Both the position numbers and the translations under genes were made by a program. DNA of 64,000 nucleotides. Source: Arthrobacter sp. KBS0703 (GTDB lineage: Bacteria; Actinomycetota; Actinomycetes; Actinomycetales; Micrococcaceae). The stretch is from positions 496,001 through 560,000 of the forward strand of contig NZ_MVDG02000001.1 of the NCBI RefSeq assembly GCF_002008315.2. The letters are read 5' to 3'. Positions 1 through 64,000 of the stretch are shown one piece after another; the stretch's first letter is position 1; each line of letters begins with the position of its first letter. The notes beneath the pieces are model-generated. The model was given only the letters and a program-made list of their open reading frames with translations, had not been told where the DNA came from and ran no database searches.

Positions 1-149
1 TCTGTAAAAAAGCTAGCAACGCATTTGTTGCAGGGATACGGTTCTTGCAACATCCTGATCCAACCTTTCCCAAGCTGCGCGTTTCCTGCGTTAACCATGC
101 GACAACTTTGCATTTTGCGGGCATTTCGAAAATGCGCGGGCGCACAAAA

Positions 150-182
150 GGACCCCCTCGGCTCTGGGATCCGAGGGGGTCC
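150..182 (-). terminator. Tad operon terminator
   Basis: A perfect 12-bp stem (150-161 with 171-182) around a 9-nt loop lies 45 bp beyond the tadC stop codon. In the minus direction it is followed by a short T-rich stretch (CTTTTG). It fits a factor-independent terminator for the pilus operon, although the T-tract is modest. Confidence 0.75.
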
Positions 183-226
183 GGTCTTGTTTGACACACC
201 ATGGTGTCGGCGGCCGCGTCCGCGAC

Positions 227-1114
227 CTAGCCGGTGAACATCGCCGCGATATTCAGCGCGACGGGTCCCAGAACCACGATGAACAAAGTCGGGAGGATGA
301 AGAAGATCAGTGGAAACAGCATCTTCACCGGCATTTTCATCGCGTGTTCTTCGGCCCGCTGTTTCCGCTTGATGCGCATGTCCCCAGCCTGCGCCTTGAG
401 GACGCCGGCGATGGCGATGCCGTAAGCGTCAGCCTGGATAACTGCACGGATAAAGCTGCGGACGTCCGGCACGTCCACTCTCTCAGACATCGCGAGATAG
501 GCATCCTTGCGGGACCTGCCAACCTGGATGTCCTGCAGCGTCCGGATGAGTTCATCCGCCATGGGGCCATGGCCGTTCGTGCCGGCCCGGCCCATTGCCG
601 CCTCAAACCCCAGGCCGGCCTGCACCGAGATGAGCATCTGGTCCAGCACCGTGGGCAGCTCCAAGCGGATTGCTTCCCGGCGCTTCTGAGCTCGGTTGCG
701 AACGAGCAGATCGGGGGTGAAGTAGCAGAGCGCCGTAACACCCAGCAGCATGAGGAACCGCTGAGCTGACGGGCTCCCGGCAAAGAACAAATATCCCGCC
801 ACTGAGCCCGCAAAGGCCAAAATCGGCTTGACCATGATCAGCCGGGCGAGCGGCCAATCCTTCGGGCGTCCGGCGCCTGCCAGCTGCTTGTCCAGCCAGC
901 CAGCGTACCCCTTGGGCATGATCCGCTGGCTCACCAGTTTAAGTTGTTCGCTGATGCTGAGTGCCGACCCTTTGGCTTTGGAGGCTCGGCCGAGGTTTGC
1001 CTGGATGTTTCGCAGGCCGGCCCTGTCGCCGGTGAAGGCGAACCAGGTCATGACCGTCAGAGGCGCGATCACCGCAAGGATCGCGGCGTAAGCAAGAGGT
1101 TGCATGCTGATCAC
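227..1114 (-). CDS. tadC: Tad pilus inner-membrane platform protein TadC (T2SS F family)
   Basis: This 295-aa integral membrane protein is the second of two GspF-like platform subunits of a Tad (tight adherence) secretion system. With TadB it is expected to form the membrane base on which the TadA ATPase drives Flp pilin assembly. The T2SSF domain occupies the C-terminal two thirds (residues about 145-285). Hydrophobic segments sit near the N-terminus, around 95-130, and at the very C-terminus. It is the last gene of the operon, starting 7 nt after tadB ends; an internal ATG three codons in (first base 1105) is an equally possible start. The family call is secure from sequence and gene order; the platform role is inferred from the family. 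Confidence 0.9.
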   Translation of the reverse strand: MISMQPLAYAAILAVIAPLTVMTWFAFTGDRAGLRNIQANLGRASKAKGSALSISEQLKLVSQRIMPKGYAGWLDKQLAGAGRPKDWPLARLIMVKPILAFAGSVAGYLFFAGSPSAQRFLMLLGVTALCYFTPDLLVRNRAQKRREAIRLELPTVLDQMLISVQAGLGFEAAMGRAGTNGHGPMADELIRTLQDIQVGRSRKDAYLAMSERVDVPDVRSFIRAVIQADAYGIAIAGVLKAQAGDMRIKRKQRAEEHAMKMPVKMLFPLIFFILPTLFIVVLGPVALNIAAMFTG

Positions 1115-1121
1115 ATACTTT

Positions 1122-2068
1122 CTAGAACTTCGGTTTGATGATGCGGCGCAGCCAGAAGCCGCCTGCGGTGAGCAGTACCACTGCAGCCGCGATCATGAGG
1201 TAGCCGGGCAAAGTGCTGCTGAAGATCCGGGAGTACATGTCGTTGAACAGCATGAGGCCTATGAACATGACAATCGGGAGCGCCATGAGGACGATGGCGG
1301 ACATCCGCCCTTCCGCACTCAGGGCACGGATCTGGCCGCGCACCTGATTGCGGTCACGGACGGTGTCGCCAAGGTGGTCCAGGACCTCGGCAAGGTCGCC
1401 ACCCACCTCGCGGTGGATCTCGATGGCCTGCGAGATCGAGAGGAAATCCTCGCTCCTGGTCCGCCGGGCCACATCCGCCAGGGATTCTCCGAGGTCCCTG
1501 CCGATGCGGGTTTCGTTGACAATCCGGCTGAGCTCCTCGGACATTGGCGGTTGGCTCTCCTGGGCAGCCGCATCAACAGCCCGTAGAAGGCTGTGCCCGG
1601 CGCGGAGGCCGCCGGCGAACATCTGGAGGGTGTCCGGCACCTGCTGGTCGAACTGCGTCCGGCGCCGCCCGGCGAGGAAGTTCAGCAGGAGATGGAGGAT
1701 CAGCGGGGTCAGCAGGGTGAGGAGGAAAGCCGCGAAAAGGCCGCCAATCATGAAACCGAACACCCCCGCCATGAGGGTGATGACGCCGGCCATGAGCAGG
1801 TAGTCGCCCGGCTCTTTCTTCAGTCCGCATTCGTCCAGCCGGTGCCGTGACAAGAGACCGGGGCCGCGCTTCTTGATGCCCTTGTTCAGCGCCCCAACTG
1901 CATGGTCCGTCAGCCGCGTCAGGGCGGTTGGCTGCGCGGGGGAATCCGGACGACGGCGGGACATTGGAAGTGCCGATCGGGGCCTGAGCGCCACGCCAAA
2001 AGTGAGGAAAATGGCGAGGTAGAGCAGGAACAGCGCGACCACGAAGACGCCGGTGTCGCCTGACATTG

Positions 2069-2072
<4 letters not shown>
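1122..2072 (-). CDS. tadB: Tad pilus inner-membrane platform protein TadB (T2SS F family)
   Basis: This 316-aa membrane protein has an N-terminal anchor (about residues 8-25), a hydrophobic pair at about 92-130, a T2SSF domain at about 150-275 and a C-terminal transmembrane segment. It is the first of the two platform subunits of the pilus machine. Its ATG overlaps the tadA stop (ATGA), so the two are translationally coupled. A GGGGGCG stretch precedes the start. The residue just before the start region and the gene order tadA-tadB-tadC match the usual Tad locus. Confidence 0.9.
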
Positions 2073-3561
<1,489 letters not shown>

Positions 3562-3565
<4 letters not shown>

Positions 3566-4767
3566 TGGACTACCGCCCTTCTGTGCAGCTTTTTGTGAGG
3601 TCTTTCTTCCCAATTGGGTTTGAATCGCTCCACCAGTTGGCGGAGCCCTTTGCTAGCGGCGTCGCGGCTGCCGTCCTGCAGGATGGGAACACCCTTGTTC
3701 GTGGAGAAGGGCAGCGTTTTGGAGCGGGGGAGCGCGACGTCCACGGGGGCGCCGATGGTCGCTTCGATGTCCTGCAGCGTCAGGCCGGCCCTGCGGTCCG
3801 TCATGTTGAGGACCACGTGACGCCTTTCCGGGAGCAGATTCAGTTCGGCCAGGATGCGGAAACCCGTCTTGAGGCCGCGGATGCTCGGAATGTCCATGCC
3901 GCAGATCCAGACGGCATCGGTTGCCTGCTCGAGCGTCGCCAGGACGTGCTCACCCAGGCCGGGTGCGGTGTCCACCACGATGTAGTGAAACTCCTCGCGG
4001 AGCTGGTTGAGGAGCCTGGTGACGTGTTCACCGGAAATCCTGTCCATCTCCACCGGGTTCCGAGGCGCGCAGAGGGCGTAGATGCCTGCCGGATGAACCG
4101 TGAGGTATGTCTTGAGGACCATGGAGTCCTGGCTGGCGGCTCCCACCACGGCATCGGTGATGGTGTGCTCCGGGTCCAGCATCAGCCCGCTGGCAACATC
4201 GCCGAACTGGAGGTCGAGGTCCACGATAACCACGCCCATGGGAGCGGACTTCCCAAGGCCGACGGCCAGATTGGTTGCCACAGTGGTCTTACCTACCCCG
4301 CCTTTGGGGGACATGACCGCAATGACCCTTCCGCCGGCGCCGTGATCTGCGTGTTCGGACGTTCCGGGAGCCAAACCCCGACGGCGGCCGGCAGCCGCGA
4401 GGCTGGCTCGCTCCAGCATGACGCGGATGGAATCGGGGTCTGCCGCCGGATCCAGGAGGTCCCGCACGCCCGAGCGCATGGCCTGCAACACCACTTCCTT
4501 GGTTTCGGGAACAACCAGCACCACGCTGATCTCTGGGTACTGGAGATCCATCACCGATGCCAGCTTCAGCGAACCGTCCACAGGGAGCCCGGGGCCGAGA
4601 ATCAGGACCTCGGGAGGTTCGCCGACCAGTTGCCGCAGGAAGTCATGCGGCCCTTCGGGGAGGTAGTCCGCCTGGAACACTTGGAGGGAGCCGTGCATGC
4701 CGGCCACGGCCAGCTGCATCCGGCGTTCGAAGTCGGAATTCGGTGTGATGAGCACGAAGCGGCTCAT
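3562..4767 (-). CDS. tadZ: Pilus assembly ATPase TadZ/CpaE-like
   Basis: This 401-aa protein has an N-terminal receiver-like domain (about 1-125) followed by a MinD/ParA-type ATPase. The deviant Walker A SPKGGVGKTT is at residues 153-162 and is followed by a VDLDLQFGD switch. In Tad systems this protein positions the assembly machine, often at a cell pole. The receiver domain appears to be a pseudo-receiver, which is usual for CpaE. Start and stop both overlap neighbours by 4 bp (cpaB upstream, tadA downstream), indicating one polycistronic unit. Confidence 0.88.
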
Positions 4768-5531
4768 CGGAACAGCCTTGCGCTGTTCACGACGCCGGAA
4801 GTTGCTTCGACGGCGTTCGCCGGTTCCTTGGAGAGATAAACGTGGCCGAATTCCGTGGCGAAGATGATTCGTTCGGCATCAGCTGAGTTGCGGGCCAGTG
4901 TGATCATGTAGGTGTCGTCGGAGGAACTGCTCTTCTTCGCGGTGAGTGCACCCTTGGTGGCTTCCTCTTCGGCAGCCGAGTCCTGCGGCTTGGCGGCGCT
5001 GCCGTTGCTGAATTGGGCGGCCGTCACCAGGACCTTGTGGAAGGTCAGCTGTGTGCCGCCGGCTTTCGCTCCGGAGTCTCCTACCGACAGGAAGACACCC
5101 ACGGTGTCGCCCGCGGCAATCTTGCCGCCAACCACGCGTTCAATGGGCAGCTTCAGGGTGATCTCCTGCATGCCTGCGGGTACCTGCACCCTGGAAGGCC
5201 CCAGGAAGGCGTCGGCGTCCACCAGGCGCGTTGAAAGAAGCTGCTCTCCTGGCATCAGGGCCACGGCTGTGACTTTCTGGTGCACATCGCCCAGATCCGT
5301 GACGGCGCCGGCGGCGATGGCGAGCTTGGGAACTTCCTTCTTGACGACGGCGTCTGCCATCTTGTCCACGCCGGTGCCGGCTGCGACCGCCTTCTCGACG
5401 ACGTAGACGCTTTCCGTTTCGGTATCGGCCATGGCGCGCTTGTCAGCGTTTTGCACGTACGAGACCAGCAACACGGTTCCGATGATTGCCACAATCAGCG
5501 CGGCAATGCCTCCCAGTAGGCGAGTTTTCAC
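4764..5531 (-). CDS. cpaB: Flp pilus assembly protein CpaB/RcpC
   Basis: This 255-aa protein has a single N-terminal transmembrane helix (about residues 7-27) and an extracytoplasmic SAF-like domain containing VPAGMQEITLKLP. In Gram-negative Tad systems CpaB/RcpC is linked to the secretin. Actinobacteria lack the outer-membrane secretin, so here it more likely acts at or in the cell wall. A low-complexity Ser/Ala/Lys stretch at about 172-205 separates the SAF part from the C-terminal strand region. Its stop overlaps the tadZ start. Confidence 0.85.
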   Translation of the reverse strand: MKTRLLGGIAALIVAIIGTVLLVSYVQNADKRAMADTETESVYVVEKAVAAGTGVDKMADAVVKKEVPKLAIAAGAVTDLGDVHQKVTAVALMPGEQLLSTRLVDADAFLGPSRVQVPAGMQEITLKLPIERVVGGKIAAGDTVGVFLSVGDSGAKAGGTQLTFHKVLVTAAQFSNGSAAKPQDSAAEEEATKGALTAKKSSSSDDTYMITLARNSADAERIIFATEFGHVYLSKEPANAVEATSGVVNSARLFR

Positions 5532-5580
5532 GGTTTTCCCCTTAAGAATTGTCTAATATTGTTTATCTATGCGTTAGCCC

Positions 5581-6600
5581 TTAGTCGATGAGCTTGATAA
5601 TTACGGTTCCCAAGTTCGTTCCTCCACCCGACCCTCCGCTAAAGGAATCGATTGACTCGAATTTAATGAATTGACCGATAACGCAGCGATTATTCCCTCC
5701 AGAGCATGCGAGAGATGCGGTCATTCCCGGAGAGCCGGCCGTATTGCGAAATTCGTAAACGCCGTTGTTGCCGAACTTCCAGCCCCAGATCTTGAAGGTT
5801 GCGTAGCCAATAATGTGGAATTGGCCGTTTTGTCCCTGGTTTGTGGCGTTGTCGAAGATGGGGAATGCGACGTCTACCTCCCCGCCGGCAAGGAGGGTGG
5901 CCTTCCATCCGGTCAGGATGTTTTGACAGTCAGTGGGAGGATTGTTGCCCGGGTCCGATCCAACGTGATTGCTGCCGTTTTGAGTGACTGCCACGCACGG
6001 TGAGCTTCGGTCCAGCCAACCCCAACCCCCTGGGATCTGAGTCCCAGACGGACCGGTGCACGTTCCGCCTGGCTTGTAGGAGATCTTCTGCACCGCTCCG
6101 GTGGCAACAGCGTCCGACAGGTTGTAGCAGTGGTTTGAAATGGCCAGAGGAAATCCCGAGCCGCGTGTAGGGAATTCCAGGGCTGCGGTTGCGTGAGCTC
6201 CCACGGTTGCAGGCGGCGCATCGAGCGCCGAACTGAACATGGGCCGCAGGAAGCCCGCCCCGCTGGTGCCGTCCCGGGTGGTTGTTCTGACGGTGACCTG
6301 GTTGGCCACGGACATGTCGACCTGGAGCACGTTGGACGACGCGTCGTTTGAATTGCTGTTGGCCAAGTCCTGCGCGATGGCTTCAGCTTGGGACTGCGTA
6401 CATCCCGTTGCGTGGCAGGCCTGGGCGATCGCAATGGCGCCGGCATCGGCAGCGTTTTGCAGTTGCGCCCGTTCGGCGTAGATCTGGCCGACGTCCACTG
6501 CCAGTGCGCCCGCGCCCATGAGCACGAGCATCATGACGGCCAACAGGACGCCTGCCGCGCCGCGCTCACGGTCGGTCCGGGAATTCTTCAGCCGCCGCAT
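5581..6600 (-). CDS. TadG-like pilus-associated exported protein
   Basis: This 339-aa protein has a basic N-terminus, one hydrophobic helix (about 15-40) and the motif VDVGQIYAERAQLQNAADAGA, which marks the TadG/TadE-like family (Flp pilus-assembly N-terminal region). The rest is extracytoplasmic, contains several cysteines, and ends in a Gly/Ser-rich stretch. It probably acts as a minor pilin or a surface/wall-anchored accessory. It overlaps the preceding tadE by 13 bp. The 3' third (about 5581-5900) is visibly AT-richer than the rest of the operon, suggesting a fast-evolving or imported surface-exposed part. Confidence 0.8.
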   Translation of the reverse strand: MRRLKNSRTDRERGAAGVLLAVMMLVLMGAGALAVDVGQIYAERAQLQNAADAGAIAIAQACHATGCTQSQAEAIAQDLANSNSNDASSNVLQVDMSVANQVTVRTTTRDGTSGAGFLRPMFSSALDAPPATVGAHATAALEFPTRGSGFPLAISNHCYNLSDAVATGAVQKISYKPGGTCTGPSGTQIPGGWGWLDRSSPCVAVTQNGSNHVGSDPGNNPPTDCQNILTGWKATLLAGGEVDVAFPIFDNATNQGQNGQFHIIGYATFKIWGWKFGNNGVYEFRNTAGSPGMTASLACSGGNNRCVIGQFIKFESIDSFSGGSGGGTNLGTVIIKLID

Positions 6601-6977
6601 CGCATGGCTCCTACTCCGGTCACTGTAAGGCTGCTGCCAAAAATGCCGGTCAGCGTGGCTGCCGGATACGTGATGGTCACCGCAATGCTTTCGCCGTCGG
6701 CGCAGGCGGTCGGGGTGAAGGAGTATCCGAAGTCCCCGGTGTTCAACCCGGGTGCGCCCGCGGCCGCGGCCAGCTCCGCTGCGCCCTGGTTGTTGTCGAT
6801 GGCCATGGTGCGAGCGGCTTCGCGGGCAGCCTGGGTTACTGAGATCTGGAGGTTGTAAGCATGGGAGAACTCCACGATGCCGGCAATCAGTGCCAGGAGA
6901 AGGGGTGCCACCAGGGCGAATTCGACGGCAACCGCGCCGCGATCGCGCCTTCTAGCTCTGAAGTTGCTGCGGTTCAC
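6588..6977 (-). CDS. tadE: TadE-like pseudopilin
   Basis: This 129-aa protein has a short basic leader followed by GAVAVEFALVAPLLLALIAG, the typical TadE class III prepilin-like region with a Glu after the cleavage position. TadE family proteins are processed by the TadV-type peptidase and act as minor pilins. I chose the GTG at 6977, preceded by GGGGGG, over an upstream ATG (7049) whose extra residues look unlike a leader. It sits between flp and the TadG-like gene. Confidence 0.82.
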   Translation of the reverse strand: MNRSNFRARRRDRGAVAVEFALVAPLLLALIAGIVEFSHAYNLQISVTQAAREAARTMAIDNNQGAAELAAAAGAPGLNTGDFGYSFTPTACADGESIAVTITYPAATLTGIFGSSLTVTGVGAMRCGG

Positions 6978-7070
6978 TGGATTCCCCCCGTGATAGTTAC
7001 AGCCGGTTAGGGTCGTGTGCCGCGTCCGTTCGTGACGGGCGCGGCACACGGGGTGTTCGTTGGGCGACTA

Positions 7071-7277
7071 CTAATTAGCCCAGCCGGAAACGGTGGTGCC
7101 CAGATCCGTGAACCATGTGTTGAGGGCCCCACCGAAGGCGCCGACGCCACCGATGATGAGGAATGCGATGAATGCCACGAGCAGCGAATACTCGGTAGCG
7201 GTGGCGCCTTTTTCGGATTCAAGCCGATCCTTGATTCCCGAGACGAATGCAAGAACCGAGACCATGAGAGTAGTCAT
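7071..7277 (-). CDS. flp: Flp-type major pilin
   Basis: This 68-aa prepilin is the probable structural subunit of the Tad pilus. It has a short leader ending in a Gly before the Flp-like segment GATATEYSLLVAFIAFLIIG, which contains the conserved Glu-Tyr pair that characterises Flp pilins. The ATG at 7277 follows AAGGA with 8-nt spacing. The longer open frame upstream is not needed. As the abundant subunit it is likely to be expressed more than the downstream genes. The 94-bp gap to tadE is the largest inside the tadE-tadC series. Confidence 0.9.
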   Translation of the reverse strand: MTTLMVSVLAFVSGIKDRLESEKGATATEYSLLVAFIAFLIIGGVGAFGGALNTWFTDLGTTVSGWAN

Positions 7278-7507
7278 TGTATTTTCCTTAGAGTAGATGG
7301 AATTAATTACCGACCACCGGCTCCCCCCATTTCCGCGAAGGGTTGGTGCTTCGATAGCTAAAGAATTCCACCGGGGGCGCGCCGGCAACAATGCGTAGGC
7401 ATACCCGAGTTTCCGGGGGGACTCATAGGTAGCCCCTAAAGAAGGTACTCAGATTGGGAATCTACAAGCAGGAAAATACTTGGATTACTAAGCCGGACTT
7501 AGTTTTA

Positions 7508-7527
7508 GGCCGGCACCATCGCCGGCC
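7508..7527 (-). terminator. Hairpin between prepilin peptidase and flp
   Basis: A perfect 7-bp stem GGCCGGC/GCCGGCC with a 6-nt loop lies just after the prepilin peptidase stop. No strong T-run follows. It may partly separate the peptidase gene from the flp unit. The rest of 7278-7549 is AT-richer and probably carries the flp promoter, but I cannot assign a clear one. Confidence 0.4.
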
Positions 7528-7549
7528 GAAAGCCGGGTGCCGCGGTCGG

Positions 7550-8230
7550 CTAGGACGTGAACAGCACCAGCCCCAGGGCGGCAGCCAGCATGGAGGGCCC
7601 GAAGGCCACTTCGGCGGGTTTTTCGGGGCGCCTAAAAGAAATCAAAACGACGGAGAAAATACCGCCAACTACGAACCCGAGGGCCCCGCCGTAGAACAGC
7701 TGGCTCCAGCCCAAGTAGCCCAAGTACAGGCCCACGGGGGCGGCAAGCTTCACGTCGCCCATTCCGATGCCGCTGGGCGAAATAATCGCCAGAATCAGGT
7801 AGACGACGAACAGGATGGCGGCGCCGGCGGCCGCGCGAAGCAGCTCGGCCCAGCCCGCAGTGGCCGCGCTGCTGAGGACGAAGAGGCCCAGACCGGCCGA
7901 CAACAGGGCCAGGACGAGCGGATTCGGCAATAAATGGTGGGCAAAATCAATGCGGGCCAGTTGAACGGCGAGCACGCCAAGGACCAGGAATGCCGGCAGC
8001 GACCAGTCCATTCCAAACCGGACCGCCAAGGCGGCGCAGAGAACGCCGGTGAGGACCGCCGTCGTAATTCTTGTCCTCATTCCAGGGAGCCCGCCAAGGC
8101 GGGGGAGGGTCTTGGCGATGAGCCGTTCGGAGAGCATTCCAAGGAGCACGCCCAGCAGTCCTATGGCGAGGACAAAGAGAGGAGCGGCGCTGCTGGTGAT
8201 ACCTACTAGGGACACAAAGACTCCTGGCAT
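7550..8230 (-). CDS. tadV: Prepilin peptidase (A24 family, TadV/CpaA-like)
   Basis: This aspartyl membrane protease of about 226 aa has roughly six transmembrane segments. The two catalytic aspartates are in RIDFAHHLLPNP and GMGDVKL, the standard A24 arrangement. It is expected to cleave the leaders of Flp and TadE. It lacks the N-terminal methylase domain of PilD-type enzymes, as is usual for CpaA. An upstream ATG at 8284 would add 18 residues rich in Arg; I prefer 8230 because the shorter form begins directly with the first hydrophobic helix. It is the first gene of the pilus locus. Confidence 0.85.
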   Translation of the reverse strand: MPGVFVSLVGITSSAAPLFVLAIGLLGVLLGMLSERLIAKTLPRLGGLPGMRTRITTAVLTGVLCAALAVRFGMDWSLPAFLVLGVLAVQLARIDFAHHLLPNPLVLALLSAGLGLFVLSSAATAGWAELLRAAAGAAILFVVYLILAIISPSGIGMGDVKLAAPVGLYLGYLGWSQLFYGGALGFVVGGIFSVVLISFRRPEKPAEVAFGPSMLAAALGLVLFTS

Positions 8231-8522
8231 GGAACGGGCCCGGCGCTGGCGCGGGCGTCCAAGCCCCGCCACCGGATACCCCATTTTGACCCTGGTGCCC
8301 GGTTCGCGCTATTCTAGGTAGTCGTTGTGCGTGTCCTTTCTCGATGATGCGTGCCCGCTGAGAATCCGGTTGCAGGATAACTACTCCTCGGGCACATTCG
8401 AGACTCCGGGACCACTGGATTCATAGAGCCCTCACCTCTGTTCCGGTAGCGCATAGATAGTAGGTGCACACCCTTTCGTGACACCTAAACAAGAACGCCA
8501 GAACAAGAACGAGGCAAACACC

Positions 8523-8966
8523 GTGCGTACGTACACCCCGAAGCCCGGCGATATCAACCGCCAGTGGCACGTCATTGACGCCACAGACGTTGTCCTTGGT
8601 CGTCTTGCCAGCCAGACCGCAATCCTGCTGCGCGGCAAGCACAAGGCCACCTTTGCGCCCCACATGGACATGGGCGATTTCGTCATCATCATCAACGCCG
8701 AGAAGGTTGCCCTCACCGGCGCCAAGCTCGAGCAGAAGCGCGCTTACCGCCACTCCGGCTACCCGGGCGGCCTGACCTCCGTCACCTACGCGGAGCTGCT
8801 GGAATCCAACCCGGTCCGCGCCGTGGAGAAGGCCATCAAGGGCATGCTCCCCAAGAACTCCCTCGCTGCACAGCAGCTGGGCAAGCTGAAGGTTTACCGC
8901 GGTGCAGAGCACCCGCACGCCGCCCAGCAGCCCAAGACGTTCGAAATTTCCCAGGTCGCCCAGTAG
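8523..8966 (+). CDS. rplM: 50S ribosomal protein L13
   Basis: This 147-aa ribosomal protein is highly recognisable ([18 protein letters not shown] near the N-terminus, YRHSGYPGG in the middle). It binds 23S rRNA early in 50S assembly. I chose the GTG at 8523 because it gives the family's usual length. The in-frame ATG 45 bp upstream adds residues not seen in L13. It is followed 38 bp later by rpsI, the usual bacterial pair. The upstream 8231-8522 region must hold divergent promoters for this operon and the pilus locus; I see no convincing leader structure. Confidence 0.97.
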
Positions 8967-9004
8967 TCCTGGCCACCAAACAACTTATCTATACAAGGAG
9001 AACC

Positions 9005-9511
9005 GTGGCTCAGAACGAAGAGACCACCGAGGCCGTCGTGGCCGAGGAAACCCTGACCAGCTACACCTCGGAAAGCGGTCCTGCGGAAGCAGAAGCGCCG
9101 AAGAAGGAACGCCCGGCACTGACCGTTGCCGGCGCAGCAGTTGGCCGCCGCAAGGAAGCCGTTGCACGCGTCCGCATCGTGCCCGGCACCGGCAAGTGGA
9201 CCATCAACGGCCGCGAGCTGGCCAACTACTTCCCGAACAAGCTGCACCAGCAGGACGTCAACGAGCCCTTCAAGATCCTCGATCTTGACGGCGCCTACGA
9301 CGTCATTGCCCGCATCCACGGTGGTGGCATTTCCGGCCAGGCCGGTGCCCTGCGTCTCGGCATCGCCCGTTCACTGAACGAGATCGACACCGAGAACAAC
9401 CGCGCCACCCTGAAGAAGGCCGGTTACCTGCGCCGTGACGCCCGCGTCATCGAGCGTAAGAAGGCCGGCCTCAAGAAGGCCCGTAAGGCTCAGCAGTACT
9501 CGAAGCGCTAA
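9005..9511 (+). CDS. rpsI: 30S ribosomal protein S9
   Basis: This 168-aa protein has an acidic, Glu-rich N-terminal extension (residues 1-38) before the conserved S9 fold. The fold includes [29 protein letters not shown] and the basic tail ending QYSKR, which reaches the ribosomal P-site. The N-terminal extension is common in actinobacteria. It starts at GTG with AAGGAG eight bases upstream. It is co-transcribed with rplM and ends in a clear terminator. Confidence 0.97.
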
Positions 9512-9540
9512 ATCCGCTTTCGAAGCGTTCAACCGCTTCC

Positions 9541-9576
9541 AGAAGCCCGTCCCGCCATTTGGCGGGGCGGGCTTCT
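9541..9576 (+). terminator. rplM-rpsI terminator
   Basis: A 16-bp stem (9541-9556 with 9561-9576, one G-T wobble) with a short ATTT-type loop follows rpsI by 29 bp. It is followed by a weak T-rich segment. Confidence 0.75.
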
Positions 9577-9752
9577 GCCGTTAAGGGCTTCTTCGCTTTT
9601 AGGGGACGCGTCCTCGGTTACGTAACGAGCTCCCTGCGGCTGGCGGATGTGAAAAGGCGGATGTCGCGGTGAGCTGGGCAAACATCAGCGGACCCCTGTG
9701 TTGGCGCCGTCTGAGGCAGGGGCGGGCACGCACATCGTCTAAACTTGACCCG

Positions 9753-11114
9753 ATGTCTACATTATTTGGAACAGACGGTGTCCGGGGCCTGGCGAACGGC
9801 CTACTGACTGCCGAGCTCGCATTGCAGCTGGCCCAGGCCGCCGCCGTCGTGCTTGGCCATGAACGCACCGCTGACGGTGCGCGGCCTCGGGCCGTGGTGG
9901 CGAGGGACCCCCGCGCCAGCGGCGAGTTCATCGCCGCCGCCGTGGAAGCGGGGCTTTCCAGCTCCGGCATTGACGTCTACGACGCCGGTGTTCTGCCTAC
10001 GCCGGCAGCTGCCTATCTCGTGGCCGACCTGAATGCCGACTTCGGCGTGATGATCTCCGCCTCCCACAACCCGGCACCGGACAACGGGATCAAGTTCTTT
10101 GCCCGCGGCGGCCAGAAGCTCCCCGACGAGGTTGAGAACGCCATTGAGGAACAGATGGGCAAGGAGCCCTTCCGGCCCGTGGGCGGCGAAGTGGGCCGCA
10201 TCCAGCGGTTCTCCGACGCCGAGGACCGCTACATCGTCCACCTCCTCGGAACGCTGCCGCACAACCTGCACGGCCTGAAGGTTGTCCTCGACTGTGCGCA
10301 CGGTGCCGCCAGTGGCTGTTCGCCGCAGGTCTTCAAGGACGCCGGCGCGGACGTTGTGGTGATCGGCGCTGAGCCGGACGGCCTGAACATCAACGAAGGC
10401 GTGGGTTCCACGCACCTCGGCCCCCTGAAGGCCGCCGTGGTTGCCCACGGCGCGGATCTCGGCATTGCGCACGACGGCGACGCCGACCGCTGCCTCGCCG
10501 TGGACCACGAAGGCAATGAAGTGGACGGCGACCAGATCATGGCGATCATCGCCGTCGCGCTCAAGGACGCCGGCAAGCTCACCGACAACGTCCTGGTGGC
10601 CACCGTCATGAGTAACCTCGGCCTGAAGATCGCCCTGCGCAGAGCCGGCATCGCCGTCCGCGAAACCGGCGTCGGCGACCGGTACGTCCTCGAGGAAATG
10701 CGCGCTGGCGGCTTCAACCTCGGCGGAGAACAGTCCGGCCACGTGATCCTGGCCGATTACGCCACCACCGGCGACGGCGTCCTCACCGGCCTGCAGCTGG
10801 CGGCGCAGGTTGCACTCACCGGCCGTCCGCTCAAGGAACTCGCTACGATCATGACCAAGCTCCCGCAGGTCCTCATCAACGTGAAGGACGTGGACCGGTC
10901 CCGCGTCAACGGCGACGAAGCCCTTGCCGCAGCCGTGAAGCTTGCCGAGGAGGAACTGGGCGACACCGGCCGCGTTCTCCTGCGCCCCTCGGGCACCGAG
11001 CCGGTTGTACGCGTGATGGTGGAGGCCGGCGACCAGCACACCGCCCAGGTCATCGCCGAGCGCCTGGCGCAGGTTGTTAAATCAGAGCTGGCCCTGGAGC
11101 TCGTCGGCGACTGA
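9753..11114 (+). CDS. glmM: Phosphoglucosamine mutase
   Basis: This 453-aa enzyme converts glucosamine-6-P to glucosamine-1-P for UDP-GlcNAc, feeding peptidoglycan and, in this organism, mycothiol. The phosphoserine loop ISASHNP places the catalytic serine at residue 104. The Mg-binding loop DGDADRC, the sugar loop GGEQSGH and the phosphate loop RPSGTEP are all present, so the four-domain enzyme is intact. The start is ATG at 9753: a TAAACT hexamer ends 7 nt before it, suggesting a leaderless mRNA. GlmS, the preceding pathway step, is encoded 4 kb downstream. Confidence 0.96.
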
Positions 11115-11129
11115 CAAAGCCGCGCATGC

Positions 11130-11179
11130 AAAAAGCGGTCCGCCTCCCGTAGTTCACTGCAGGAGGCGGACCGCTTTTT
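11130..11179. terminator. Bidirectional terminator between glmM and mscL
   Basis: A perfect 18-bp stem (11130-11147 with 11162-11179), A-rich on its left shoulder and T-rich on its right, lies between two convergent genes. It can end transcripts from both sides. Confidence 0.85.
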
Positions 11180-11188
11180 CGTTCGTAG

Positions 11189-11596
11189 CTAAAGTTCCTT
11201 ATTGACGCCGGACTGGCTGCGCAGCGCATCCCGGATTTCGGTGAGAAGCGCGATCTGCGGGTCTTCGGCGGCTTCCTCCTTGACGTCCTGGTTAATCCCA
11301 AGCCGGCGGTTACGGCGCTCGATCATGAGGTTGATGGGCATGACGATGACAAAGTAAATGGCGGCGGCAACCAGCAGGAAGTTAACAACCGCGGTTAGCA
11401 GGACGCCGATCCGCACGTCCCCGAACGCCAGGAAATTGTCAAACTTAGGCTGCCCCACCAGCAACGAGATCAGCGGCATCATGACGCTCTTGACCAGGGC
11501 GTCGACCACCGCGCTAAACGCCGTGCCGATGACAACCGCCACCGCCAGATCGATGACATTGCCTTTGAGAATGAACTTCTTGAATCCAGTAAGCAT
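11189..11596 (-). CDS. mscL: Large-conductance mechanosensitive channel MscL
   Basis: This 135-aa channel opens under membrane tension to release osmolytes. The N-terminal amphipathic helix and TM1 (GFKKFILKGNVIDLAVAVVI) are diagnostic. TM2 is at about residues 65-90 and is followed by a charged cytoplasmic helix with the typical EIRDAL. The start is ATG 11596, with TAGTTT ending 7 nt upstream (plus-strand 11604-11609), which fits a leaderless transcript. A TTG three codons earlier is unnecessary. Confidence 0.95.
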   Translation of the reverse strand: MLTGFKKFILKGNVIDLAVAVVIGTAFSAVVDALVKSVMMPLISLLVGQPKFDNFLAFGDVRIGVLLTAVVNFLLVAAAIYFVIVMPINLMIERRNRRLGINQDVKEEAAEDPQIALLTEIRDALRSQSGVNKEL

Positions 11597-12170
11597 GGCA
11601 CCCAAACTACCGCACAGCCGCGCCCTGGCGGCGGGCCGTCAGGGGTAGCCCGGCGCGGCCTTCAGCCCAAAGTACTCTTCAAGGGTTCCGATTCCGCGCT
11701 TCTTCATGTCCGTGGCGGCCTCGACCCCGATGTAGCGGAGGTGCCAGGACTCGTAGTAGTACCCCGTGATGGGATGCAGCATCAACGGATAGCGCACCAC
11801 GAAGCCGAACCGGTAGGCGTTGGCTTTGGCCCACACCGCGGCCGGCTGTTCGGCAAAGCACGGCTGGAAGCTGCATGCGCCGCCGCCGTCGCCGATGTCG
11901 AACGCCCAGCCCGTCTGGTGTTCGGAATAGCCCGGCCGCGCGGAGGCGGTGTCCGCAGCCGCCTGTCCCCGGGCACTGACGTAGCCGTTGTACGTGGCGG
12001 TCTGTGTGGCATAGGAACGGTATCCGCTCGCCAGCGTCATGGTCACGCCCGCAGCCGCTGCTGCCGCAAACATCCGTTCCGCGGCAGCCGCCGTCGTGCG
12101 GTTCAGCAGTTCCGCCTCGCCGGAAACGGCGAGGGCGACGCGCGGCTGGACCAGATCCGCGGGGACATAG

Positions 12171-12208
12171 CTGTCTCTTATACACATCTAGATGTGTATA
12201 AGAGACAG
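12171..12208. other. Nextera/Tn5 mosaic-end pair (artefact) in vanY
   Basis: CTGTCTCTTATACACATCT is followed directly by its reverse complement, giving a 38-bp perfect palindrome of two 19-bp mosaic ends. It is an adapter junction, not genomic sequence. Confidence 0.95.
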
Positions 12209-12383
12209 CCAGGGGCTGGCGGGGTCGGTCAGCGAGTATTGATTGGGCAGGCTGGAGGCGGCCGACGGCGGCGCTGGCGCAGACGTTGACGGGGAGGCTG
12301 CCGGGGATGCGGACGACGGCGGTGCTGACGCGGGCGCAGAGGAGGACGCCGGCGCCGAGGCCGAGCCTGACGCGGCGCGCGCG

Positions 12384-12420
12384 TGTCTCTTATACACATC
12401 TAGATGTGTATAAGAGACAG
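12384..12420. other. Nextera/Tn5 mosaic-end pair (artefact) in vanY linker
   Basis: This is the same head-to-head mosaic-end pair, lacking the first C (37 bp). It interrupts the Ser/Ala/Pro linker of the carboxypeptidase. Confidence 0.95.
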
Positions 12421-12590
12421 GGCCTGGGCCGTTCCCGCTGCGGCGGAGGATGCCGGGCCCTGGCCCTCCGGAGTGCACGCAGCCAGCGCGGACAGCCCGG
12501 CGCCGGCGACCAGCAGCTTGGCGATTGACCGGCGGCTGGGCGGTTGCGGATCCCGGTCCATGGTGGGGGAGCAGTCGTAGCACACGTGTG

Positions 12591-13556
12591 CTAAACCTTC
12601 CTCAGCAGCATCCGGCGGATGGAATGATCGGCTTCCTTGGTGAGGACCAGCTGGGCCCGTCCCCTCGTGGGCAGCACGTTCTCTTCCAGGTTCGGTTCGT
12701 TGATGCGCTTCCAGATGTCGCGGGCCGTGACTTCGGCCTCGTCGTCGGAGAGCGTCGCGTAGCGGTGGAAATACGACTCCGGCTGCGCGAAGGCGGTGGA
12801 GCGGAGCTTCCGGAAGCGGTCCACATACCACTCCTCGATGTACGACGTCTTGGCATCCACGTAGATGGAGAAGTCGAAGAAGTCGCTCAGCGCCAGCCCC
12901 TGGCGGCCGTCATGCCGGGGGCGCGCGGGGGCCAGGACATTCAGCCCCTCGACGATGAGGACGTCCGGGCGGCGGACCACCACTTCCTTGCCGGGCACGA
13001 TGTCATATGTGACGTGCGAGTACCAGGGGGCGCGGACTTCCTCGGCGCCGCCCTTGATTTCGCTCACAAAGCGCAGCAGCGCCCGCCGGTCATAGGACTC
13101 CGGGAACCCTTTGCGTTCAAGCAGCTGGCGGCGCTTGAGCTCAGCGAGCGGGTACAGGAAACCGTCAGTGGTGATCAGTTCAACGTTCGGGGTGCCGGGC
13201 CAGCGCCGAAGCATCTCGCGGAGCACGCGGGCAATGGTGGACTTGCCCACGGCAACGGACCCGGCCACACCGATTACGAAGGGCGTGCGCTGGGTCTGTT
13301 CGCCCAGGAAGGTTGTGGTGGCGGCGTGCAGCTGGCCTGCGGCTTCCACATAGAGGTGCAACAGCCGGGACAGGGGCAGGTAGACCTCGCGGACCTCTTT
13401 CATGTCCAGGGGGTCACCGAGCCCACGAAGGCGCAGCACATCCTCTTCATTAAGGGGCTGTTCCATCTGGGCTGCGAGCCGGGACCAGGTCTGCCGGTCC
13501 AGCTCCACGAACGGCGAGACACCCTCCCCGTTCGCTTCATTGCGTTGCGAAGTCAC
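12591..13556 (-). CDS. coaA: Type I pantothenate kinase
   Basis: This 321-aa enzyme phosphorylates pantothenate, the first and usually limiting step of coenzyme A synthesis. It carries the P-loop [12 protein letters not shown] at about residues 97-107, ITTDGF, and the family signature VEGLNVL, with the C-terminal lid region RIWKRIN-like. The length is normal for bacterial CoaA. I chose the GTG at 13556, giving [10 protein letters not shown]; an ATG 30 bp upstream adds an Arg-rich stretch. acpS, whose product uses CoA, lies 3.4 kb downstream. Confidence 0.93.
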
Positions 13557-13627
13557 CCTAGAGATTCTGCCCCTCGCGGCGCGCATAGCGAAATGAAGGC
13601 ACTAGCCGGCGTCCCCGTGGCGGCCAG

Positions 13628-14072
13628 ATGAAGTACCCTCTCGCGCCCGGCACCGTCGTCGCCGGCGATCTGAACGTCGCCAAGACCCCGGCCGGCGTGT
13701 GGACCGACGGCGCCGGCGCTACCATCAACATCGCAACATGCAAGGTGGTTCCCGGCGACAAGCTCACCTACACGCAGGTCCTGGACGTGACGCTCACGTG
13801 GGGACAGGATGGCTGCCGACATCGTGGCCACCGGCACCGGCGCAGCCAACGGGTTCACCCCGGCCAACGTCGTCGTCACCGATCCGGTGCTGACCCTCGG
13901 CAGCACCAGCACCGTGGCTACCAACCCGCTGACGACGTCCAAGACGGTCACAGCCACCATCACGTTCGAATTCCTCTCCACCACCACGGGCCGCGCCGAC
14001 GTCACCGCGACATACAACTTCGGCAACGTCGCCTTCACCCTGCAGCAGGTAACCCAGTCCGGCCTGGCCTAG
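13628..14072 (+). pseudogene. SipW-type (alternate signal peptide) exported protein, 5'-truncated and frameshifted
   Basis: The reading frame from 13628 encodes APGTVVAGDLNV and GDKLTYTQVLDVTLT. It then loses frame at about 13799, and the frame from 13809 continues as MAADIVATGTGAANG to the stop at 14072. Removing one base in ACGTGGGG restores LTGDRMAAD, typical of proteins with an alternate-type signal peptide (TasA/SipW-like secretion). No signal peptide is encoded upstream in any frame, so roughly 40 N-terminal residues are missing. The role is unknown; such proteins are surface or fibre components. Given the adapter-ridden assembly around it, both defects may be errors. Confidence 0.6.
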
Positions 14073-14145
14073 TCTGATACCGGCGCACGGCGGCCCTGGA
14101 GGCCGCACGTCGCCGTTACCGGATCCGGGGCCAGGGGTAGGAATC

Positions 14146-14761
14146 ATGGGCATCCCCGCGCAGTCTGCGGGCCGCGGCGCTTATCGCCGCGGCGGTGCTC
14201 CTGGGCCTCCTGAGCGCGCAGGGCAGCTACGCACTGTGGAACGTCGGCACCTCCGCTGCACCCGGCACAGTCTCTGCCGCATCGTTCACCGTCAACCTCA
14301 CGGGCAGTCCCTCCGGCCAGGTCTGGCCCATGACACTGGCCGGAGGGCAGGCGGCCAGCCTGGCCCTCATCACCCAGGCCGCCGCACTCACCCCGGGAAC
14401 CGCGGTTTATGCCGGCGCCCTGGTGGGGAATGCCTCGGACGCGGGCGGAGCGTTCAGCATCGACGTCACAGCCGGGGCCCCGGCCGTCACCAGCGCGGGG
14501 AACGGCTCGCTTTCGCCGTATCTGACCGTCGACGCCAAGACGGCAACCTCAACGGATGCCTGCGCCACCGCCACAGGTTATGCCCCGCTCACCGCCGCGG
14601 GCCTGACCTCGGCAGCAGTTCCCAAAGGCGGCAGCACTGTCCTCTGCTTCGAAGTCAAACTTTCTTCCGCCGCTCCAGCCACGGTGAAAGGACAATCCGT
14701 GAGCATCACGATCCCGCTCACCGCGCGCCAGCTCTGCGGGGTGCCCGGCGGCTGCGCTTGA
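14146..14761 (+). pseudogene. Second SipW-type exported protein, start region frameshifted
   Basis: The main frame (from about 14159) encodes a hydrophobic leader RSLRAAALIAAAVLLG, then SYALWN, the hallmark after alternate-type signal peptides. About 180 residues of Thr/Ala/Ser-rich beta-like sequence follow. That frame has no good start codon before the leader. The ATG at 14146 is one base out of phase, and deleting one C in the CCCC run at about 14153-14157 gives MGIPRSLRAAALI, a convincing leader. It therefore looks like one gene with a single-base insertion. It is paired with the related gene at 13628, but no SipW signal peptidase gene is present in the window. The function is unknown. 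Confidence 0.6.
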
Positions 14762-15028
14762 TAGCCTTCCCCTCGTGGGGAATCCGGATCACAAGCGCAA
14801 GCAGAGGAGGCAGAGGAAGCCGGCCAGGAGCATGCCCGGCTCGGCCGCCACACGCACGCCGCTTCATGAGGGCGAAAGCGCCAGTTTCCCTTCCGAATGG
14901 ACGGGCGCCACGGCTGCAAATAGCCCCTCGTTGACCATTCGATGGGCCCGTCTCAGGGCCGGGGCAGGTGGCGTAACCCTCGGGATTGGCGTCGCCTCCG
15001 CGCTCCAAAGCCGGTTAGGCTTATACCC

Positions 15029-16921
15029 ATGTGTGGAATCGTGGGTTATGTAGGGCGTACGTCGGGCCGGGCTGATGCCGGGCACACTGCGCTGGATGTT
15101 GTTCTTGAAGGTCTGCGCCGCCTGGAGTACCGGGGCTATGACTCGGCGGGCATCGCGGTCGTCGCGGACGGGGAGATTTCCTCGCGGAAGAAGTCCGGGA
15201 AGCTGAGCAATCTGCTCGCTGAACTGGACGCGCGGCCGCTGCCGGAGTCGCTGACCGGGATCGGTCACACCCGCTGGGCCACGCACGGCGGCCCGACGGA
15301 TCAGAACGCGCACCCGCACCTGTCTGACGGCGGGAAGCTGGCGCTGATCCACAACGGCATCATTGAAAACTTCGCCGAGCTCAAGCTTCAGCTCGTGGCC
15401 AAGGGCGTGGAGTTCGCCTCCGAGACCGATACCGAGGTCGCCGCGGCGCTGCTGGGCGACATCTTCCGCAACAAGCTCGGCGGCGACGTGTCCGGCGGCG
15501 GCCTGACCCGGGCGATGGAGCTGGCCTGCCAGCGGCTCGAGGGCGCGTTCACGCTGCTCGCGGTGCACGCCGACCAGCCCGACGTCGTGGTGGCCGCGCG
15601 CCGGAACTCGCCCCTGGTGGTGGGCCTGGGCGAGGGCGAGAACTTTTTGGGCTCGGATGTGTCCGGGTTCATCGATTACACCCGCCGTGCGGTGGAGCTG
15701 GGCCAGGACCAGATCGTGACCATCACCGCTGATTCGGTGACGATCACCGATTTCTTCGGCGCCCCCGCGGAGGGCAAGGAATACCACGTGAACTGGGATC
15801 CGGAGTCCGCCGAGAAGGGCGGTTTCCCGTCCTTCATGGAGAAGGAAATCCATGACCAGCCCGACGCCGTGGGCCAGACCCTGCTGGGACGGTCGGACAT
15901 TCACGGGAAGCTGACCCTGGATGAGCTGCGGATCGATCCGGCGCTGCTCAAGAGCGTGGACAAGATCATCGTCCTGGCGTGCGGCACGTCCGCGTATGCC
16001 GGGCAGGTCGCGAAGTACGCGATCGAGCACTGGTGCCGGATCCCCACCGAGGTGGAGCTGTCCCACGAGTTCCGCTACCGCGACCCGATCGTGGACGAGA
16101 ACACCCTGATCGTGTCGATCTCCCAGTCCGGGGAGACCATGGACACGCTGATGGCTGTCCGGTACGCGAAGGAACAGGGCGCCAAGACGGTGTCCATCTG
16201 CAACACCAACGGCTCCACGATCCCGCGCGAGTCCGACGCCGTGCTGTACACGCACGCCGGCCCGGAGATCGCGGTGGCGTCCACGAAGGCGTTCCTGGCC
16301 CAGATCACGGCCGCGTACCTGCTGGGCCTGTACCTGGCGCAGCTGCGCGGGAACAAGTTCCAGGGCGAGATCAAGGACATCCTCGCGGACCTGGCCAAGA
16401 TCCCGGCCAAGATCCAGCGGATCCTGGACAACGAGGGCCAGATCAAGGAGCTCGGCCGGGCCATGGCGGACGCGAAGTCCGTGCTGTTCCTGGGCCGGCA
16501 CGTCGGGTTCCCGGTGGCCATGGAAGGTGCGCTGAAGCTCAAGGAGCTGGCGTACATCCATGCCGAGGGCTTCGCCGCCGGCGAGCTCAAGCACGGCCCG
16601 ATCGCCCTGATCGAGGAAGGCCAGCCGGTTTTCGTGGTGGTTCCGTCCCCGCGCGGCCGCGACTCGCTGCACGCCAAGGTGGTCTCCAACATCCAGGAAG
16701 TGCGGGCCCGCGGCGCGAAGACCATCGTGATCGCCGAGGAAGGCGACGAGGCCGTGAAGGCCTACGCCGAGCACGTCTTCTATATCCCGGAGACCCCCAC
16801 CCTCCTGGCGCCCCTGCTGGCCACCGTGCCGCTGCAGATCTTCGCCCTCTCACTCGCCACGGCCAAGGGATACGACGTGGACCAGCCACGCAACCTGGCC
16901 AAGAGCGTCACCGTAGAGTAA
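15029..16921 (+). CDS. glmS: Glutamine-fructose-6-phosphate aminotransferase (isomerizing)
   Basis: This 630-aa enzyme makes glucosamine-6-phosphate, the entry point to UDP-GlcNAc. The N-terminal glutaminase domain begins MCGIVGYVG with the nucleophilic Cys2 exposed after Met removal. It continues with [12 protein letters not shown] and HTRWATHG. Two SIS domains follow ([20 protein letters not shown]), ending NLAKSVTVE. There is no Shine-Dalgarno; TAGGCT ends 7 nt before the ATG, suggesting leaderless expression. acpS follows after 4 bp. The preceding 14762-15028 shows no supported gene. Confidence 0.97.
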
Positions 16922-16925
16922 GCAC

Positions 16926-17273
16926 ATGATTGTTGGCATAGGCGTAGACGTTGTGGACATTGAACGCTTCGGCAGGCAGCTGGAGCGCACCCCCGGGCTC
17001 CGCGACCGGCTGTTCGTTCCGGCCGAGCGCGAACTCAATACCCGCTCCCTGGCTGCGCGGTTCGCCGCCAAGGAAGCCGTGGCGAAGGTCCTGGGCGCTC
17101 CCGCCGGCATGAACTGGCAGGACTGCTGGATCGGACTGGACCAGAACGGCCCCACCATCCAGGTCAAGGGCACCGTGCTGGCAGTGGCTGAGGCCAAGGG
17201 CGTCAAACGCTGGCACCTGTCCATGAGCCACGACGGCGGCATTGCCACCGCCACCGTCCTGGCCGAGGGCTGA
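16926..17273 (+). CDS. acpS: Holo-[acyl-carrier-protein] synthase
   Basis: This 115-aa enzyme transfers 4'-phosphopantetheine from CoA to acyl carrier protein. The N-terminal [12 protein letters not shown] carries the Mg-binding Asp. [13 protein letters not shown] carries the second metal ligand Glu and Lys. [11 protein letters not shown] is the C-terminal motif. The length is typical of AcpS-type enzymes. It lies in a tight run glmS-acpS-nnr, with gaps of 4 and 20 bp, a common actinobacterial arrangement. Confidence 0.94.
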
Positions 17274-17293
17274 TACCGAACGGACTGCACTGA

Positions 17294-18820
17294 ATGATCA
17301 GCGCCTATACCGGAACCCAGATACGCGAGGCTGAAAAGCCTTTACTGGATTCAGGTATGGGCGCTGTTCTCATGCAGCGGGCGGCCCACGGCCTCGCCAA
17401 CGCCGTCATCGGGGAGCTGCGCTCCCGCGGCCAGCGGCTCTACGGCGCCAGCGTGGCGGTCCTTGCCGGCAAAGGCAACAACGGCGGGGACGGCCTTTTC
17501 GCGGCCGCTCAGCTCGCCGGACGGGGCATGCGTACGACGGCGGTCCTCGCCTCGGGCAGCGCCCATCCCGACGCACTGGCGGCCTTTGAGCGCGCCGGGG
17601 GCCGCGTGTGCAACCTGACCGACGCGAATGCCGGTGAGCTGGCAGCGGCGGCCGGGAGGGCCGACGTCGTTATTGATGCGTTGCTCGGAACCGGCGCGCA
17701 GGGCGGGCTCCGCGGTGCCGCCGCAGAGCTCGTTGCCCTGCTGGCCCGCGGTAACCGCGGCCTTGTGGTGGCCTGCGATGTTCCGAGCGGCGTGAACTCC
17801 GATACCGGCGAGGCCGCGGACCCGGTGCTCCCAGCCGATCTCACCGTCACCTTCGGCGCCGCCAAAGCAGGCCTGCTGACCGACCCGGGCGCCGACTTCG
17901 CCGGACGGGTCCACACTGTCCCGATCGGGATCGAGGACGGGCTTCCGTGGCCGGCACTGCGGCGGCTGGAAGCTTCGGATCTCGCCGCCCTCCTCCCCAA
18001 ACCCGGGCGCCGCTCGCACAAGTACTCCCGCGGTGTCCTCGGCATCGTGGCGGGGTCCCCGGCGTATCCCGGCGCCGCCGTGCTCGCCTGCCGCGGCGCA
18101 CTGGCCGCCGGTGTGGGAATGGTTCGCTACCTTGGCCCGCCTGACGTTGCCGACCTCATCCGGCAGAGCTGTCCCGAGGTGGTGTGCAGCTCCGGAACGG
18201 TGGCCGGGACGCACGTGCAGGCGTGGCTCGTGGGCTCCGGCATGGACGGCTCGGACGACGACCAGATGCAGCGTGTCCGCGATGCGGTGGATTCAGGCCT
18301 GCCCACCGTGGCGGACGCCGGCGCGCTGCCCGTGCTCCCGGATGTGCTGGCCCCGCAGGTGGTCCTGACCCCGCACGCCGGTGAGCTCGCAACACTGCTG
18401 ACGCGCCTCGGAGCCGGCCTGGACCGCGCCGCGGTGGAGGCGTCCACCCTCGCGGCGGCCCGGCAGGCAGCGGGCCTCACCGAGGCCACCGTGCTGCTCA
18501 AGGGCGCCACCACACTGGTGGCGTCCCCCTACCAGGACTTCTACAGCCAGGCCGACGGCACCCCCTGGCTGGCCACGGCCGGCAGCGGCGACGTGCTGGC
18601 CGGCGTCAAGATGTGTATAAGAGACAGCTGCTCGCCCAGGTGGGGTCCGACGTCGGGCGTTTCGGTGCGGCGGGCATCGATCCGGACGAGCGGTGGGCGG
18701 CCATTGCCGCCATGGCGGCAAGCCTTCATGCCCGCGCCGGAGCTGCCGCGTCCGGCGGCGCGCCGCTGACCGCGGGGCGGATTGCCGACGCCATACCCGG
18801 AATCTGGGATAAAGTCAGCA
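17294..18820 (+). pseudogene. nnr: Bifunctional NAD(P)HX epimerase/dehydratase, C-terminus interrupted by adapters
   Basis: The N-terminal YjeF epimerase domain (residues about 1-215; GKGNNGGDGLFAA) repairs the R-epimer of hydrated NAD(P)H. The C-terminal ribokinase-like dehydratase domain (about 230-500; LTPHAGELATLL, GSGDVLAG) removes the water using ATP or ADP. After GSGDVLAG a 19-bp mosaic end (18609-18627) replaces a few codons. The frame then resumes with LLAQVGSDVG and runs to GIWDKVS at 18820, where a second adapter pair hides the true stop. The enzyme is probably intact in the organism; about four residues and the last codons are missing here. Confidence 0.85.
18609..18627 (+). other. 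Nextera/Tn5 mosaic end (artefact) in nnr
   Basis: A single AGATGTGTATAAGAGACAG replaces native sequence just after the GSGDVLAG codons. No left-hand partner is retained. Confidence 0.95.
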
Positions 18821-18858
18821 CTGTCTCTTATACACATCTAGATGTGTATAAGAGACAG
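18821..18858. other. Nextera/Tn5 mosaic-end pair (artefact) at nnr/glgX junction
   Basis: A complete 38-bp head-to-head mosaic-end pair joins the end of nnr to the region upstream of glgX. Because it lies between two different genes, their adjacency is not proven by this sequence. Confidence 0.95.
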
Positions 18859-18953
18859 GTCACACCCACCCGCTACGGTAAGACCAAGTTCCCGGCGTGA
18901 CGCGCGACATACCTGCCGGACAAAAAGTGTTGGACAACGTAATAGGAGCACGA

Positions 18954-21389
18954 ATGGAAATCTGGCCCGGACAGGCGTACCCCCTTGGCGCCACCTTCGA
19001 CGGAACCGGAACCAACTTCGCTTTGTTCAGCGAACGAGCAGAAAAAATTGAGCTGTGCCTCTTCGAGGAGGACGGCACCGAGACGCGGGTCCCGGTAGGG
19101 GAAGTGGACGGGTACGTGTGGCACTGTTACCTGCCGCAGGTCCAGCCCGGCCAGAAATATGGCTACCGCGTGCACGGCCCGTACGACCCCGACTCCGGAA
19201 ACCGCTTCAACCCGAACAAGCTCCTCCTGGACCCGTACGCCAAGGCAGTGCACGGCCAGATCGACTGGGATCCCGCCCTGTTCTCCTACAACATGGGCGA
19301 CCCCGACTCCCGCAATGACAAGGACTCCGCGCCCCACATGATGATGGGCGTGGTCATCAACCCGTTCTTCGACTGGGACGGCGACCACCTCCCGCGTATC
19401 CCGTACCACCAGTCCGTGATCTATGAGGCCCACGTCAAGGGCCTGACGCAGCTCCACCCCGAGATCCCCGAGGAACAGCGCGGCACCTACGCCGGTGTGG
19501 CGCATCCGTCGGTCATCTCCCACCTGCAGAAGCTCGGCATCACCGCCATCGAGCTCATGCCCGTGCACCAGTTCGTCAACGACGGCATCCTGGAGGACAA
19601 GGGCCTGAACAACTACTGGGGCTACAACACCATCGGGTTCTTCGCCCCGCACAACAGCTACAGCTCCACCGGGGACACCGGCCAGCAGGTCCAGGACTTC
19701 AAGGCCATGGTCCGCTCGCTCCACCGCGCCGGCATCGAGGTCATCCTCGACGTGGTCTACAACCACACCGCAGAGGGCAACCACCTGGGGCCCACACTGT
19801 CCTTCAAGGGCATCGACAACGCCGCCTATTACCGCCTGATGGACGGCGATGAGAAGCACTACATGGACTACACCGGCACCGGCAACTCGCTGAACGTGCG
19901 CCAGCCGCACTCCCTGCAGCTGCTCATGGACTCGCTGCGCTACTGGGTCACCGAGATGCACGTGGACGGGTTCCGCTTCGACCTCGCCTCCACGCTGGCC
20001 CGCGAGTTCTACGACGTCGACAAGCTGTCCACCTTCTTCGAACTCATCCAGCAGGACCCCGTAGTGTCCCAGGTCAAGCTGATCGCCGAGCCGTGGGACG
20101 TCGGCCCCGGCGGCTACCAGGTGGGCAACTTCCCGCCGCAGTGGACGGAGTGGAACGGAAAATACCGCGACACCGTCCGGGACTTCTGGCGCGGCGAGCC
20201 CGCCACGCTGGGCGAGTTCGCCTCGCGTATCACCGGTTCGGCAGACCTGTACGAGCACTCCGGCCGCCGCCCGGTGGCCTCCATCAACTTCGTCACCGCC
20301 CACGACGGCTTCACGCTCGCGGACCTGGTCTCCTACAACGAGAAGCACAACGACGCCAACGGCGAAGGCAACAACGACGGCGAGTCACACAACCGCTCCT
20401 GGAACTGCGGCGCCGAAGGGCCCACGGACGACCCCAAGGTGCTGGGACTGCGCGCCCGGCAGCAGCGGAACTTCATAGCCTCGCTCCTGCTGTCGCAGGG
20501 CGTGCCCATGCTGCTGCACGGCGACGAGATGGGGCGCACCCAGCGCGGAAACAACAACGGCTATTGCCAGGATTCCGAGCTGACCTGGATCAACTGGGAC
20601 AACGTGGACCAGCCCCTGATCGAGTTCACCGCCGCCGTCAACTCGCTGCGGGCCAAGCACCCCACGTTCCGGCGCAGCCGCTTCTTCGACGGCCGGCCCG
20701 TCCGGCGTGGTGAGGGCGAGCGTCTGCCGGACATCGAGTGGCTGGACCCGGACGGCAACACCATGCAGCCCGAGGACTGGGACAGCGGCTTCGGCCGGTC
20801 CGTGGGGGTCTTCCTCAACGGTGACGGCATCCAGGGCAAGGACAACCGCGGGCGCCGCATCACGGATGTGAACTTCGTGCTGTACTTCAACGCGCACGAC
20901 GGCGACGTCGTGTTCAAGCTCCCGTCGGATGAATACGCCCCTGCCTGGGACGTCATCATCGACACCGCCGGCGCGGGTGCCGATTCCGAACCCGTGCAGG
21001 CGGGCGGAAAACTCACCGTCGCGGCGAAATCGCTCGTGGTGCTCCGTGCCCACAGCGCCCCAGAGGAGGAGCCGGATCACTCGGTGGCGGCCTCCCTCGC
21101 AGCTTTGACGCAGACGGCGACAACCGAAACCGCGGCGCTCACGGCCCCCACCTTTCCCGAGCCGAAAAACACCAAGAAGTCCGCGCTGAAGCCGGAAGAG
21201 AAGGGTGCGGAGAAGGCCGAAGAGGCGCCGGCGAATGTCGAGGAGGCGCCGGCCAGTGCCGAGGAGGCACCGGCGAATGTCGAGGAGGCGCCGGCGAATC
21301 CCGCGGCGAAGCCCGCGCCCGAAAAGAAGCCAGCGTCCAAGCCTGCGGGCAGGCGGCGGTCAGGCAAGCAGGGCGGGACGGGCTCATGA
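18954..21389 (+). CDS. glgX: Glycogen debranching enzyme GlgX/TreX
   Basis: This 811-aa GH13 isoamylase-type enzyme cleaves alpha-1,6 branches to yield linear maltodextrins for TreY. An N-terminal CBM48 domain (about 10-100) precedes the catalytic barrel, with [25 protein letters not shown] (nucleophile Asp), LIAEPWD (acid/base Glu) and FVTAHDGFT. After about residue 700 it carries a Lys/Glu/Ala/Pro-rich tail containing four 7-residue repeats (EEAPANV type) and a basic end; ordinary GlgX lacks this. The ATG at 18954 follows AGGAG. It overlaps treY by 4 bp. The sequence upstream (18859-18953) comes right after an adapter and shows no clear gene. Confidence 0.93.
21219..21302 (+). repeat. Four tandem 21-bp repeats in the glgX tail
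   Basis: Four direct copies of a 21-bp unit encode [21 protein letters not shown] and EEAPANP. The copies differ by one to a few bases. They are in frame, so copy-number change would lengthen or shorten the tail without a frameshift. Confidence 0.85.
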
Positions 21390-23704
21390 GGACGCCCGCC
21401 TCGACGTACCGGCTGCAGATCCGGCAGGGTTTCACGCTGTTTGACGCCGCCGAAACCGTGCCGTACCTGAAGTCGCTCGGCGTGGACTGGATCTACCTGT
21501 CGCCCATCCTGAAGGCAGAGAGCGGCTCCGACCACGGCTATGACGTCACGGATCCCTCCGTGGTGGACCCGGAGCGCGGCGGCCCGGAGGGGCTCGCGGC
21601 GGTGTCCAAGGCCGCCCGCGGTGCGGGCATGGGCGTGCTGATCGACATCGTGCCGAACCACGTTGGTGTGGCGTCGCCGGCGCAGAACCCGTGGTGGTGG
21701 TCGCTGCTCAAGGAAGGGCGCGGCTCCCGCTACGCCGAGGCGTTCGACGTCGATTGGGACCTCGCCGGGGGCCGCATCCGGATCCCTGTCCTGGGCAGCG
21801 ACGACGACCTGGACCAGCTCGAGATCAAGGACGGCGAGCTGCGGTACTACGACCACCGCTTCCCGCTGGCCGAGGGCAGCTACCGGGACGGCGACTCCCC
21901 GCGGGACGTCCACGGCCGGCAGCACTACGAACTCATCGGCTGGCGGCGCGCGGACAACGACCTGAACTACCGCCGGTTCTTCGCCGTGAACACGCTCGCC
22001 GGCATCCGGGTGGAGGTGCCCTCGGTCTTCGACGAAGCACACCAGGAAATTGTGCGCTGGTTCCGCGAGGGGCTGGCCGACGGCCTGCGGATTGACCATC
22101 CGGACGGCCTCGCCGATCCGGGCGGATACCTTGAACGGCTCCGGGAGGTCACCGGAGGCGCCTACCTGCTCATCGAAAAGATCCTGGAGCCGGGCGAACA
22201 GCTGCCGGCCAGCTTCCAATGCGAGGGCACCAGCGGCTATGACGCCCTCGCGGACGTCGACAGGGTCTTCGTGGATCCGCAGGGGCAGGAGCCGCTGGAC
22301 CGCCTGGACGCAAGGCTGCGCGGCGGCGAGCCGGCCGACTACGAGGACATGATCCGGGGGACCAAACGGCGGATCACCGACGGCATCCTGCACTCCGAAA
22401 TCCTGCGCCTTGCCCGGCTCGTGCCTGAGCGGACCGGGATTTCCCGGGAAGCCGCGGCGGACGCCATCGCGGAGATCATCGCGGCCTTCCCGGTCTACCG
22501 GTCCTATCTTCCGGAGGGCGCGGAGGTCCTGAAGGAGGCGTGCGAGCTCGCTGCCCGCAGGCGTCCGGAGCTGGATCAAACCGTCCAGCTACTGCAGCCC
22601 CTGCTTTTGGACACTGACCTGGAACTTGCCCGCAGGTTCCAGCAGACCTCGGGGATGGTCATGGCCAAGGGCGTGGAGGACACCGCGTTCTTCCGCTACA
22701 ACCGGCTGGGTACCCTCACCGAGGTCGGCGCCGATCCCACCGAGTTTTCGCTGGAGCCGGCGGAGTTCCATGCCCGGATGGCACGCCGGCAGGCCGAGCT
22801 CCCGCTCTCCATGACCACGCTGAGCACGCACGACACCAAGCGCAGCGAGGACACCCGAGCCCGGATCTCGGTGATCGCCGAGGTGGCGCCGGAATGGGAA
22901 AAGGCCCTGGACAGGCTGAATGCCCTGGCTCCGCTGCCGGACGGTCCGCTCTCCACTCTGCTGTGGCAGGCCATCGCCGGGGCGTGGCCGGCCACCCGGG
23001 AACGACTTCAGTCCTACGCCCTGAAAGCGGCGCGTGAGGCCGGTGACTCGACCAACTGGACCGACCCGGATCCGGCGTTCGAGGAGGCCCTTGCCGCCGT
23101 CGTCGACTCCGCCTTCGACAATCCGGAGGTGCGTGCGGAACTCGAGGCCCTCGTGGGGCTCCTGGCGCCGTTCGGCGCGTCGAACTCGCTCGCGGCCAAG
23201 CTCATCCAACTGACCATGCCGGGAGTTCCGGACGTGTATCAGGGCACGGAGTTCTGGGACAGGTCACTGACGGATCCGGACAACCGGCGCCCGTTCAGCT
23301 TCGACGAACGGGTGCGGGCGCTGGAGCAGCTGGACGCCGGCCACCTCCCGGACTCCTTCGAGGACGAGGCGGCGAAACTGCTGGTCACCTCGAGGGCGCT
23401 GCGGCTCCGCCGGGACCGGCCGGAGCTCTTCACCGGCTACCGGCCCGTGCAGGCCGGCGGCCCCGCCGCCGGGCATTTGCTGGCGTTCGACCGCGGCCCC
23501 GGGGGAGTGCTGGCGCTTGCAACGCGGCTTCCCTACGGGCTGCAGCAGTCGGGCGGGTGGCGGGACACCGCCGTCGAGCTTGAAACCGCCATGACGGACC
23601 AACTGACCGGCGCCACCTTCGGACCGGGCCCGGCGGCCCTGTCAGAGGTCTTCCGGGCCTACCCGGTGGCACTGCTGGTTCCCGCAACAGGAGGCAAATC
23701 ATGA
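21386..23704 (+). CDS. treY: Malto-oligosyltrehalose synthase
   Basis: This 772-aa GH13 enzyme converts the reducing-end alpha-1,4 linkage of maltodextrin into an alpha,alpha-1,1 trehalosyl end. STYRLQ at the N-terminus, [32 protein letters not shown] (nucleophile region) and [11 protein letters not shown] are characteristic. The length is normal. Start and stop both overlap neighbours by 4 bp, so glgX-treY-treZ is one translationally coupled operon that makes trehalose from glycogen. Confidence 0.95.
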
Positions 23705-25509
23705 CGCAGACAAACGTTTCAGCGCAGCCCAACGGTGCGGCCAAGCCGGTTCAGGGAGCGGGGCGCTTCGATGTCTGGGCGCCCGAGGCGGGCGCCGTAA
23801 CGCTGCTGGCCGGCGGGGAGCGCTACGAAATGAGCCGGCGTCCCGGCAACGAGCCGGCGGACGAAGGCTGGTGGACGGCCACGGATGCACCGACGGGCGC
23901 GGACGTGGACTACGGATACCTGCTCGACGGCGACGAAATCCCGCTGCCGGACCCCCGGACCCGCCGGCAGCCCGAAGGGGTTCACGCCCTGTCCCGGACC
24001 TTCGACCCCGGCGCGCACCGGTGGCAGGACGCGGAGTGGCAGGGCAAGGAGCTCCAGGGCGCCGTCATTTACGAACTCCACATCGGAACGTTTACGCCCG
24101 AAGGGACGCTGGACGCCGCCGCGGGCAAGCTGGACTACCTCGCCGGCCTGGGCATCGACTTCATTGAGCTCCTGCCGGTGAATGCCTTCAACGGCACGCA
24201 CAACTGGGGCTATGACGGCGTCCAGTGGTTCGCCGTGCACGAGGGCTACGGCGGCCCGGCGGCGTACCAGCGGTTCGTGGACGCGGCCCACGCGGCCGGC
24301 CTCGGCGTCATCCAGGACGTGGTCTACAACCACCTCGGGCCGAGCGGGAACTACCTGCCCAGGTACGGGCCGTACCTCAAGCACGGCGAAGGCAACACGT
24401 GGGGCGACTCCGTCAACCTGGACGGGCCGGGATCCGACCACGTCCGGCAGTACATCCTGGACAACGTGGCCATGTGGCTGCGCGACTACCGGGTGGACGG
24501 CCTCCGCCTGGACGCTGTGCACGCCCTGAAGGATGAGCGGGCCGTCCACATCCTCGAGGACTTCGGCGCTTTGGCGGACGCCCTGTCCTCCGAGGCGGGC
24601 CGCCCGCTGACCCTCATCGCGGAGTCCGACCTGAACAATCCGCGGCTGCTGTATCCCCGGGATGTCAACGGCTACGGACTGGCCGGCCAGTGGAGCGACG
24701 ACTTCCACCATGCCGTCCACGTCAACGTCAGCGGCGAAACCACGGGCTACTACAGCGACTTCGACTCGCTCGGAGCCCTGGCCAAGGTGCTGCGTGACGG
24801 GTTCTTCCACGACGGCAGCTACTCCAGCTTCCGCGGCCGCTGCCACGGCCGGCCGATCAATTTCGGCGAGGTCCACCCGGCCGCGCTGGTGGTCTGCTCA
24901 CAGAACCATGACCAGATCGGCAACAGGGCCACGGGGGACCGGCTGTCCCAGTCGCTTCCGTACGGCAGCCTGGCCCTGGCCGCGGTGCTGACCCTGACCG
25001 GTCCGTTCACGCCCATGCTGTTCATGGGGGAGGAGTACGGGGCCACCACGCCGTGGCAGTTCTTCACCTCGCACCCGGAGCCCGAGCTGGGGAAGGCCAC
25101 GGCCGAGGGCAGGATCAGGGAGTTCGAGCGCATGGGGTGGGATCCCGCCGTCGTTCCCGATCCGCAGGATCCGGAGACCTTCACCCGTTCCAAACTAGAC
25201 TGGGCGGAAGCGTCCTCCGGCCATCACGCCCGCCTCCTGGAGCTGTACCGCTCGCTCATCGCGCTGCGGCGGACGTCTCCGGAGATCGCGGGCCTGGGCT
25301 TTGCGGACACTGCCGTCGAGTTCGACGACGACGCCCGCTGGCTGCGGTTCTGGCGCGGCGGCGTGCAGGTGGTGCTGAACTTCGCAGACCGCCCCGCCAG
25401 CCTGGACCGGCCGGGCACCACGGTGCTGCTCGCCACCGACGACGCCGTCCGGATGGACGGCGTCAAGATTGAGCTGCCGCCGCTGAGCGCCGCCGTCCTC
25501 CGCGACTGA
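23701..25509 (+). CDS. treZ: Malto-oligosyltrehalose trehalohydrolase
   Basis: This 602-aa GH13 enzyme releases free trehalose from the TreY product. A beta-sandwich N-terminal domain (about 15-100; FDVWAPEAG) precedes the barrel, with [32 protein letters not shown], [12 protein letters not shown] (nucleophile) and LIAESDLN (acid/base). A C-terminal sheet domain ends [10 protein letters not shown]. It is the last gene of the trehalose operon and is followed by a strong hairpin. Trehalose is an osmolyte and desiccation protectant in soil actinobacteria. Confidence 0.95.
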
Positions 25510-25530
25510 GCGAATGCGCGACTGAGCGTG

Positions 25531-25576
25531 CGGGGCGGGCGTCCTTCCGGTGACCGGATGCTGGACGCCCGCCCCG
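25531..25576. terminator. Terminator after treZ
   Basis: A 14-bp GC-rich perfect stem (25531-25544 with 25563-25576) with an 18-nt loop lies 22 bp after the treZ stop and just before the aldo/keto reductase gene. Confidence 0.7.
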
Positions 25577-25607
25577 CCGCTGCACCCGCGCTGGCAGGAT
25601 GGAACGT

Positions 25608-26657
25608 ATGACTTTTCTGGCAGCGGACAACCGCTACGAAACCATGCCATACCGCCGAGTCGGACGCAGCGGGCTGAAGCTTCCGGCCATCTCGCTGGGC
25701 CTGTGGCACAACTTCGGCGACGACAAGCGGTTTGACGAGCAGCGCGCCATCCTGCGCCGCGCGTTCGACCTCGGCGTCAACCACTTCGACCTCGCCAACA
25801 ACTACGGCCCGCCGGACGGCTCGGCCGAGACCAACTTCGGCCGGCACCTGCAGGACGATTTCAAGCCGTACCGCGACGAGCTGGTCATCTCCACCAAGGC
25901 CGGCTACTACATGTGGCCCGGACCGTACGGCGAGTGGGGCTCGCGCAAGTACCTGCTCTCCAGCCTGGACCAGTCCCTCCAGCGCATGGGACTGGACTAC
26001 GTGGACATCTTCTACAGCCACCGCCCGGACCCGGAAACGCCCATGGAGGAAACCATGGGCGCCCTGGACCATGCGGTGCGTTCCGGCAAGGCCCTGTACG
26101 CGGGCATCTCCTCCTACACGCCGGAACAGACCATCGAGGCCGCCCGGATCCTGAAGGAACTCGGCACCCCGCTGCTCATCCACCAGCCCAGCTACTCCAT
26201 GCTGAACCGCTGGACCGAGGACGGCTCGCCGAACCTCTACGAGGCGCTGGACCAGGTGGGCGCAGGCTCCATCGCGTTCTCGCCGCTGGCCCAGGGCATG
26301 CTGACGAACCGCTACCTCAACGGCGTCCCGGCCGATTCGCGGGCGGCCAAGGAGCGGTTCCTGTCCGAAGACGCACTCACCGAGGACAAGCTGGACCGGG
26401 TCCGCGGCCTGAACAGCATCGCCGGCGGCCGCGGACAGTCGCTGGCCCAGATGGCCATCGCGTGGATCCTGCGGGACCAGCCCAAGGGTTCACCTGTCAC
26501 CTCGGCCCTGGTCGGCGCGTCCAGCGTGCAGCAGCTCGAAGACACGCTCCAAGCCATCAACAACCTTGAGTTCAGCTCCGACGAGCTGACCGCGATTGAT
26601 GAGTTCGCCGTCGAATCGGACATCAATCTCTGGGCGCAGAGCCGGCACGGCGTCTGA
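25608..26657 (+). CDS. Aldo/keto reductase (YghZ/MgrA, L-glyceraldehyde-3-phosphate reductase type)
   Basis: This 349-aa TIM-barrel oxidoreductase probably uses NADPH. The N-terminus YRRVGRSGLKLPAISLG, the catalytic Asp-Tyr region HFDLANNYGPP, and the length with a YVDIFYSHRPD strand match the YghZ/Kv-beta-like AKR14 group rather than small AKRs. Members reduce methylglyoxal, L-glyceraldehyde-3-P or other aldehydes; the substrate here is unknown. I chose ATG 25608; another ATG three codons earlier is possible. It has its own downstream terminator and no obvious operon partner. Confidence 0.88.
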   Translation: MTFLAADNRYETMPYRRVGRSGLKLPAISLGLWHNFGDDKRFDEQRAILRRAFDLGVNHFDLANNYGPPDGSAETNFGRHLQDDFKPYRDELVISTKAGYYMWPGPYGEWGSRKYLLSSLDQSLQRMGLDYVDIFYSHRPDPETPMEETMGALDHAVRSGKALYAGISSYTPEQTIEAARILKELGTPLLIHQPSYSMLNRWTEDGSPNLYEALDQVGAGSIAFSPLAQGMLTNRYLNGVPADSRAAKERFLSEDALTEDKLDRVRGLNSIAGGRGQSLAQMAIAWILRDQPKGSPVTSALVGASSVQQLEDTLQAINNLEFSSDELTAIDEFAVESDINLWAQSRHGV

Positions 26658-26676
26658 GCCGGGCCGCATCGTAATG

Positions 26677-26721
26677 AACTGCGCCGGAGCCCGCGGGAAC
26701 AAAGCCGGCTCCGGCGCAGTT
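26677..26721. terminator. Terminator after aldo/keto reductase
   Basis: A perfect 15-bp stem (AACTGCGCCGGAGCC with its complement, 26677-26691/26707-26721) follows the gene by 20 bp. The ino1 promoter probably lies directly after it. Confidence 0.75.
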
Positions 26722-26825
26722 GGTTACACTGTTAGGGCGCCGCGTGGCGCTGTGTCCGTCAGCCGCCGTCGTACAAAAGGGTACTGACGCGCAGGGCACC
26801 TGAAGTTTGTTCTCAAAGGAGTTCC

Positions 26826-27911
26826 GTGTCTTCAAATCCGATTCGTGTCGCAATCGTCGGTGTGGGTAACTGCGCCGCATCGCTGGTCCAGGGTGTCCAG
26901 TACTACCGGGATGCCGACCCCCAGGCAACGATCCCGGGTCTGATGCACGTGGAGTTCGGCAAGTACCACGTCAACGACGTCCAGTTCGTCGCGGCGTTCG
27001 ACGTCGACGGCAAGAAGGTCGGCGTTGACCTGGCAGACGCCATCCTCGCGAGCGAGAACAACACCATCAAGATCGCGGACGTTCCGCCCACCGGCGTGAC
27101 CGTGCAGCGCGGCCACACTCTTGACGGCCTCGGCAAGTACTACCTCGAAACCATTGAGCAGTCCACCGAAGAGCCTGTCGACGTCGTCCAGGCCCTCAAG
27201 GACGCCCAGGTTGACGTCATGGTCTGCTACCTGCCCGTCGGGTCGCAGGAAGCCGCCGAGTTCTACGCGCAGTGCGCCATCGACGCCGGCGTCGCCTTCG
27301 TCAACGCCCTGCCCGTGTTCCTCGCCGGCACCAAGGAATGGGCCGACAAGTTCACCGCTGCCGGCGTTCCGATCGTGGGCGATGACATCAAGAGCCAGAT
27401 CGGCGCGACCATCACGCACCGCGTCATGGCCAAGCTCTTCGAAGACCGCGGCGTCACGCTGGACCGCACGTACCAGCTGAACGTCGGCGGCAACATGGAC
27501 TTCAAGAACATGCTCGAGCGCGACCGCCTCGAATCCAAGAAGATCTCCAAGACCCAGGCCGTCACCTCCAACGTGGAAGCCGAGCTGGCCGCCAAGGACG
27601 TCCACATCGGCCCGTCCGACTACGTCCAGTGGCTCGACGACCGCAAGTGGGCCTTCGTCCGGCTCGAAGGCCGCAACTTCGGCGACGCCCCGGTCTCGCT
27701 CGAGTACAAGCTGGAGGTCTGGGACTCGCCCAACTCCGCTGGCGTGATCATCGACGCCGTCCGTGCGGCCAAGATCGGCCTGGACCGCGGCATCGGCGGT
27801 CCGCTGCTGTCCGCTTCGAGCTACTTCATGAAGTCCCCGCCGGAGCAGTTCAATGACGACCTTGCCCGCGAGAAGGTTGAAGCCTTCATCCGCGGCGACG
27901 TGGAGCGCTAA
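26826..27911 (+). CDS. ino1: Inositol-3-phosphate synthase
   Basis: This 361-aa NAD-dependent enzyme makes inositol phosphate from glucose-6-P, feeding phosphatidylinositol and mycothiol. The N-terminal Rossmann motif [30 protein letters not shown] and LNVGGNMDF are typical of the short actinobacterial/archaeal Ino1 form. The start is GTG at 26826 with AAAGGAG correctly spaced. mshA, which uses the inositol phosphate, is encoded 3 kb away on the opposite strand. Confidence 0.95.
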
Positions 27912-27921
27912 GCCCCACCCC

Positions 27922-27984
27922 GGATGCTCTATCACTTGCAGTCCTCCAAGCCCCGGCTTGGCCGCTCCAAGTGATAGGGCATCC
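27922..27984. repeat. Long inverted repeat between ino1 and the nuclease gene
   Basis: Outer arms of 17 bp (27922-27938 with 27968-27984, one mismatch) enclose an inner CAAGCC/GGCTTG hairpin. It can act as the shared terminator of two convergent genes. Its CTATCACTTG/CAAGTGATAG arms resemble those of the hairpin at 28968-29018 on the other side of the nuclease gene. Confidence 0.75.
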
Positions 27985-27989
27985 TGCGT

Positions 27990-28916
27990 TTAAGGGCGTT
28001 TAAGGGCCAGCCGGACCCTGCGCACTGCGCCGGTGAACCCTCCCGCCAGGTCGTCGGCATTGAACTTGAAGTACCGCCACCCCGCGGAGTTGAACATTTC
28101 GTCCCGGCGGTTATCGCGGGACTGCTGTTCGCGCGTGAGGTGATGGCCGCCGTCGTACTGGATGGCAACCCGCTGCGCACGGTAGCCGAGGTCAGCGGCA
28201 GGGGAATACGGGTCACCGGGCACAATCCGGAGTTGGAGTTCAGGCTCTGGCAGCCCGGCAGCCGTCAGCGCCAGGCGCAGGAACGTCTCCGGCGCCGAAT
28301 CAGCGCCCGCCCGGATGAGCCCGGCCGCCTCCCGGGCTTTCACGATGCCTTTGAGCTTCGCGTGCTGCGCGAGCATCACCGCGAGCTGGGGAAGCGTTGC
28401 CCACGGATCTGTGCGGCCCTCCAGTTCTGCACGGGGACTGCGCACTAGCTGGTCGCCCACAGCCACCAGGTCTTCCAGCGGCAGGACGCGGGCAAGGTCC
28501 AGCCAGGTCCGGGCGGGCGTTGAAATCCGGATGCCGTCCCACAGCATGATCTCGTCGTCGAACGCGAGGACTGTGTGCCCCACCACGCCGTCACGCCGGA
28601 CCGGCGGCAGTGCCTTGGGCTTGCTGAGGTGCAATTCCCGGCAGCCGCGGTACCAGGAGGGGAGCCACAGGCCCAGCAACAGCGCAGCCGTGACGTGCGA
28701 GATCCACGCACCCGGCGTCGCGGACGAAAGAGCTCGTGCCAGGCTGCGGACTTCAAACTCCCAGCCGGTGGGCAGATAGATCAGCCGGCCGGACGACGTC
28801 AGGTCGGACGAACGTAGCCGGGCACTGCTCAGGCGTGCCGCACGCGCTTCATAGACGGTGAACGGGGCCGCGGACAGGTGGACCGGCAGGGGCGCTGGTT
28901 GACGCATGCGGACCAT
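27990..28916 (-). CDS. AbiEi-like/DUF559 (VSR-fold) endonuclease-like protein
   Basis: This protein of 308 aa (307-305 if a later ATG is used) has no assigned pathway. The N-terminal two thirds resembles the AbiEi-antitoxin-like family found widely in actinobacteria, with an early winged-helix-like part and a WISHVTAALLLGLW segment. The C-terminal about 90 residues look like a DUF559/very-short-patch-repair fold: PADLGYR, VAIQYDGGHH, then DNRRDEMFNSAGW and YFKFNADDL, compatible with a PD-(D/E)XK nuclease core. No AbiEii toxin gene is adjacent, so a classical toxin-antitoxin pair is not supported. It stands alone between hairpins, convergent with ino1. The function could be DNA repair, defence or a selfish nuclease; none is shown by the sequence. 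Confidence 0.65.
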   Translation of the reverse strand: MVRMRQPAPLPVHLSAAPFTVYEARAARLSSARLRSSDLTSSGRLIYLPTGWEFEVRSLARALSSATPGAWISHVTAALLLGLWLPSWYRGCRELHLSKPKALPPVRRDGVVGHTVLAFDDEIMLWDGIRISTPARTWLDLARVLPLEDLVAVGDQLVRSPRAELEGRTDPWATLPQLAVMLAQHAKLKGIVKAREAAGLIRAGADSAPETFLRLALTAAGLPEPELQLRIVPGDPYSPAADLGYRAQRVAIQYDGGHHLTREQQSRDNRRDEMFNSAGWRYFKFNADDLAGGFTGAVRRVRLALKRP

Positions 28917-28946
28917 TCTGGTCCGAACGCACGTTCCCCGCCGAAG

Positions 28947-28955
28947 TTATCCACA
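28947..28955 (+). promoter_or_regulatory. DnaA-box-like TTATCCACA
   Basis: A single perfect TTATCCACA lies 31 bp upstream of the nuclease gene start. It matches the consensus DnaA box, but one box alone does not make an origin. Confidence 0.35.
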
Positions 28956-28967
28956 GCCCCCGGTTGA

Positions 28968-29018
28968 GCTCTCACTTGCGGCGGCTCTGGAGGCGGAATG
29001 ACGACCCAGAGTGATAGC
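28968..29018. repeat. Imperfect hairpin downstream of fhs
   Basis: GCTCTCACT (28968-28976) pairs with AGTGATAGC (29010-29018) with one mismatch, and an inner CTCTGG/CCAGAG pairing is possible. It lies 11 bp past the fhs stop, so it can serve as terminator. It shares the TCACTTGC and AGTGATAG motifs with the repeat at 27922-27984. Confidence 0.55.
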
Positions 29019-29028
29019 GCAACGGGGG

Positions 29029-30714
29029 TTAGAAGAGGCCGACGGGGTTGCCGTCGTCGTCCACGTCCATCCGCATCGCCGCGGGAACTGCCGGCAGGCC
29101 GGGCATGGTCATCACGGCACCCGTCAGGGCCACGATGAAGCCGGCACCGGTCTTGGGGATGAGGTCGCGGACGTGGATGGTGAAGCCCTTGGGCGCGCCG
29201 AGCCGGGAGGCGTCATCGGTGAACGAGTACTGGGTCTTGGCCATGCAGACCGGCAGGCCGGACCAGCCGTTTTTCTCGATGTCCGCGAGCCGCTTGAGGG
29301 CCGGGACCGAGAAGTCCACGCCATCCGCGCCATAGATCTCCTGGACGATGCTCCGGATCTTGTCCTCCACGGACAGCTCCAGCGGGTAGAGGTGCCGGAA
29401 GGAGCTGGGCCCGGCCACGGCCGCAGCGACCTTGGCAGCGAGTTCGTCGCCGCCGTCCCCGCCACCGCCGCGGCCCCAGACATCCGCCACCGCCGCCTGG
29501 ATGCCTTCGCCGGCGCACCAGTCGAGCAGCCAGTCGAGTTCCTCCTGGGTGTCCGTGGCGAACTTGTTGATGGCAACGACGGGCGTGACGCCGAACTTCT
29601 CGACGTTCCGGACATGCCGGCGGAGGTTGGAAACTCCCGCCGCGAGCGCCTCCACGTTCGGTTCCTTGAGCCGGTCTTTGGCGATCCCGCCGTGCATCTT
29701 GAGCGCGCGCACCGTGGCCACCACCACCACGGCTGCGGGCGCAACATCGGCCACACGGGCTTTGATGTCCATGAATTTCTCCGCGCCCAGGTCCGCCCCG
29801 AACCCGGCCTCTGTGACCACGATGTCGGCCAGCCGGCGGGCGGTCTGGGTGGCGATGAGGGAGTTGCAGCCGTGCGCGATGTTGGCGAACGGGCCACCGT
29901 GCACCAGGGCCGGCGTCCCGGCGATGGTCTGCACCAGGTTGGGTTTGATCGCTTCCTTGAGCAGCAGCGTGAGCGCGCCCTGGACGCCCAGGTCCGCAAC
30001 GGTGACGGGGGTGCGGTCATAGGTGTAGCCGAACGTGATCCGCCCCAGCCGTTCGCGGAGGTCGGCAATGCCGGTGGCGAGGCAGAACACGGCCATGATC
30101 TCCGAGGCCACGGTGATGTCGAAGCCGTCCTGGCGCGGGATGCCCTGCGTCGGGCCGCCGAGCCCGATCACCACTTCCCGGAGGGACCGGTCGTTCATGT
30201 CCAGGACGCGTTTGAACGTCATCCGCCGCGGATCGATGTTCAGCTCGTTGCCCTGGTAGATGTGGTTGTCCACGAGGGCCATCAGCGCATTGTTGGCGGA
30301 CGTCACGGCATGGAAGTCGCCGGTGAAGTGCAGGTTGATCTCGTCCATGGGCACCACCTGGGAGAACCCTCCGCCCGTGGCCCCGCCCTTCATGCCCAGG
30401 ATCGGACCCAGCGACGGCTCGCGCAGCGCGACCATCACCCGGTGGCCCGCGCGGGCCAGGGAGTCAGCAAGGCCCACCGTGGTGGTGGACTTCCCCTCAC
30501 CGGCAGGCGTGGGCGACATCGCCGAGACCAGCACCACCTTCCCGGCTGCGGCCGGGGCCGTCAGCTTCGCGGGATCGATCTTCGCCTTGTAGCGGCCGTA
30601 GAGCTCCAGGGCCACGGCATCGATGCCGGCCGCGGCCGCGACGTCCTCGATGGGCCGCAGAACAGCTCGGCGGGCAATTTCCAGGTCGCTGAGGGTGGTG
30701 CTGTCAGACATCAT
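29029..30714 (-). CDS. fhs: Formate-tetrahydrofolate ligase
   Basis: This 561-aa ATP-dependent enzyme makes 10-formyl-tetrahydrofolate from formate, supplying one-carbon units for purines and other products. The P-loop [12 protein letters not shown], the [20 protein letters not shown] region, and [10 protein letters not shown] are diagnostic. The length is normal. Two ATG codons in a row begin the frame; either can be used. It is transcribed in the same direction as mshA, 50 bp downstream of it. Confidence 0.96.
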
Positions 30715-30763
30715 CGTCCTTCACTGTCGGGGCGGGAATCCTGTGGGGTTCTCCGGTCAGCGC

Positions 30764-32041
30764 CTAGCCGGTGAGCCGCGGCGCGTAGTCGGCCGGCAGC
30801 TTCTGGCTGCCGGAAAATTCGTCGACGGCGGCCTGGTAGCTCTCCATCGTGATGGCCGCCGTGCGCTGCCATCCGGAATTCTCGGCGTGGACCGATGCCG
30901 CCCGGCCCATGTCCTCCCGCGTGACGGGGTCGTCGTAGAGGGCCTCCAGTGCGTCGGCCCAGTCCGCCGCACGGTGTCCGTCGACGAGCAGTCCAGTGCG
31001 GCCCTCGCTGATGGCGCGGGAAAGGCCGCCCACGCGTGTCGCCACCACGGGGGTGCCGCACGCCTGGGCTTCCAGCGCCACGAGTCCGAAGGACTCGCTG
31101 TAGGACGGCATCACGACGACGTCGGCCGACCGGTACCAGCCCGCCAGCGCCGGTGCGCCGACCGGCGGATGGTGCGTGACGACGTCGTCCATTCCTGCGG
31201 CGCTGACCAGCGACTTGAGGTTGAAGTCCTTGGCGCCGCTGAGGGCACCCAGGATAGTCAGCTTCAGGTCGATCTCCGGGCGGCGCTCGCGCAGCAGCGC
31301 GGCGGCCTTCACCAGGACCTGCGGGCCCTTGAGCCGCTGGATGCGGCCGGCGAACAGAAGATGGAACGTGCCCGGTGCGATGCCTCGCTCGGCACGTGAC
31401 CTGTTGCGGAACGCGGGCGTGAAGACGGCCAGGTCAACGCCCGGGGGAGCGACGTCGATGTGGTCGAAGTCCGCGTCGTAGTGCGACACGAGCTCGGCGG
31501 CCTCGGCGCTCGTGTTGGCGATGAGGCGCGCGGCGCCGTCGACGATCCGGTGCTCACCGTCCTCGCGGCGGCGCGGCTCCGGACTTTCGCCCGACTGGAG
31601 CAGGAGGTTCTTGACCTTGGCCATGGTGTGCATGGTGTGCACCAGCGGAACGCCCCAGATTTCGGACAGCTCCAGCCCGGCCAGGCCGGACACCCAGTAG
31701 TGCGAATGGATGAGGTCGTAGCGGCCGTGCGGCTGGCGCTCGCGGATCCGTTCGATCTCGGCCACCATGCTGTGCAGCAGTTCCGGCAGTTCCTCTTTGG
31801 GCAGTTTCCGGGGCGGCCCCGCCATCACGTTGTGGACGCAGACACCGGGATCCGGATGCTCGACGGCGGGCTGGCCGGCGGCGGTGGACCGGGTGAAGAT
31901 CTCCACCTCCACGCCGTGCTCCGCAAGGGCCGAGGCCAGGCCCCGGATGTAGACGTTCATGCCGCCGGCATCACCGGAACCGGGCTGTTCCATCGGGGAT
32001 GTGTGCAGCGACAGGAAGGCCACGCGCTTGATCAGGGTCAT
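30764..32041 (-). CDS. mshA: D-inositol-3-phosphate glycosyltransferase (mycothiol biosynthesis)
   Basis: This 425-aa GT4-family enzyme transfers GlcNAc from UDP-GlcNAc to inositol phosphate, the first committed step of mycothiol synthesis. The N-terminal SLHTSPMEQPGSGDAGGMNVY is the MshA signature. The C-terminal half has FAGRIQRLKGP and ESFGLVALEAQACG with the EX7E nucleotide-sugar motif. Its donors and acceptors come from GlmS/GlmM and Ino1, all encoded in this window. The upstream 32042-32192 ends at an adapter, so its full promoter may be lost. Confidence 0.95.
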   Translation of the reverse strand: MTLIKRVAFLSLHTSPMEQPGSGDAGGMNVYIRGLASALAEHGVEVEIFTRSTAAGQPAVEHPDPGVCVHNVMAGPPRKLPKEELPELLHSMVAEIERIRERQPHGRYDLIHSHYWVSGLAGLELSEIWGVPLVHTMHTMAKVKNLLLQSGESPEPRRREDGEHRIVDGAARLIANTSAEAAELVSHYDADFDHIDVAPPGVDLAVFTPAFRNRSRAERGIAPGTFHLLFAGRIQRLKGPQVLVKAAALLRERRPEIDLKLTILGALSGAKDFNLKSLVSAAGMDDVVTHHPPVGAPALAGWYRSADVVVMPSYSESFGLVALEAQACGTPVVATRVGGLSRAISEGRTGLLVDGHRAADWADALEALYDDPVTREDMGRAASVHAENSGWQRTAAITMESYQAAVDEFSGSQKLPADYAPRLTG

Positions 32042-32192
32042 GGCTCTCCTCTCTGCTCGCGGGACGCTCCGGAACGCAGGCCTGAAAATGCCCAGCCGGG
32101 AACTGCATCCGGTAAAACACTACTCCTGACGGACCCGGGCGTCGGCGGCCCGTGCGGTGCTGCCATCCCGCCGGCCGTGGACGGCCACGATA

Positions 32193-32211
32193 CTGTCTCT
32201 TATACACATCT
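32193..32211 (+). other. Nextera/Tn5 mosaic end (artefact) upstream of mshA
   Basis: A single CTGTCTCTTATACACATCT is followed by AGA and then by unrelated glycosyltransferase coding sequence. Only the first bases of a second mosaic end are retained. Confidence 0.95.
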
Positions 32212-32606
32212 AGAGGCCGGCGCCCCCTGACCGCCCTGCCGCCGCTCCCGGCCAACGCGCGCGCCGCCGAGTTCCTGCCGGACGCCGAACTCCTTCCGAA
32301 GGTGTCTCTTATACACATCTAGATGTGTATAAGAGACAGATGGAGAACGGCGTGCCCATCGTTGTCGCGGGCGATACCGAGGACAAGCCCGAAGGAGCGG
32401 CCAGGGTGGCCTGGTCCGGCGCAGGAATAAACCTCAAGACAGGACGGCCGGCGCCGTCGGCCATCCGCGACGCAGTTCGACAGGTCCTCGGCGACCCCGG
32501 ATACCAGGCCGGCAGCCGCCGGATCGGCGCAGCAATCGCCGCTTCACCGGGCGCGGACGGGCTCATTGACGAGCTGGAGACGATCCTGGCCGCGAAGCCG
32601 TCCTGA
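32212..32606 (+). pseudogene. Glycosyltransferase (MGT/UGT type), C-terminal fragments only
   Basis: Two pieces encode the C-terminal part of a GT1 glycosyltransferase. Piece 32212-32302 gives RPLTALPPLPANARAAEFLP. Piece 32340-32606 gives HGVP-like NGVPIVVAGDTEDKPEGAARV, the donor-sugar-binding loop, and runs to a stop at 32606. An adapter pair (32303-32339) separates them, replacing about a dozen codons that should hold the GGYG-type motif. The N-terminal about 300 codons are absent upstream, where another adapter stands at 32193. The natural gene is probably complete. The substrate cannot be inferred. Confidence 0.7.
32303..32339. other. Nextera/Tn5 mosaic-end pair (artefact) in glycosyltransferase
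   Basis: A head-to-head mosaic-end pair lacking the first C (37 bp) sits between two collinear coding pieces. Confidence 0.95.
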
Positions 32607-32632
32607 CCAAAGGCCCGGTAGGCAAGGCGTGC

Positions 32633-33505
32633 TCAGGCGCCGAGGTGGCTCCGCACGGCTGCCTGTACGGCCTCGCGCATCGGCACGGCGGGCCGCCCGA
32701 TGAGCGAGCTGAGATCTCCGCTGGTCACCAGCAGCTCGCCGCGTGCGATGCCGAGGTCACTGTCCGCCAGGATGGCTGCGTAAAATTCCGGCAGCCCGGC
32801 TTCCACCAGTGCCTGCGTGTACTGCTCCGCCGGCAGATCCTGGTAGGCCACCGGCTGGCCCGAGGCCGCACTGACTTCCCCCGCGAGCTCGCTGAGGGTG
32901 AACGGCACGTCGCCGCCGAGCTCGTACACCTTTCCGGCCTGACCCTCCTTGAGAAGCACCGCTGCGGCGGCCTGGGCGTAGTCGGCCCGGGTGGCGGCAC
33001 TGACCCGTCCCTCACCGGCGCTGCCGAGCACGGCGCCGTACTGGAGCTGCACGGCAAGCTGGTCGGTGTAGTTCTCCAGGTACCAGCTGTTGCGCAGCAA
33101 AGTGAACGGCACGCCGGACTCCCGGAGTGCCTCCTCGGTGGCCTGATGCTCCGCTGCCAGCTGCATGGTGGTGCTGCCGGCGTTGGCGATGCTGGTGTAC
33201 GCGATCAGCCCGACGCCGGCCTCCTTGGCTGCGTTGATGGCGTTCCGGTGCTGTTCGATGCGCTGGCCGGCTTCGCTTCCGGAGACCAGCAGGACCTTCT
33301 CGGCGCCTTCGAAGGCCTGACGCAGGGAGCCGGGGTCGTTGTAGTCGACAGGGCGGACCTGGACGCCGCGTTCGGCGAGATCGGCGATCTTGGTGAGATC
33401 CCGGCCGGCGGCCACAATCTGTCCGGCGGGTACGTTGTAGGCCAGGAGCGCTTCGACAACGAGGCGGCCGAGGCGGCCCGTGGCGCCGGTGATAACGATA
33501 GTCAT
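32633..33505 (-). CDS. NmrA-family NAD(P)H:quinone oxidoreductase-like (QorB type)
   Basis: This 290-aa atypical short-chain dehydrogenase has an N-terminal Rossmann motif MTIVITGATGRLGRLV and the QorB-like pattern LRNSWYLENY in the middle. Relatives reduce quinones or sense NADPH. The start at 33505 follows AAGGGAAAACC. It is divergent from an HxlR regulator 102 bp away, an arrangement known from other actinobacteria (QorA/QorR-type), where the regulator represses the reductase until a reactive quinone oxidises it. The actual substrate is unproven. Confidence 0.82.
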   Translation of the reverse strand: MTIVITGATGRLGRLVVEALLAYNVPAGQIVAAGRDLTKIADLAERGVQVRPVDYNDPGSLRQAFEGAEKVLLVSGSEAGQRIEQHRNAINAAKEAGVGLIAYTSIANAGSTTMQLAAEHQATEEALRESGVPFTLLRNSWYLENYTDQLAVQLQYGAVLGSAGEGRVSAATRADYAQAAAAVLLKEGQAGKVYELGGDVPFTLSELAGEVSAASGQPVAYQDLPAEQYTQALVEAGLPEFYAAILADSDLGIARGELLVTSGDLSSLIGRPAVPMREAVQAAVRSHLGA

Positions 33506-33578
33506 GGTTTTCCCTTTCACCAGTGAGTGACTGTCACAGGTACCAACCACATGCCTGCACCGTTACTTCCCAAAAGAG

Positions 33579-33603
33579 AGTACGCACTTTCAGGTAAGGT
33601 ACT
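33579..33603. promoter_or_regulatory. Possible HxlR operator in the qorB/hxlR intergenic region
   Basis: AGTAC-N15-GTACT forms a short dyad just before the hxlR start and overlaps its TAAGGT hexamer. HxlR-type repressors often bind GTAC-containing dyads. The match is short, so this is a suggestion only. Confidence 0.35.
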
Positions 33604-33606
33604 GGT

Positions 33607-34005
33607 ATGAAGGTAAGTACCCAGCCCATTGCGCCTGTTTTCCCCTTCGCGGACGGCATTTTCCCGGCGGGATGCCCCAGCAGGACAGTGCTCGACCACG
33701 TCACCAGCAAGTGGGGCGTCCTGATCCTCGTCGCGCTGTCCCAAGGCCCGCAGCGCTGGAGCGAGCTGCGCCGGCGCGCCGAGGGCATCAGCGAGAAGAT
33801 GCTCGCCCAAACCCTCAAGACGCTCGAAGCCGACGGATTTGTCCGCCGCGACGCGCAGCCGATCATCCCTCCGCGGGTCGATTACAGCCTCACCGACAGC
33901 GGCCGGGACCTTGCGGCAGTCATGCTGCCGCTGGTCGCCTGGATAGCCGAGCACGCAGAGGACATCATGGCGCAGTCCTCGCGTACAGCAGCACAAGCCG
34001 GTTAA
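33607..34005 (+). CDS. HxlR-family transcriptional regulator
   Basis: This 132-aa winged-helix protein contains CPSRTVLDHVTSKWGVLILVAL, RRAEGISEKMLAQTLKTLE and a beta-wing with PPRVDYSLTDSGR, typical of the DUF24/HxlR group. A lone cysteine at residue 23 is where redox-sensing members such as QorR carry their reactive Cys. It probably controls the divergent quinone reductase and itself. TAAGGT ends 6 nt before the ATG, suggesting a leaderless message. An adapter follows 21 bp after its stop. Confidence 0.88.
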   Translation: MKVSTQPIAPVFPFADGIFPAGCPSRTVLDHVTSKWGVLILVALSQGPQRWSELRRRAEGISEKMLAQTLKTLEADGFVRRDAQPIIPPRVDYSLTDSGRDLAAVMLPLVAWIAEHAEDIMAQSSRTAAQAG

Positions 34006-34026
34006 CTGCCGCGGGCGGCGCCTGTC

Positions 34027-34045
34027 AGATGTGTATAAGAGACAG
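34027..34045 (+). other. Nextera/Tn5 mosaic end (artefact) after hxlR
   Basis: AGATGTGTATAAGAGACAG is preceded by CTGTC, the start of an opposing mosaic end. The join between hxlR and the GH4 gene is therefore unverified. Confidence 0.95.
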
Positions 34046-34086
34046 CCGCGCCTGCGCCTGTTCGGCGGTTCCTGGCCAGCCGGCGC

Positions 34087-35538
34087 CTATTCGGCCGGCC
34101 GCTTCCACAGCCCGGCCAATCCCGGGAACGCTGCCTCGTACCCGGCGAGGAGTGCAGCGGCCAGGCTTTCCGAACCGATCAGCGGGTGTTCGGCGAAGGC
34201 CTGCAGCGCTGCTTCGCGCTCGCCGTGTGCCGCGGCCCGGACCGTGAGCAGCTCCACGCGTTTCACGCGCTGCATGAGGTTCAGCTGCGGCCCGGCAGGC
34301 TGGTCCTGCGCCAGCGGCACCGCGCCGTCGGCGGTCACCGTGCAGGGAACCTCGACGACGGCGCCCGCCGGCAGCCCGGGGATCGCCGGCTCCGCGGGGC
34401 CTGGCCCGGTCACCGCAGAGTTCGGCGTGTTGAGGATCAGTTCGGTGCCGCCCGCCGAAGCCCCGTCACCAGCGCCCCCGGCCCCACCCGCGCCTCCACC
34501 GGCCAGCGCCCGCATCAGGGCCAGGGCCACCTGTTCGTAGCCGCCGCCCGCGAGGTCCTCCGCATCGCGTGACTCCCCGGCGGCCCGGGCTTCGGCCAGA
34601 TAACCCTCTTCGCGTGACCTGCGGGCGGCATCCCAGAGGCTGAACGCCGCGTCCCCGGCCGCAGCCAGCCGCGGATACAGCTCCGCCTGCTGCCCGTGGA
34701 TGGACTCGCCGCGCGTCATGCCCTGGGCGCGCATGGCGGCGGCCGCCCGGGACGTCTCGTAGTAGTAGAAGAGGTACTCGTTCGGCAGGACTCCCAGCTC
34801 CTGGAGGAAGGGCTGCGGAAACAGGCGGCCCTCCTCGAAGCCGGCGAGCGCGCCGGCGTCCGCCAGCAGGTCCGGGAGGACATCGCGGCCGCCGGACTCG
34901 AGCCGGTACAGCCAGCCGAGGTGGTTCAGGCCGTAGTAGCCCACGCCGTCGAGCTTTCCGGCCGGCAGCGGAACGCCGGCGGCGCGCGCGGCACGGTGGA
35001 CGAGCGCGCTCGCGGAATCGCAGATTCCGATGACCTTGCGGCCCAGCACGGGCACCAGGGCTTCGGTGACCATGCCGGCCGGATTGGTGAAGTTGACCAG
35101 CCAGGCGCCGGGGCAGTGCCTGCGCATCTCCCGGGCGAGCTCCAGCATGGCGGGAATGGACCGCAGCGCGTAGGAAATGCCGCCTGCCCCGGTGGTTTCC
35201 TGGCCCAGGAGCCCCAGGTCCTGGGCGACGCGTTCGTCGGCAATCCTGCCCGCCGTTCCGCCCGGCCTGATGGCCGCGAACACCGTGTCCGTTCCCAGCA
35301 GGGCCTCGCGGAGCGACGTGGTGGCAACGATTCTGGGGGGAAGCCCGACGGCGGAACTTCCGTTCGGTGCCGCCGCCGAGGCCAGGGCCTGCAGCACGGC
35401 GGTGATGGCAGCCAGGCGGCCGGGATCGACGTCGTAGAGCACCAGTTCGCGGACCAGGCCGGCGTAAGGCCCCGAGCACAGCGCCCGGTACACGAGGGGA
35501 ACCCGGAAGCCGCCGCCGCCGGCGATCATGAGCCGCAT
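34087..35538 (-). CDS. GH4 family 6-phospho-beta-glucosidase
   Basis: This 483-aa enzyme belongs to glycoside hydrolase family 4, which cleaves phosphorylated disaccharides by an NAD- and metal-dependent redox mechanism. The N-terminal dinucleotide site is MIAGGGGFRVP. The metal ligands are probably C173 (GICDS) and H206 (GLNHLGW). NFTNPAGMVTEA is the family pattern. A Gly/Ala-rich stretch at about residues 353-372 is an unusual low-complexity insertion. I chose ATG 35538; upstream ATGs add an Arg-rich leader. It is divergent from a PfkB-type kinase, but no PTS transporter is nearby to supply a 6-phosphate substrate. Confidence 0.87.
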   Translation of the reverse strand: MRLMIAGGGGFRVPLVYRALCSGPYAGLVRELVLYDVDPGRLAAITAVLQALASAAAPNGSSAVGLPPRIVATTSLREALLGTDTVFAAIRPGGTAGRIADERVAQDLGLLGQETTGAGGISYALRSIPAMLELAREMRRHCPGAWLVNFTNPAGMVTEALVPVLGRKVIGICDSASALVHRAARAAGVPLPAGKLDGVGYYGLNHLGWLYRLESGGRDVLPDLLADAGALAGFEEGRLFPQPFLQELGVLPNEYLFYYYETSRAAAAMRAQGMTRGESIHGQQAELYPRLAAAGDAAFSLWDAARRSREEGYLAEARAAGESRDAEDLAGGGYEQVALALMRALAGGGAGGAGGAGDGASAGGTELILNTPNSAVTGPGPAEPAIPGLPAGAVVEVPCTVTADGAVPLAQDQPAGPQLNLMQRVKRVELLTVRAAAHGEREAALQAFAEHPLIGSESLAAALLAGYEAAFPGLAGLWKRPAE

Positions 35539-35668
35539 GGCAAGGAGTCTATGCCCACGCATCCCACGCGCACGCACCCATGCACAAGCGCGCCGGTCGC
35601 CGCCGGACGGGCCGCACCCCCAGAACTCGGGGTTTCAACCACAAGGCCCACAGCGTAGTGTGCCGAAC

Positions 35669-36760
35669 ATGGATGCGATTTCCGCACGCCGCTTCGATCC
35701 GCTCTCTGCCGTCCGCACGCCGTCGGCCGGATCCTTTGACCTGCTGCTGGCCGGGACAGTGTTTCAGGACATCATCTTCACGGGGCTCCCGCAGGCGCCC
35801 GAACCCGGAACTGAAATCTGGAGCGAAGGGATGGGAAGCTGCCCCGGCGGCGTGGCCAACCAGGCCATAGCCGCTGCCCGGCTCGGTCTCCGGACCTGCC
35901 TGGCGGCCGCCTTCGGCGATGACGGTTACGGGGACTACAACTGGAAGATCCTCGCCGGCCAGGAGCACGTGGACCTGTCCCTGTCCCAGCGCGTTCCGGG
36001 GTGGCATTCGCCGGTGACGGTGTCGCTCAGCGTGAACCACGACCGCTCCATGGTGACCCACGGGCATCCCGCGCCGGTGTCGTCGTCCGATCTGATCGGC
36101 CGTCCGCCGCCCGCGCTGGCCGCAGTGGCGGAGCTGGACCATGAGCTTGAACCGTGGGCACTTTCGGCCCACGGCGAGGGCGTGAAGCTGTTCGGCGACG
36201 TCGGCTGGGACCCCAGCGGCGAATGGTCGCAGGCGCGGCTGGAGAACCTGCAGTACTTCCATGCCTTCATGCCCAACCAGCGCGAGGCCATGGCCTTCAC
36301 CGGCAAGAACGATCCGTGGGCGGCGCTGTATTCGCTGGCGGACCGCGTGCCCGTAGCGGTGGTGACGCTGGGGCCGCAGGGGTCCATGGCCGTGGACTCC
36401 GAAACGGGCGAGGAGGAATGGGTGCCGTCGTTGCCGGTGGCGGCCTACGATCCCACCGGAGCCGGGGACTGCTTCGGGGCGGCGTTCGTGGTCGGCTGCC
36501 TGGCGGGGTGGCCGCTCGGAGACCGGCTGCGGTTCGCCAACCTCTGCGCCGCGCTGGCCGTGCAGGAAGTGGGCGGATCCCTCGCGGCGCCGGGCTGGGG
36601 CGACATCGCCGACTGGTGGAAACGCGCCAACGCCCGTCCTGAACGCCGCGGAAGCCAATGGCTGCGCCGCTACGCGTTCCTCGCCGACATCGTCCGGGAC
36701 GTGCCGCCGGAAGCCCAGCGCCGGGCGGCGGCCACCATCGCGCACCTTTCGGACGCCTGA
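35669..36760 (+). CDS. PfkB-family carbohydrate kinase
   Basis: This 363-aa ribokinase-like protein has the first PfkB signature region GSCPGGVANQAIAAARLG near residues 60-80 and the second, DPTGAGDCFGAAF, with the catalytic Asp, near 270-283. The substrate is unknown: sugars or nucleosides are possible. A C-terminal extension of about 45 residues beyond the usual fold contains WWKRAN and RRYAFLADIV. TAGTGT ends 7 nt before the ATG, suggesting leaderless expression. It may work with the divergent GH4 enzyme on a phosphorylated sugar; this is inference from position only. Confidence 0.85.
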   Translation: MDAISARRFDPLSAVRTPSAGSFDLLLAGTVFQDIIFTGLPQAPEPGTEIWSEGMGSCPGGVANQAIAAARLGLRTCLAAAFGDDGYGDYNWKILAGQEHVDLSLSQRVPGWHSPVTVSLSVNHDRSMVTHGHPAPVSSSDLIGRPPPALAAVAELDHELEPWALSAHGEGVKLFGDVGWDPSGEWSQARLENLQYFHAFMPNQREAMAFTGKNDPWAALYSLADRVPVAVVTLGPQGSMAVDSETGEEEWVPSLPVAAYDPTGAGDCFGAAFVVGCLAGWPLGDRLRFANLCAALAVQEVGGSLAAPGWGDIADWWKRANARPERRGSQWLRRYAFLADIVRDVPPEAQRRAAATIAHLSDA

Positions 36761-37061
36761 CCCCCTGCCTGGCCCGGGACGCGCCCCCGGACGGCCCCTT
36801 GGGCCGGGCGCCGGAACGGCCCGGGAACACCGCCGTTTCCCGTCAATTATCCGGCCCGCAACGCCAGCATTAGAATCAGTAGAGTGACTTATCCAGCAGC
36901 AACAGGAGACCTCCCGCCTGCATCAGGCGCCGTCCGGCCGCCGTCGTATGAACGGTCCGCCGTCATCGACCTCGAGGCCATCCGCCACAACGTCCGCCGC
37001 CTTGCCGCCGCCGCTTCGCCGGCACAGGTCATGGCGGTAGTGAAGGCGGACGCCTACGGTC

Positions 37062-37099
37062 CTGTCTCTTATACACATCTAGATGTGTATAAGAGACAG
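37062..37099. other. Nextera/Tn5 mosaic-end pair (artefact) in alr
   Basis: A complete 38-bp head-to-head pair stands directly after the DAYG codons of alanine racemase. Confidence 0.95.
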
Positions 37100-37135
37100 A
37101 GTCATGGTTTTGCCTTTCACCAGTGAGTGACTGTC
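37100..37135. repeat. Misplaced 36-bp copy of the qorB start region
   Basis: These 36 bases match 33500-33535 with a single mismatch (37112 versus 33512). They sit between two adapters inside alr, where they make no sense as code. They are best read as chimeric fill. Confidence 0.9.
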
Positions 37136-37160
37136 GCGCCGCCCTCGAGGCGGGAGCCGG

Positions 37161-37198
37161 CTGTCTCTTATACACATCTAGATGTGTATAAGAGACAG
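37161..37198. other. Nextera/Tn5 mosaic-end pair (artefact) in alr
   Basis: A second complete 38-bp pair lies 61 bp after the first and splits GAG from VAHISEAL. Confidence 0.95.
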
Positions 37199-38627
37199 GC
37201 GTGGCGCACATTTCCGAAGCGCTGGCGCTCCGAGCCGCCGGCATTGAGGCCCCTCTGCTCGCGTGGCTGCACACGGCGGAAAGCAACTTCGGCGCGGCGG
37301 TGGCTGCCGGCGTCGACATCGGGTGTTCCGGCTGGGAGCTGGAACGGATCGTGGCTGCCGCCCGCGAACAGGAGCGGCCGGCCCGCGTCCACCTGAAGGT
37401 GGACACCGGCCTTGGGCGGAACGGCGCCACGGTGGAAACCTGGGACCGCCTGGTGGGCGAGGCCATGGAGTACCAGGATGAGGGACTGCTGCGCGTGGTG
37501 GGCATCTTCTCGCACCTCGCCGTCGCCGACGAGCCCGAGCGCCCGGAAACTGACGATCAGCTCGCGGCGTTCCGCGAAGTCCTCGCCATCGCCGAGGACG
37601 CCGGCGTGGACCCGGAAGTCCGGCACCTGGCCAACACTCCGGCCACGCTGTCCCGGCCGGACACGCACTTCGACCTGGTCAGGGTGGGGCTCGGCATCTA
37701 CGGGCTCTCGCCGTTCGAGGGCCAGACCTCCGCTGAACTGGGCCTTCGCCCCGCCATGACCCTCCGCACGGTGGTGTCCCACTGCAAGGACGTGCCTGCC
37801 GGCCAGGGCGTCTCGTACGGCTTCAACTACCGCACCTCCGGCGCCAGCACGCTCGGACTCATCCCGCTGGGCTACGCCGACGGCGTCCCCCGGGTGGCCA
37901 CCGGCGGCCCCGTCCGCGTGGAAGGCGTGACCTACCCGGTGGTGGGCAGGATCGCCATGGACCAGATGGTGATCGACCTCGGCCCCCGGCACGTCTCCAC
38001 GGGCGGCCACAGCCTCCTGGGAGCCGAGGCACAGCTCTTCGGCGACGGCACCGACGGCGGCCCCACCGCTGACGACTGGGCCCGCGCCGCAGGCACCAAC
38101 AACTACGAAATCGTGACCCGCATCAGCCCGCGCGTGCCGCGGACGTACATGAACGAAACGCCGGTCAGCGAATCGCCGGTCAACGAATCGCCCGCGCCGT
38201 GAACCTTCCGGCGGCCGGCACGGCACCCCTGTGGGTCCAGACCCTGAAGGTCACGACGGCGGAGCAGACCCACGCGTTCGGCGCGGCGCTCGCGGAGGTG
38301 CTTCGCGCGGGGGACCTGCTGGTCCTCACCGGTGAACTGGGCGCGGGCAAGACGACGTTCACGCAGGGGCTCGGCGAGGGCCTGGGCGTGCGCGAGGGGA
38401 TCATCTCGCCCACGTTCGTGCTGGTGCGCATCCATCCGAACCTCCCCGACGGGCCCCGCCCGGGCGGCCCCGACTTGGTGCACGTTGACGCCTACCGGCT
38501 GGGATCGGCGTCGGAAATTGACGACATCGACCTGGAAAACACGCTGGACTCCGCGGTCACCGTGGTGGAGTGGGGACGCGACCGGGTGGAACACCTGAGC
38601 GAGAGCCGGCTCGAGGTGGAGCTGCAC

Positions 38628-38665
38628 CTGTCTCTTATACACATCTAGATGTGTATAAGAGACAG
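38628..38665. other. Nextera/Tn5 mosaic-end pair (artefact) in tsaE
   Basis: A complete 38-bp head-to-head mosaic-end pair follows the VELHL codons. Confidence 0.95.
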
Positions 38666-38693
38666 ATGCCCACGCATCCCACGCGCACGCACC
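38666..38693. repeat. Misplaced 28-bp copy of the GH4 upstream region
   Basis: These 28 bases are identical to 35551-35578, just upstream of the GH4 gene. They are attached to the right edge of an adapter, again pointing to chimeric fill. Confidence 0.9.
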
Positions 38694-38777
38694 AGCCCAC
38701 CCGGCCGACGGCGGCGCCGGACCGGGCGCGGCACCGGATGCGGAGACGGTCCTGGACTTCGACGCGGAGGACGACGA

Positions 38778-38796
38778 CTGTCTCTTATACACATCT
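38778..38796 (+). other. Nextera/Tn5 mosaic end (artefact) in tsaE
   Basis: A single CTGTCTCTTATACACATCT separates the acidic EDDD codons from TIIIRGFG; no opposing partner is retained. Confidence 0.95.
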
Positions 38797-38874
38797 CACC
38801 ATCATCATCCGCGGCTTCGGGCCCCGCTGGGCGGACCAGCCCGTGCTCACGCAGGCCTTCGAAGGGACACCCTG

Positions 38875-39546
38875 ATGCTCATTCTTGCCATCGACACCTC
38901 CGCCGTGGCCAGCGCCGCGCTGATGTCCGACGACGCCATGGAAGGCGTTGTGGGCAGCTTTTCCACCGAGGACACGCGGACGCATGCCGAGGTGCTCGCC
39001 CCGGGAATCGAGAAACTGCTCGCCGAAGCCGGCGTGACCGGCGCCGACATCGACGCGATCGTCGTCGGCGTGGGCCCGGGCCCCTTCACCGGCCTCCGGT
39101 CCGGGATTGCGACCGCACGCACGCTGGCCCATGTCTGGAACAAGCCGCTGCGCGGGCTCATGAGCCTGGATGCCGTCGCCCTCGAAGTGGCCGAATCCAC
39201 CGAGGCGCCGGCCGAATTCCTCGTCGCCACGGATGCCAGGCGCAAGGAGGTGTACTGGGCCCGGTACACGCTCACCGCCGGCCAGCTTCCCGAGCTGGTG
39301 GACGGGCCGCATGTGGGCTTCGCCGCGGATCTTCCCGACCTCCCGGCCTACGGAGCCGGCGCCGGGCTGTATTCGGACGTGCTGCGTGCGGATCCGGACT
39401 TCAGCGAGGAGCATCCGGACGCGCTGTACCTGGGGCAGTTCGCGCTGGCCCGGCTGGCGGCGGGGGAGACGCTCCTGGACTCCACGCCGCTGTACCTCCG
39501 CGAGTCCGACGCCCAGGTCCCCGGCCCCCGGAAGCGGGCCCTGTGA
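38875..39546 (+). CDS. tsaB: tRNA threonylcarbamoyladenosine biosynthesis protein TsaB
   Basis: This 223-aa ASKHA-fold protein is the non-catalytic partner of TsaD. The N-terminal LILAIDTSAVASAAL, TRTHAEVLAPGIEKLL and VGVGPGPFTGLRSGIATA are hallmark segments. It scaffolds TsaD and TsaE in the t6A complex. It overlaps tsaE (TGATG) and rimI (GTGA). Its length matches the family. Confidence 0.94.
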   Translation: MLILAIDTSAVASAALMSDDAMEGVVGSFSTEDTRTHAEVLAPGIEKLLAEAGVTGADIDAIVVGVGPGPFTGLRSGIATARTLAHVWNKPLRGLMSLDAVALEVAESTEAPAEFLVATDARRKEVYWARYTLTAGQLPELVDGPHVGFAADLPDLPAYGAGAGLYSDVLRADPDFSEEHPDALYLGQFALARLAAGETLLDSTPLYLRESDAQVPGPRKRAL

Positions 39547-40190
39547 GCGGCCTGCCCGGAAATCCCGGCCTGCCCGGAAAATCTGACCGCACCGAGAAGG
39601 CCCCCGCCGGCGCCGGGGTGACGGTCCGCGACATGCTGCCGGCTGACATTCCCGCCGTCCACGAGCTGGAAGTCCGCCTCTTTCCCGTCGACGCCTGGCC
39701 GCTGCACATGTTCGTTGATGAGCTGGCCCAGCCCGAAACCCGCCGGTACCTGATCGCCGAGGCTCCGGACGGGATTGTCGGCTACGCCGGCCTGATGTGC
39801 GTCGAGCCGATCGCGGACGTCCAGACGATCGCCGTCGTGCCGGAGTACGAGGGCAGGGGCATCGGCTCGGCCCTGCTGACGGAACTGATCAACGAGGGGC
39901 GGCGGCGCGGTGCCGCGGACGTGCTGCTCGAGGTCCGGGCCGACAACCCCCGCGCCCAGCAGCTGTACCGGCGGTTCGGCTTCGAGCAGATCCACGTGCG
40001 GCGCAAGTACTACCGTGACGGCGTAGACGCCCTGATCATGAGGCTGCAGCTGGAAGACGTCCTCGCCGTGCACGGGGACGTCATCCACGCAGCGGAAGAA
40101 CACCAGGACGCTGTCCAGCAGGAGGCTGCCCAGCAGGACGACCCGCGCCGTTCCGGCGAGACCACCCCGACGAAGGCAGACCAGCAATGA
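39543..40190 (+). CDS. rimI: Ribosomal-protein-alanine N-acetyltransferase RimI-like
   Basis: This 215-aa GNAT acetyltransferase has [14 protein letters not shown], the acetyl-CoA-binding Q/RxxGxG/A pattern, and [16 protein letters not shown] near the C-terminus of the domain. The first 25 residues are a Gly/Pro/Lys-rich extension. After the domain a Glu/Gln/Asp-rich tail of about 55 residues is unusual. The start is GTG 39543, overlapping the tsaB stop. The position between tsaB and tsaD is conserved in actinobacteria; the target could be S18 or other proteins. Confidence 0.9.
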
Positions 40191-41320
40191 ACCGTTCGCA
40201 GCCGCTCGTGCTCGGCATCGAGTCCTCGTGCGACGAAACCGGCGTGGGCATTGTCCGCGGAACCGAGCTGCTCACCAACACCGTGTCCTCCTCGATGGAC
40301 GAGCACGTCAGGTTCGGCGGCGTCATTCCGGAGATCGCCTCACGGGCGCACCTGGATGCCTTCGTGCCCACCCTCCAGGCAGCGCTCGCCGAAGCGGACG
40401 TGACACTGGATGACATCGACGCCATCGCCGTCACCGCGGGCCCCGGGCTCGCCGGTGCCCTGATGGTGGGAGTGTGCGCGGCGAAGGCCCTGGCCGTCGC
40501 GACCGGCAAGCCCCTGTATGCGATCAACCACCTCGTGGCCCATGTGGGCGTCGGCCTCCTGGACTCACGTCCGGGCGGTGCCGGGGACGCCGGAAACGGC
40601 CCGGCGCTCCCGGAGAACCTGGGCGCCCTGCTGGTTTCCGGCGGCCACACGGAGATCCTGCGGATCCGCAGCATCACCGACGACGTCGAGCTGCTGGGCT
40701 CCACGATCGACGACGCCGCCGGGGAGGCCTACGACAAAGTGGCGAGGATCCTGGGCCTGGGCTATCCCGGTGGCCCCGCCATCGACCGGCTGGCCCGTGA
40801 GGGAAACGCCAAGGCCATCCGCTTTCCCCGGGGCCTGACGCAGCCCAAGTACATGGGCACCGCCGAGGAACCCGGGCGGCACCGCTACGACTGGTCCTTC
40901 AGCGGGCTGAAAACCGCCGTGGCCCGCTGCGTGGAGCAGTTCGAGGCCAAGGGGGAGGCCGTTCCGGTGGCGGACATCGCGGCAGCGTTCCAGGAAGCCG
41001 TGGTGGACGTCATCACGTCGAAGGCGGTGCTCGCCTGCCGGGAGCACGGCATCACCAATGTGCTGCTGGGCGGCGGAGTGGCGGCAAACTCGCGCCTCCG
41101 CCAGCTCACCGAACAGCGCTGCTCCGCCGCCGGGATCAGGCTGCATGTGCCTCCGCTGGACCTCTGCACGGACAACGGGGCCATGGTGGCCGCCCTGGGC
41201 GCCCAGCTGGTCATGGCGGGCATAGCGCCCAGCGGCATCGGCTTCGCCCCGGACTCGTCCATGCCCGTCACCACGGTGTCGGCGCCGGCACCGAAGGCTG
41301 CCCAGACGGCAGCCGTCTGA
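40187..41320 (+). CDS. tsaD: tRNA N6-adenosine threonylcarbamoyltransferase TsaD
   Basis: This 377-aa catalytic subunit transfers the threonylcarbamoyl group to A37 of t[19 protein letters not shown] begins the ASKHA fold. [10 protein letters not shown] and AINHLVAH contribute the metal-binding histidines. [22 protein letters not shown] and DNGAMVA are family patterns. It overlaps rimI by 4 bp and ends the alr-tsaE-tsaB-rimI-tsaD unit. The last about 20 residues are Ala/Pro-rich. Confidence 0.96.
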
Positions 41321-41393
41321 GCGGCCGAAGGCCCCGCAGCAGCCAGCAGGGACTACCGCAGCCCGGCGAGGCCCACTACCCGGCGGGACGCGC

Positions 41394-42545
41394 TTAGGCC
41401 GTGGGCCCGTTCCGCATCTGCTTGACCAGGTCCAGCACCACGGCCTGGAGGTTTCCGCCGTTTTCCGCGGCTACGCGCCGCTGGCGCTGGTAGCCGGCTC
41501 CGCGGCTGATGATCTTTTCGACGTCGGCCAGCTCATCGGGGCAGCCCAGCTTGGCGGCGATGGGCTCGAGCCGGTCCAGGGTCTCCAGCAGGTGATCGGT
41601 GACCAGCCGCTCTTTGCCCTGGGCGTCCAAGATGATGATCGCGTCCATGCCGTACCGGGCAGCGCGCCACTTGTTTTCCTGGACGTGCCACGGCGGCATG
41701 GTGGGAATGGTTCCGCCGTTGTCCAGGGTGGTCGAGAACTCGTGCACCAGGCACTGCGTCAGGGCGGCAACGGCGCCCACCTCTTCAAGCGTGGCCAGGC
41801 CGTCGCAGATGCGCATTTCGATGGTTCCGAGGTTCGGCACCGGCCGGATGTCCCAGCGGATTTCGGAGAGAGTATCGATCACGCCCGTGGTGAACATGTC
41901 CTGGACGTAGGACTCATATTCTTCCCACGAACGGAATTGGAACGGTAGTCCGGCGGTCGGAAGCTGCTGGAACATCAGCGCGCGGTGGGATGCATAGCCA
42001 GTGTCTTCACCGCCCCAGAACGGGCTGGAGGCGGACAGTGACTGGAAGTGCGGGAAGTAGTTGACCAGGCCATCCAGCACGGGCAGGACCTTCTCGCGCC
42101 GGTCGAGCCCCACGTGCACGTGCACGCCGTAGATGACCATTTGCCGGCCCCACCACTGCGTGCGGTCGATCAGCTTGGCGTAGCGTTCCTTGTCCGTCAC
42201 GGGCTGCAGCTGCGGAGGGCTGAACGGGTGGCTGCCGGCCGAGAATACTTCCACTCCCATGGGATCGGTGACTTCGCGGACGGCGGCAAGGGACCGGTTG
42301 AGGTCCTCCTTGGCTTCCGCGGCGGTCTCGCAGATTCCGGTGACCAGCTCCACGGTGTTCAGGAGCAGCTCCTGCTTGATGTGCGGGTGTTCGTCGTCCT
42401 CGTTCAGCTCGGGGTGGTTGGCGGCAACCCCGCGCAGGACCTCGTTCGCCACGGAGGCCAGCTCGCCGCTCTGCGCATCAACCAGTGCGAGTTCCCATTC
42501 CACACCAAGAGTTGATTGCCTGGATGAAGCGAAATCAATCTTCAT
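41394..42545 (-). CDS. Carboxylate-amine ligase (glutamate-cysteine ligase 2 family, YbdK type)
   Basis: This 383-aa protein is of the GCS2 family. LGVEWELALVDAQSGEL gives the metal/ATP-binding Glu residues, ELLLNTVELVTG and YGVHVHVGL are typical, and an ENKWRAARYG motif is present. YbdK-type proteins have weak gamma-glutamylcysteine ligase activity in vitro. In a mycothiol producer the true substrate is uncertain. The start is ATG 42545 with GAGGAA upstream. It is transcribed alone and is convergent with tsaD. Confidence 0.88.
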   Translation of the reverse strand: MKIDFASSRQSTLGVEWELALVDAQSGELASVANEVLRGVAANHPELNEDDEHPHIKQELLLNTVELVTGICETAAEAKEDLNRSLAAVREVTDPMGVEVFSAGSHPFSPPQLQPVTDKERYAKLIDRTQWWGRQMVIYGVHVHVGLDRREKVLPVLDGLVNYFPHFQSLSASSPFWGGEDTGYASHRALMFQQLPTAGLPFQFRSWEEYESYVQDMFTTGVIDTLSEIRWDIRPVPNLGTIEMRICDGLATLEEVGAVAALTQCLVHEFSTTLDNGGTIPTMPPWHVQENKWRAARYGMDAIIILDAQGKERLVTDHLLETLDRLEPIAAKLGCPDELADVEKIISRGAGYQRQRRVAAENGGNLQAVVLDLVKQMRNGPTA

Positions 42546-42647
42546 GTGTTCCTCTCGCTGTTTTGCTGTCCCGTGATGGCCGTTTCTGGCAGAACGGCTG
42601 GCAGGGGAACGGTCTTTCAAGTCTAGTGCAGGGGTAGCATCGAGATG

Positions 42648-44423
42648 ATGGCTTGGTTACAGAGCGCGCGTGACAGTTTTCACAAGACCAGCTTCCCCCA
42701 CCACACCAAAGACCGGCCCGCCCGCTGCAGGCCTGCCGGGACGGCGGCGGCCCTCGCGGCGCTGCTCGCCCTGGCGTCCTGCACGGCCCCGCCGCCGTCA
42801 CCGCCGTCGGGGGCGGCTGCTCCGGAGACCCCTGCTTCTCGCGGCCAGGGCGGATCCCCGACGACGGCCGCGCCGCCCCCCGCTTCCACCGCACCGAAGA
42901 CCGCGGACCGGAAACGCGGAACGGCGCCGCTGGGCTGGGGGCCGCAGCAGCGGGACCTCGATGCGGCAAGCGGCGCCGTCGCCGGCATGACGCTGGCCCA
43001 GAAGGCCGGGCAGGTGCTCCTGCCGTCCTATGCCGGCCTCGACCCCCGGACCCAGGCCGCCACGGTGGAGCGGCTTCACCTCGCCGGATCGATGATCATG
43101 GGCGAGAACGTGGCGGGGGCTCCCCGACGGGCGGGTCGACGTGCCGGCGCTGGCCGCCGTGACCCGGCGGCTGGACGCGGCGTCGCGGTCCGGCGGACGC
43201 ACCTGGCCCGGCCTGATAGGCGTGGACCAGGAAGGGGAGTGGTGTCCCGGGTGGGTGCTCCGCTCACCGGCTGGCCGTCCCCCATGAGCTACGGCGCGGC
43301 CGGAAGCGTTCCGCTGGCAACCCAGGCCGGCACCGGGCTGGCGGCGGAACTCGCGGCCCTGGGCTTCACGGTGGACTTCGCTCCCGACGCCGATGCCACG
43401 ATCGGTCCCGCTGACCCCACCATCGGGGCCCGGTCCATGTCCGCGGACCCCCGCGCGGCGGGAATCCTGAGCGTCGGCTTCTCCAAGGGCATGCTGGCGG
43501 CCGGTGTGCTGCCCGTCGCCAAGCACTTTCCGGGGCACGGCTCCGTGACGGCCGATTCCCACAAGGACATGCCGGTCCAGAAGGCCACGGTGGCCCAGCT
43601 GAAGGCCAGGGACTGGAAGCCCTTCCAGGCGGCCGTGGCCGCCGGGTCTCCGATGATCATGACCGGACACATCGCCGTTCCGGCCCTGGAACCGGGCGTG
43701 CCGGCGTCGATCTCGAAGGCCACCTACGCAGCCCTGCGGGGCATGGGGTTCAAGGGAGTGGCCGTCACGGACGCCCTCAACATGGGCGCCGTGAGCGGCA
43801 GGTACCCGCACGACTCCGCCGCGCCCGCCGCGCTGGCAGCCGGTGCCGACCTGCTGCTAATGCCCGTTGACGTCAACGCGGCGCACTCGGCCATCGTCAA
43901 CGCCGTTGGGGCGGGAACGCTTCCGCTGCCGCGCCTGGATGAGGCCGCCCGGCGTGTGGTCACGATGATGATCTGGCAGGGGCGCACGAAACCGCATCAC
44001 GCTCCCGCGGCGCCCGGCAGCGGCGAGGCCGTGTCCGCCAACGTCTCCGCCCGCGCCGTCACGGTTCTGGCCGGGCGGTGCAGGGGTCCGCACCTGGCGG
44101 GCCGCGTCCGGGTGGCCGGCGGCACGGCGGGGGACCGGGCCCGCTTTGCCGCCGCCGCCACGGCCCAGGGGGTCACGCTGGGGGCGGGGCCGCTGGTCAG
44201 CCTCATCGGATACGGCGGTTCTCCCGCGGGCGGCGACATTGCCGTGGCGCTGGATGCGCCCTGGCCGCTGGCCGGTTCCGCCGCGCCCACCAAGATCGCC
44301 CTGTACGGCCGGACGCCCGGTGCGTTCAAGGCGCTCCTGGCGGTCCTGGCAGGCAAGGCCGCAGCCACCGGGAAGCTGCCGGCCGCCGTCGGACCCTACC
44401 GCCCGGGTTCCGGCTGCCGCTGA
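42648..44423 (+). CDS. GH3 beta-N-acetylhexosaminidase-like lipoprotein (NagZ type) with a paired frameshift
   Basis: The N-terminus has a leader ending LALASC, a lipobox, so the protein is probably a secreted lipoprotein; a Pro/Ala/Ser linker follows. The GH3 domain has MTLAQKAGQVLLP, AKHFPGHGSVTADSHKD (phosphate/His-Asp region) and AVTDALNMGAV with the nucleophile Asp. Residues coded by about 43115-43238 are in the wrong frame: the +1 frame there reads DGRVDVPALAAVTRRLD and PGLIGVDQEG, the expected GH3 sequence. The net shift is zero, so the frame stays open. A TAGCAT hexamer ends 7 nt before the second ATG (42648), which I take as the start. The role is probably muropeptide or GlcNAc-glycan turnover. 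Confidence 0.78.
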   Translation: MAWLQSARDSFHKTSFPHHTKDRPARCRPAGTAAALAALLALASCTAPPPSPPSGAAAPETPASRGQGGSPTTAAPPPASTAPKTADRKRGTAPLGWGPQQRDLDAASGAVAGMTLAQKAGQVLLPSYAGLDPRTQAATVERLHLAGSMIMGENVAGAPRRAGRRAGAGRRDPAAGRGVAVRRTHLARPDRRGPGRGVVSRVGAPLTGWPSPMSYGAAGSVPLATQAGTGLAAELAALGFTVDFAPDADATIGPADPTIGARSMSADPRAAGILSVGFSKGMLAAGVLPVAKHFPGHGSVTADSHKDMPVQKATVAQLKARDWKPFQAAVAAGSPMIMTGHIAVPALEPGVPASISKATYAALRGMGFKGVAVTDALNMGAVSGRYPHDSAAPAALAAGADLLLMPVDVNAAHSAIVNAVGAGTLPLPRLDEAARRVVTMMIWQGRTKPHHAPAAPGSGEAVSANVSARAVTVLAGRCRGPHLAGRVRVAGGTAGDRARFAAAATAQGVTLGAGPLVSLIGYGGSPAGGDIAVALDAPWPLAGSAAPTKIALYGRTPGAFKALLAVLAGKAAATGKLPAAVGPYRPGSGCR

Positions 44424-44505
44424 CGCCCGTGTCACAAAAGTAAGAATCCGCCGCCGCACGGCCCGCCGGGGGGTCCGCACCGCGGCGCGGCCGTTTAATG
44501 GAGGA

Positions 44506-45333
44506 GTGCCGATTCTGAATAAAGACATGACCCTGTGCATCTCCCTCTCGGCCCGGCCGAGCAACAACGGGACGCGCTTCCACAACTACCTTTACGACCA
44601 GCTTGGCCTGAACTGGATCTACAAGGCCTTTGCGCCCACAGACCTGGCCCAGGCGATCGCCGGGGTCCGCGGCCTGGGGATCCGGGGCTGCGCCGTGTCG
44701 ATGCCGTACAAGGAAGACGTGATTGCCCTCGTGGACGTCATGGACCCGTCGGCCAAGGCGATCGATTCGGTCAACACCATCGTCAACGACGCCGGCCGGC
44801 TGACTGCCTACAACACCGACTACACGGCGATTGAGCAGCTGCTCGAACGCAATGCTGTTCCGACGGAGTACTCCGTGCTGCTCAAAGGTGCCGGCGGAAT
44901 GGCCAAGGCCACGGCGGCGGCGCTGCGCGATGCGGGCTTCAAGGACGTCACCATCATCGCCCGTAACGAGGCCGCCGGACGCGCGCTCGCCGACCTCTAC
45001 GGTTTCGCCTGGCGCGCCGACCTTGGCTCCGGGCCGGACGCAACGGCGGACATGATCATCAATGTCACGCCGGTTGGCATGGCCGGCGGGCCGGACGCCG
45101 AATCACTGTCGTTCCCGGCAGAGGCCGTCGACGCCGCCAACGTGGTGTTCGACGTCGTGGCCCTGCCTCCCGAGACGCCGCTCATCAAGGCGGCACGGGC
45201 AGCCGGAAAGAAGGTTATTACGGGCGCGGAGGTCGCCACCATCCAGGCGCTGGAGCAGTTTGTGCTGTACACCGGCATCCGCCCCACCGACCGCCAGGTG
45301 CGCGACGCCGAAGCCTTCGTCCGCGCGCAGTAG
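44506..45333 (+). CDS. Shikimate dehydrogenase-like protein
   Basis: This 275-aa AroE-family protein has SLSARPSN at the substrate site, SMPYKEDV with the catalytic Lys69, SVNTIVN, AYNTDYTA with Asp105, and the nucleotide loop KGAGGMAKA. ARN follows the second strand, where classic NADP-dependent enzymes carry NRT, so cofactor and substrate may differ (shikimate or quinate type). The start is GTG 44506: TTTAAT ends 6 nt before it, and the GGAGGA directly adjoining is too close to be a ribosome site. The ATG at 44527 is the alternative. It is not in an aro operon. Confidence 0.82.
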   Translation: MPILNKDMTLCISLSARPSNNGTRFHNYLYDQLGLNWIYKAFAPTDLAQAIAGVRGLGIRGCAVSMPYKEDVIALVDVMDPSAKAIDSVNTIVNDAGRLTAYNTDYTAIEQLLERNAVPTEYSVLLKGAGGMAKATAAALRDAGFKDVTIIARNEAAGRALADLYGFAWRADLGSGPDATADMIINVTPVGMAGGPDAESLSFPAEAVDAANVVFDVVALPPETPLIKAARAAGKKVITGAEVATIQALEQFVLYTGIRPTDRQVRDAEAFVRAQ

Positions 45334-45376
45334 CCGCTTAGCAGCCGCGCAGCAGTCAGCCCAGCGGTGCGGCCGG

Positions 45377-46603
45377 CTACAGCGGCTCAACCGAGACGGC
45401 CACCCTCTCCTCCCCGATCCGGGTGAGGACCAGGGTGGCTGTCTGCTTTCCGGCGCTTTTCCCGGACTTTCCGCCGGGCAGCAGCTGCTTCCGCAGCTCC
45501 TCGGGGGTGACGGACGTGCCCCGCTTCTTGATGTCCAGCACCCCGATGCCGTGCTGCTTGACCCAGGCCTTGAGCGCCTTCACGTTGTACGGCATGACCT
45601 CGCTGACCCTGTACGCCCGGGCGAAGGGGGTGTCCACGAGGTTCGGGCCGCAGATGTAGGCGATGTGCTCGTCAACCAGGTGGCCGCCCAGCTCGAGGGC
45701 GAGGTCGGCCACGAGGCCGGCCCGGATCACGGCGCCGTCCGGTTCGTACAGGTAGCCCTCCACCGGGCCCACGGGGGCTACCGGTCCGCCGTCGAACCCT
45801 TCCCTGCTGGTGAGCTCCGCTGCTCCCTGCGGCCCGATGACGAGCGCTGCCCGCCGGATGCCCGGGCGCGCCACGGCGTTGAACCAGAGGGCCACTTCGG
45901 TGACGTCGCCGCCCACCGAAACCCACTGCGCTTCGCAGCCCTGGGGGACGGAGTCGTGCGGCATGCCGGGCCCCATCTTGACGCCGACGGCGCGCCCGGA
46001 GGCGGCGAGCGACTCCGCGAAGGAGAACGGAGGCGAAAAGGCCTCCGGGTCCCAGATCCTGGTGGTTCCGGAGGTGGACGTGGTCCGCCGGGCGGGATCC
46101 AGCCAGACGCCGTCCTCGTCGCCGAGCGGCACCGCGGTCGCGTCCGAGTGCACCACGGTGGCGTGCGGGAAGGGGATGAGGTTGATGGTGGCGCAGGCGG
46201 CGGTGGTCTCGTCGACCTCCACGGCCGTCACCGCAATGTCGAGGGATGCCAGTGCCATGGAATCCGCGCCGAGGCCGCAGCCAAGGTCGGCCACGTGCCG
46301 GACGCCCGCCTCCGCGAAGCGCTGGGCGTGCCTGGCTGCGACGGTGAGCCGCGTGGCCTGCTCAAGGCCCGCCTGGGTGAACAGCATCTGCCGGGCGAAC
46401 TCGCCGAACTTGGCCTCAGCTTTGGTGCGCAGCCGGGACTGGGTCAGCACTGCGGACACGAGCTCGGGGGAGTGCCCCGCCTTGCGGAGGCTGGAGTTGA
46501 GCGCGAAGGACTGGTCCTCCCGGTACGGTCCCAGCGACGCCAGGAGCTCCCATCCTTCCTCGGTGAGGAGGTGGGCGATCTGGTCCTGCGGTGCTTCAGA
46601 CAT
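45377..46603 (-). CDS. THUMP-like-domain class I SAM-dependent methyltransferase
   Basis: This 408-aa protein has a Rossmann methyltransferase core with VADLGCGLGADSMALA (motif I) and AVEVDE, then VWLDPARR in place of the DPPY/NPPY motif IV. A C-terminal THUMP-like domain contains VMPYNVKALKAWVKQHGIGVLDIKKRG. The substrate is probably RNA but is not established for this family. The start is ATG 46603; TAGGCT on the minus strand ends 7 nt upstream, indicating leaderless expression. It is divergent from the small membrane protein gene, only 55 bp away. Confidence 0.85.
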   Translation of the reverse strand: MSEAPQDQIAHLLTEEGWELLASLGPYREDQSFALNSSLRKAGHSPELVSAVLTQSRLRTKAEAKFGEFARQMLFTQAGLEQATRLTVAARHAQRFAEAGVRHVADLGCGLGADSMALASLDIAVTAVEVDETTAACATINLIPFPHATVVHSDATAVPLGDEDGVWLDPARRTTSTSGTTRIWDPEAFSPPFSFAESLAASGRAVGVKMGPGMPHDSVPQGCEAQWVSVGGDVTEVALWFNAVARPGIRRAALVIGPQGAAELTSREGFDGGPVAPVGPVEGYLYEPDGAVIRAGLVADLALELGGHLVDEHIAYICGPNLVDTPFARAYRVSEVMPYNVKALKAWVKQHGIGVLDIKKRGTSVTPEELRKQLLPGGKSGKSAGKQTATLVLTRIGEERVAVSVEPL

Positions 46604-46658
46604 GCAGTCAAGCCTAGTGGAGGGGCCCGCCGGTGCTGTTGCCGATAGGGTGGTCTGA

Positions 46659-47060
46659 ATGGAATCCAGCGCAACGCCCAGTCCTGACCAGCCCAACCGC
46701 AGCCGCACGGATCTGGTCCGGCACGCGCGAGTGGTCCGGTACGCGCGTCCGGCCCTGATCGCCGGCGCTGTTGCCGCCGTCGTCTGCATCGTCCTGCTGG
46801 TGATCATCTTCCTCCTGGACTCCTTCAACGCCACCGTCTATTCGGTGGGCGGCAAGGACATCAGTGACGCCACCGATGAAGCCCGCCAGATCCGGGAACT
46901 GTACTCCGGCGCCCGCATCGGCGGCGTGGTGTTCCTGGTTGTCTCCGCGCTGACGGCTGCTGCCGCCGCCATCGTGCTGTTCCTCCAGCGGAAAAACGCG
47001 CCTGATGCCGATGACGACGACGGCGAGGACCTAGGGTTCGACGACCTCGCCGGCCGCTGA
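46659..47060 (+). CDS. Small two-TM membrane protein of unknown function
   Basis: This 133-aa protein was not recognised. It has a polar N-terminus (residues 1-30), a transmembrane helix at about 31-53, a short external loop of about 35 residues, a second helix at about 86-108, and an acidic tail (DADDDDGEDLGFDD). Both ends are predicted in the cytoplasm. TAGGGT ends 7 nt before the ATG. It lies just upstream of the groES control region but has its own promoter. Confidence 0.75.
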   Translation: MESSATPSPDQPNRSRTDLVRHARVVRYARPALIAGAVAAVVCIVLLVIIFLLDSFNATVYSVGGKDISDATDEARQIRELYSGARIGGVVFLVVSALTAAAAAIVLFLQRKNAPDADDDDGEDLGFDDLAGR

Positions 47061-47116
47061 CGGCTGCCGGGCGGACGCTGAGAGCACCCCGCCGGCTGTT
47101 CACCGGAGACGAAATT

Positions 47117-47143
47117 CTGGCACTCACCTTGACCGAGTGCTAA
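47117..47143. promoter_or_regulatory. CIRCE operator 1 (HrcA site), groESL
   Basis: CTGGCACTC-N9-GAGTGCTAA matches the CIRCE consensus TTAGCACTC-N9-GAGTGCTAA, with two changes in the left arm. It overlaps a TTGACC -35-like element at 47129-47134. Confidence 0.88.
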
Positions 47144-47158
47144 CCACTTACATAGAGT
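47129..47158 (+). promoter_or_regulatory. groESL promoter, between the CIRCE sites
   Basis: TTGACC (47129-47134) and TAGAGT (47153-47158) are separated by 18 bp, a plausible housekeeping-sigma promoter. The -35 is inside CIRCE 1 and the start point would fall near CIRCE 2. Confidence 0.55.
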
Positions 47159-47163
47159 CATCA

Positions 47164-47190
47164 TTAGCACTCTCCCTAGGCGGGTGCTAA
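47164..47190. promoter_or_regulatory. CIRCE operator 2 (HrcA site), groESL
   Basis: TTAGCACTC-N9-GGGTGCTAA is a near-perfect CIRCE element with one change in the right arm. It lies over the expected transcription start, 107 bp before groES. Confidence 0.92.
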
Positions 47191-47297
47191 CACACGAAAA
47201 ACTGCCAGCCTGGCTGCTGCCGGCACCGCGACGACGGTCTGCCGCCTTGGCACAGTTTTACTGTCCATGAATTTGCTGACGAAAAGGAGAGGTCCGA

Positions 47298-47594
47298 GTG
47301 TCGGTCTCTATTAAGCCTCTTGAGGATCGTATTGTTGTCCGCCCGCTCGAAGCCGAGCAGACCACGGCTTCCGGCCTGGTCATCCCGGACTCCGCGCAGG
47401 AGAAGCCGCAGGAAGGCGAAGTTGTTGCAGTAGGCCCCGGCCGCTTCGATGACAACGGCAACCGCGTTCCGATCGACGTAGCCATCGGCGACGTCGTTAT
47501 CTACTCCAAGTACGGCGGAACCGAAGTCAAGACCGGTGGCACCGAGTACCTCGTGCTGTCTGCCCGGGACGTTCTGGCGATCGTCGTAAAGTAA
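47298..47594 (+). CDS. groES: Co-chaperonin GroES
   Basis: This 98-aa co-chaperonin caps the GroEL cage. [28 protein letters not shown] contains the mobile loop, and [14 protein letters not shown] is conserved. It starts at GTG with AAAAGGAGAGG upstream. Expression is expected to be heat-inducible through HrcA at two CIRCE operators. groEL follows after 85 bp that contain a stem-loop. Confidence 0.97.
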
Positions 47595-47603
47595 CTCTTG
47601 GAC

Positions 47604-47655
47604 CCCCGCGCAGCCGATCCGTCTGATTCACGTCTGACAGATTAGCTGCGCGGGG
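47604..47655 (+). terminator. Stem-loop between groES and groEL
   Basis: An 11-bp perfect GC-rich stem (47604-47614 with 47645-47655) is followed by TTTCTGTCTT. It could attenuate transcription into groEL or mark a processing site. Confidence 0.55.
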
Positions 47656-47667
47656 TTTCTGTCTTGA

Positions 47668-49290
<1,623 letters not shown>

Positions 49291-49317
49291 GTTGTAGCTT
49301 CACTCAAGGCGTCGGAA

Positions 49318-49352
49318 AGGGGGCCGGTCCAGCTGTTGCTGGGCCGGCCTCC
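49318..49352 (+). terminator. groEL terminator
   Basis: A GC-rich stem of about 14 bp (one wobble/mismatch) around a TGTT loop is followed by TTTTTG, 28 bp past groEL. The convergent DUF389 gene may use it too. Confidence 0.8.
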
Positions 49353-49365
49353 TTTTTGTTGCCCT

Positions 49366-50334
49366 TCAGCGCTGGGCGCGGAGTGCCTGCCGCCGCAGCC
49401 GTGACGCGGTGCCGTCGGGCAGCCGCTTGGCCACCAGGCGGTAGAAGTACAGGACGGCGACGGCGGCCGCCACAATGCCGCCGAGGTTCACCAGCAGCTG
49501 CAGGGCCGATCCGGCGGCCTTGTTGAACTCACCCAGGACGAGGGCCACGGCGACGAAGCCGGCCGCCGGCACGGTGGTGACGGAAATGAAGACGCCAATC
49601 AGCGCAGCCGAACGCCTGCTGATCACCGAAAGCATTCCGGCAGCGCCGGCGAGCACCGCCACGATCAGGGAGAACGGACCGGGGTGATAGATGAACTCGG
49701 CCGACGAAGCCCGGTCCAGGACGTCCCGGGCGAAGAGGCCCGCGGGGAGCGAGAGCCAGGTGACCAGCGCGGTGGTGAGCATCGCGGCGGGGAAACCGAC
49801 GCCGAGGGCAAGCGCCGCCCGGCGCCCGAGCCGCCAGTTTCCCCGCACGACGGCGACTGCCAACGCGGCGAGCGGTCCGAATTCCGGCCCCACCGCCATG
49901 GCGCCGACTATCGCGATGGTGGAGTCCGTGACGATGCCGATCGCCGCGAGCAGCGTGGCCAGCACGAGGAACGCCAGGAAGCTCCAGCTGAGCCTGGATT
50001 CCTCACCCGTCTGGCGGGAAACCTCGTCCCAAATGACCGAGTCTGCACCCTCCCCCGGTGCGGATTCCTCGGCTTTGTCCGCCCGCTCGGACAGGACAAA
50101 CTCCGGGATCGACACTGCAACGGAACCCCGAGCGTCGATGTCCAGGGCGCGGAGCTTCTCCATCAGCTCCTCCACCGACTCCCGGGCGATCTGCACCACG
50201 ATGACATCCCCCTTGGGCAGCACGGAGGCGCCCGAGTGCAGCGCCACCTCGGCCACGCCGGCCTGCTGCTGACAGGAATCGGCCACCAGTTTGGACAGCT
50301 CGGCCGGCACGCAGACGCGCATCTGTACGATCAC
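49366..50334 (-). CDS. DUF389 membrane protein
   Basis: This 322-aa protein has a soluble N-terminal domain of about 110 residues (ferredoxin-like pattern, MRVCVPAELS). The DUF389 membrane domain then shows about six hydrophobic segments, starting WSFLAFLVLATLLAAIGIVTDSTIAIVGAM-like around residue 118. The family is widespread and has no firmly known function. It starts at GTG 50334 with AAGGAG upstream, behind a TAGTCT hexamer on the minus strand about 40 bp away. It is convergent with groEL. Confidence 0.85.
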   Translation of the reverse strand: MIVQMRVCVPAELSKLVADSCQQQAGVAEVALHSGASVLPKGDVIVVQIARESVEELMEKLRALDIDARGSVAVSIPEFVLSERADKAEESAPGEGADSVIWDEVSRQTGEESRLSWSFLAFLVLATLLAAIGIVTDSTIAIVGAMAVGPEFGPLAALAVAVVRGNWRLGRRAALALGVGFPAAMLTTALVTWLSLPAGLFARDVLDRASSAEFIYHPGPFSLIVAVLAGAAGMLSVISRRSAALIGVFISVTTVPAAGFVAVALVLGEFNKAAGSALQLLVNLGGIVAAAVAVLYFYRLVAKRLPDGTASRLRRQALRAQR

Positions 50335-50447
50335 CGGGCACTCCTTTCGCCTCCTGCAAGACTAGTGACAGCGGAGCCGCCGATTGGTCTGGAAGATCAC
50401 GAATCGGTAACATGGATGCTTTGTGCCGCCGTTTTGGAGAGGTTGTT

Positions 50448-52541
50448 GTGTCAGCAGCGAGAACGATGGACCCGCCGCACCAGGAACCGGATCATGCCTC
50501 ACACCGGGAGCCGCGGGCTGCCCGGGTAAGGGCCAAGGCGGGGTACCGCCCCGAGGTCCAGGGCCTCCGCGCACTCGCCGTGCTTATGGTGGTCACCTAC
50601 CATGTGTGGCTCGGCCGCGTCTCCGGCGGCGTGGACATCTTCCTGCTGATTTCGGCGTTCCTGCTGACCCTGTCGTTCGTCCGGAAAGTGGAGAGCGGCA
50701 AGCCGCTCCGCCTGCTGAGCCACTGGCTGCACCTCTTCAAACGGCTGATTCCCGCCGCGGTTGTGGTGATCCTTGGTGTCCTTGCGGGCACGTGGCTGGT
50801 GATCCCGCAGAGCCGCTGGCCCGACGTCCTCAATGAGGCCTGGGCTTCGCTGCTCTACCGGCAGAACTGGCTGCTGGCCGAAACCGCCGTGGACTACTAC
50901 GCCCAGGACCACGCCGGAGCCAGCCCGCTGCAGCATTTCTGGTCCTTGTCCATCCAGGGCCAGGTCTTCATCCTGTGGCCCCTCATCTTCGCCGGCGCCG
51001 CCCTGGTGTGGCGGATCCTGCAACGCCGCCGGAACGTCAGCTACCGGCTGGTCCTGATGGTCGCCTTCAGCGGCATCTTCATCGCCTCACTCATCTTCTC
51101 GGTCGACCAGACCGCCACCAACCAGGCCTACGCCTACTTTGATACCCGGACGCGCCTCTGGGAGTTCGCGCTGGGATCCCTCCTGGCCCTGTCACTGCCC
51201 TACCTGAAGCCCGGCAAGGCCCTCCGGGTGGTGCTCGGCTGGGCGGGGCTCGTTGGCATGATCTCCTGCGGCCTGGTGCTCACGGTGGACCGTTCGTTTC
51301 CCGGCTTCATCGCGCTCTGGCCCACGCTGGCGGCGGCGGCCATCATCGTGGCCGGCCAGAGCGGCAGCCGTTACGGCGTGGACCGCATCCTGAGCTCGAA
51401 GCCCCTGGTGGCGCTCGGGGACAACTCCTACGCCCTGTACCTCTGGCACTGGCCCATCCTGGTCTTTGCGCTGGCGGGCACCGGAATCGTCGCCCCCAAC
51501 CTCGTCCAGGGCCTGGCGATCGTGACCGCCGCGGTGGTGCTTGCCGTGCTGACCACCCGCTTCGTGGAAAAGCCGCTGCGTGAATGGCACTGGCCGCAGC
51601 TGCGGGCCTGGCGTACCGCCGTCGTGATTGTTGCCTGCGGTGCCCTGCTGGCCGGTCCCGTGGCCGTCTGGCAGACGCGCCTGACCGCGGACGAAGCGGC
51701 GGCAGCCGCGCAGCCGCGCGAGCTGACGCCGGGTGCGGCGGCGCTGGCTCCCGAAAATGCGGGCAAGCCGACTCCCGAAGCCACCGTGATTCCGGCACCT
51801 GCCGCCATGAAGAACGAGTGGGCGAACATCGACGGACTGTGCACGGACGGCAACGTTCCCAGCGACCCGCTGCTCAGCGGATGCCTGCAGAACAGCAGGC
51901 CGGACAAAGTGAAGAAGCGCATTGTGGTGCTCGGCGACTCCCACGCCCAGCAGTACATGGCGGCGCTCGGCCCCGTCGCCAAGGAGCACGGCTGGGAAGT
52001 GGTGACGCTCCTGAAAGGCAACTGCCGGTTCGGCGCCGAATCGCCCGAGCGCGACGCCGACTGCAACGCCTTCAACAAAGCCAGCGCCGCCTACGTGATG
52101 GAGCACAAGCCCGATGCCGTGTTCACGGTGGCGTCCCTGACGCACAAAGAAGCCCCCTTCGAGACCGAAGTCCCCGGCTACCTGGACGGCATCAGGCCGT
52201 TCACAGAAGCAGGGATGGACGTCGTGGGCATCCGGGACAATCCGCGCTTCAGCATCAACATGCCCGAGTGCGTCCAGAAGCACGGCGCCGATGCACCCGA
52301 ATGCAACGCGCCGCGGGGCGAGTCCCTCGCGGACTCATCGCCGCTGGACGCCTACCGGGGCAGGGTGGACGGCCTGCACCTGATGGACATGAGCGACTTC
52401 ATCTGCGCGGACGGCATCTGCCCTGCGGTGGTGGGCAACGTGTACGTCTACAAGGACGACAACCACCTCACCAAGACGTATGTGCAGACGATGATCCCGA
52501 TGTTCGAAAAGCGCCTCCTCGCCACCACCGGCTGGAAATAG
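50448..52541 (+). CDS. Acyltransferase 3 / SGNH fusion (OatA-like O-acetyltransferase)
   Basis: This 697-aa protein combines an N-terminal acyltransferase-3 domain with about 10-11 transmembrane helices (YRPEVQGLRALAVLMVV at the start, YLWHWPILVF later) and an extracytoplasmic SGNH esterase-like domain. That domain has VVLGDSHAQQY (nucleophile Ser) and DDNHLT (Asp-x-x-His). Such proteins move acetyl groups across the membrane and attach them to peptidoglycan or surface glycans. The target here is not shown. I chose GTG 50448, preceded by GGAGAGG; the ATG at 50412 is a longer option. Confidence 0.88.
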   Translation: MSAARTMDPPHQEPDHASHREPRAARVRAKAGYRPEVQGLRALAVLMVVTYHVWLGRVSGGVDIFLLISAFLLTLSFVRKVESGKPLRLLSHWLHLFKRLIPAAVVVILGVLAGTWLVIPQSRWPDVLNEAWASLLYRQNWLLAETAVDYYAQDHAGASPLQHFWSLSIQGQVFILWPLIFAGAALVWRILQRRRNVSYRLVLMVAFSGIFIASLIFSVDQTATNQAYAYFDTRTRLWEFALGSLLALSLPYLKPGKALRVVLGWAGLVGMISCGLVLTVDRSFPGFIALWPTLAAAAIIVAGQSGSRYGVDRILSSKPLVALGDNSYALYLWHWPILVFALAGTGIVAPNLVQGLAIVTAAVVLAVLTTRFVEKPLREWHWPQLRAWRTAVVIVACGALLAGPVAVWQTRLTADEAAAAAQPRELTPGAAALAPENAGKPTPEATVIPAPAAMKNEWANIDGLCTDGNVPSDPLLSGCLQNSRPDKVKKRIVVLGDSHAQQYMAALGPVAKEHGWEVVTLLKGNCRFGAESPERDADCNAFNKASAAYVMEHKPDAVFTVASLTHKEAPFETEVPGYLDGIRPFTEAGMDVVGIRDNPRFSINMPECVQKHGADAPECNAPRGESLADSSPLDAYRGRVDGLHLMDMSDFICADGICPAVVGNVYVYKDDNHLTKTYVQTMIPMFEKRLLATTGWK

Positions 52542-52629
52542 CGGCCACGTGTCCACGGCGGCCTCCGGCCGCGCGTGCCATTGCTCACATTGCGGTTCCG
52601 GAATATGGGGATCGCCGCCGAGGTTCTAG

Positions 52630-54243
<1,614 letters not shown>

Positions 54244-54249
54244 GCAGTA

Positions 54250-54299
54250 CCGCTGGTTGAGCTTGCCGAAACCTGGATTTCGACAAGCTCAACCAGCGG
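54250..54299. repeat. 22-bp palindromic repeat after guaB
   Basis: A 22-bp stem with a single mismatch (54250-54271 with 54278-54299) encloses a 6-nt loop; the arm core is GGTTGAGCTTG. No T-run follows. It looks like a dispersed intergenic palindrome that also works as a guaB terminator. Confidence 0.65.
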
Positions 54300-54346
54300 A
54301 GGCCCCCGGCCCAACCGGCGGCGCCATGCAGGACTAGGCTGAATCC

Positions 54347-56200
54347 ATGTCCCAACCACGGCACCCCGTCGAGCTGAATCCGAAAAGGGAACCCCGGCGG
54401 CGGCTCGCCCTGAGGCCCTACGCCCGAGCCGTGGCGCAGGTGCTCAGGGTCAGTTTCCGGGCCTCGCCCGCGGCCGTGGTCATGAAGGTGGCCGGCTCAC
54501 TGATCTCGGCGCTGCTGCCGCTCGTCACCACGTACTTCGCCGCGCTCACCACCACGGCGCTGGCGGCGGCCTACGCCGGAGACGCTGCCGCGGGCCAGCA
54601 GGCGGTTGTCTATGTCATCATCACGGCCGCCCTCGGCCTCTTCTGGGGCGGGTTCAGCAGCGTGGACCGCTACATCCAGCAGCTGATGAGCTTCAGGGTG
54701 GGCGCCATCGTCGGCGACCTCATGTATGAGCGCTTCCTCGCCCTCGATTTCTGGCGCTACGACGACAAGGAAACGGTCGACCTTTACGACCGCGCCAAGC
54801 GATTCTCCGACTCCTACGCCCGGGTTCTGGACCGGATTGCCGCCATCTTCACGCAGCTGGTCTCGGTCATCCTGGCTATCGGCGCCCTCCTGCTCGTGAG
54901 CTGGTGGATCGCCGTGATTGTGCTGGTGGCGATCGTGCCCAGCGTCTACCTGCAGTTCAAACTCTCGCGCGAACAGATTGCGCACTGGAACACCCAGGTG
55001 GACTCACGCCGCCAGCGCCGCATGATCGAGACCAACCTGCTCCGCCCGCAGCACATCGCCGAGATGCGGCTGTACGGGATCGTCGGCTACCTTATGGGGC
55101 TCCGCTCGAGGCTCCGCGACGCGGACGAACGGCGCCGGCTCGAGTTCCAGAAGCGCTATATTCCCAAGCAGCTCGCCGCGGACGCCCTGCAATATGGCGC
55201 GGAGGTGGTGTCCCTGATCTGGGTGGTGGGCCAGATCATCGCGCGCGCCCAGCCGGTGGGCCAGTTCCTCTATGTGCAGCAGATCGTCAGCCGTGCCCTG
55301 TCCACCGCCAACAACCTGGTCTCCTCCCTGAGTTCCATCGACGAGGACCTCGCCAACCTCAAGGACTACGAACTGTTCATGGCGCTGCCGGTGCACTCCG
55401 ACCATTCGCCGCCCGTCCTGGGGCCGCCGAAGACGGTTGAACTGCGCGATATCCGCTTCACCTACACGGGCAGCGAGCTGGAGGTCATCAAGGGCATATC
55501 TCTGACCATCCAGGAAGGCCAGCACATCGCGATCGTGGGGGAGAACGGGGCCGGCAAGTCCACCCTGATCCGGATCCTCGCCGGGCTGTACCGGCCGGAC
55601 TCGGGGCAGGTGATGCTCGACGGCGTGGACCTCGCCGCCGTCGACGTCACCTCGTGGCACCGCCACCTGGCGGTGCTGAGCCAGGAATTCCTGAAATACG
55701 AGTTCGCCACCGCCGCGGAAAACATCTTCTTCGGCGACGTCGACGCCCCGCGCGACGACGGCCGCATCCGCACGGCCGCCGCGGACGCCGAGGCGCTGGA
55801 CTTCATCAACAAGCTGCCCAACGGCCTGGACAACCACGTGAGCAACTGGATGGAGGACCCCCGCGGCCGCAAGGGCAGCGGACTGTCGGGCGGTCAGTGG
55901 CAGCGCCTGGCCATGGCCCGGAACTTCTACCGGAACGCGTCCTTCATGGTGATGGACGAGCCCACCTCCGCCATTGATGCCCTTGCAGAGCACCGGATCT
56001 TCAGCCGGCTTTTCGCCGTCCGGAGCAGCACCATCATCGCCATCAGCCACCGCCTCGCGACGATCGAGAAGGCAGACGTCGTGTACATGCTGGAGGACGG
56101 ACGGGTCGTCGAACAGGGCACCCACAAGGAGCTCGTGGCCCTGCGTGGCCGCTACTTCAGGATGTTCGAATCCCAGCTCAGCGTGGACGAAGGCGTCTGA
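54347..56200 (+). CDS. ABC transporter, fused membrane and ATPase domains
   Basis: This 617-aa half-transporter would act as a homodimer exporter. About six transmembrane helices lie between residues 40 and 320. The nucleotide-binding domain has Walker A GENGAGKST at 398-406, the signature LSGGQ at 513-517 and Walker B with MDEPTS around 536-541. The substrate is unknown. TAGGCT ends 6 nt before the ATG, indicating leaderless expression. It stands alone and is convergent with the subtilase gene. Confidence 0.88.
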   Translation: MSQPRHPVELNPKREPRRRLALRPYARAVAQVLRVSFRASPAAVVMKVAGSLISALLPLVTTYFAALTTTALAAAYAGDAAAGQQAVVYVIITAALGLFWGGFSSVDRYIQQLMSFRVGAIVGDLMYERFLALDFWRYDDKETVDLYDRAKRFSDSYARVLDRIAAIFTQLVSVILAIGALLLVSWWIAVIVLVAIVPSVYLQFKLSREQIAHWNTQVDSRRQRRMIETNLLRPQHIAEMRLYGIVGYLMGLRSRLRDADERRRLEFQKRYIPKQLAADALQYGAEVVSLIWVVGQIIARAQPVGQFLYVQQIVSRALSTANNLVSSLSSIDEDLANLKDYELFMALPVHSDHSPPVLGPPKTVELRDIRFTYTGSELEVIKGISLTIQEGQHIAIVGENGAGKSTLIRILAGLYRPDSGQVMLDGVDLAAVDVTSWHRHLAVLSQEFLKYEFATAAENIFFGDVDAPRDDGRIRTAAADAEALDFINKLPNGLDNHVSNWMEDPRGRKGSGLSGGQWQRLAMARNFYRNASFMVMDEPTSAIDALAEHRIFSRLFAVRSSTIIAISHRLATIEKADVVYMLEDGRVVEQGTHKELVALRGRYFRMFESQLSVDEGV

Positions 56201-56248
56201 CCGCGGCTCCTGCATTTGAGGCCTTCGCAGCCAGCCAGTAGCAGGAAA

Positions 56249-56277
56249 CCGCCGGCCGCGCAGTGCGCAGCCGGCGG
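56249..56277. terminator. Terminator between convergent ABC transporter and subtilase genes
   Basis: CCGCCGGC pairs with GCCGGCGG (56249-56256/56270-56277) and an inner GCGCA/TGCGC extends the stem. There is no T-run. It is a plausible shared hairpin. Confidence 0.5.
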
Positions 56278-56306
56278 CATCATTGGACCTGATGCACGGC
56301 GCGCCC

Positions 56307-58220
56307 CTACGAGGTGGTCACCGCGGTGTCATCGATGGCGAACAGGGTTTGCAGCGATGAGTCTTCCGTCCCCAGGAACCTCAGCGTGACGCTCTGCCCC
56401 TTGTAGGCGGTCAGGTTTAGCTGCTTCTGCACGTAGCCGGAGGACTTGTTGAGGTTGGAGTAGGTGGCCAGCGTTGTTGTCACGCCGCCGCTGATCACCT
56501 GGACCTTGAGCGTGTCGTAAACCTTGTTGGGAGTGGTTTCGTCGGAAAGCACCTTCAGATAGAAGGACAGCGATGCACCGGATACCGCAGACGGCACGGC
56601 GAAGGCCTGGTCCAGCGTGTAGGACGTCGGCTGGCCCCAGCCGTTGAGGCCGGCGAAGCGGGACCCGGTCCGGGCGCCGGACCCGGTTTCAAACGTATCG
56701 GCGTAATCGGAGGTCCAGGAAACGGCTCCCTCCTCGAAGCCGGGGTTCAGCAGCAGGTTTCCCGAAGGCGGCGGCGGGGTCACGCCCAGGAGCCCCATGG
56801 TTTTCGTGGCGTCGGACAGCCCTGCGCCGCAGCCGGTGGTGCAGCCGCCGGGCATGGCCCGCGTGCCTTGCTTCAGTGTTGATTCCACCTGTGCGGGAGT
56901 GAGGGAGGCCGTCTTGGACTTCATCAATGCCGCCAGGCCGGCCACGTGCGGGGAGGCCATCGAGGTGCCCTGGTAATTGGCATAACCTGCCGCGCCGGGC
57001 GTGGTGGTGCCCGTGTTGATGGTCGAGAGGATGCCCCCGCCAGCCACCCGGGTGTCGCCGCCCGGGGCCGTCAGGTCCACGGTGGCCCCGTAGTTCGAGT
57101 AGTAGGACAGCGTGCCGCTGGGGTTGCTCGCGGCGACGCTCACCACATTGCCGCAGTTGGCGGGCCGGAAACCGGACGCATCCTGGTTGCTGTTGCCTGC
57201 CGCGACCACCACAGTGGTTCCGCGGGAGACGGCGGAGTCGATGGCCGCCTGGTACGTGCTGCCGCACGCGCCCGAGCCGCCGAGGCTCATGTTGATCACC
57301 TGGGCGGGGTTGGCATTGGCGGGGATGCCTGCAACGGCTCCGCCCGATGCCCAGACGATGGCGTCGGCGATGTCTGACAGGGAGCCGCCGCATTTGGCCA
57401 GGACCCGCACCGGAACCACCTTGGCGCCGGGGGCCACTCCGGCCACTCCGGTGGCATTCACGGTCACGGCCGCGACGGTGCCGGCCACGTGCGTGCCGTG
57501 CCAGGAGGAATTCCCTGCGGCCGGCTGGCCGCATTCGCCTGCCGCGTACCAGTCGCCCTGGTCCTGGGCGTTGGCATCCCGGCCGTTGCCGTCGCGCGCT
57601 GCCGTGGCGTCCGAGACGAAGTCATAGCCGGGAAGCACGTTGGCGTCGAGGTCCGGGTGCGCGGTGATTCCGGTGTCGATCACGGCCACGGTCGCGCCGG
57701 TTCCGGTGGCAACGTCCCACGCGCCCGGGATCCGCATGCCGTTGGCGGCAGTGAAGTCCCATTGCTCGCTGTACCGCGTGTCGTCCGGTGTCAGGGCCGC
57801 CCTCATGCGGGCGTCGGGCTCCACTGAGTTCACGGCCCCGGACGCGGCGATCCCTGCCATGAAATCCTGGGTGGCCTGGCCGGAGAGCGGCTTGTCGGAT
57901 CCGATCAGGGTCCCGCCGGTGGCAAGGGTCCGCAACTCTTTCACGGACACGCCCTGATCCCGGGCAGCCTTGCCCCAGGCGTTGGCGCGGCCCTTGGGTG
58001 TTGAGTTGGCCGCGTCCTTGGTGAAGCCCACGATGAACCTTGTGTAGGCCTCTTCGGAGGCTGGTTCCTGGACAGCCACGGTGCTGCGTGCGGATGTGGT
58101 GCTGCTGCCTGCTCCAGGGTTGGCGGAGACAGGCGAAGCGGCGAGGGCCAAGGTGCCGACGACCGCCGACAGCGATAGGGCCAGGACGCGGGTTGTCCTG
58201 GCTGTTGATGCACTTCCCAT
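56307..58220 (-). CDS. Secreted S8 family serine protease (subtilase)
   Basis: This 637-aa exported protease has a signal peptide (residues 1 to about 33, cleaved after SANP-like). An I9 propeptide/inhibitor domain (about 57-142) and the S8 domain (about 150-460) follow. The catalytic residues are D182 (VIDTGI), H241 (HGTHVAG) and S420 (GTSMASPH), with oxyanion N343. A PPPPSG linker leads to a C-terminal beta-rich domain (about 480-637; LLLNPGFEEG) like those that bind carbohydrate or surfaces. The 221-bp upstream region is shared with divergent guaB3. Confidence 0.93.
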   Translation of the reverse strand: MGSASTARTTRVLALSLSAVVGTLALAASPVSANPGAGSSTTSARSTVAVQEPASEEAYTRFIVGFTKDAANSTPKGRANAWGKAARDQGVSVKELRTLATGGTLIGSDKPLSGQATQDFMAGIAASGAVNSVEPDARMRAALTPDDTRYSEQWDFTAANGMRIPGAWDVATGTGATVAVIDTGITAHPDLDANVLPGYDFVSDATAARDGNGRDANAQDQGDWYAAGECGQPAAGNSSWHGTHVAGTVAAVTVNATGVAGVAPGAKVVPVRVLAKCGGSLSDIADAIVWASGGAVAGIPANANPAQVINMSLGGSGACGSTYQAAIDSAVSRGTTVVVAAGNSNQDASGFRPANCGNVVSVAASNPSGTLSYYSNYGATVDLTAPGGDTRVAGGGILSTINTGTTTPGAAGYANYQGTSMASPHVAGLAALMKSKTASLTPAQVESTLKQGTRAMPGGCTTGCGAGLSDATKTMGLLGVTPPPPSGNLLLNPGFEEGAVSWTSDYADTFETGSGARTGSRFAGLNGWGQPTSYTLDQAFAVPSAVSGASLSFYLKVLSDETTPNKVYDTLKVQVISGGVTTTLATYSNLNKSSGYVQKQLNLTAYKGQSVTLRFLGTEDSSLQTLFAIDDTAVTTS

Positions 58221-58344
58221 TGGATCTGCTTTCTCGCATCGGGCACAGGGGTAGCCCGAAGTTGGGTGGAGTGAAATGCGGCCACCTGGCGTATCAGCCG
58301 GTAACCGAGAGCTAACTTAGGTCTATTTTCAGGTTCTGTAAACC

Positions 58345-58363
58345 ATTGACAAAAGCAGTCAAT
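58345..58363. promoter_or_regulatory. Dyad ATTGAC-N7-GTCAAT upstream of the subtilase/guaB3 pair
   Basis: A perfect 6-bp inverted repeat lies in the intergenic region between the divergent protease and guaB3 genes. It overlaps a TTGACA on the plus strand and could be an operator or part of a promoter. No regulator can be assigned. Confidence 0.35.
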
Positions 58364-58441
58364 AGAGTGTGGACTGTCAGTTCCTCCTGCCTCTCGCGGC
58401 AGCCATCAGTTGCAGTCCGCAAGGTCAAGTAAAGTGGTCAC

Positions 58442-59578
58442 GTGACTTACGAGATTGAGATTGGCCGTGGCAAGCGTGGGCGTCGTGCCTACTCCCTGGA
58501 TGACATCGCGATCATCCCCAACCGTCGTACGCGTGACCCCAAGGACGTCTCCGTCTCGTGGCAGATCGATGCCTACAAGTTCGACATGCCCGTCATTGCG
58601 GCACCGATGGACTCCGCCATGTCGCCCGCGACCGCCATCGCGCTGGGGCGCCTCGGCGGCCTCGGCGTCCTCGACCTCGAGGGCCTCTGGACCCGGTATG
58701 AGGATCCACAGGCGGTACTGGACCAGATCGCCGCGCTTGAGGACGAGACCAACAGCCCCGCCGTCACCCGCCGGATGCAGGAGCTCTACCAGGCGCCCAT
58801 CCAGCCGGAGCTGATCACCTCCCGCCTCGCGGAAATCCGTGCCGCGGGCGTCACCGTGGCCGGTTCCCTCACTCCGCAGCGCACCCAGGAGCACTACAAG
58901 ACCGTTCTGGCCGCCGGGGTCGACATCTTCGTGATCCGCGGAACCACGGTCTCCGCGGAGCACGTTTCGAAAAACCACGAACCGCTGAACCTTAAGCAAT
59001 TCATCTATGAACTCGACGTCCCCGTCATCGTGGGCGGTGCCGCTGGCTACACCCCGGCCCTGCACCTGATGCGCACGGGAGCGGCCGGCGTGCTGGTCGG
59101 CTTCGGTGGCGGCGCCACCACCACCACCCGCCGGGCACTGGGCATCCATTCGCCCATGGCGTCGGCCATTTCCGACGTCGCCGCCGCGCGCCGCGACTAC
59201 ATGGACGAGTCCGGCGGACGCTACGTGCATGTGATTGCCGACGGCGGCATGGGCGCCTCGGGTGACATCGTCAAGGCCATCGCCATGGGAGCCGACGCCG
59301 TCATGCTGGGCAGCGCCCTGGCCCGGGCGGAAGAGGCGCCGGGCAAGGGCTGGCACTGGGGCCAGGAGGCGCACCACCTGGAGCTTCCGCGCGGCGACAG
59401 GGTCAATGTCGGCACGGTCGGTCCGCTGGAGGAAGTGCTCTTCGGTCCGGGCCACCACACCAACGGCACGTCGAACCTCGTCGGTGCGCTGCGGCGCTCG
59501 ATGGCCACCACCGGCTACTCGGACCTGAAGGCATTCCAGCGCGTCGACGTCGTGGTGTCGCCCTACGCCGGCAACTGA
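58442..59578 (+). CDS. GuaB3 family IMP dehydrogenase-related protein, without cysteine
   Basis: This 378-aa IMPDH/GMPR-like barrel lacks CBS domains. It starts at GTG with TAAAGT ending 6 nt upstream (leaderless). VIAAPMDSAMSP and IADGGMGASGDIVKA match the family. The active-site loop reads GGGATTTTR where IMPDH has GPGSICTTR, so the nucleophilic Cys is a Thr. No Cys occurs anywhere in the protein. It is the standard actinobacterial GuaB3 paralog, often annotated as IMP dehydrogenase. The lack of Cys argues against the usual covalent mechanism, so its role is open. Confidence 0.88.
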   Translation: MTYEIEIGRGKRGRRAYSLDDIAIIPNRRTRDPKDVSVSWQIDAYKFDMPVIAAPMDSAMSPATAIALGRLGGLGVLDLEGLWTRYEDPQAVLDQIAALEDETNSPAVTRRMQELYQAPIQPELITSRLAEIRAAGVTVAGSLTPQRTQEHYKTVLAAGVDIFVIRGTTVSAEHVSKNHEPLNLKQFIYELDVPVIVGGAAGYTPALHLMRTGAAGVLVGFGGGATTTTRRALGIHSPMASAISDVAAARRDYMDESGGRYVHVIADGGMGASGDIVKAIAMGADAVMLGSALARAEEAPGKGWHWGQEAHHLELPRGDRVNVGTVGPLEEVLFGPGHHTNGTSNLVGALRRSMATTGYSDLKAFQRVDVVVSPYAGN

Positions 59579-59664
59579 CCCAATCGGCCCGCCGCACCCT
59601 GCCCATCCACGGACGTTGGAAGTAGTCTAAGGAACTACAACGTCAGCGAGGATGGAGGCCTGTC

Positions 59665-61416
59665 ATGAGCGGTTTTGCTGAAGGTGCAGAGGCGAGCAAG
59701 GGAGCGCTGGGCCCCGAGGCGCGGGACGCATCGCTCGCCGCGCTCAAGGCCACCACCGAGCCAGGCAAGGAACTCGACATCCTCGTCGTCGGCGGCGGGA
59801 TCGTAGGGACCGGCACGGCCCTCGACGCCGTGACCCGCGGCCTGAACGTGGGCATCGTGGAGGCCAGCGACTGGGCGGCCGGAACGTCGTCGCGCTCCTC
59901 CAAACTGATTCACGGCGGCCTCCGCTACCTCGAAATGCTGGACTTCGGTCTGGTCAAGGAGGCGCTGCAGGAACGCGGCCTGCTCCTCTCCGAGCTGGCA
60001 CCCCACCTCGCACGTCCCGTTCCGTTCCTGTATCCGCTGACCAAGCCGTTCCTGGAACGCCCCTACATCGGGGCGGGCATCGCGCTGTACGACGCCATGT
60101 CCATTTCCGGAGGCCACAAGCGCGGCGTCCCCTTCCACAAGCACCTGAGCCGCCGCGGCACACTGCGGGCGGCGCCAAGCCTGAAGGATGACGCCTTCGT
60201 GGGCTCCATCCGCTACTACGACGGCCAGGTTGACGACGCCAAGTACGTGGCCAACCTCATCCGCACAGCCGCCTATTACGGGGCCCACGCCGTCAACCAG
60301 GTGGCCGTGGTGGACTTCCTCCGCGAGGGGGAGCGGGTTGTGGGCGCCAAGGTGGTCAACCGTGAGGACGGTTCCACCTTCAAGATCCGGGCCAAGCAGG
60401 TGATCAATGCCACGGGCGTCTGGACGGACGAGACCCAGGCCATGGTGACCGAACGCGGCCAGCTCAAGGTCCGTGCCTCCAAGGGCATCCACCTGGTGGT
60501 GCCGCGGGACCGCTTCCAGTCGACCGTGGGCCTCATCCTGCGCACCGAAAAGTCCGTCCTGTTCGTCATCCCCTGGGGACGGCACTGGATCATCGGGACC
60601 ACGGACACCGACTGGCACCTGGACAAGGCCCACCCGGCGGCATCGAGCAAGGACATCGACTACCTTCTGGAACACGTGAACAAGGTCCTCAAGCGTCCGC
60701 TCACCCGGGAGGACGTGGAGGGCGTATATGCCGGCCTGCGGCCCCTTCTGGCCGGCGAGAACGACTCCACGGCCAAACTGTCCCGCGAACACATCGTCGC
60801 CCATCCCGTGCCGGGCCTGGTGGTGGTGGCCGGAGGCAAGTGGACAACGTACCGGGTCATGGCCAAGGACGCCGTGGATGAAGCGAGCCGCAGCATGGAC
60901 GAACGTGTCCCGCCGAGCTGCACCGAATCCGTGCCGCTGCTGGGCGCCACCGGGTTCAAGGCCGCCTGGAACCGCCGCAACCGCACCGCAGAGGAAACCG
61001 GCGTGCACGTGGCGAGGGTTGAGCACCTGCTGAACCGCTACGGATCCATGGCGTCCCAGGTGCTGGGCCTCATCCACGACAACCCCGAGCTCGCGGAGCC
61101 GCTGCCGGGAGCTGACGACTATCTCCAGGCCGAGGCCGTGTACGCGGCGACCCATGAAGGTGCCCGGCACGTCAACGACGTCCTGACCCGCCGGACCCGC
61201 ATTTCCATCGAGTCGTGGGACCGGGGTGTGTCTGCCGCGCCGGTAGTCGCTAAGCTTATGGGAGAAATTCTTGGCTGGAGCGATGCGCAGCGGGAAAGCG
61301 AAATCAAGCATTACCTTGCGCGGGTGGAAGCCGAACGGCTCAGTCAGCAGCAGCCGGACGACGAATCCGCAGACGCTGCCAGGCTGGGCGTGGAAGACAT
61401 CGTCCCGTTGCGCTGA
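59665..61416 (+). CDS. glpD: Aerobic glycerol-3-phosphate dehydrogenase
   Basis: This 583-aa FAD-dependent membrane-associated enzyme oxidises glycerol-3-P to dihydroxyacetone phosphate and passes electrons to menaquinone. ILVVGGGIVGTGTALDA binds FAD. SSRSSKLIHGGLRYLE and WGRHWIIGTTDTDW are diagnostic, and a C-terminal GlpD-specific domain is present. The start is ATG 59665 with GGATGGAGG upstream, behind a TAGTCT hexamer about 40 bp away. A PTS EIIA-like gene follows after 52 bp. Confidence 0.96.
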   Translation: MSGFAEGAEASKGALGPEARDASLAALKATTEPGKELDILVVGGGIVGTGTALDAVTRGLNVGIVEASDWAAGTSSRSSKLIHGGLRYLEMLDFGLVKEALQERGLLLSELAPHLARPVPFLYPLTKPFLERPYIGAGIALYDAMSISGGHKRGVPFHKHLSRRGTLRAAPSLKDDAFVGSIRYYDGQVDDAKYVANLIRTAAYYGAHAVNQVAVVDFLREGERVVGAKVVNREDGSTFKIRAKQVINATGVWTDETQAMVTERGQLKVRASKGIHLVVPRDRFQSTVGLILRTEKSVLFVIPWGRHWIIGTTDTDWHLDKAHPAASSKDIDYLLEHVNKVLKRPLTREDVEGVYAGLRPLLAGENDSTAKLSREHIVAHPVPGLVVVAGGKWTTYRVMAKDAVDEASRSMDERVPPSCTESVPLLGATGFKAAWNRRNRTAEETGVHVARVEHLLNRYGSMASQVLGLIHDNPELAEPLPGADDYLQAEAVYAATHEGARHVNDVLTRRTRISIESWDRGVSAAPVVAKLMGEILGWSDAQRESEIKHYLARVEAERLSQQQPDDESADAARLGVEDIVPLR

Positions 61417-61468
61417 GATCACACACCGCCGCGGAATGGGGCTCCGGGCCTCACTGAAGGGACACCAC

Positions 61469-61957
61469 TTGGCGGAACCACTTGACCGTTACGATGCAGA
61501 ACTCACCACACCGGAGATGGTGATTCTGGAGCTGGACGCGGCTGACAAGACTGACGCCGCAGCCCAGTTGGCGCGGACGCTGTACGCCGCCGGACGCGTC
61601 TCGGACCTCGAGGGCTTCCTGGGGCACGTCAACGCACGTGAACACCAGCTCGCCACCGGGCTTCCCGGGGGAGTGGGCCTGCCGCACGCCCGCAGTGAAT
61701 TTGTTTCCCGGACCTCCATCGCCGTCGGCATCACCAAGTACGGCAGGGCCCTCGACTTCGGGGCCTCGGACGGCCCGGCCACGGTGGTCCTGCTCATCGC
61801 CACCCCGGCGAGCTCGTTCTCGGACCACCTCGAGGTGCTGGCCACCCTGGCCAGGTCGCTGTCCAAAGAGTCCTTCCGGGAATCGCTGCGCCGCGCCTAC
61901 GATGCCGAAGTGATCGCGGAACTGATCAACTCAAGCCTGGTGTTCTTCGACCACTGA
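61469..61957 (+). CDS. Orphan PTS EIIA (fructose/mannitol-type) domain protein
   Basis: This 162-aa single-domain EIIA has GVGLPHARSEFV with the phospho-acceptor His73 and ends in the usual helical segment LAQ-type TLARSLSKESFRESL. No EIIB, EIIC, HPr or EI gene is in the window. I chose the TTG at 61469 because GAAGGGA lies 7-8 nt before it; an in-frame ATG at 61436 with no ribosome site is the alternative. Placement 52 bp behind glpD suggests a transporter part used elsewhere, or a regulator of glycerol use (inference). Confidence 0.82.
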   Translation: MAEPLDRYDAELTTPEMVILELDAADKTDAAAQLARTLYAAGRVSDLEGFLGHVNAREHQLATGLPGGVGLPHARSEFVSRTSIAVGITKYGRALDFGASDGPATVVLLIATPASSFSDHLEVLATLARSLSKESFRESLRRAYDAEVIAELINSSLVFFDH

Positions 61958-62006
61958 GGGACCAGCCGTTTCGTTGTTCTACACGGGGACGAAGTACGGT
62001 TAAGGG

Positions 62007-62894
62007 GTGTGGAAAACAGCCCTCCAGCCCCGGTGGATCGCAGGCCTCGTCTTTGCGATCGTCATTTCCGGTGTCTTCGTGCTGTTGAGCCAGTGGCAGT
62101 TCGGCCGGTCCAGCCAGCCCGAGGTGCCTGTCAACCCCACTACCGAGGACGTCAAAAGCCTCACCGAGACCTTGAAGCCCGGCGAATTCTTCCGGGGGTC
62201 GGTGGCCGACCAGATGGTGACCGCCACGGGCACCTATGACCGCTCCAAGCAGGTCCTCGTTCCGGGCCGGCTCAAGGACGGCAAGACGGGATACTGGGTG
62301 GTGACGGCGTTCGCCGTCACGGATGCCCCCGTACTCAAGGGTGCCGCCGCCTCGCCGCAAACCTGGATTCCGGTGGCGCGCGGATGGATCGCCGATCCCG
62401 CCGAAGCCGCCGAGCCGCCGTCGGGCACTATCCGGCTGACCGGACGGCTCCTGCCGTCCGAGGCGCCGGTTCCCAACAAGGCCCCCGCGCCGGGACAGGC
62501 TTCCGCCGTCTCGGTCGCCGAACTCATCAACATCTGGAACGTCAGCAGCTACCCGGCGTTCGTGTCGGCCACCACGGAGCTCTCCGGAACGTCCGACGTC
62601 GGTGCTGCCGCCGCCGGCAGCGGCCTCCAGCCGCTGAGCATCGGCGCGCAGCCGCCGCCCGCCAAGGTCAACTGGCTGAATCTCTTCTACTCGGTGGAAT
62701 GGATCGTCTTCGCCGGGTTCGCCCTCTTCATCTGGTGGCGGCTGGTCAAGGATGATTACCACCGCAGCCTGGAGGACGACGAGGACGACGAGGACGACGG
62801 CGGCGGCCACGCGCCGGACGACTCTCCCCAGCCAGACACGACCCAGCCAGAAGCAAACCAGCCGGACCCGACCCAACAAAAGGTACAGCCATGA
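62007..62894 (+). CDS. SURF1 family cytochrome oxidase biogenesis protein
   Basis: This 295-aa protein has the SURF1 layout: a transmembrane helix at about 12-30, an extracytoplasmic domain with VPGRL, YWVVTAF and VARGWI, and a second helix at about 228-247. It then adds a cytoplasmic tail of about 45 residues starting with an Asp/Glu run (EDDEDDEDD) and rich in Pro/Gln. SURF1 helps insert haem a into cytochrome aa3 oxidase. It starts at GTG; TACGGT ends 6 nt upstream. It overlaps the DUF3817 gene by 4 bp. Confidence 0.88.
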   Translation: MWKTALQPRWIAGLVFAIVISGVFVLLSQWQFGRSSQPEVPVNPTTEDVKSLTETLKPGEFFRGSVADQMVTATGTYDRSKQVLVPGRLKDGKTGYWVVTAFAVTDAPVLKGAAASPQTWIPVARGWIADPAEAAEPPSGTIRLTGRLLPSEAPVPNKAPAPGQASAVSVAELINIWNVSSYPAFVSATTELSGTSDVGAAAAGSGLQPLSIGAQPPPAKVNWLNLFYSVEWIVFAGFALFIWWRLVKDDYHRSLEDDEDDEDDGGGHAPDDSPQPDTTQPEANQPDPTQQKVQP

Positions 62895-63403
62895 TCGAAC
62901 CCAAGCCTGCCATCCAGCCGCAGCCGTCGAACCAGACGGGCTCAGGAGCGGCGAAGAAGCGACGTTTCGGCGGAACGGAAGCGCAGATTCGCTCGGCCCT
63001 GAAGTTCTACAAGGTCATGGCCTACCTCACCGGCGCCATGCTGCTGCTGCTCTGCGCGGAGCTGGTGGCGCGCTACGTCTTCGGCCAGTACCTGTTCGCG
63101 GGCGGGACCAACGCCCTGACGGGCCAGCCGTTCGGGTTCGGATTTACCGAGGCCGAGCCCAAGGGTGTGCTCAACGGATTCAACGTGTCCGTCGCGGTGC
63201 TCATTGTCCACGGCTGGATGTACGTGGTGTACCTGATGTCGAATTTCCGGCTCTGGACGCTGATGCGCTGGCCGTTCGCCAAGATGATCCTGCTGGCACT
63301 TGGCGGCGTGGTGCCGTTCCTCTCCTTCATCGTGGAGAAGAAGTTCCACGCCGAAGTTGAAGCCGAACTGGCAGCCAACCCCCAGGCAGCCAGCCGGTAC
63401 TAG
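62891..63403 (+). CDS. DUF3817 membrane protein
   Basis: This 170-aa protein has a polar, Gln/Pro-rich N-terminus (about 1-38) and three to four hydrophobic segments (about 42-66, 95-115, 133-150). It includes the family-like FYKVMAYLTGAMLLLLC-type helix and HGWMYVVYLMSNFRLW. The function is unknown. The family is commonly found next to guaA in actinobacteria, as here (guaA starts 88 bp downstream), and is translationally coupled to SURF1. Confidence 0.85.
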   Translation: MIEPKPAIQPQPSNQTGSGAAKKRRFGGTEAQIRSALKFYKVMAYLTGAMLLLLCAELVARYVFGQYLFAGGTNALTGQPFGFGFTEAEPKGVLNGFNVSVAVLIVHGWMYVVYLMSNFRLWTLMRWPFAKMILLALGGVVPFLSFIVEKKFHAEVEAELAANPQAASRY

Positions 63404-63490
63404 CCGCTGAGCCGCCTCACCGGAGTTTCGTGCGTCACAGCAGGCCCCCTCAAGATGCGTCGGGGCAACGGTGCAAAGTAGTCTAGGACG

Positions 63491-64000
63491 GTGACTACTC
63501 CCACTGCATCCCAAACTTCCCAGAAGCCGGTGCTGGTTGTTGACTACGGTGCCCAGTACGCGCAGCTGATTGCCCGCCGCGTCCGGGAAGCGAACGTGTA
63601 TTCGGAAGTGGTTCCGCATACCTACAGCACCGAGCAGCTCCTGGCCAAGAACCCCGCCGCCATCATCCTGTCCGGCGGCCCCTCCAGCGTGTACGCGGAC
63701 GGCGCCCCGAAGGTGGGGGCGGACCTCTTCGAAGCCGGCATCCCGGTTTTCGGCATCTGCTACGGCTTCCAGGCAATGGCCAACGCGCTGGGCGGCAAGG
63801 TGGCCCAGACCGGACTTCGTGAGTACGGTTCCACCGAAGCCACCGCAGTGGGCGCGGCCCGCTCCATCCTGGCCGGCGTGCCTGAACTGCAGAACACCTG
63901 GATGAGCCACGGCGACTCCGTCCAGGAAGCACCCGAGGGCTTCGAGGTCCTGGCAACCACCGCCGGCGCGCCGGTGGCCGCGTTCGCCAACGAGGAAAAG
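63491..64000 (+). CDS. guaA: GMP synthase (glutamine-hydrolysing), N-terminal part
   Basis: This partial frame of 170 codons is cut by the window end. It begins at GTG 63491, with TAGTCT ending 6 nt upstream (leaderless). [21 protein letters not shown] opens the class I glutamine amidotransferase domain. [10 protein letters not shown] and [13 protein letters not shown] carry the oxyanion site and catalytic Cys; the His-Glu pair and the ATP-pyrophosphatase domain lie beyond the window. It converts XMP, the GuaB product, into GMP. Confidence 0.95.

Follow-up and report, generated by a model that had tools for sequence, protein, structure and literature searches.

The closest described counterpart of the sequences reported here is the junction adapter of Nextera mate-pair libraries. 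In the passages of the NextClip paper that deal with it (PMC3928519), each fragment end carries a 19-bp adaptor, two of which form a 38-bp head-to-head pair once the fragment, of kilobase size, has been circularised; unclipped reads give worse scaffolds, and the adapter is treated there as a matter of read clipping. Ring-adapter mate-pair libraries, for which the DNA is sheared, appear in a passage of PMC7357533 with the identical 38-mer, and PMC6298255 likewise has passages on mate-pair libraries. Untrimmed adapters in published assemblies are the subject of passages of PMC11536531 on contamination of microbial databases, where the sequence concerned is the Illumina universal adapter at contig ends.

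The assembly of Arthrobacter sp. KBS0703 (GCF_002008315.2) is like each of these in one respect and unlike it in another. It retains the junction adapter at 251 places at least, instead of having lost it by clipping; the edges of the retained adapter show Tn5-like cutting, in contrast to sheared DNA; and the adapter is a different one from the Illumina universal adapter and sits inside a long contig, so that a contig-end screen would miss it. The stretch analysed, referred to below as the window, is 64,000 nt long and comprises positions 496,001 to 560,000 of the forward strand of contig NZ_MVDG02000001.1. The adapter islands in this assembly are an ordinary artefact and no real feature. Almost certainly they stem from a Nextera mate-pair library with fragments of about 3-4 kb, whose junction adapters were left untrimmed and were built into the assembly.

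Adapter islands in the window and across the genome

When the window was scanned for the 19-bp Tn5 mosaic end with up to 3 mismatches allowed, 18 copies turned up, 16 exact and two with one mismatch, compared to none in 100 dinucleotide shuffles of the same DNA. The copies group into 11 islands, seven of which are head-to-head palindromes of 37-38 bp whose halves abut directly, with no cargo between them. Five of the palindromes are exact 38-bp joints (12171..12208, 18821..18858, 37062..37099, 37161..37198 and 38628..38665) and the other two, at 12384..12420 and 32303..32339, are 37 bp long, the outermost C being absent. The remaining four islands are single 19-mers, at 18609..18627 and 34027..34045 on the reverse strand and at 32193..32211 and 38778..38796 on the forward strand. 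The same scan gave nothing in positions 1-12170 and 38797-64000. An earlier note on this DNA had listed the 11 islands, seven of them palindromic, and had confined them to about 12-39 kb, all of which was recovered by the scan; it understated the scale, as the 4.86-Mb genome contains 772 copies of the 19-mer (up to 1 mismatch) and 251 of the exact 38-bp joint.

The first 1.6 Mb holds 139 islands, made up of 83 exact 38-bp joints, 27 imperfect ones and 29 single 19-mers. This region is part of a single 4.42-Mb contig, inside which at least 83 joints lie. The islands lie in GC-rich DNA (72.5% within 100 bp of 75 islands, compared to 66.0%). The completeness score of the genome is 99.99% despite the adapter joints and thus fails to expose them. 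A scan for the 38-mer would detect affected genomes; among 395 other genomes in a sample of the phylum the exact sequence occurred in one.

Adapter tails, cut sites and target duplications

The earlier note had explained the islands by library adapters joined at contig ends. The adapter origin and the absence of a real insertion have stood, and end-joining in a plain Nextera library has not. According to that version, paired-end reads of a Nextera or Nextera XT library ran through into the adapter, and a scaffolder set contig ends bearing the mosaic end together. The 19-mer is identical in such libraries, and it is present in 5 of 197 other genomes in a sample of the genus, where all 19 reverse copies start no more than 190 bases from the contig start. 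In a plain Nextera library, however, an i5 or i7 tail comes after the mosaic end, and the genome contained no match to the i5 tail (exact search) or to the i7 tail (up to 3 mismatches); the TruSeq 13-mer tail was not found in the genome search either. Furthermore, 19-bp contig ends, one ending in ...ATCT and the next starting with AGAT..., share no overlap, yet 251 joints are exactly 38 bp, the length of the mate-pair molecule, and no N was present in the 800 kb examined. The absent tails, together with mate copies of at least 20 bp that occur solely in the predicted direction and at 3.1-3.7 kb (see below), were the grounds for rejecting plain Nextera end-joining, which we regard as very improbable.

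The 222 exact edges display a base bias exceeding noise at positions 1, 2, 4, 5, 6, 9 and 11. Base 1 is G in 123 of them (background 36%, p 1.6e-9) and base 9 is C in 116 (background 37%, p 1.3e-6), a pattern which we take to resemble the Tn5 target consensus. Such a bias would be unexpected if the library had come from sonicated DNA to which a 38-bp ring adapter with the identical sequence was ligated, without Tn5 tagmentation. The fragments of about 4 kb given in the relevant passage of PMC7357533, and the 38-mer printed there, would suit that origin, but against the cut-site bias we consider it highly improbable.

Real insertions made in the cell, either mini-Tn5 scars or a mobile element based on the mosaic end, would also bring in this sequence, which is a transposon end, and would likewise hit genes. 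None of the 139 islands has a perfect 9-bp flanking duplication, the best agreement being 7 of 9, and at the 11 islands of the window the flanking 9-mers agree at 0-5 of 9 bases. Agreement at 6 or 7 of the 9 bases was seen at 7 of the 139 islands, compared to 2% in a local control, a slight excess of the kind that the G1/C9 bias would produce. The Tn5-type DNA-binding domain PF14706 was absent from the genome, the E. coli control genome yielding one. The earlier note's statements that target duplication and transposase are lacking were thus borne out, the latter genome-wide. Other observations against insertion are the loss of native bases at 16 of 18 placed islands, the presence at joints of copies of DNA from about 3 kb away, and the sheer number of mosaic ends in one genome. 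Tn5 insertion was rejected on the missing duplication, the lost bases and the missing domain, and its probability is negligible.

Mate copies and the library molecule

Copies of nearby DNA (within 20 kb, up to 2 mismatches) were sought at the 278 edges of the 139 islands in the first 1.6 Mb, with direction and strand scored. The adapter was masked since most short matches to the genome itself are GC-rich or are the adapter, and only copies of at least 20 bp were used as evidence. Five of the 278 edges have such a copy, all five on the side and strand predicted by a circularised fragment and 3114-3673 bp away; two of the five are in the window. In a control with up to 6000 random points, 28 copies of any kind were seen, just one of them direct, upstream and 1.5-8 kb away. 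Lowering the threshold to 18 bp brought the number of edges to 12, of which 8 agree with the predicted direction (including two off-size, at 19500 and 540 bp), three are inverted and one runs the wrong way. The implied fragments measure 3077-3635 bp, and a weaker 19-bp match gives 4204 bp.

In the window, the joint at 37062 is followed by misplaced mate-pair DNA (37100..37135, forward strand), 35 of whose 36 bases are identical to 33500..33535 on the same strand, 3.6 kb upstream. The implied fragment, 33500-37061, is 3562 bp long. Similarly, the joint at 38628 is followed by a 28-30-bp copy (38666..38695, forward strand) of 35551..35580, 3.1 kb upstream on the same strand, which implies a fragment of 3077 bp (35551-38627). 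The low-GC piece at 37100 had also been considered as foreign DNA, and this was dropped: a plasmid search gave weak matches only and E. coli genomes none, and its source is in the genome itself.

In the mate-pair library that we propose, Tn5 transposase would cut the DNA and add a 19-bp mosaic end to each fragment end, and circularisation would set these head to head, so that 38 bp of adapter stand after the fragment's right end and before its left end. Reads crossing the joint would then enter the assembly, or gap filling, with the junction unremoved. That the adapter came in with untrimmed mate-pair reads is argued by the 38-bp joint, which is the physical mate-pair molecule, and by the directional mate copies at 5 of 278 edges. 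At GC-rich places, where coverage is presumably thin, two flanks each running into adapter would be bridged through it, and the few native bases lying between one cut site and the other would be lost; the bridge would have been made by gap filling or contig merging. Bridging through a shared adapter fits the collinear flanks and their small native losses. At the other 273 edges no mate copy of 20 bp or longer survives, so that the bridges were built from at least two reads. The single 19-mers, 29 of the 139 islands, fall outside what a simple circularisation model predicts. Single junction adapters are known in mate-pair libraries.

Lost bases, interrupted genes and adapter peptides

Of 75 islands compared with a stretch of the relative G002, 57 did not have two flanks placed in it; 24 of the 75 fall in the part that this stretch spans, and 6 of these 24 were missed. 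All 18 islands with both flanks placed are collinear with G002. Native bases are missing at 16 of them, 8-47 at each, and the remaining two gave negative gap values, their flanks failing to align up to the joint.

Five genes are hit in the window. The joint at 12171 is inside a VanY-type D,D-carboxypeptidase gene on the reverse strand, where G002 has 38 native bases, and that at 12384 falls in this gene too, within its low-complexity N-terminal part; here the flanks do not align up to the joint and the native-loss value is unreliable. The NAD(P)HX epimerase/dehydratase ORF (17294..18769, forward strand) contains the single mosaic end at 18609. Here 19 adapter bases replace 8 native bases, which are present in G001, G002 and G004 alike, so the frame is lost, and MCIRDS at residue 440 is adapter translation. 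At 18821, 32 native bases are gone compared to G002. The single mosaic end at 32193 is 5' of the leftover pieces of a macrolide-type glycosyltransferase, hit in its C-terminal piece; the ORF at 32325-32606 covers only positions 308-392 of the 393 of TIGR01426. Both 37062 and 37161 are inside alanine racemase, and the outer flanks of this pair are 54 bp apart in all six relatives covering the gene, compared to 137 in the window. The TsaE frame is terminated at 38628 with LSLIHI, and the mosaic end at 38778 precedes tsaB; the flanks of these two islands are 74-131 bp apart in six relatives and 169 in the window. Island 34027 is intergenic, between an HxlR-type regulator (ORF end 34005) and a GH4 ORF (34087-35577).

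The count of five agrees with the earlier claim of at least five interrupted conserved genes. A further claim, that native codons are deleted, is upheld by relatives at 12171, 18609 and 18821, and the alanine racemase pair fits it; at 32193, 32303 and 34027 one or both flanks have no usable match in the covering relatives. The broken genes around the islands are assembly error. The apparent breaks in alr, tsaE and the NAD(P)HX dehydratase and carboxypeptidase genes are not biology, and neither are gene losses or odd fusions called near joints elsewhere in the KBS0703 assembly. We give even chances to a more general reading, in which internal adapter joints are a contamination class of their own, one that escapes contig-end screens and can break genes at hundreds of sites in an affected genome with completeness near 100%, and in which the assembly by itself, through its surviving mate copies, is enough to recover library type and insert size; we do not claim that internal joints are unreported.

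The false peptides MYKRQ and MCIRDS, already pointed out in the earlier note, are present in mechanically called ORFs, as is VSYTHLDVYKRQ. The four papers matched in a literature search contain VYKRQ only. Short protein 'families' resting on the adapter translation VSYTHLDVYKRQ would be false. The translation has already reached protein collections: among the matches listed for one chimeric ORF used as query, it is present in 111 of 120 public proteins.

Distribution of the mosaic ends

The window carries 18 copies of the 19-bp Tn5 mosaic end, compared to none in 100 shuffles, and these fall into 11 islands: five exact 38-bp palindromes, two of 37 bp without the outermost C, and four single 19-mers. 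A 19-mer scan of the window placed all 11 where an earlier note had put them. The window represents bases 496001-560000 of a 4.42-Mb contig, and the 4.86-Mb genome (37 contigs) holds 772 copies of the 19-mer with at most one mismatch and 251 exact 38-mers. Of the imperfect palindromes in the first 1.6 Mb of contig 1, 20 of 27 were 37 bp long, with one half lacking its outermost base.

The islands are not normal for the group. The TsaD protein places the genome closest, among named organisms, to Arthrobacter and Pseudarthrobacter species (at best 87-90% identity, in a search that may omit the genome itself). The exact 19-mer was found in six of the 198 genomes of a genus sample, with 681 copies here and 1 to 14 in the five others. 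In those five, all 19 reverse copies begin within 190 bases of a contig start, which is the usual site of untrimmed adapter; there are 15 forward copies. In a phylum sample of 396 genomes, the 38-mer occurs only in this genome and in a second, which has one exact copy (G397, contig 7, 116809-116846). The exact 38-mer is also present in seven stretches of public viral contigs (L162-L168, IMG/VR), two of which come from one 4.8-kb contig; four of the seven have the copy within 10 bases of either end of the fetched stretch.

Source of the 38-bp joint

Insertion of Tn5 in the cell was rejected. No perfect 9-bp duplication flanked any of 139 islands (best seven of nine, once), a Tn5-type transposase domain, detected once in E. 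coli as the control genome, was absent here, and no cargo lay between the palindrome halves in the window. The earlier note had already claimed that duplication and transposase were missing. For the 139 islands, the 9-bp flanks matched at a mean of 2.8 bases compared to 2.5 in the local control, and seven islands matched at six or more bases, where two to three were expected. This small excess can be explained by a G1/C9 bias common to the edges.

A plain Nextera library is expected to leave an i5 or i7 tail behind the mosaic end. Neither tail was found there, and the TruSeq 13-mer was not found. In the Nextera mate-pair procedure, as described in PMC3928519, Tn5 tags both ends of a long fragment with a 19-bp adaptor, and the two adaptors meet as 38 bp once the fragment is circularised. 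Such a joint would be preceded by the fragment's right end and followed by its left end, which is same-strand sequence from some kb further upstream. Misplaced mate copies of this kind were sought at the 139 islands in 1.6 Mb, allowing up to two mismatches and searching 20 kb on each side with the adapter masked. Copies of at least 20 bp were present at five of the 278 edges, and all five had the side and strand that were predicted. Their distances were 3114, 3412, 3583, 3599 and 3673 bp, and no inverted or wrongly directed copy reached 20 bp. A control of up to 6000 random points yielded 28 such copies, of which one was direct, upstream and 1.5-8 kb away, a rate at which about one copy of any kind is expected per 278 edges and far fewer than one of the predicted kind. 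Two of the five lie in the window: 37100-37135 agrees with its source, 33500-33535, at 35 of 36 positions, and the other, which starts at 38666 and is about 28-30 bases long, derives from 35551 onwards. The implied fragment sizes are 3077-3635 bp, and 4204 bp for a weaker sixth case (19-bp match). We conclude that the islands are mate-pair circularisation joints; the earlier note's library artefact stands, and its source is refined from adapter-bearing contig ends to these joints.

Base composition is skewed at the 222 edges that abut a complete 19-mer half. G stood at base 1 in 55% of them (background 36%) and C at base 9 in 52% (background 37%), and lesser biases were seen at bases 2, 4-6 and 11, all above the maximum at bases 26-60. 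This pattern agrees with the target preference of Tn5. Ring-adapter mate-pair libraries, which PMC7357533 describes as using the identical 38-mer, could be another source, but their DNA is sheared, and the Tn5-like bias of the edges argues against them.

Native bases at the joints

Flanks of the window's islands were placed in seven relatives, the stretch of one (G002) ending near window base 29 kb; for the 75 islands in 800 kb, G002 alone was the comparison. Both flanks were placed for 18 of the 75, collinear and on one strand in every case. Sixteen of these lack 8-47 bases present in G002. The other two gave gaps of -38 and -43, values that are unreliable, like those of some other islands, because the flanks did not align up to the joint. 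Island 18609 lacks eight bases, three relatives agreeing, and the outer flanks of the island pair in alanine racemase are 54 bp apart in six of six relatives compared to 137 in the window, where adapter accounts for 76 and a mate copy for 36. The adapter thus occupies the place of native bases, in keeping with the earlier note's claim of deleted codons.

The flanks 32340-33139 and 33227-34026, around which lie NmrA-type and HxlR-type genes, had no match in the relatives compared except one of 49 bp in G001. The macrolide-type glycosyltransferase at 32212-32606 is recognised by its C-terminal part only, the ORF after the joint matching positions 308-392 of 393 in TIGR01426. More sequence may have been lost at 32193, a single mosaic end, than at the other islands; alternatively, the gene may be a natural remnant.

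Up to 100 bp from the 75 islands, the native sequence has a median GC of 72.5%, compared to 66.0% at random places (p 2e-26, overstated because islands cluster). No N bases occur in the 800 kb examined, and 18 of 74 island-to-island spacings are 28-443 bp. From these three features we infer that flanks were bridged through the adapter: gaps at GC-rich and probably thinly covered places would have been filled by untrimmed mate-pair reads sharing it. The finding is of some use as a warning, and for recovering facts about a library from an assembly alone.

False peptides

Both strands of the 38-mer translate alike, to LSLIHI*MCIRD, CLLYTSRCV*ET and VSYTHLDVYKRQ; the earlier note had named MCIRDS among the false peptides. 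The 95-aa chimeric ORF at 18613-18900 was searched against 5.8 billion proteins, with scoring confined to the 8000 candidates that had the most words in common with it. Matches passing E 1 numbered 142, and among the best 120, which were listed, 111 (P0010-P0120) contain VSYTHLDVYKRQ. The nine top matches do not, and are named as NAD(P)H-hydrate dehydratase or have its domain. The 111 come from many contigs, 110 being under ENA on contigs of less than 2 kb and one under nr. In four of five examined proteins that hold it, VSYTHLDVYKRQ is repeated within the sequence.
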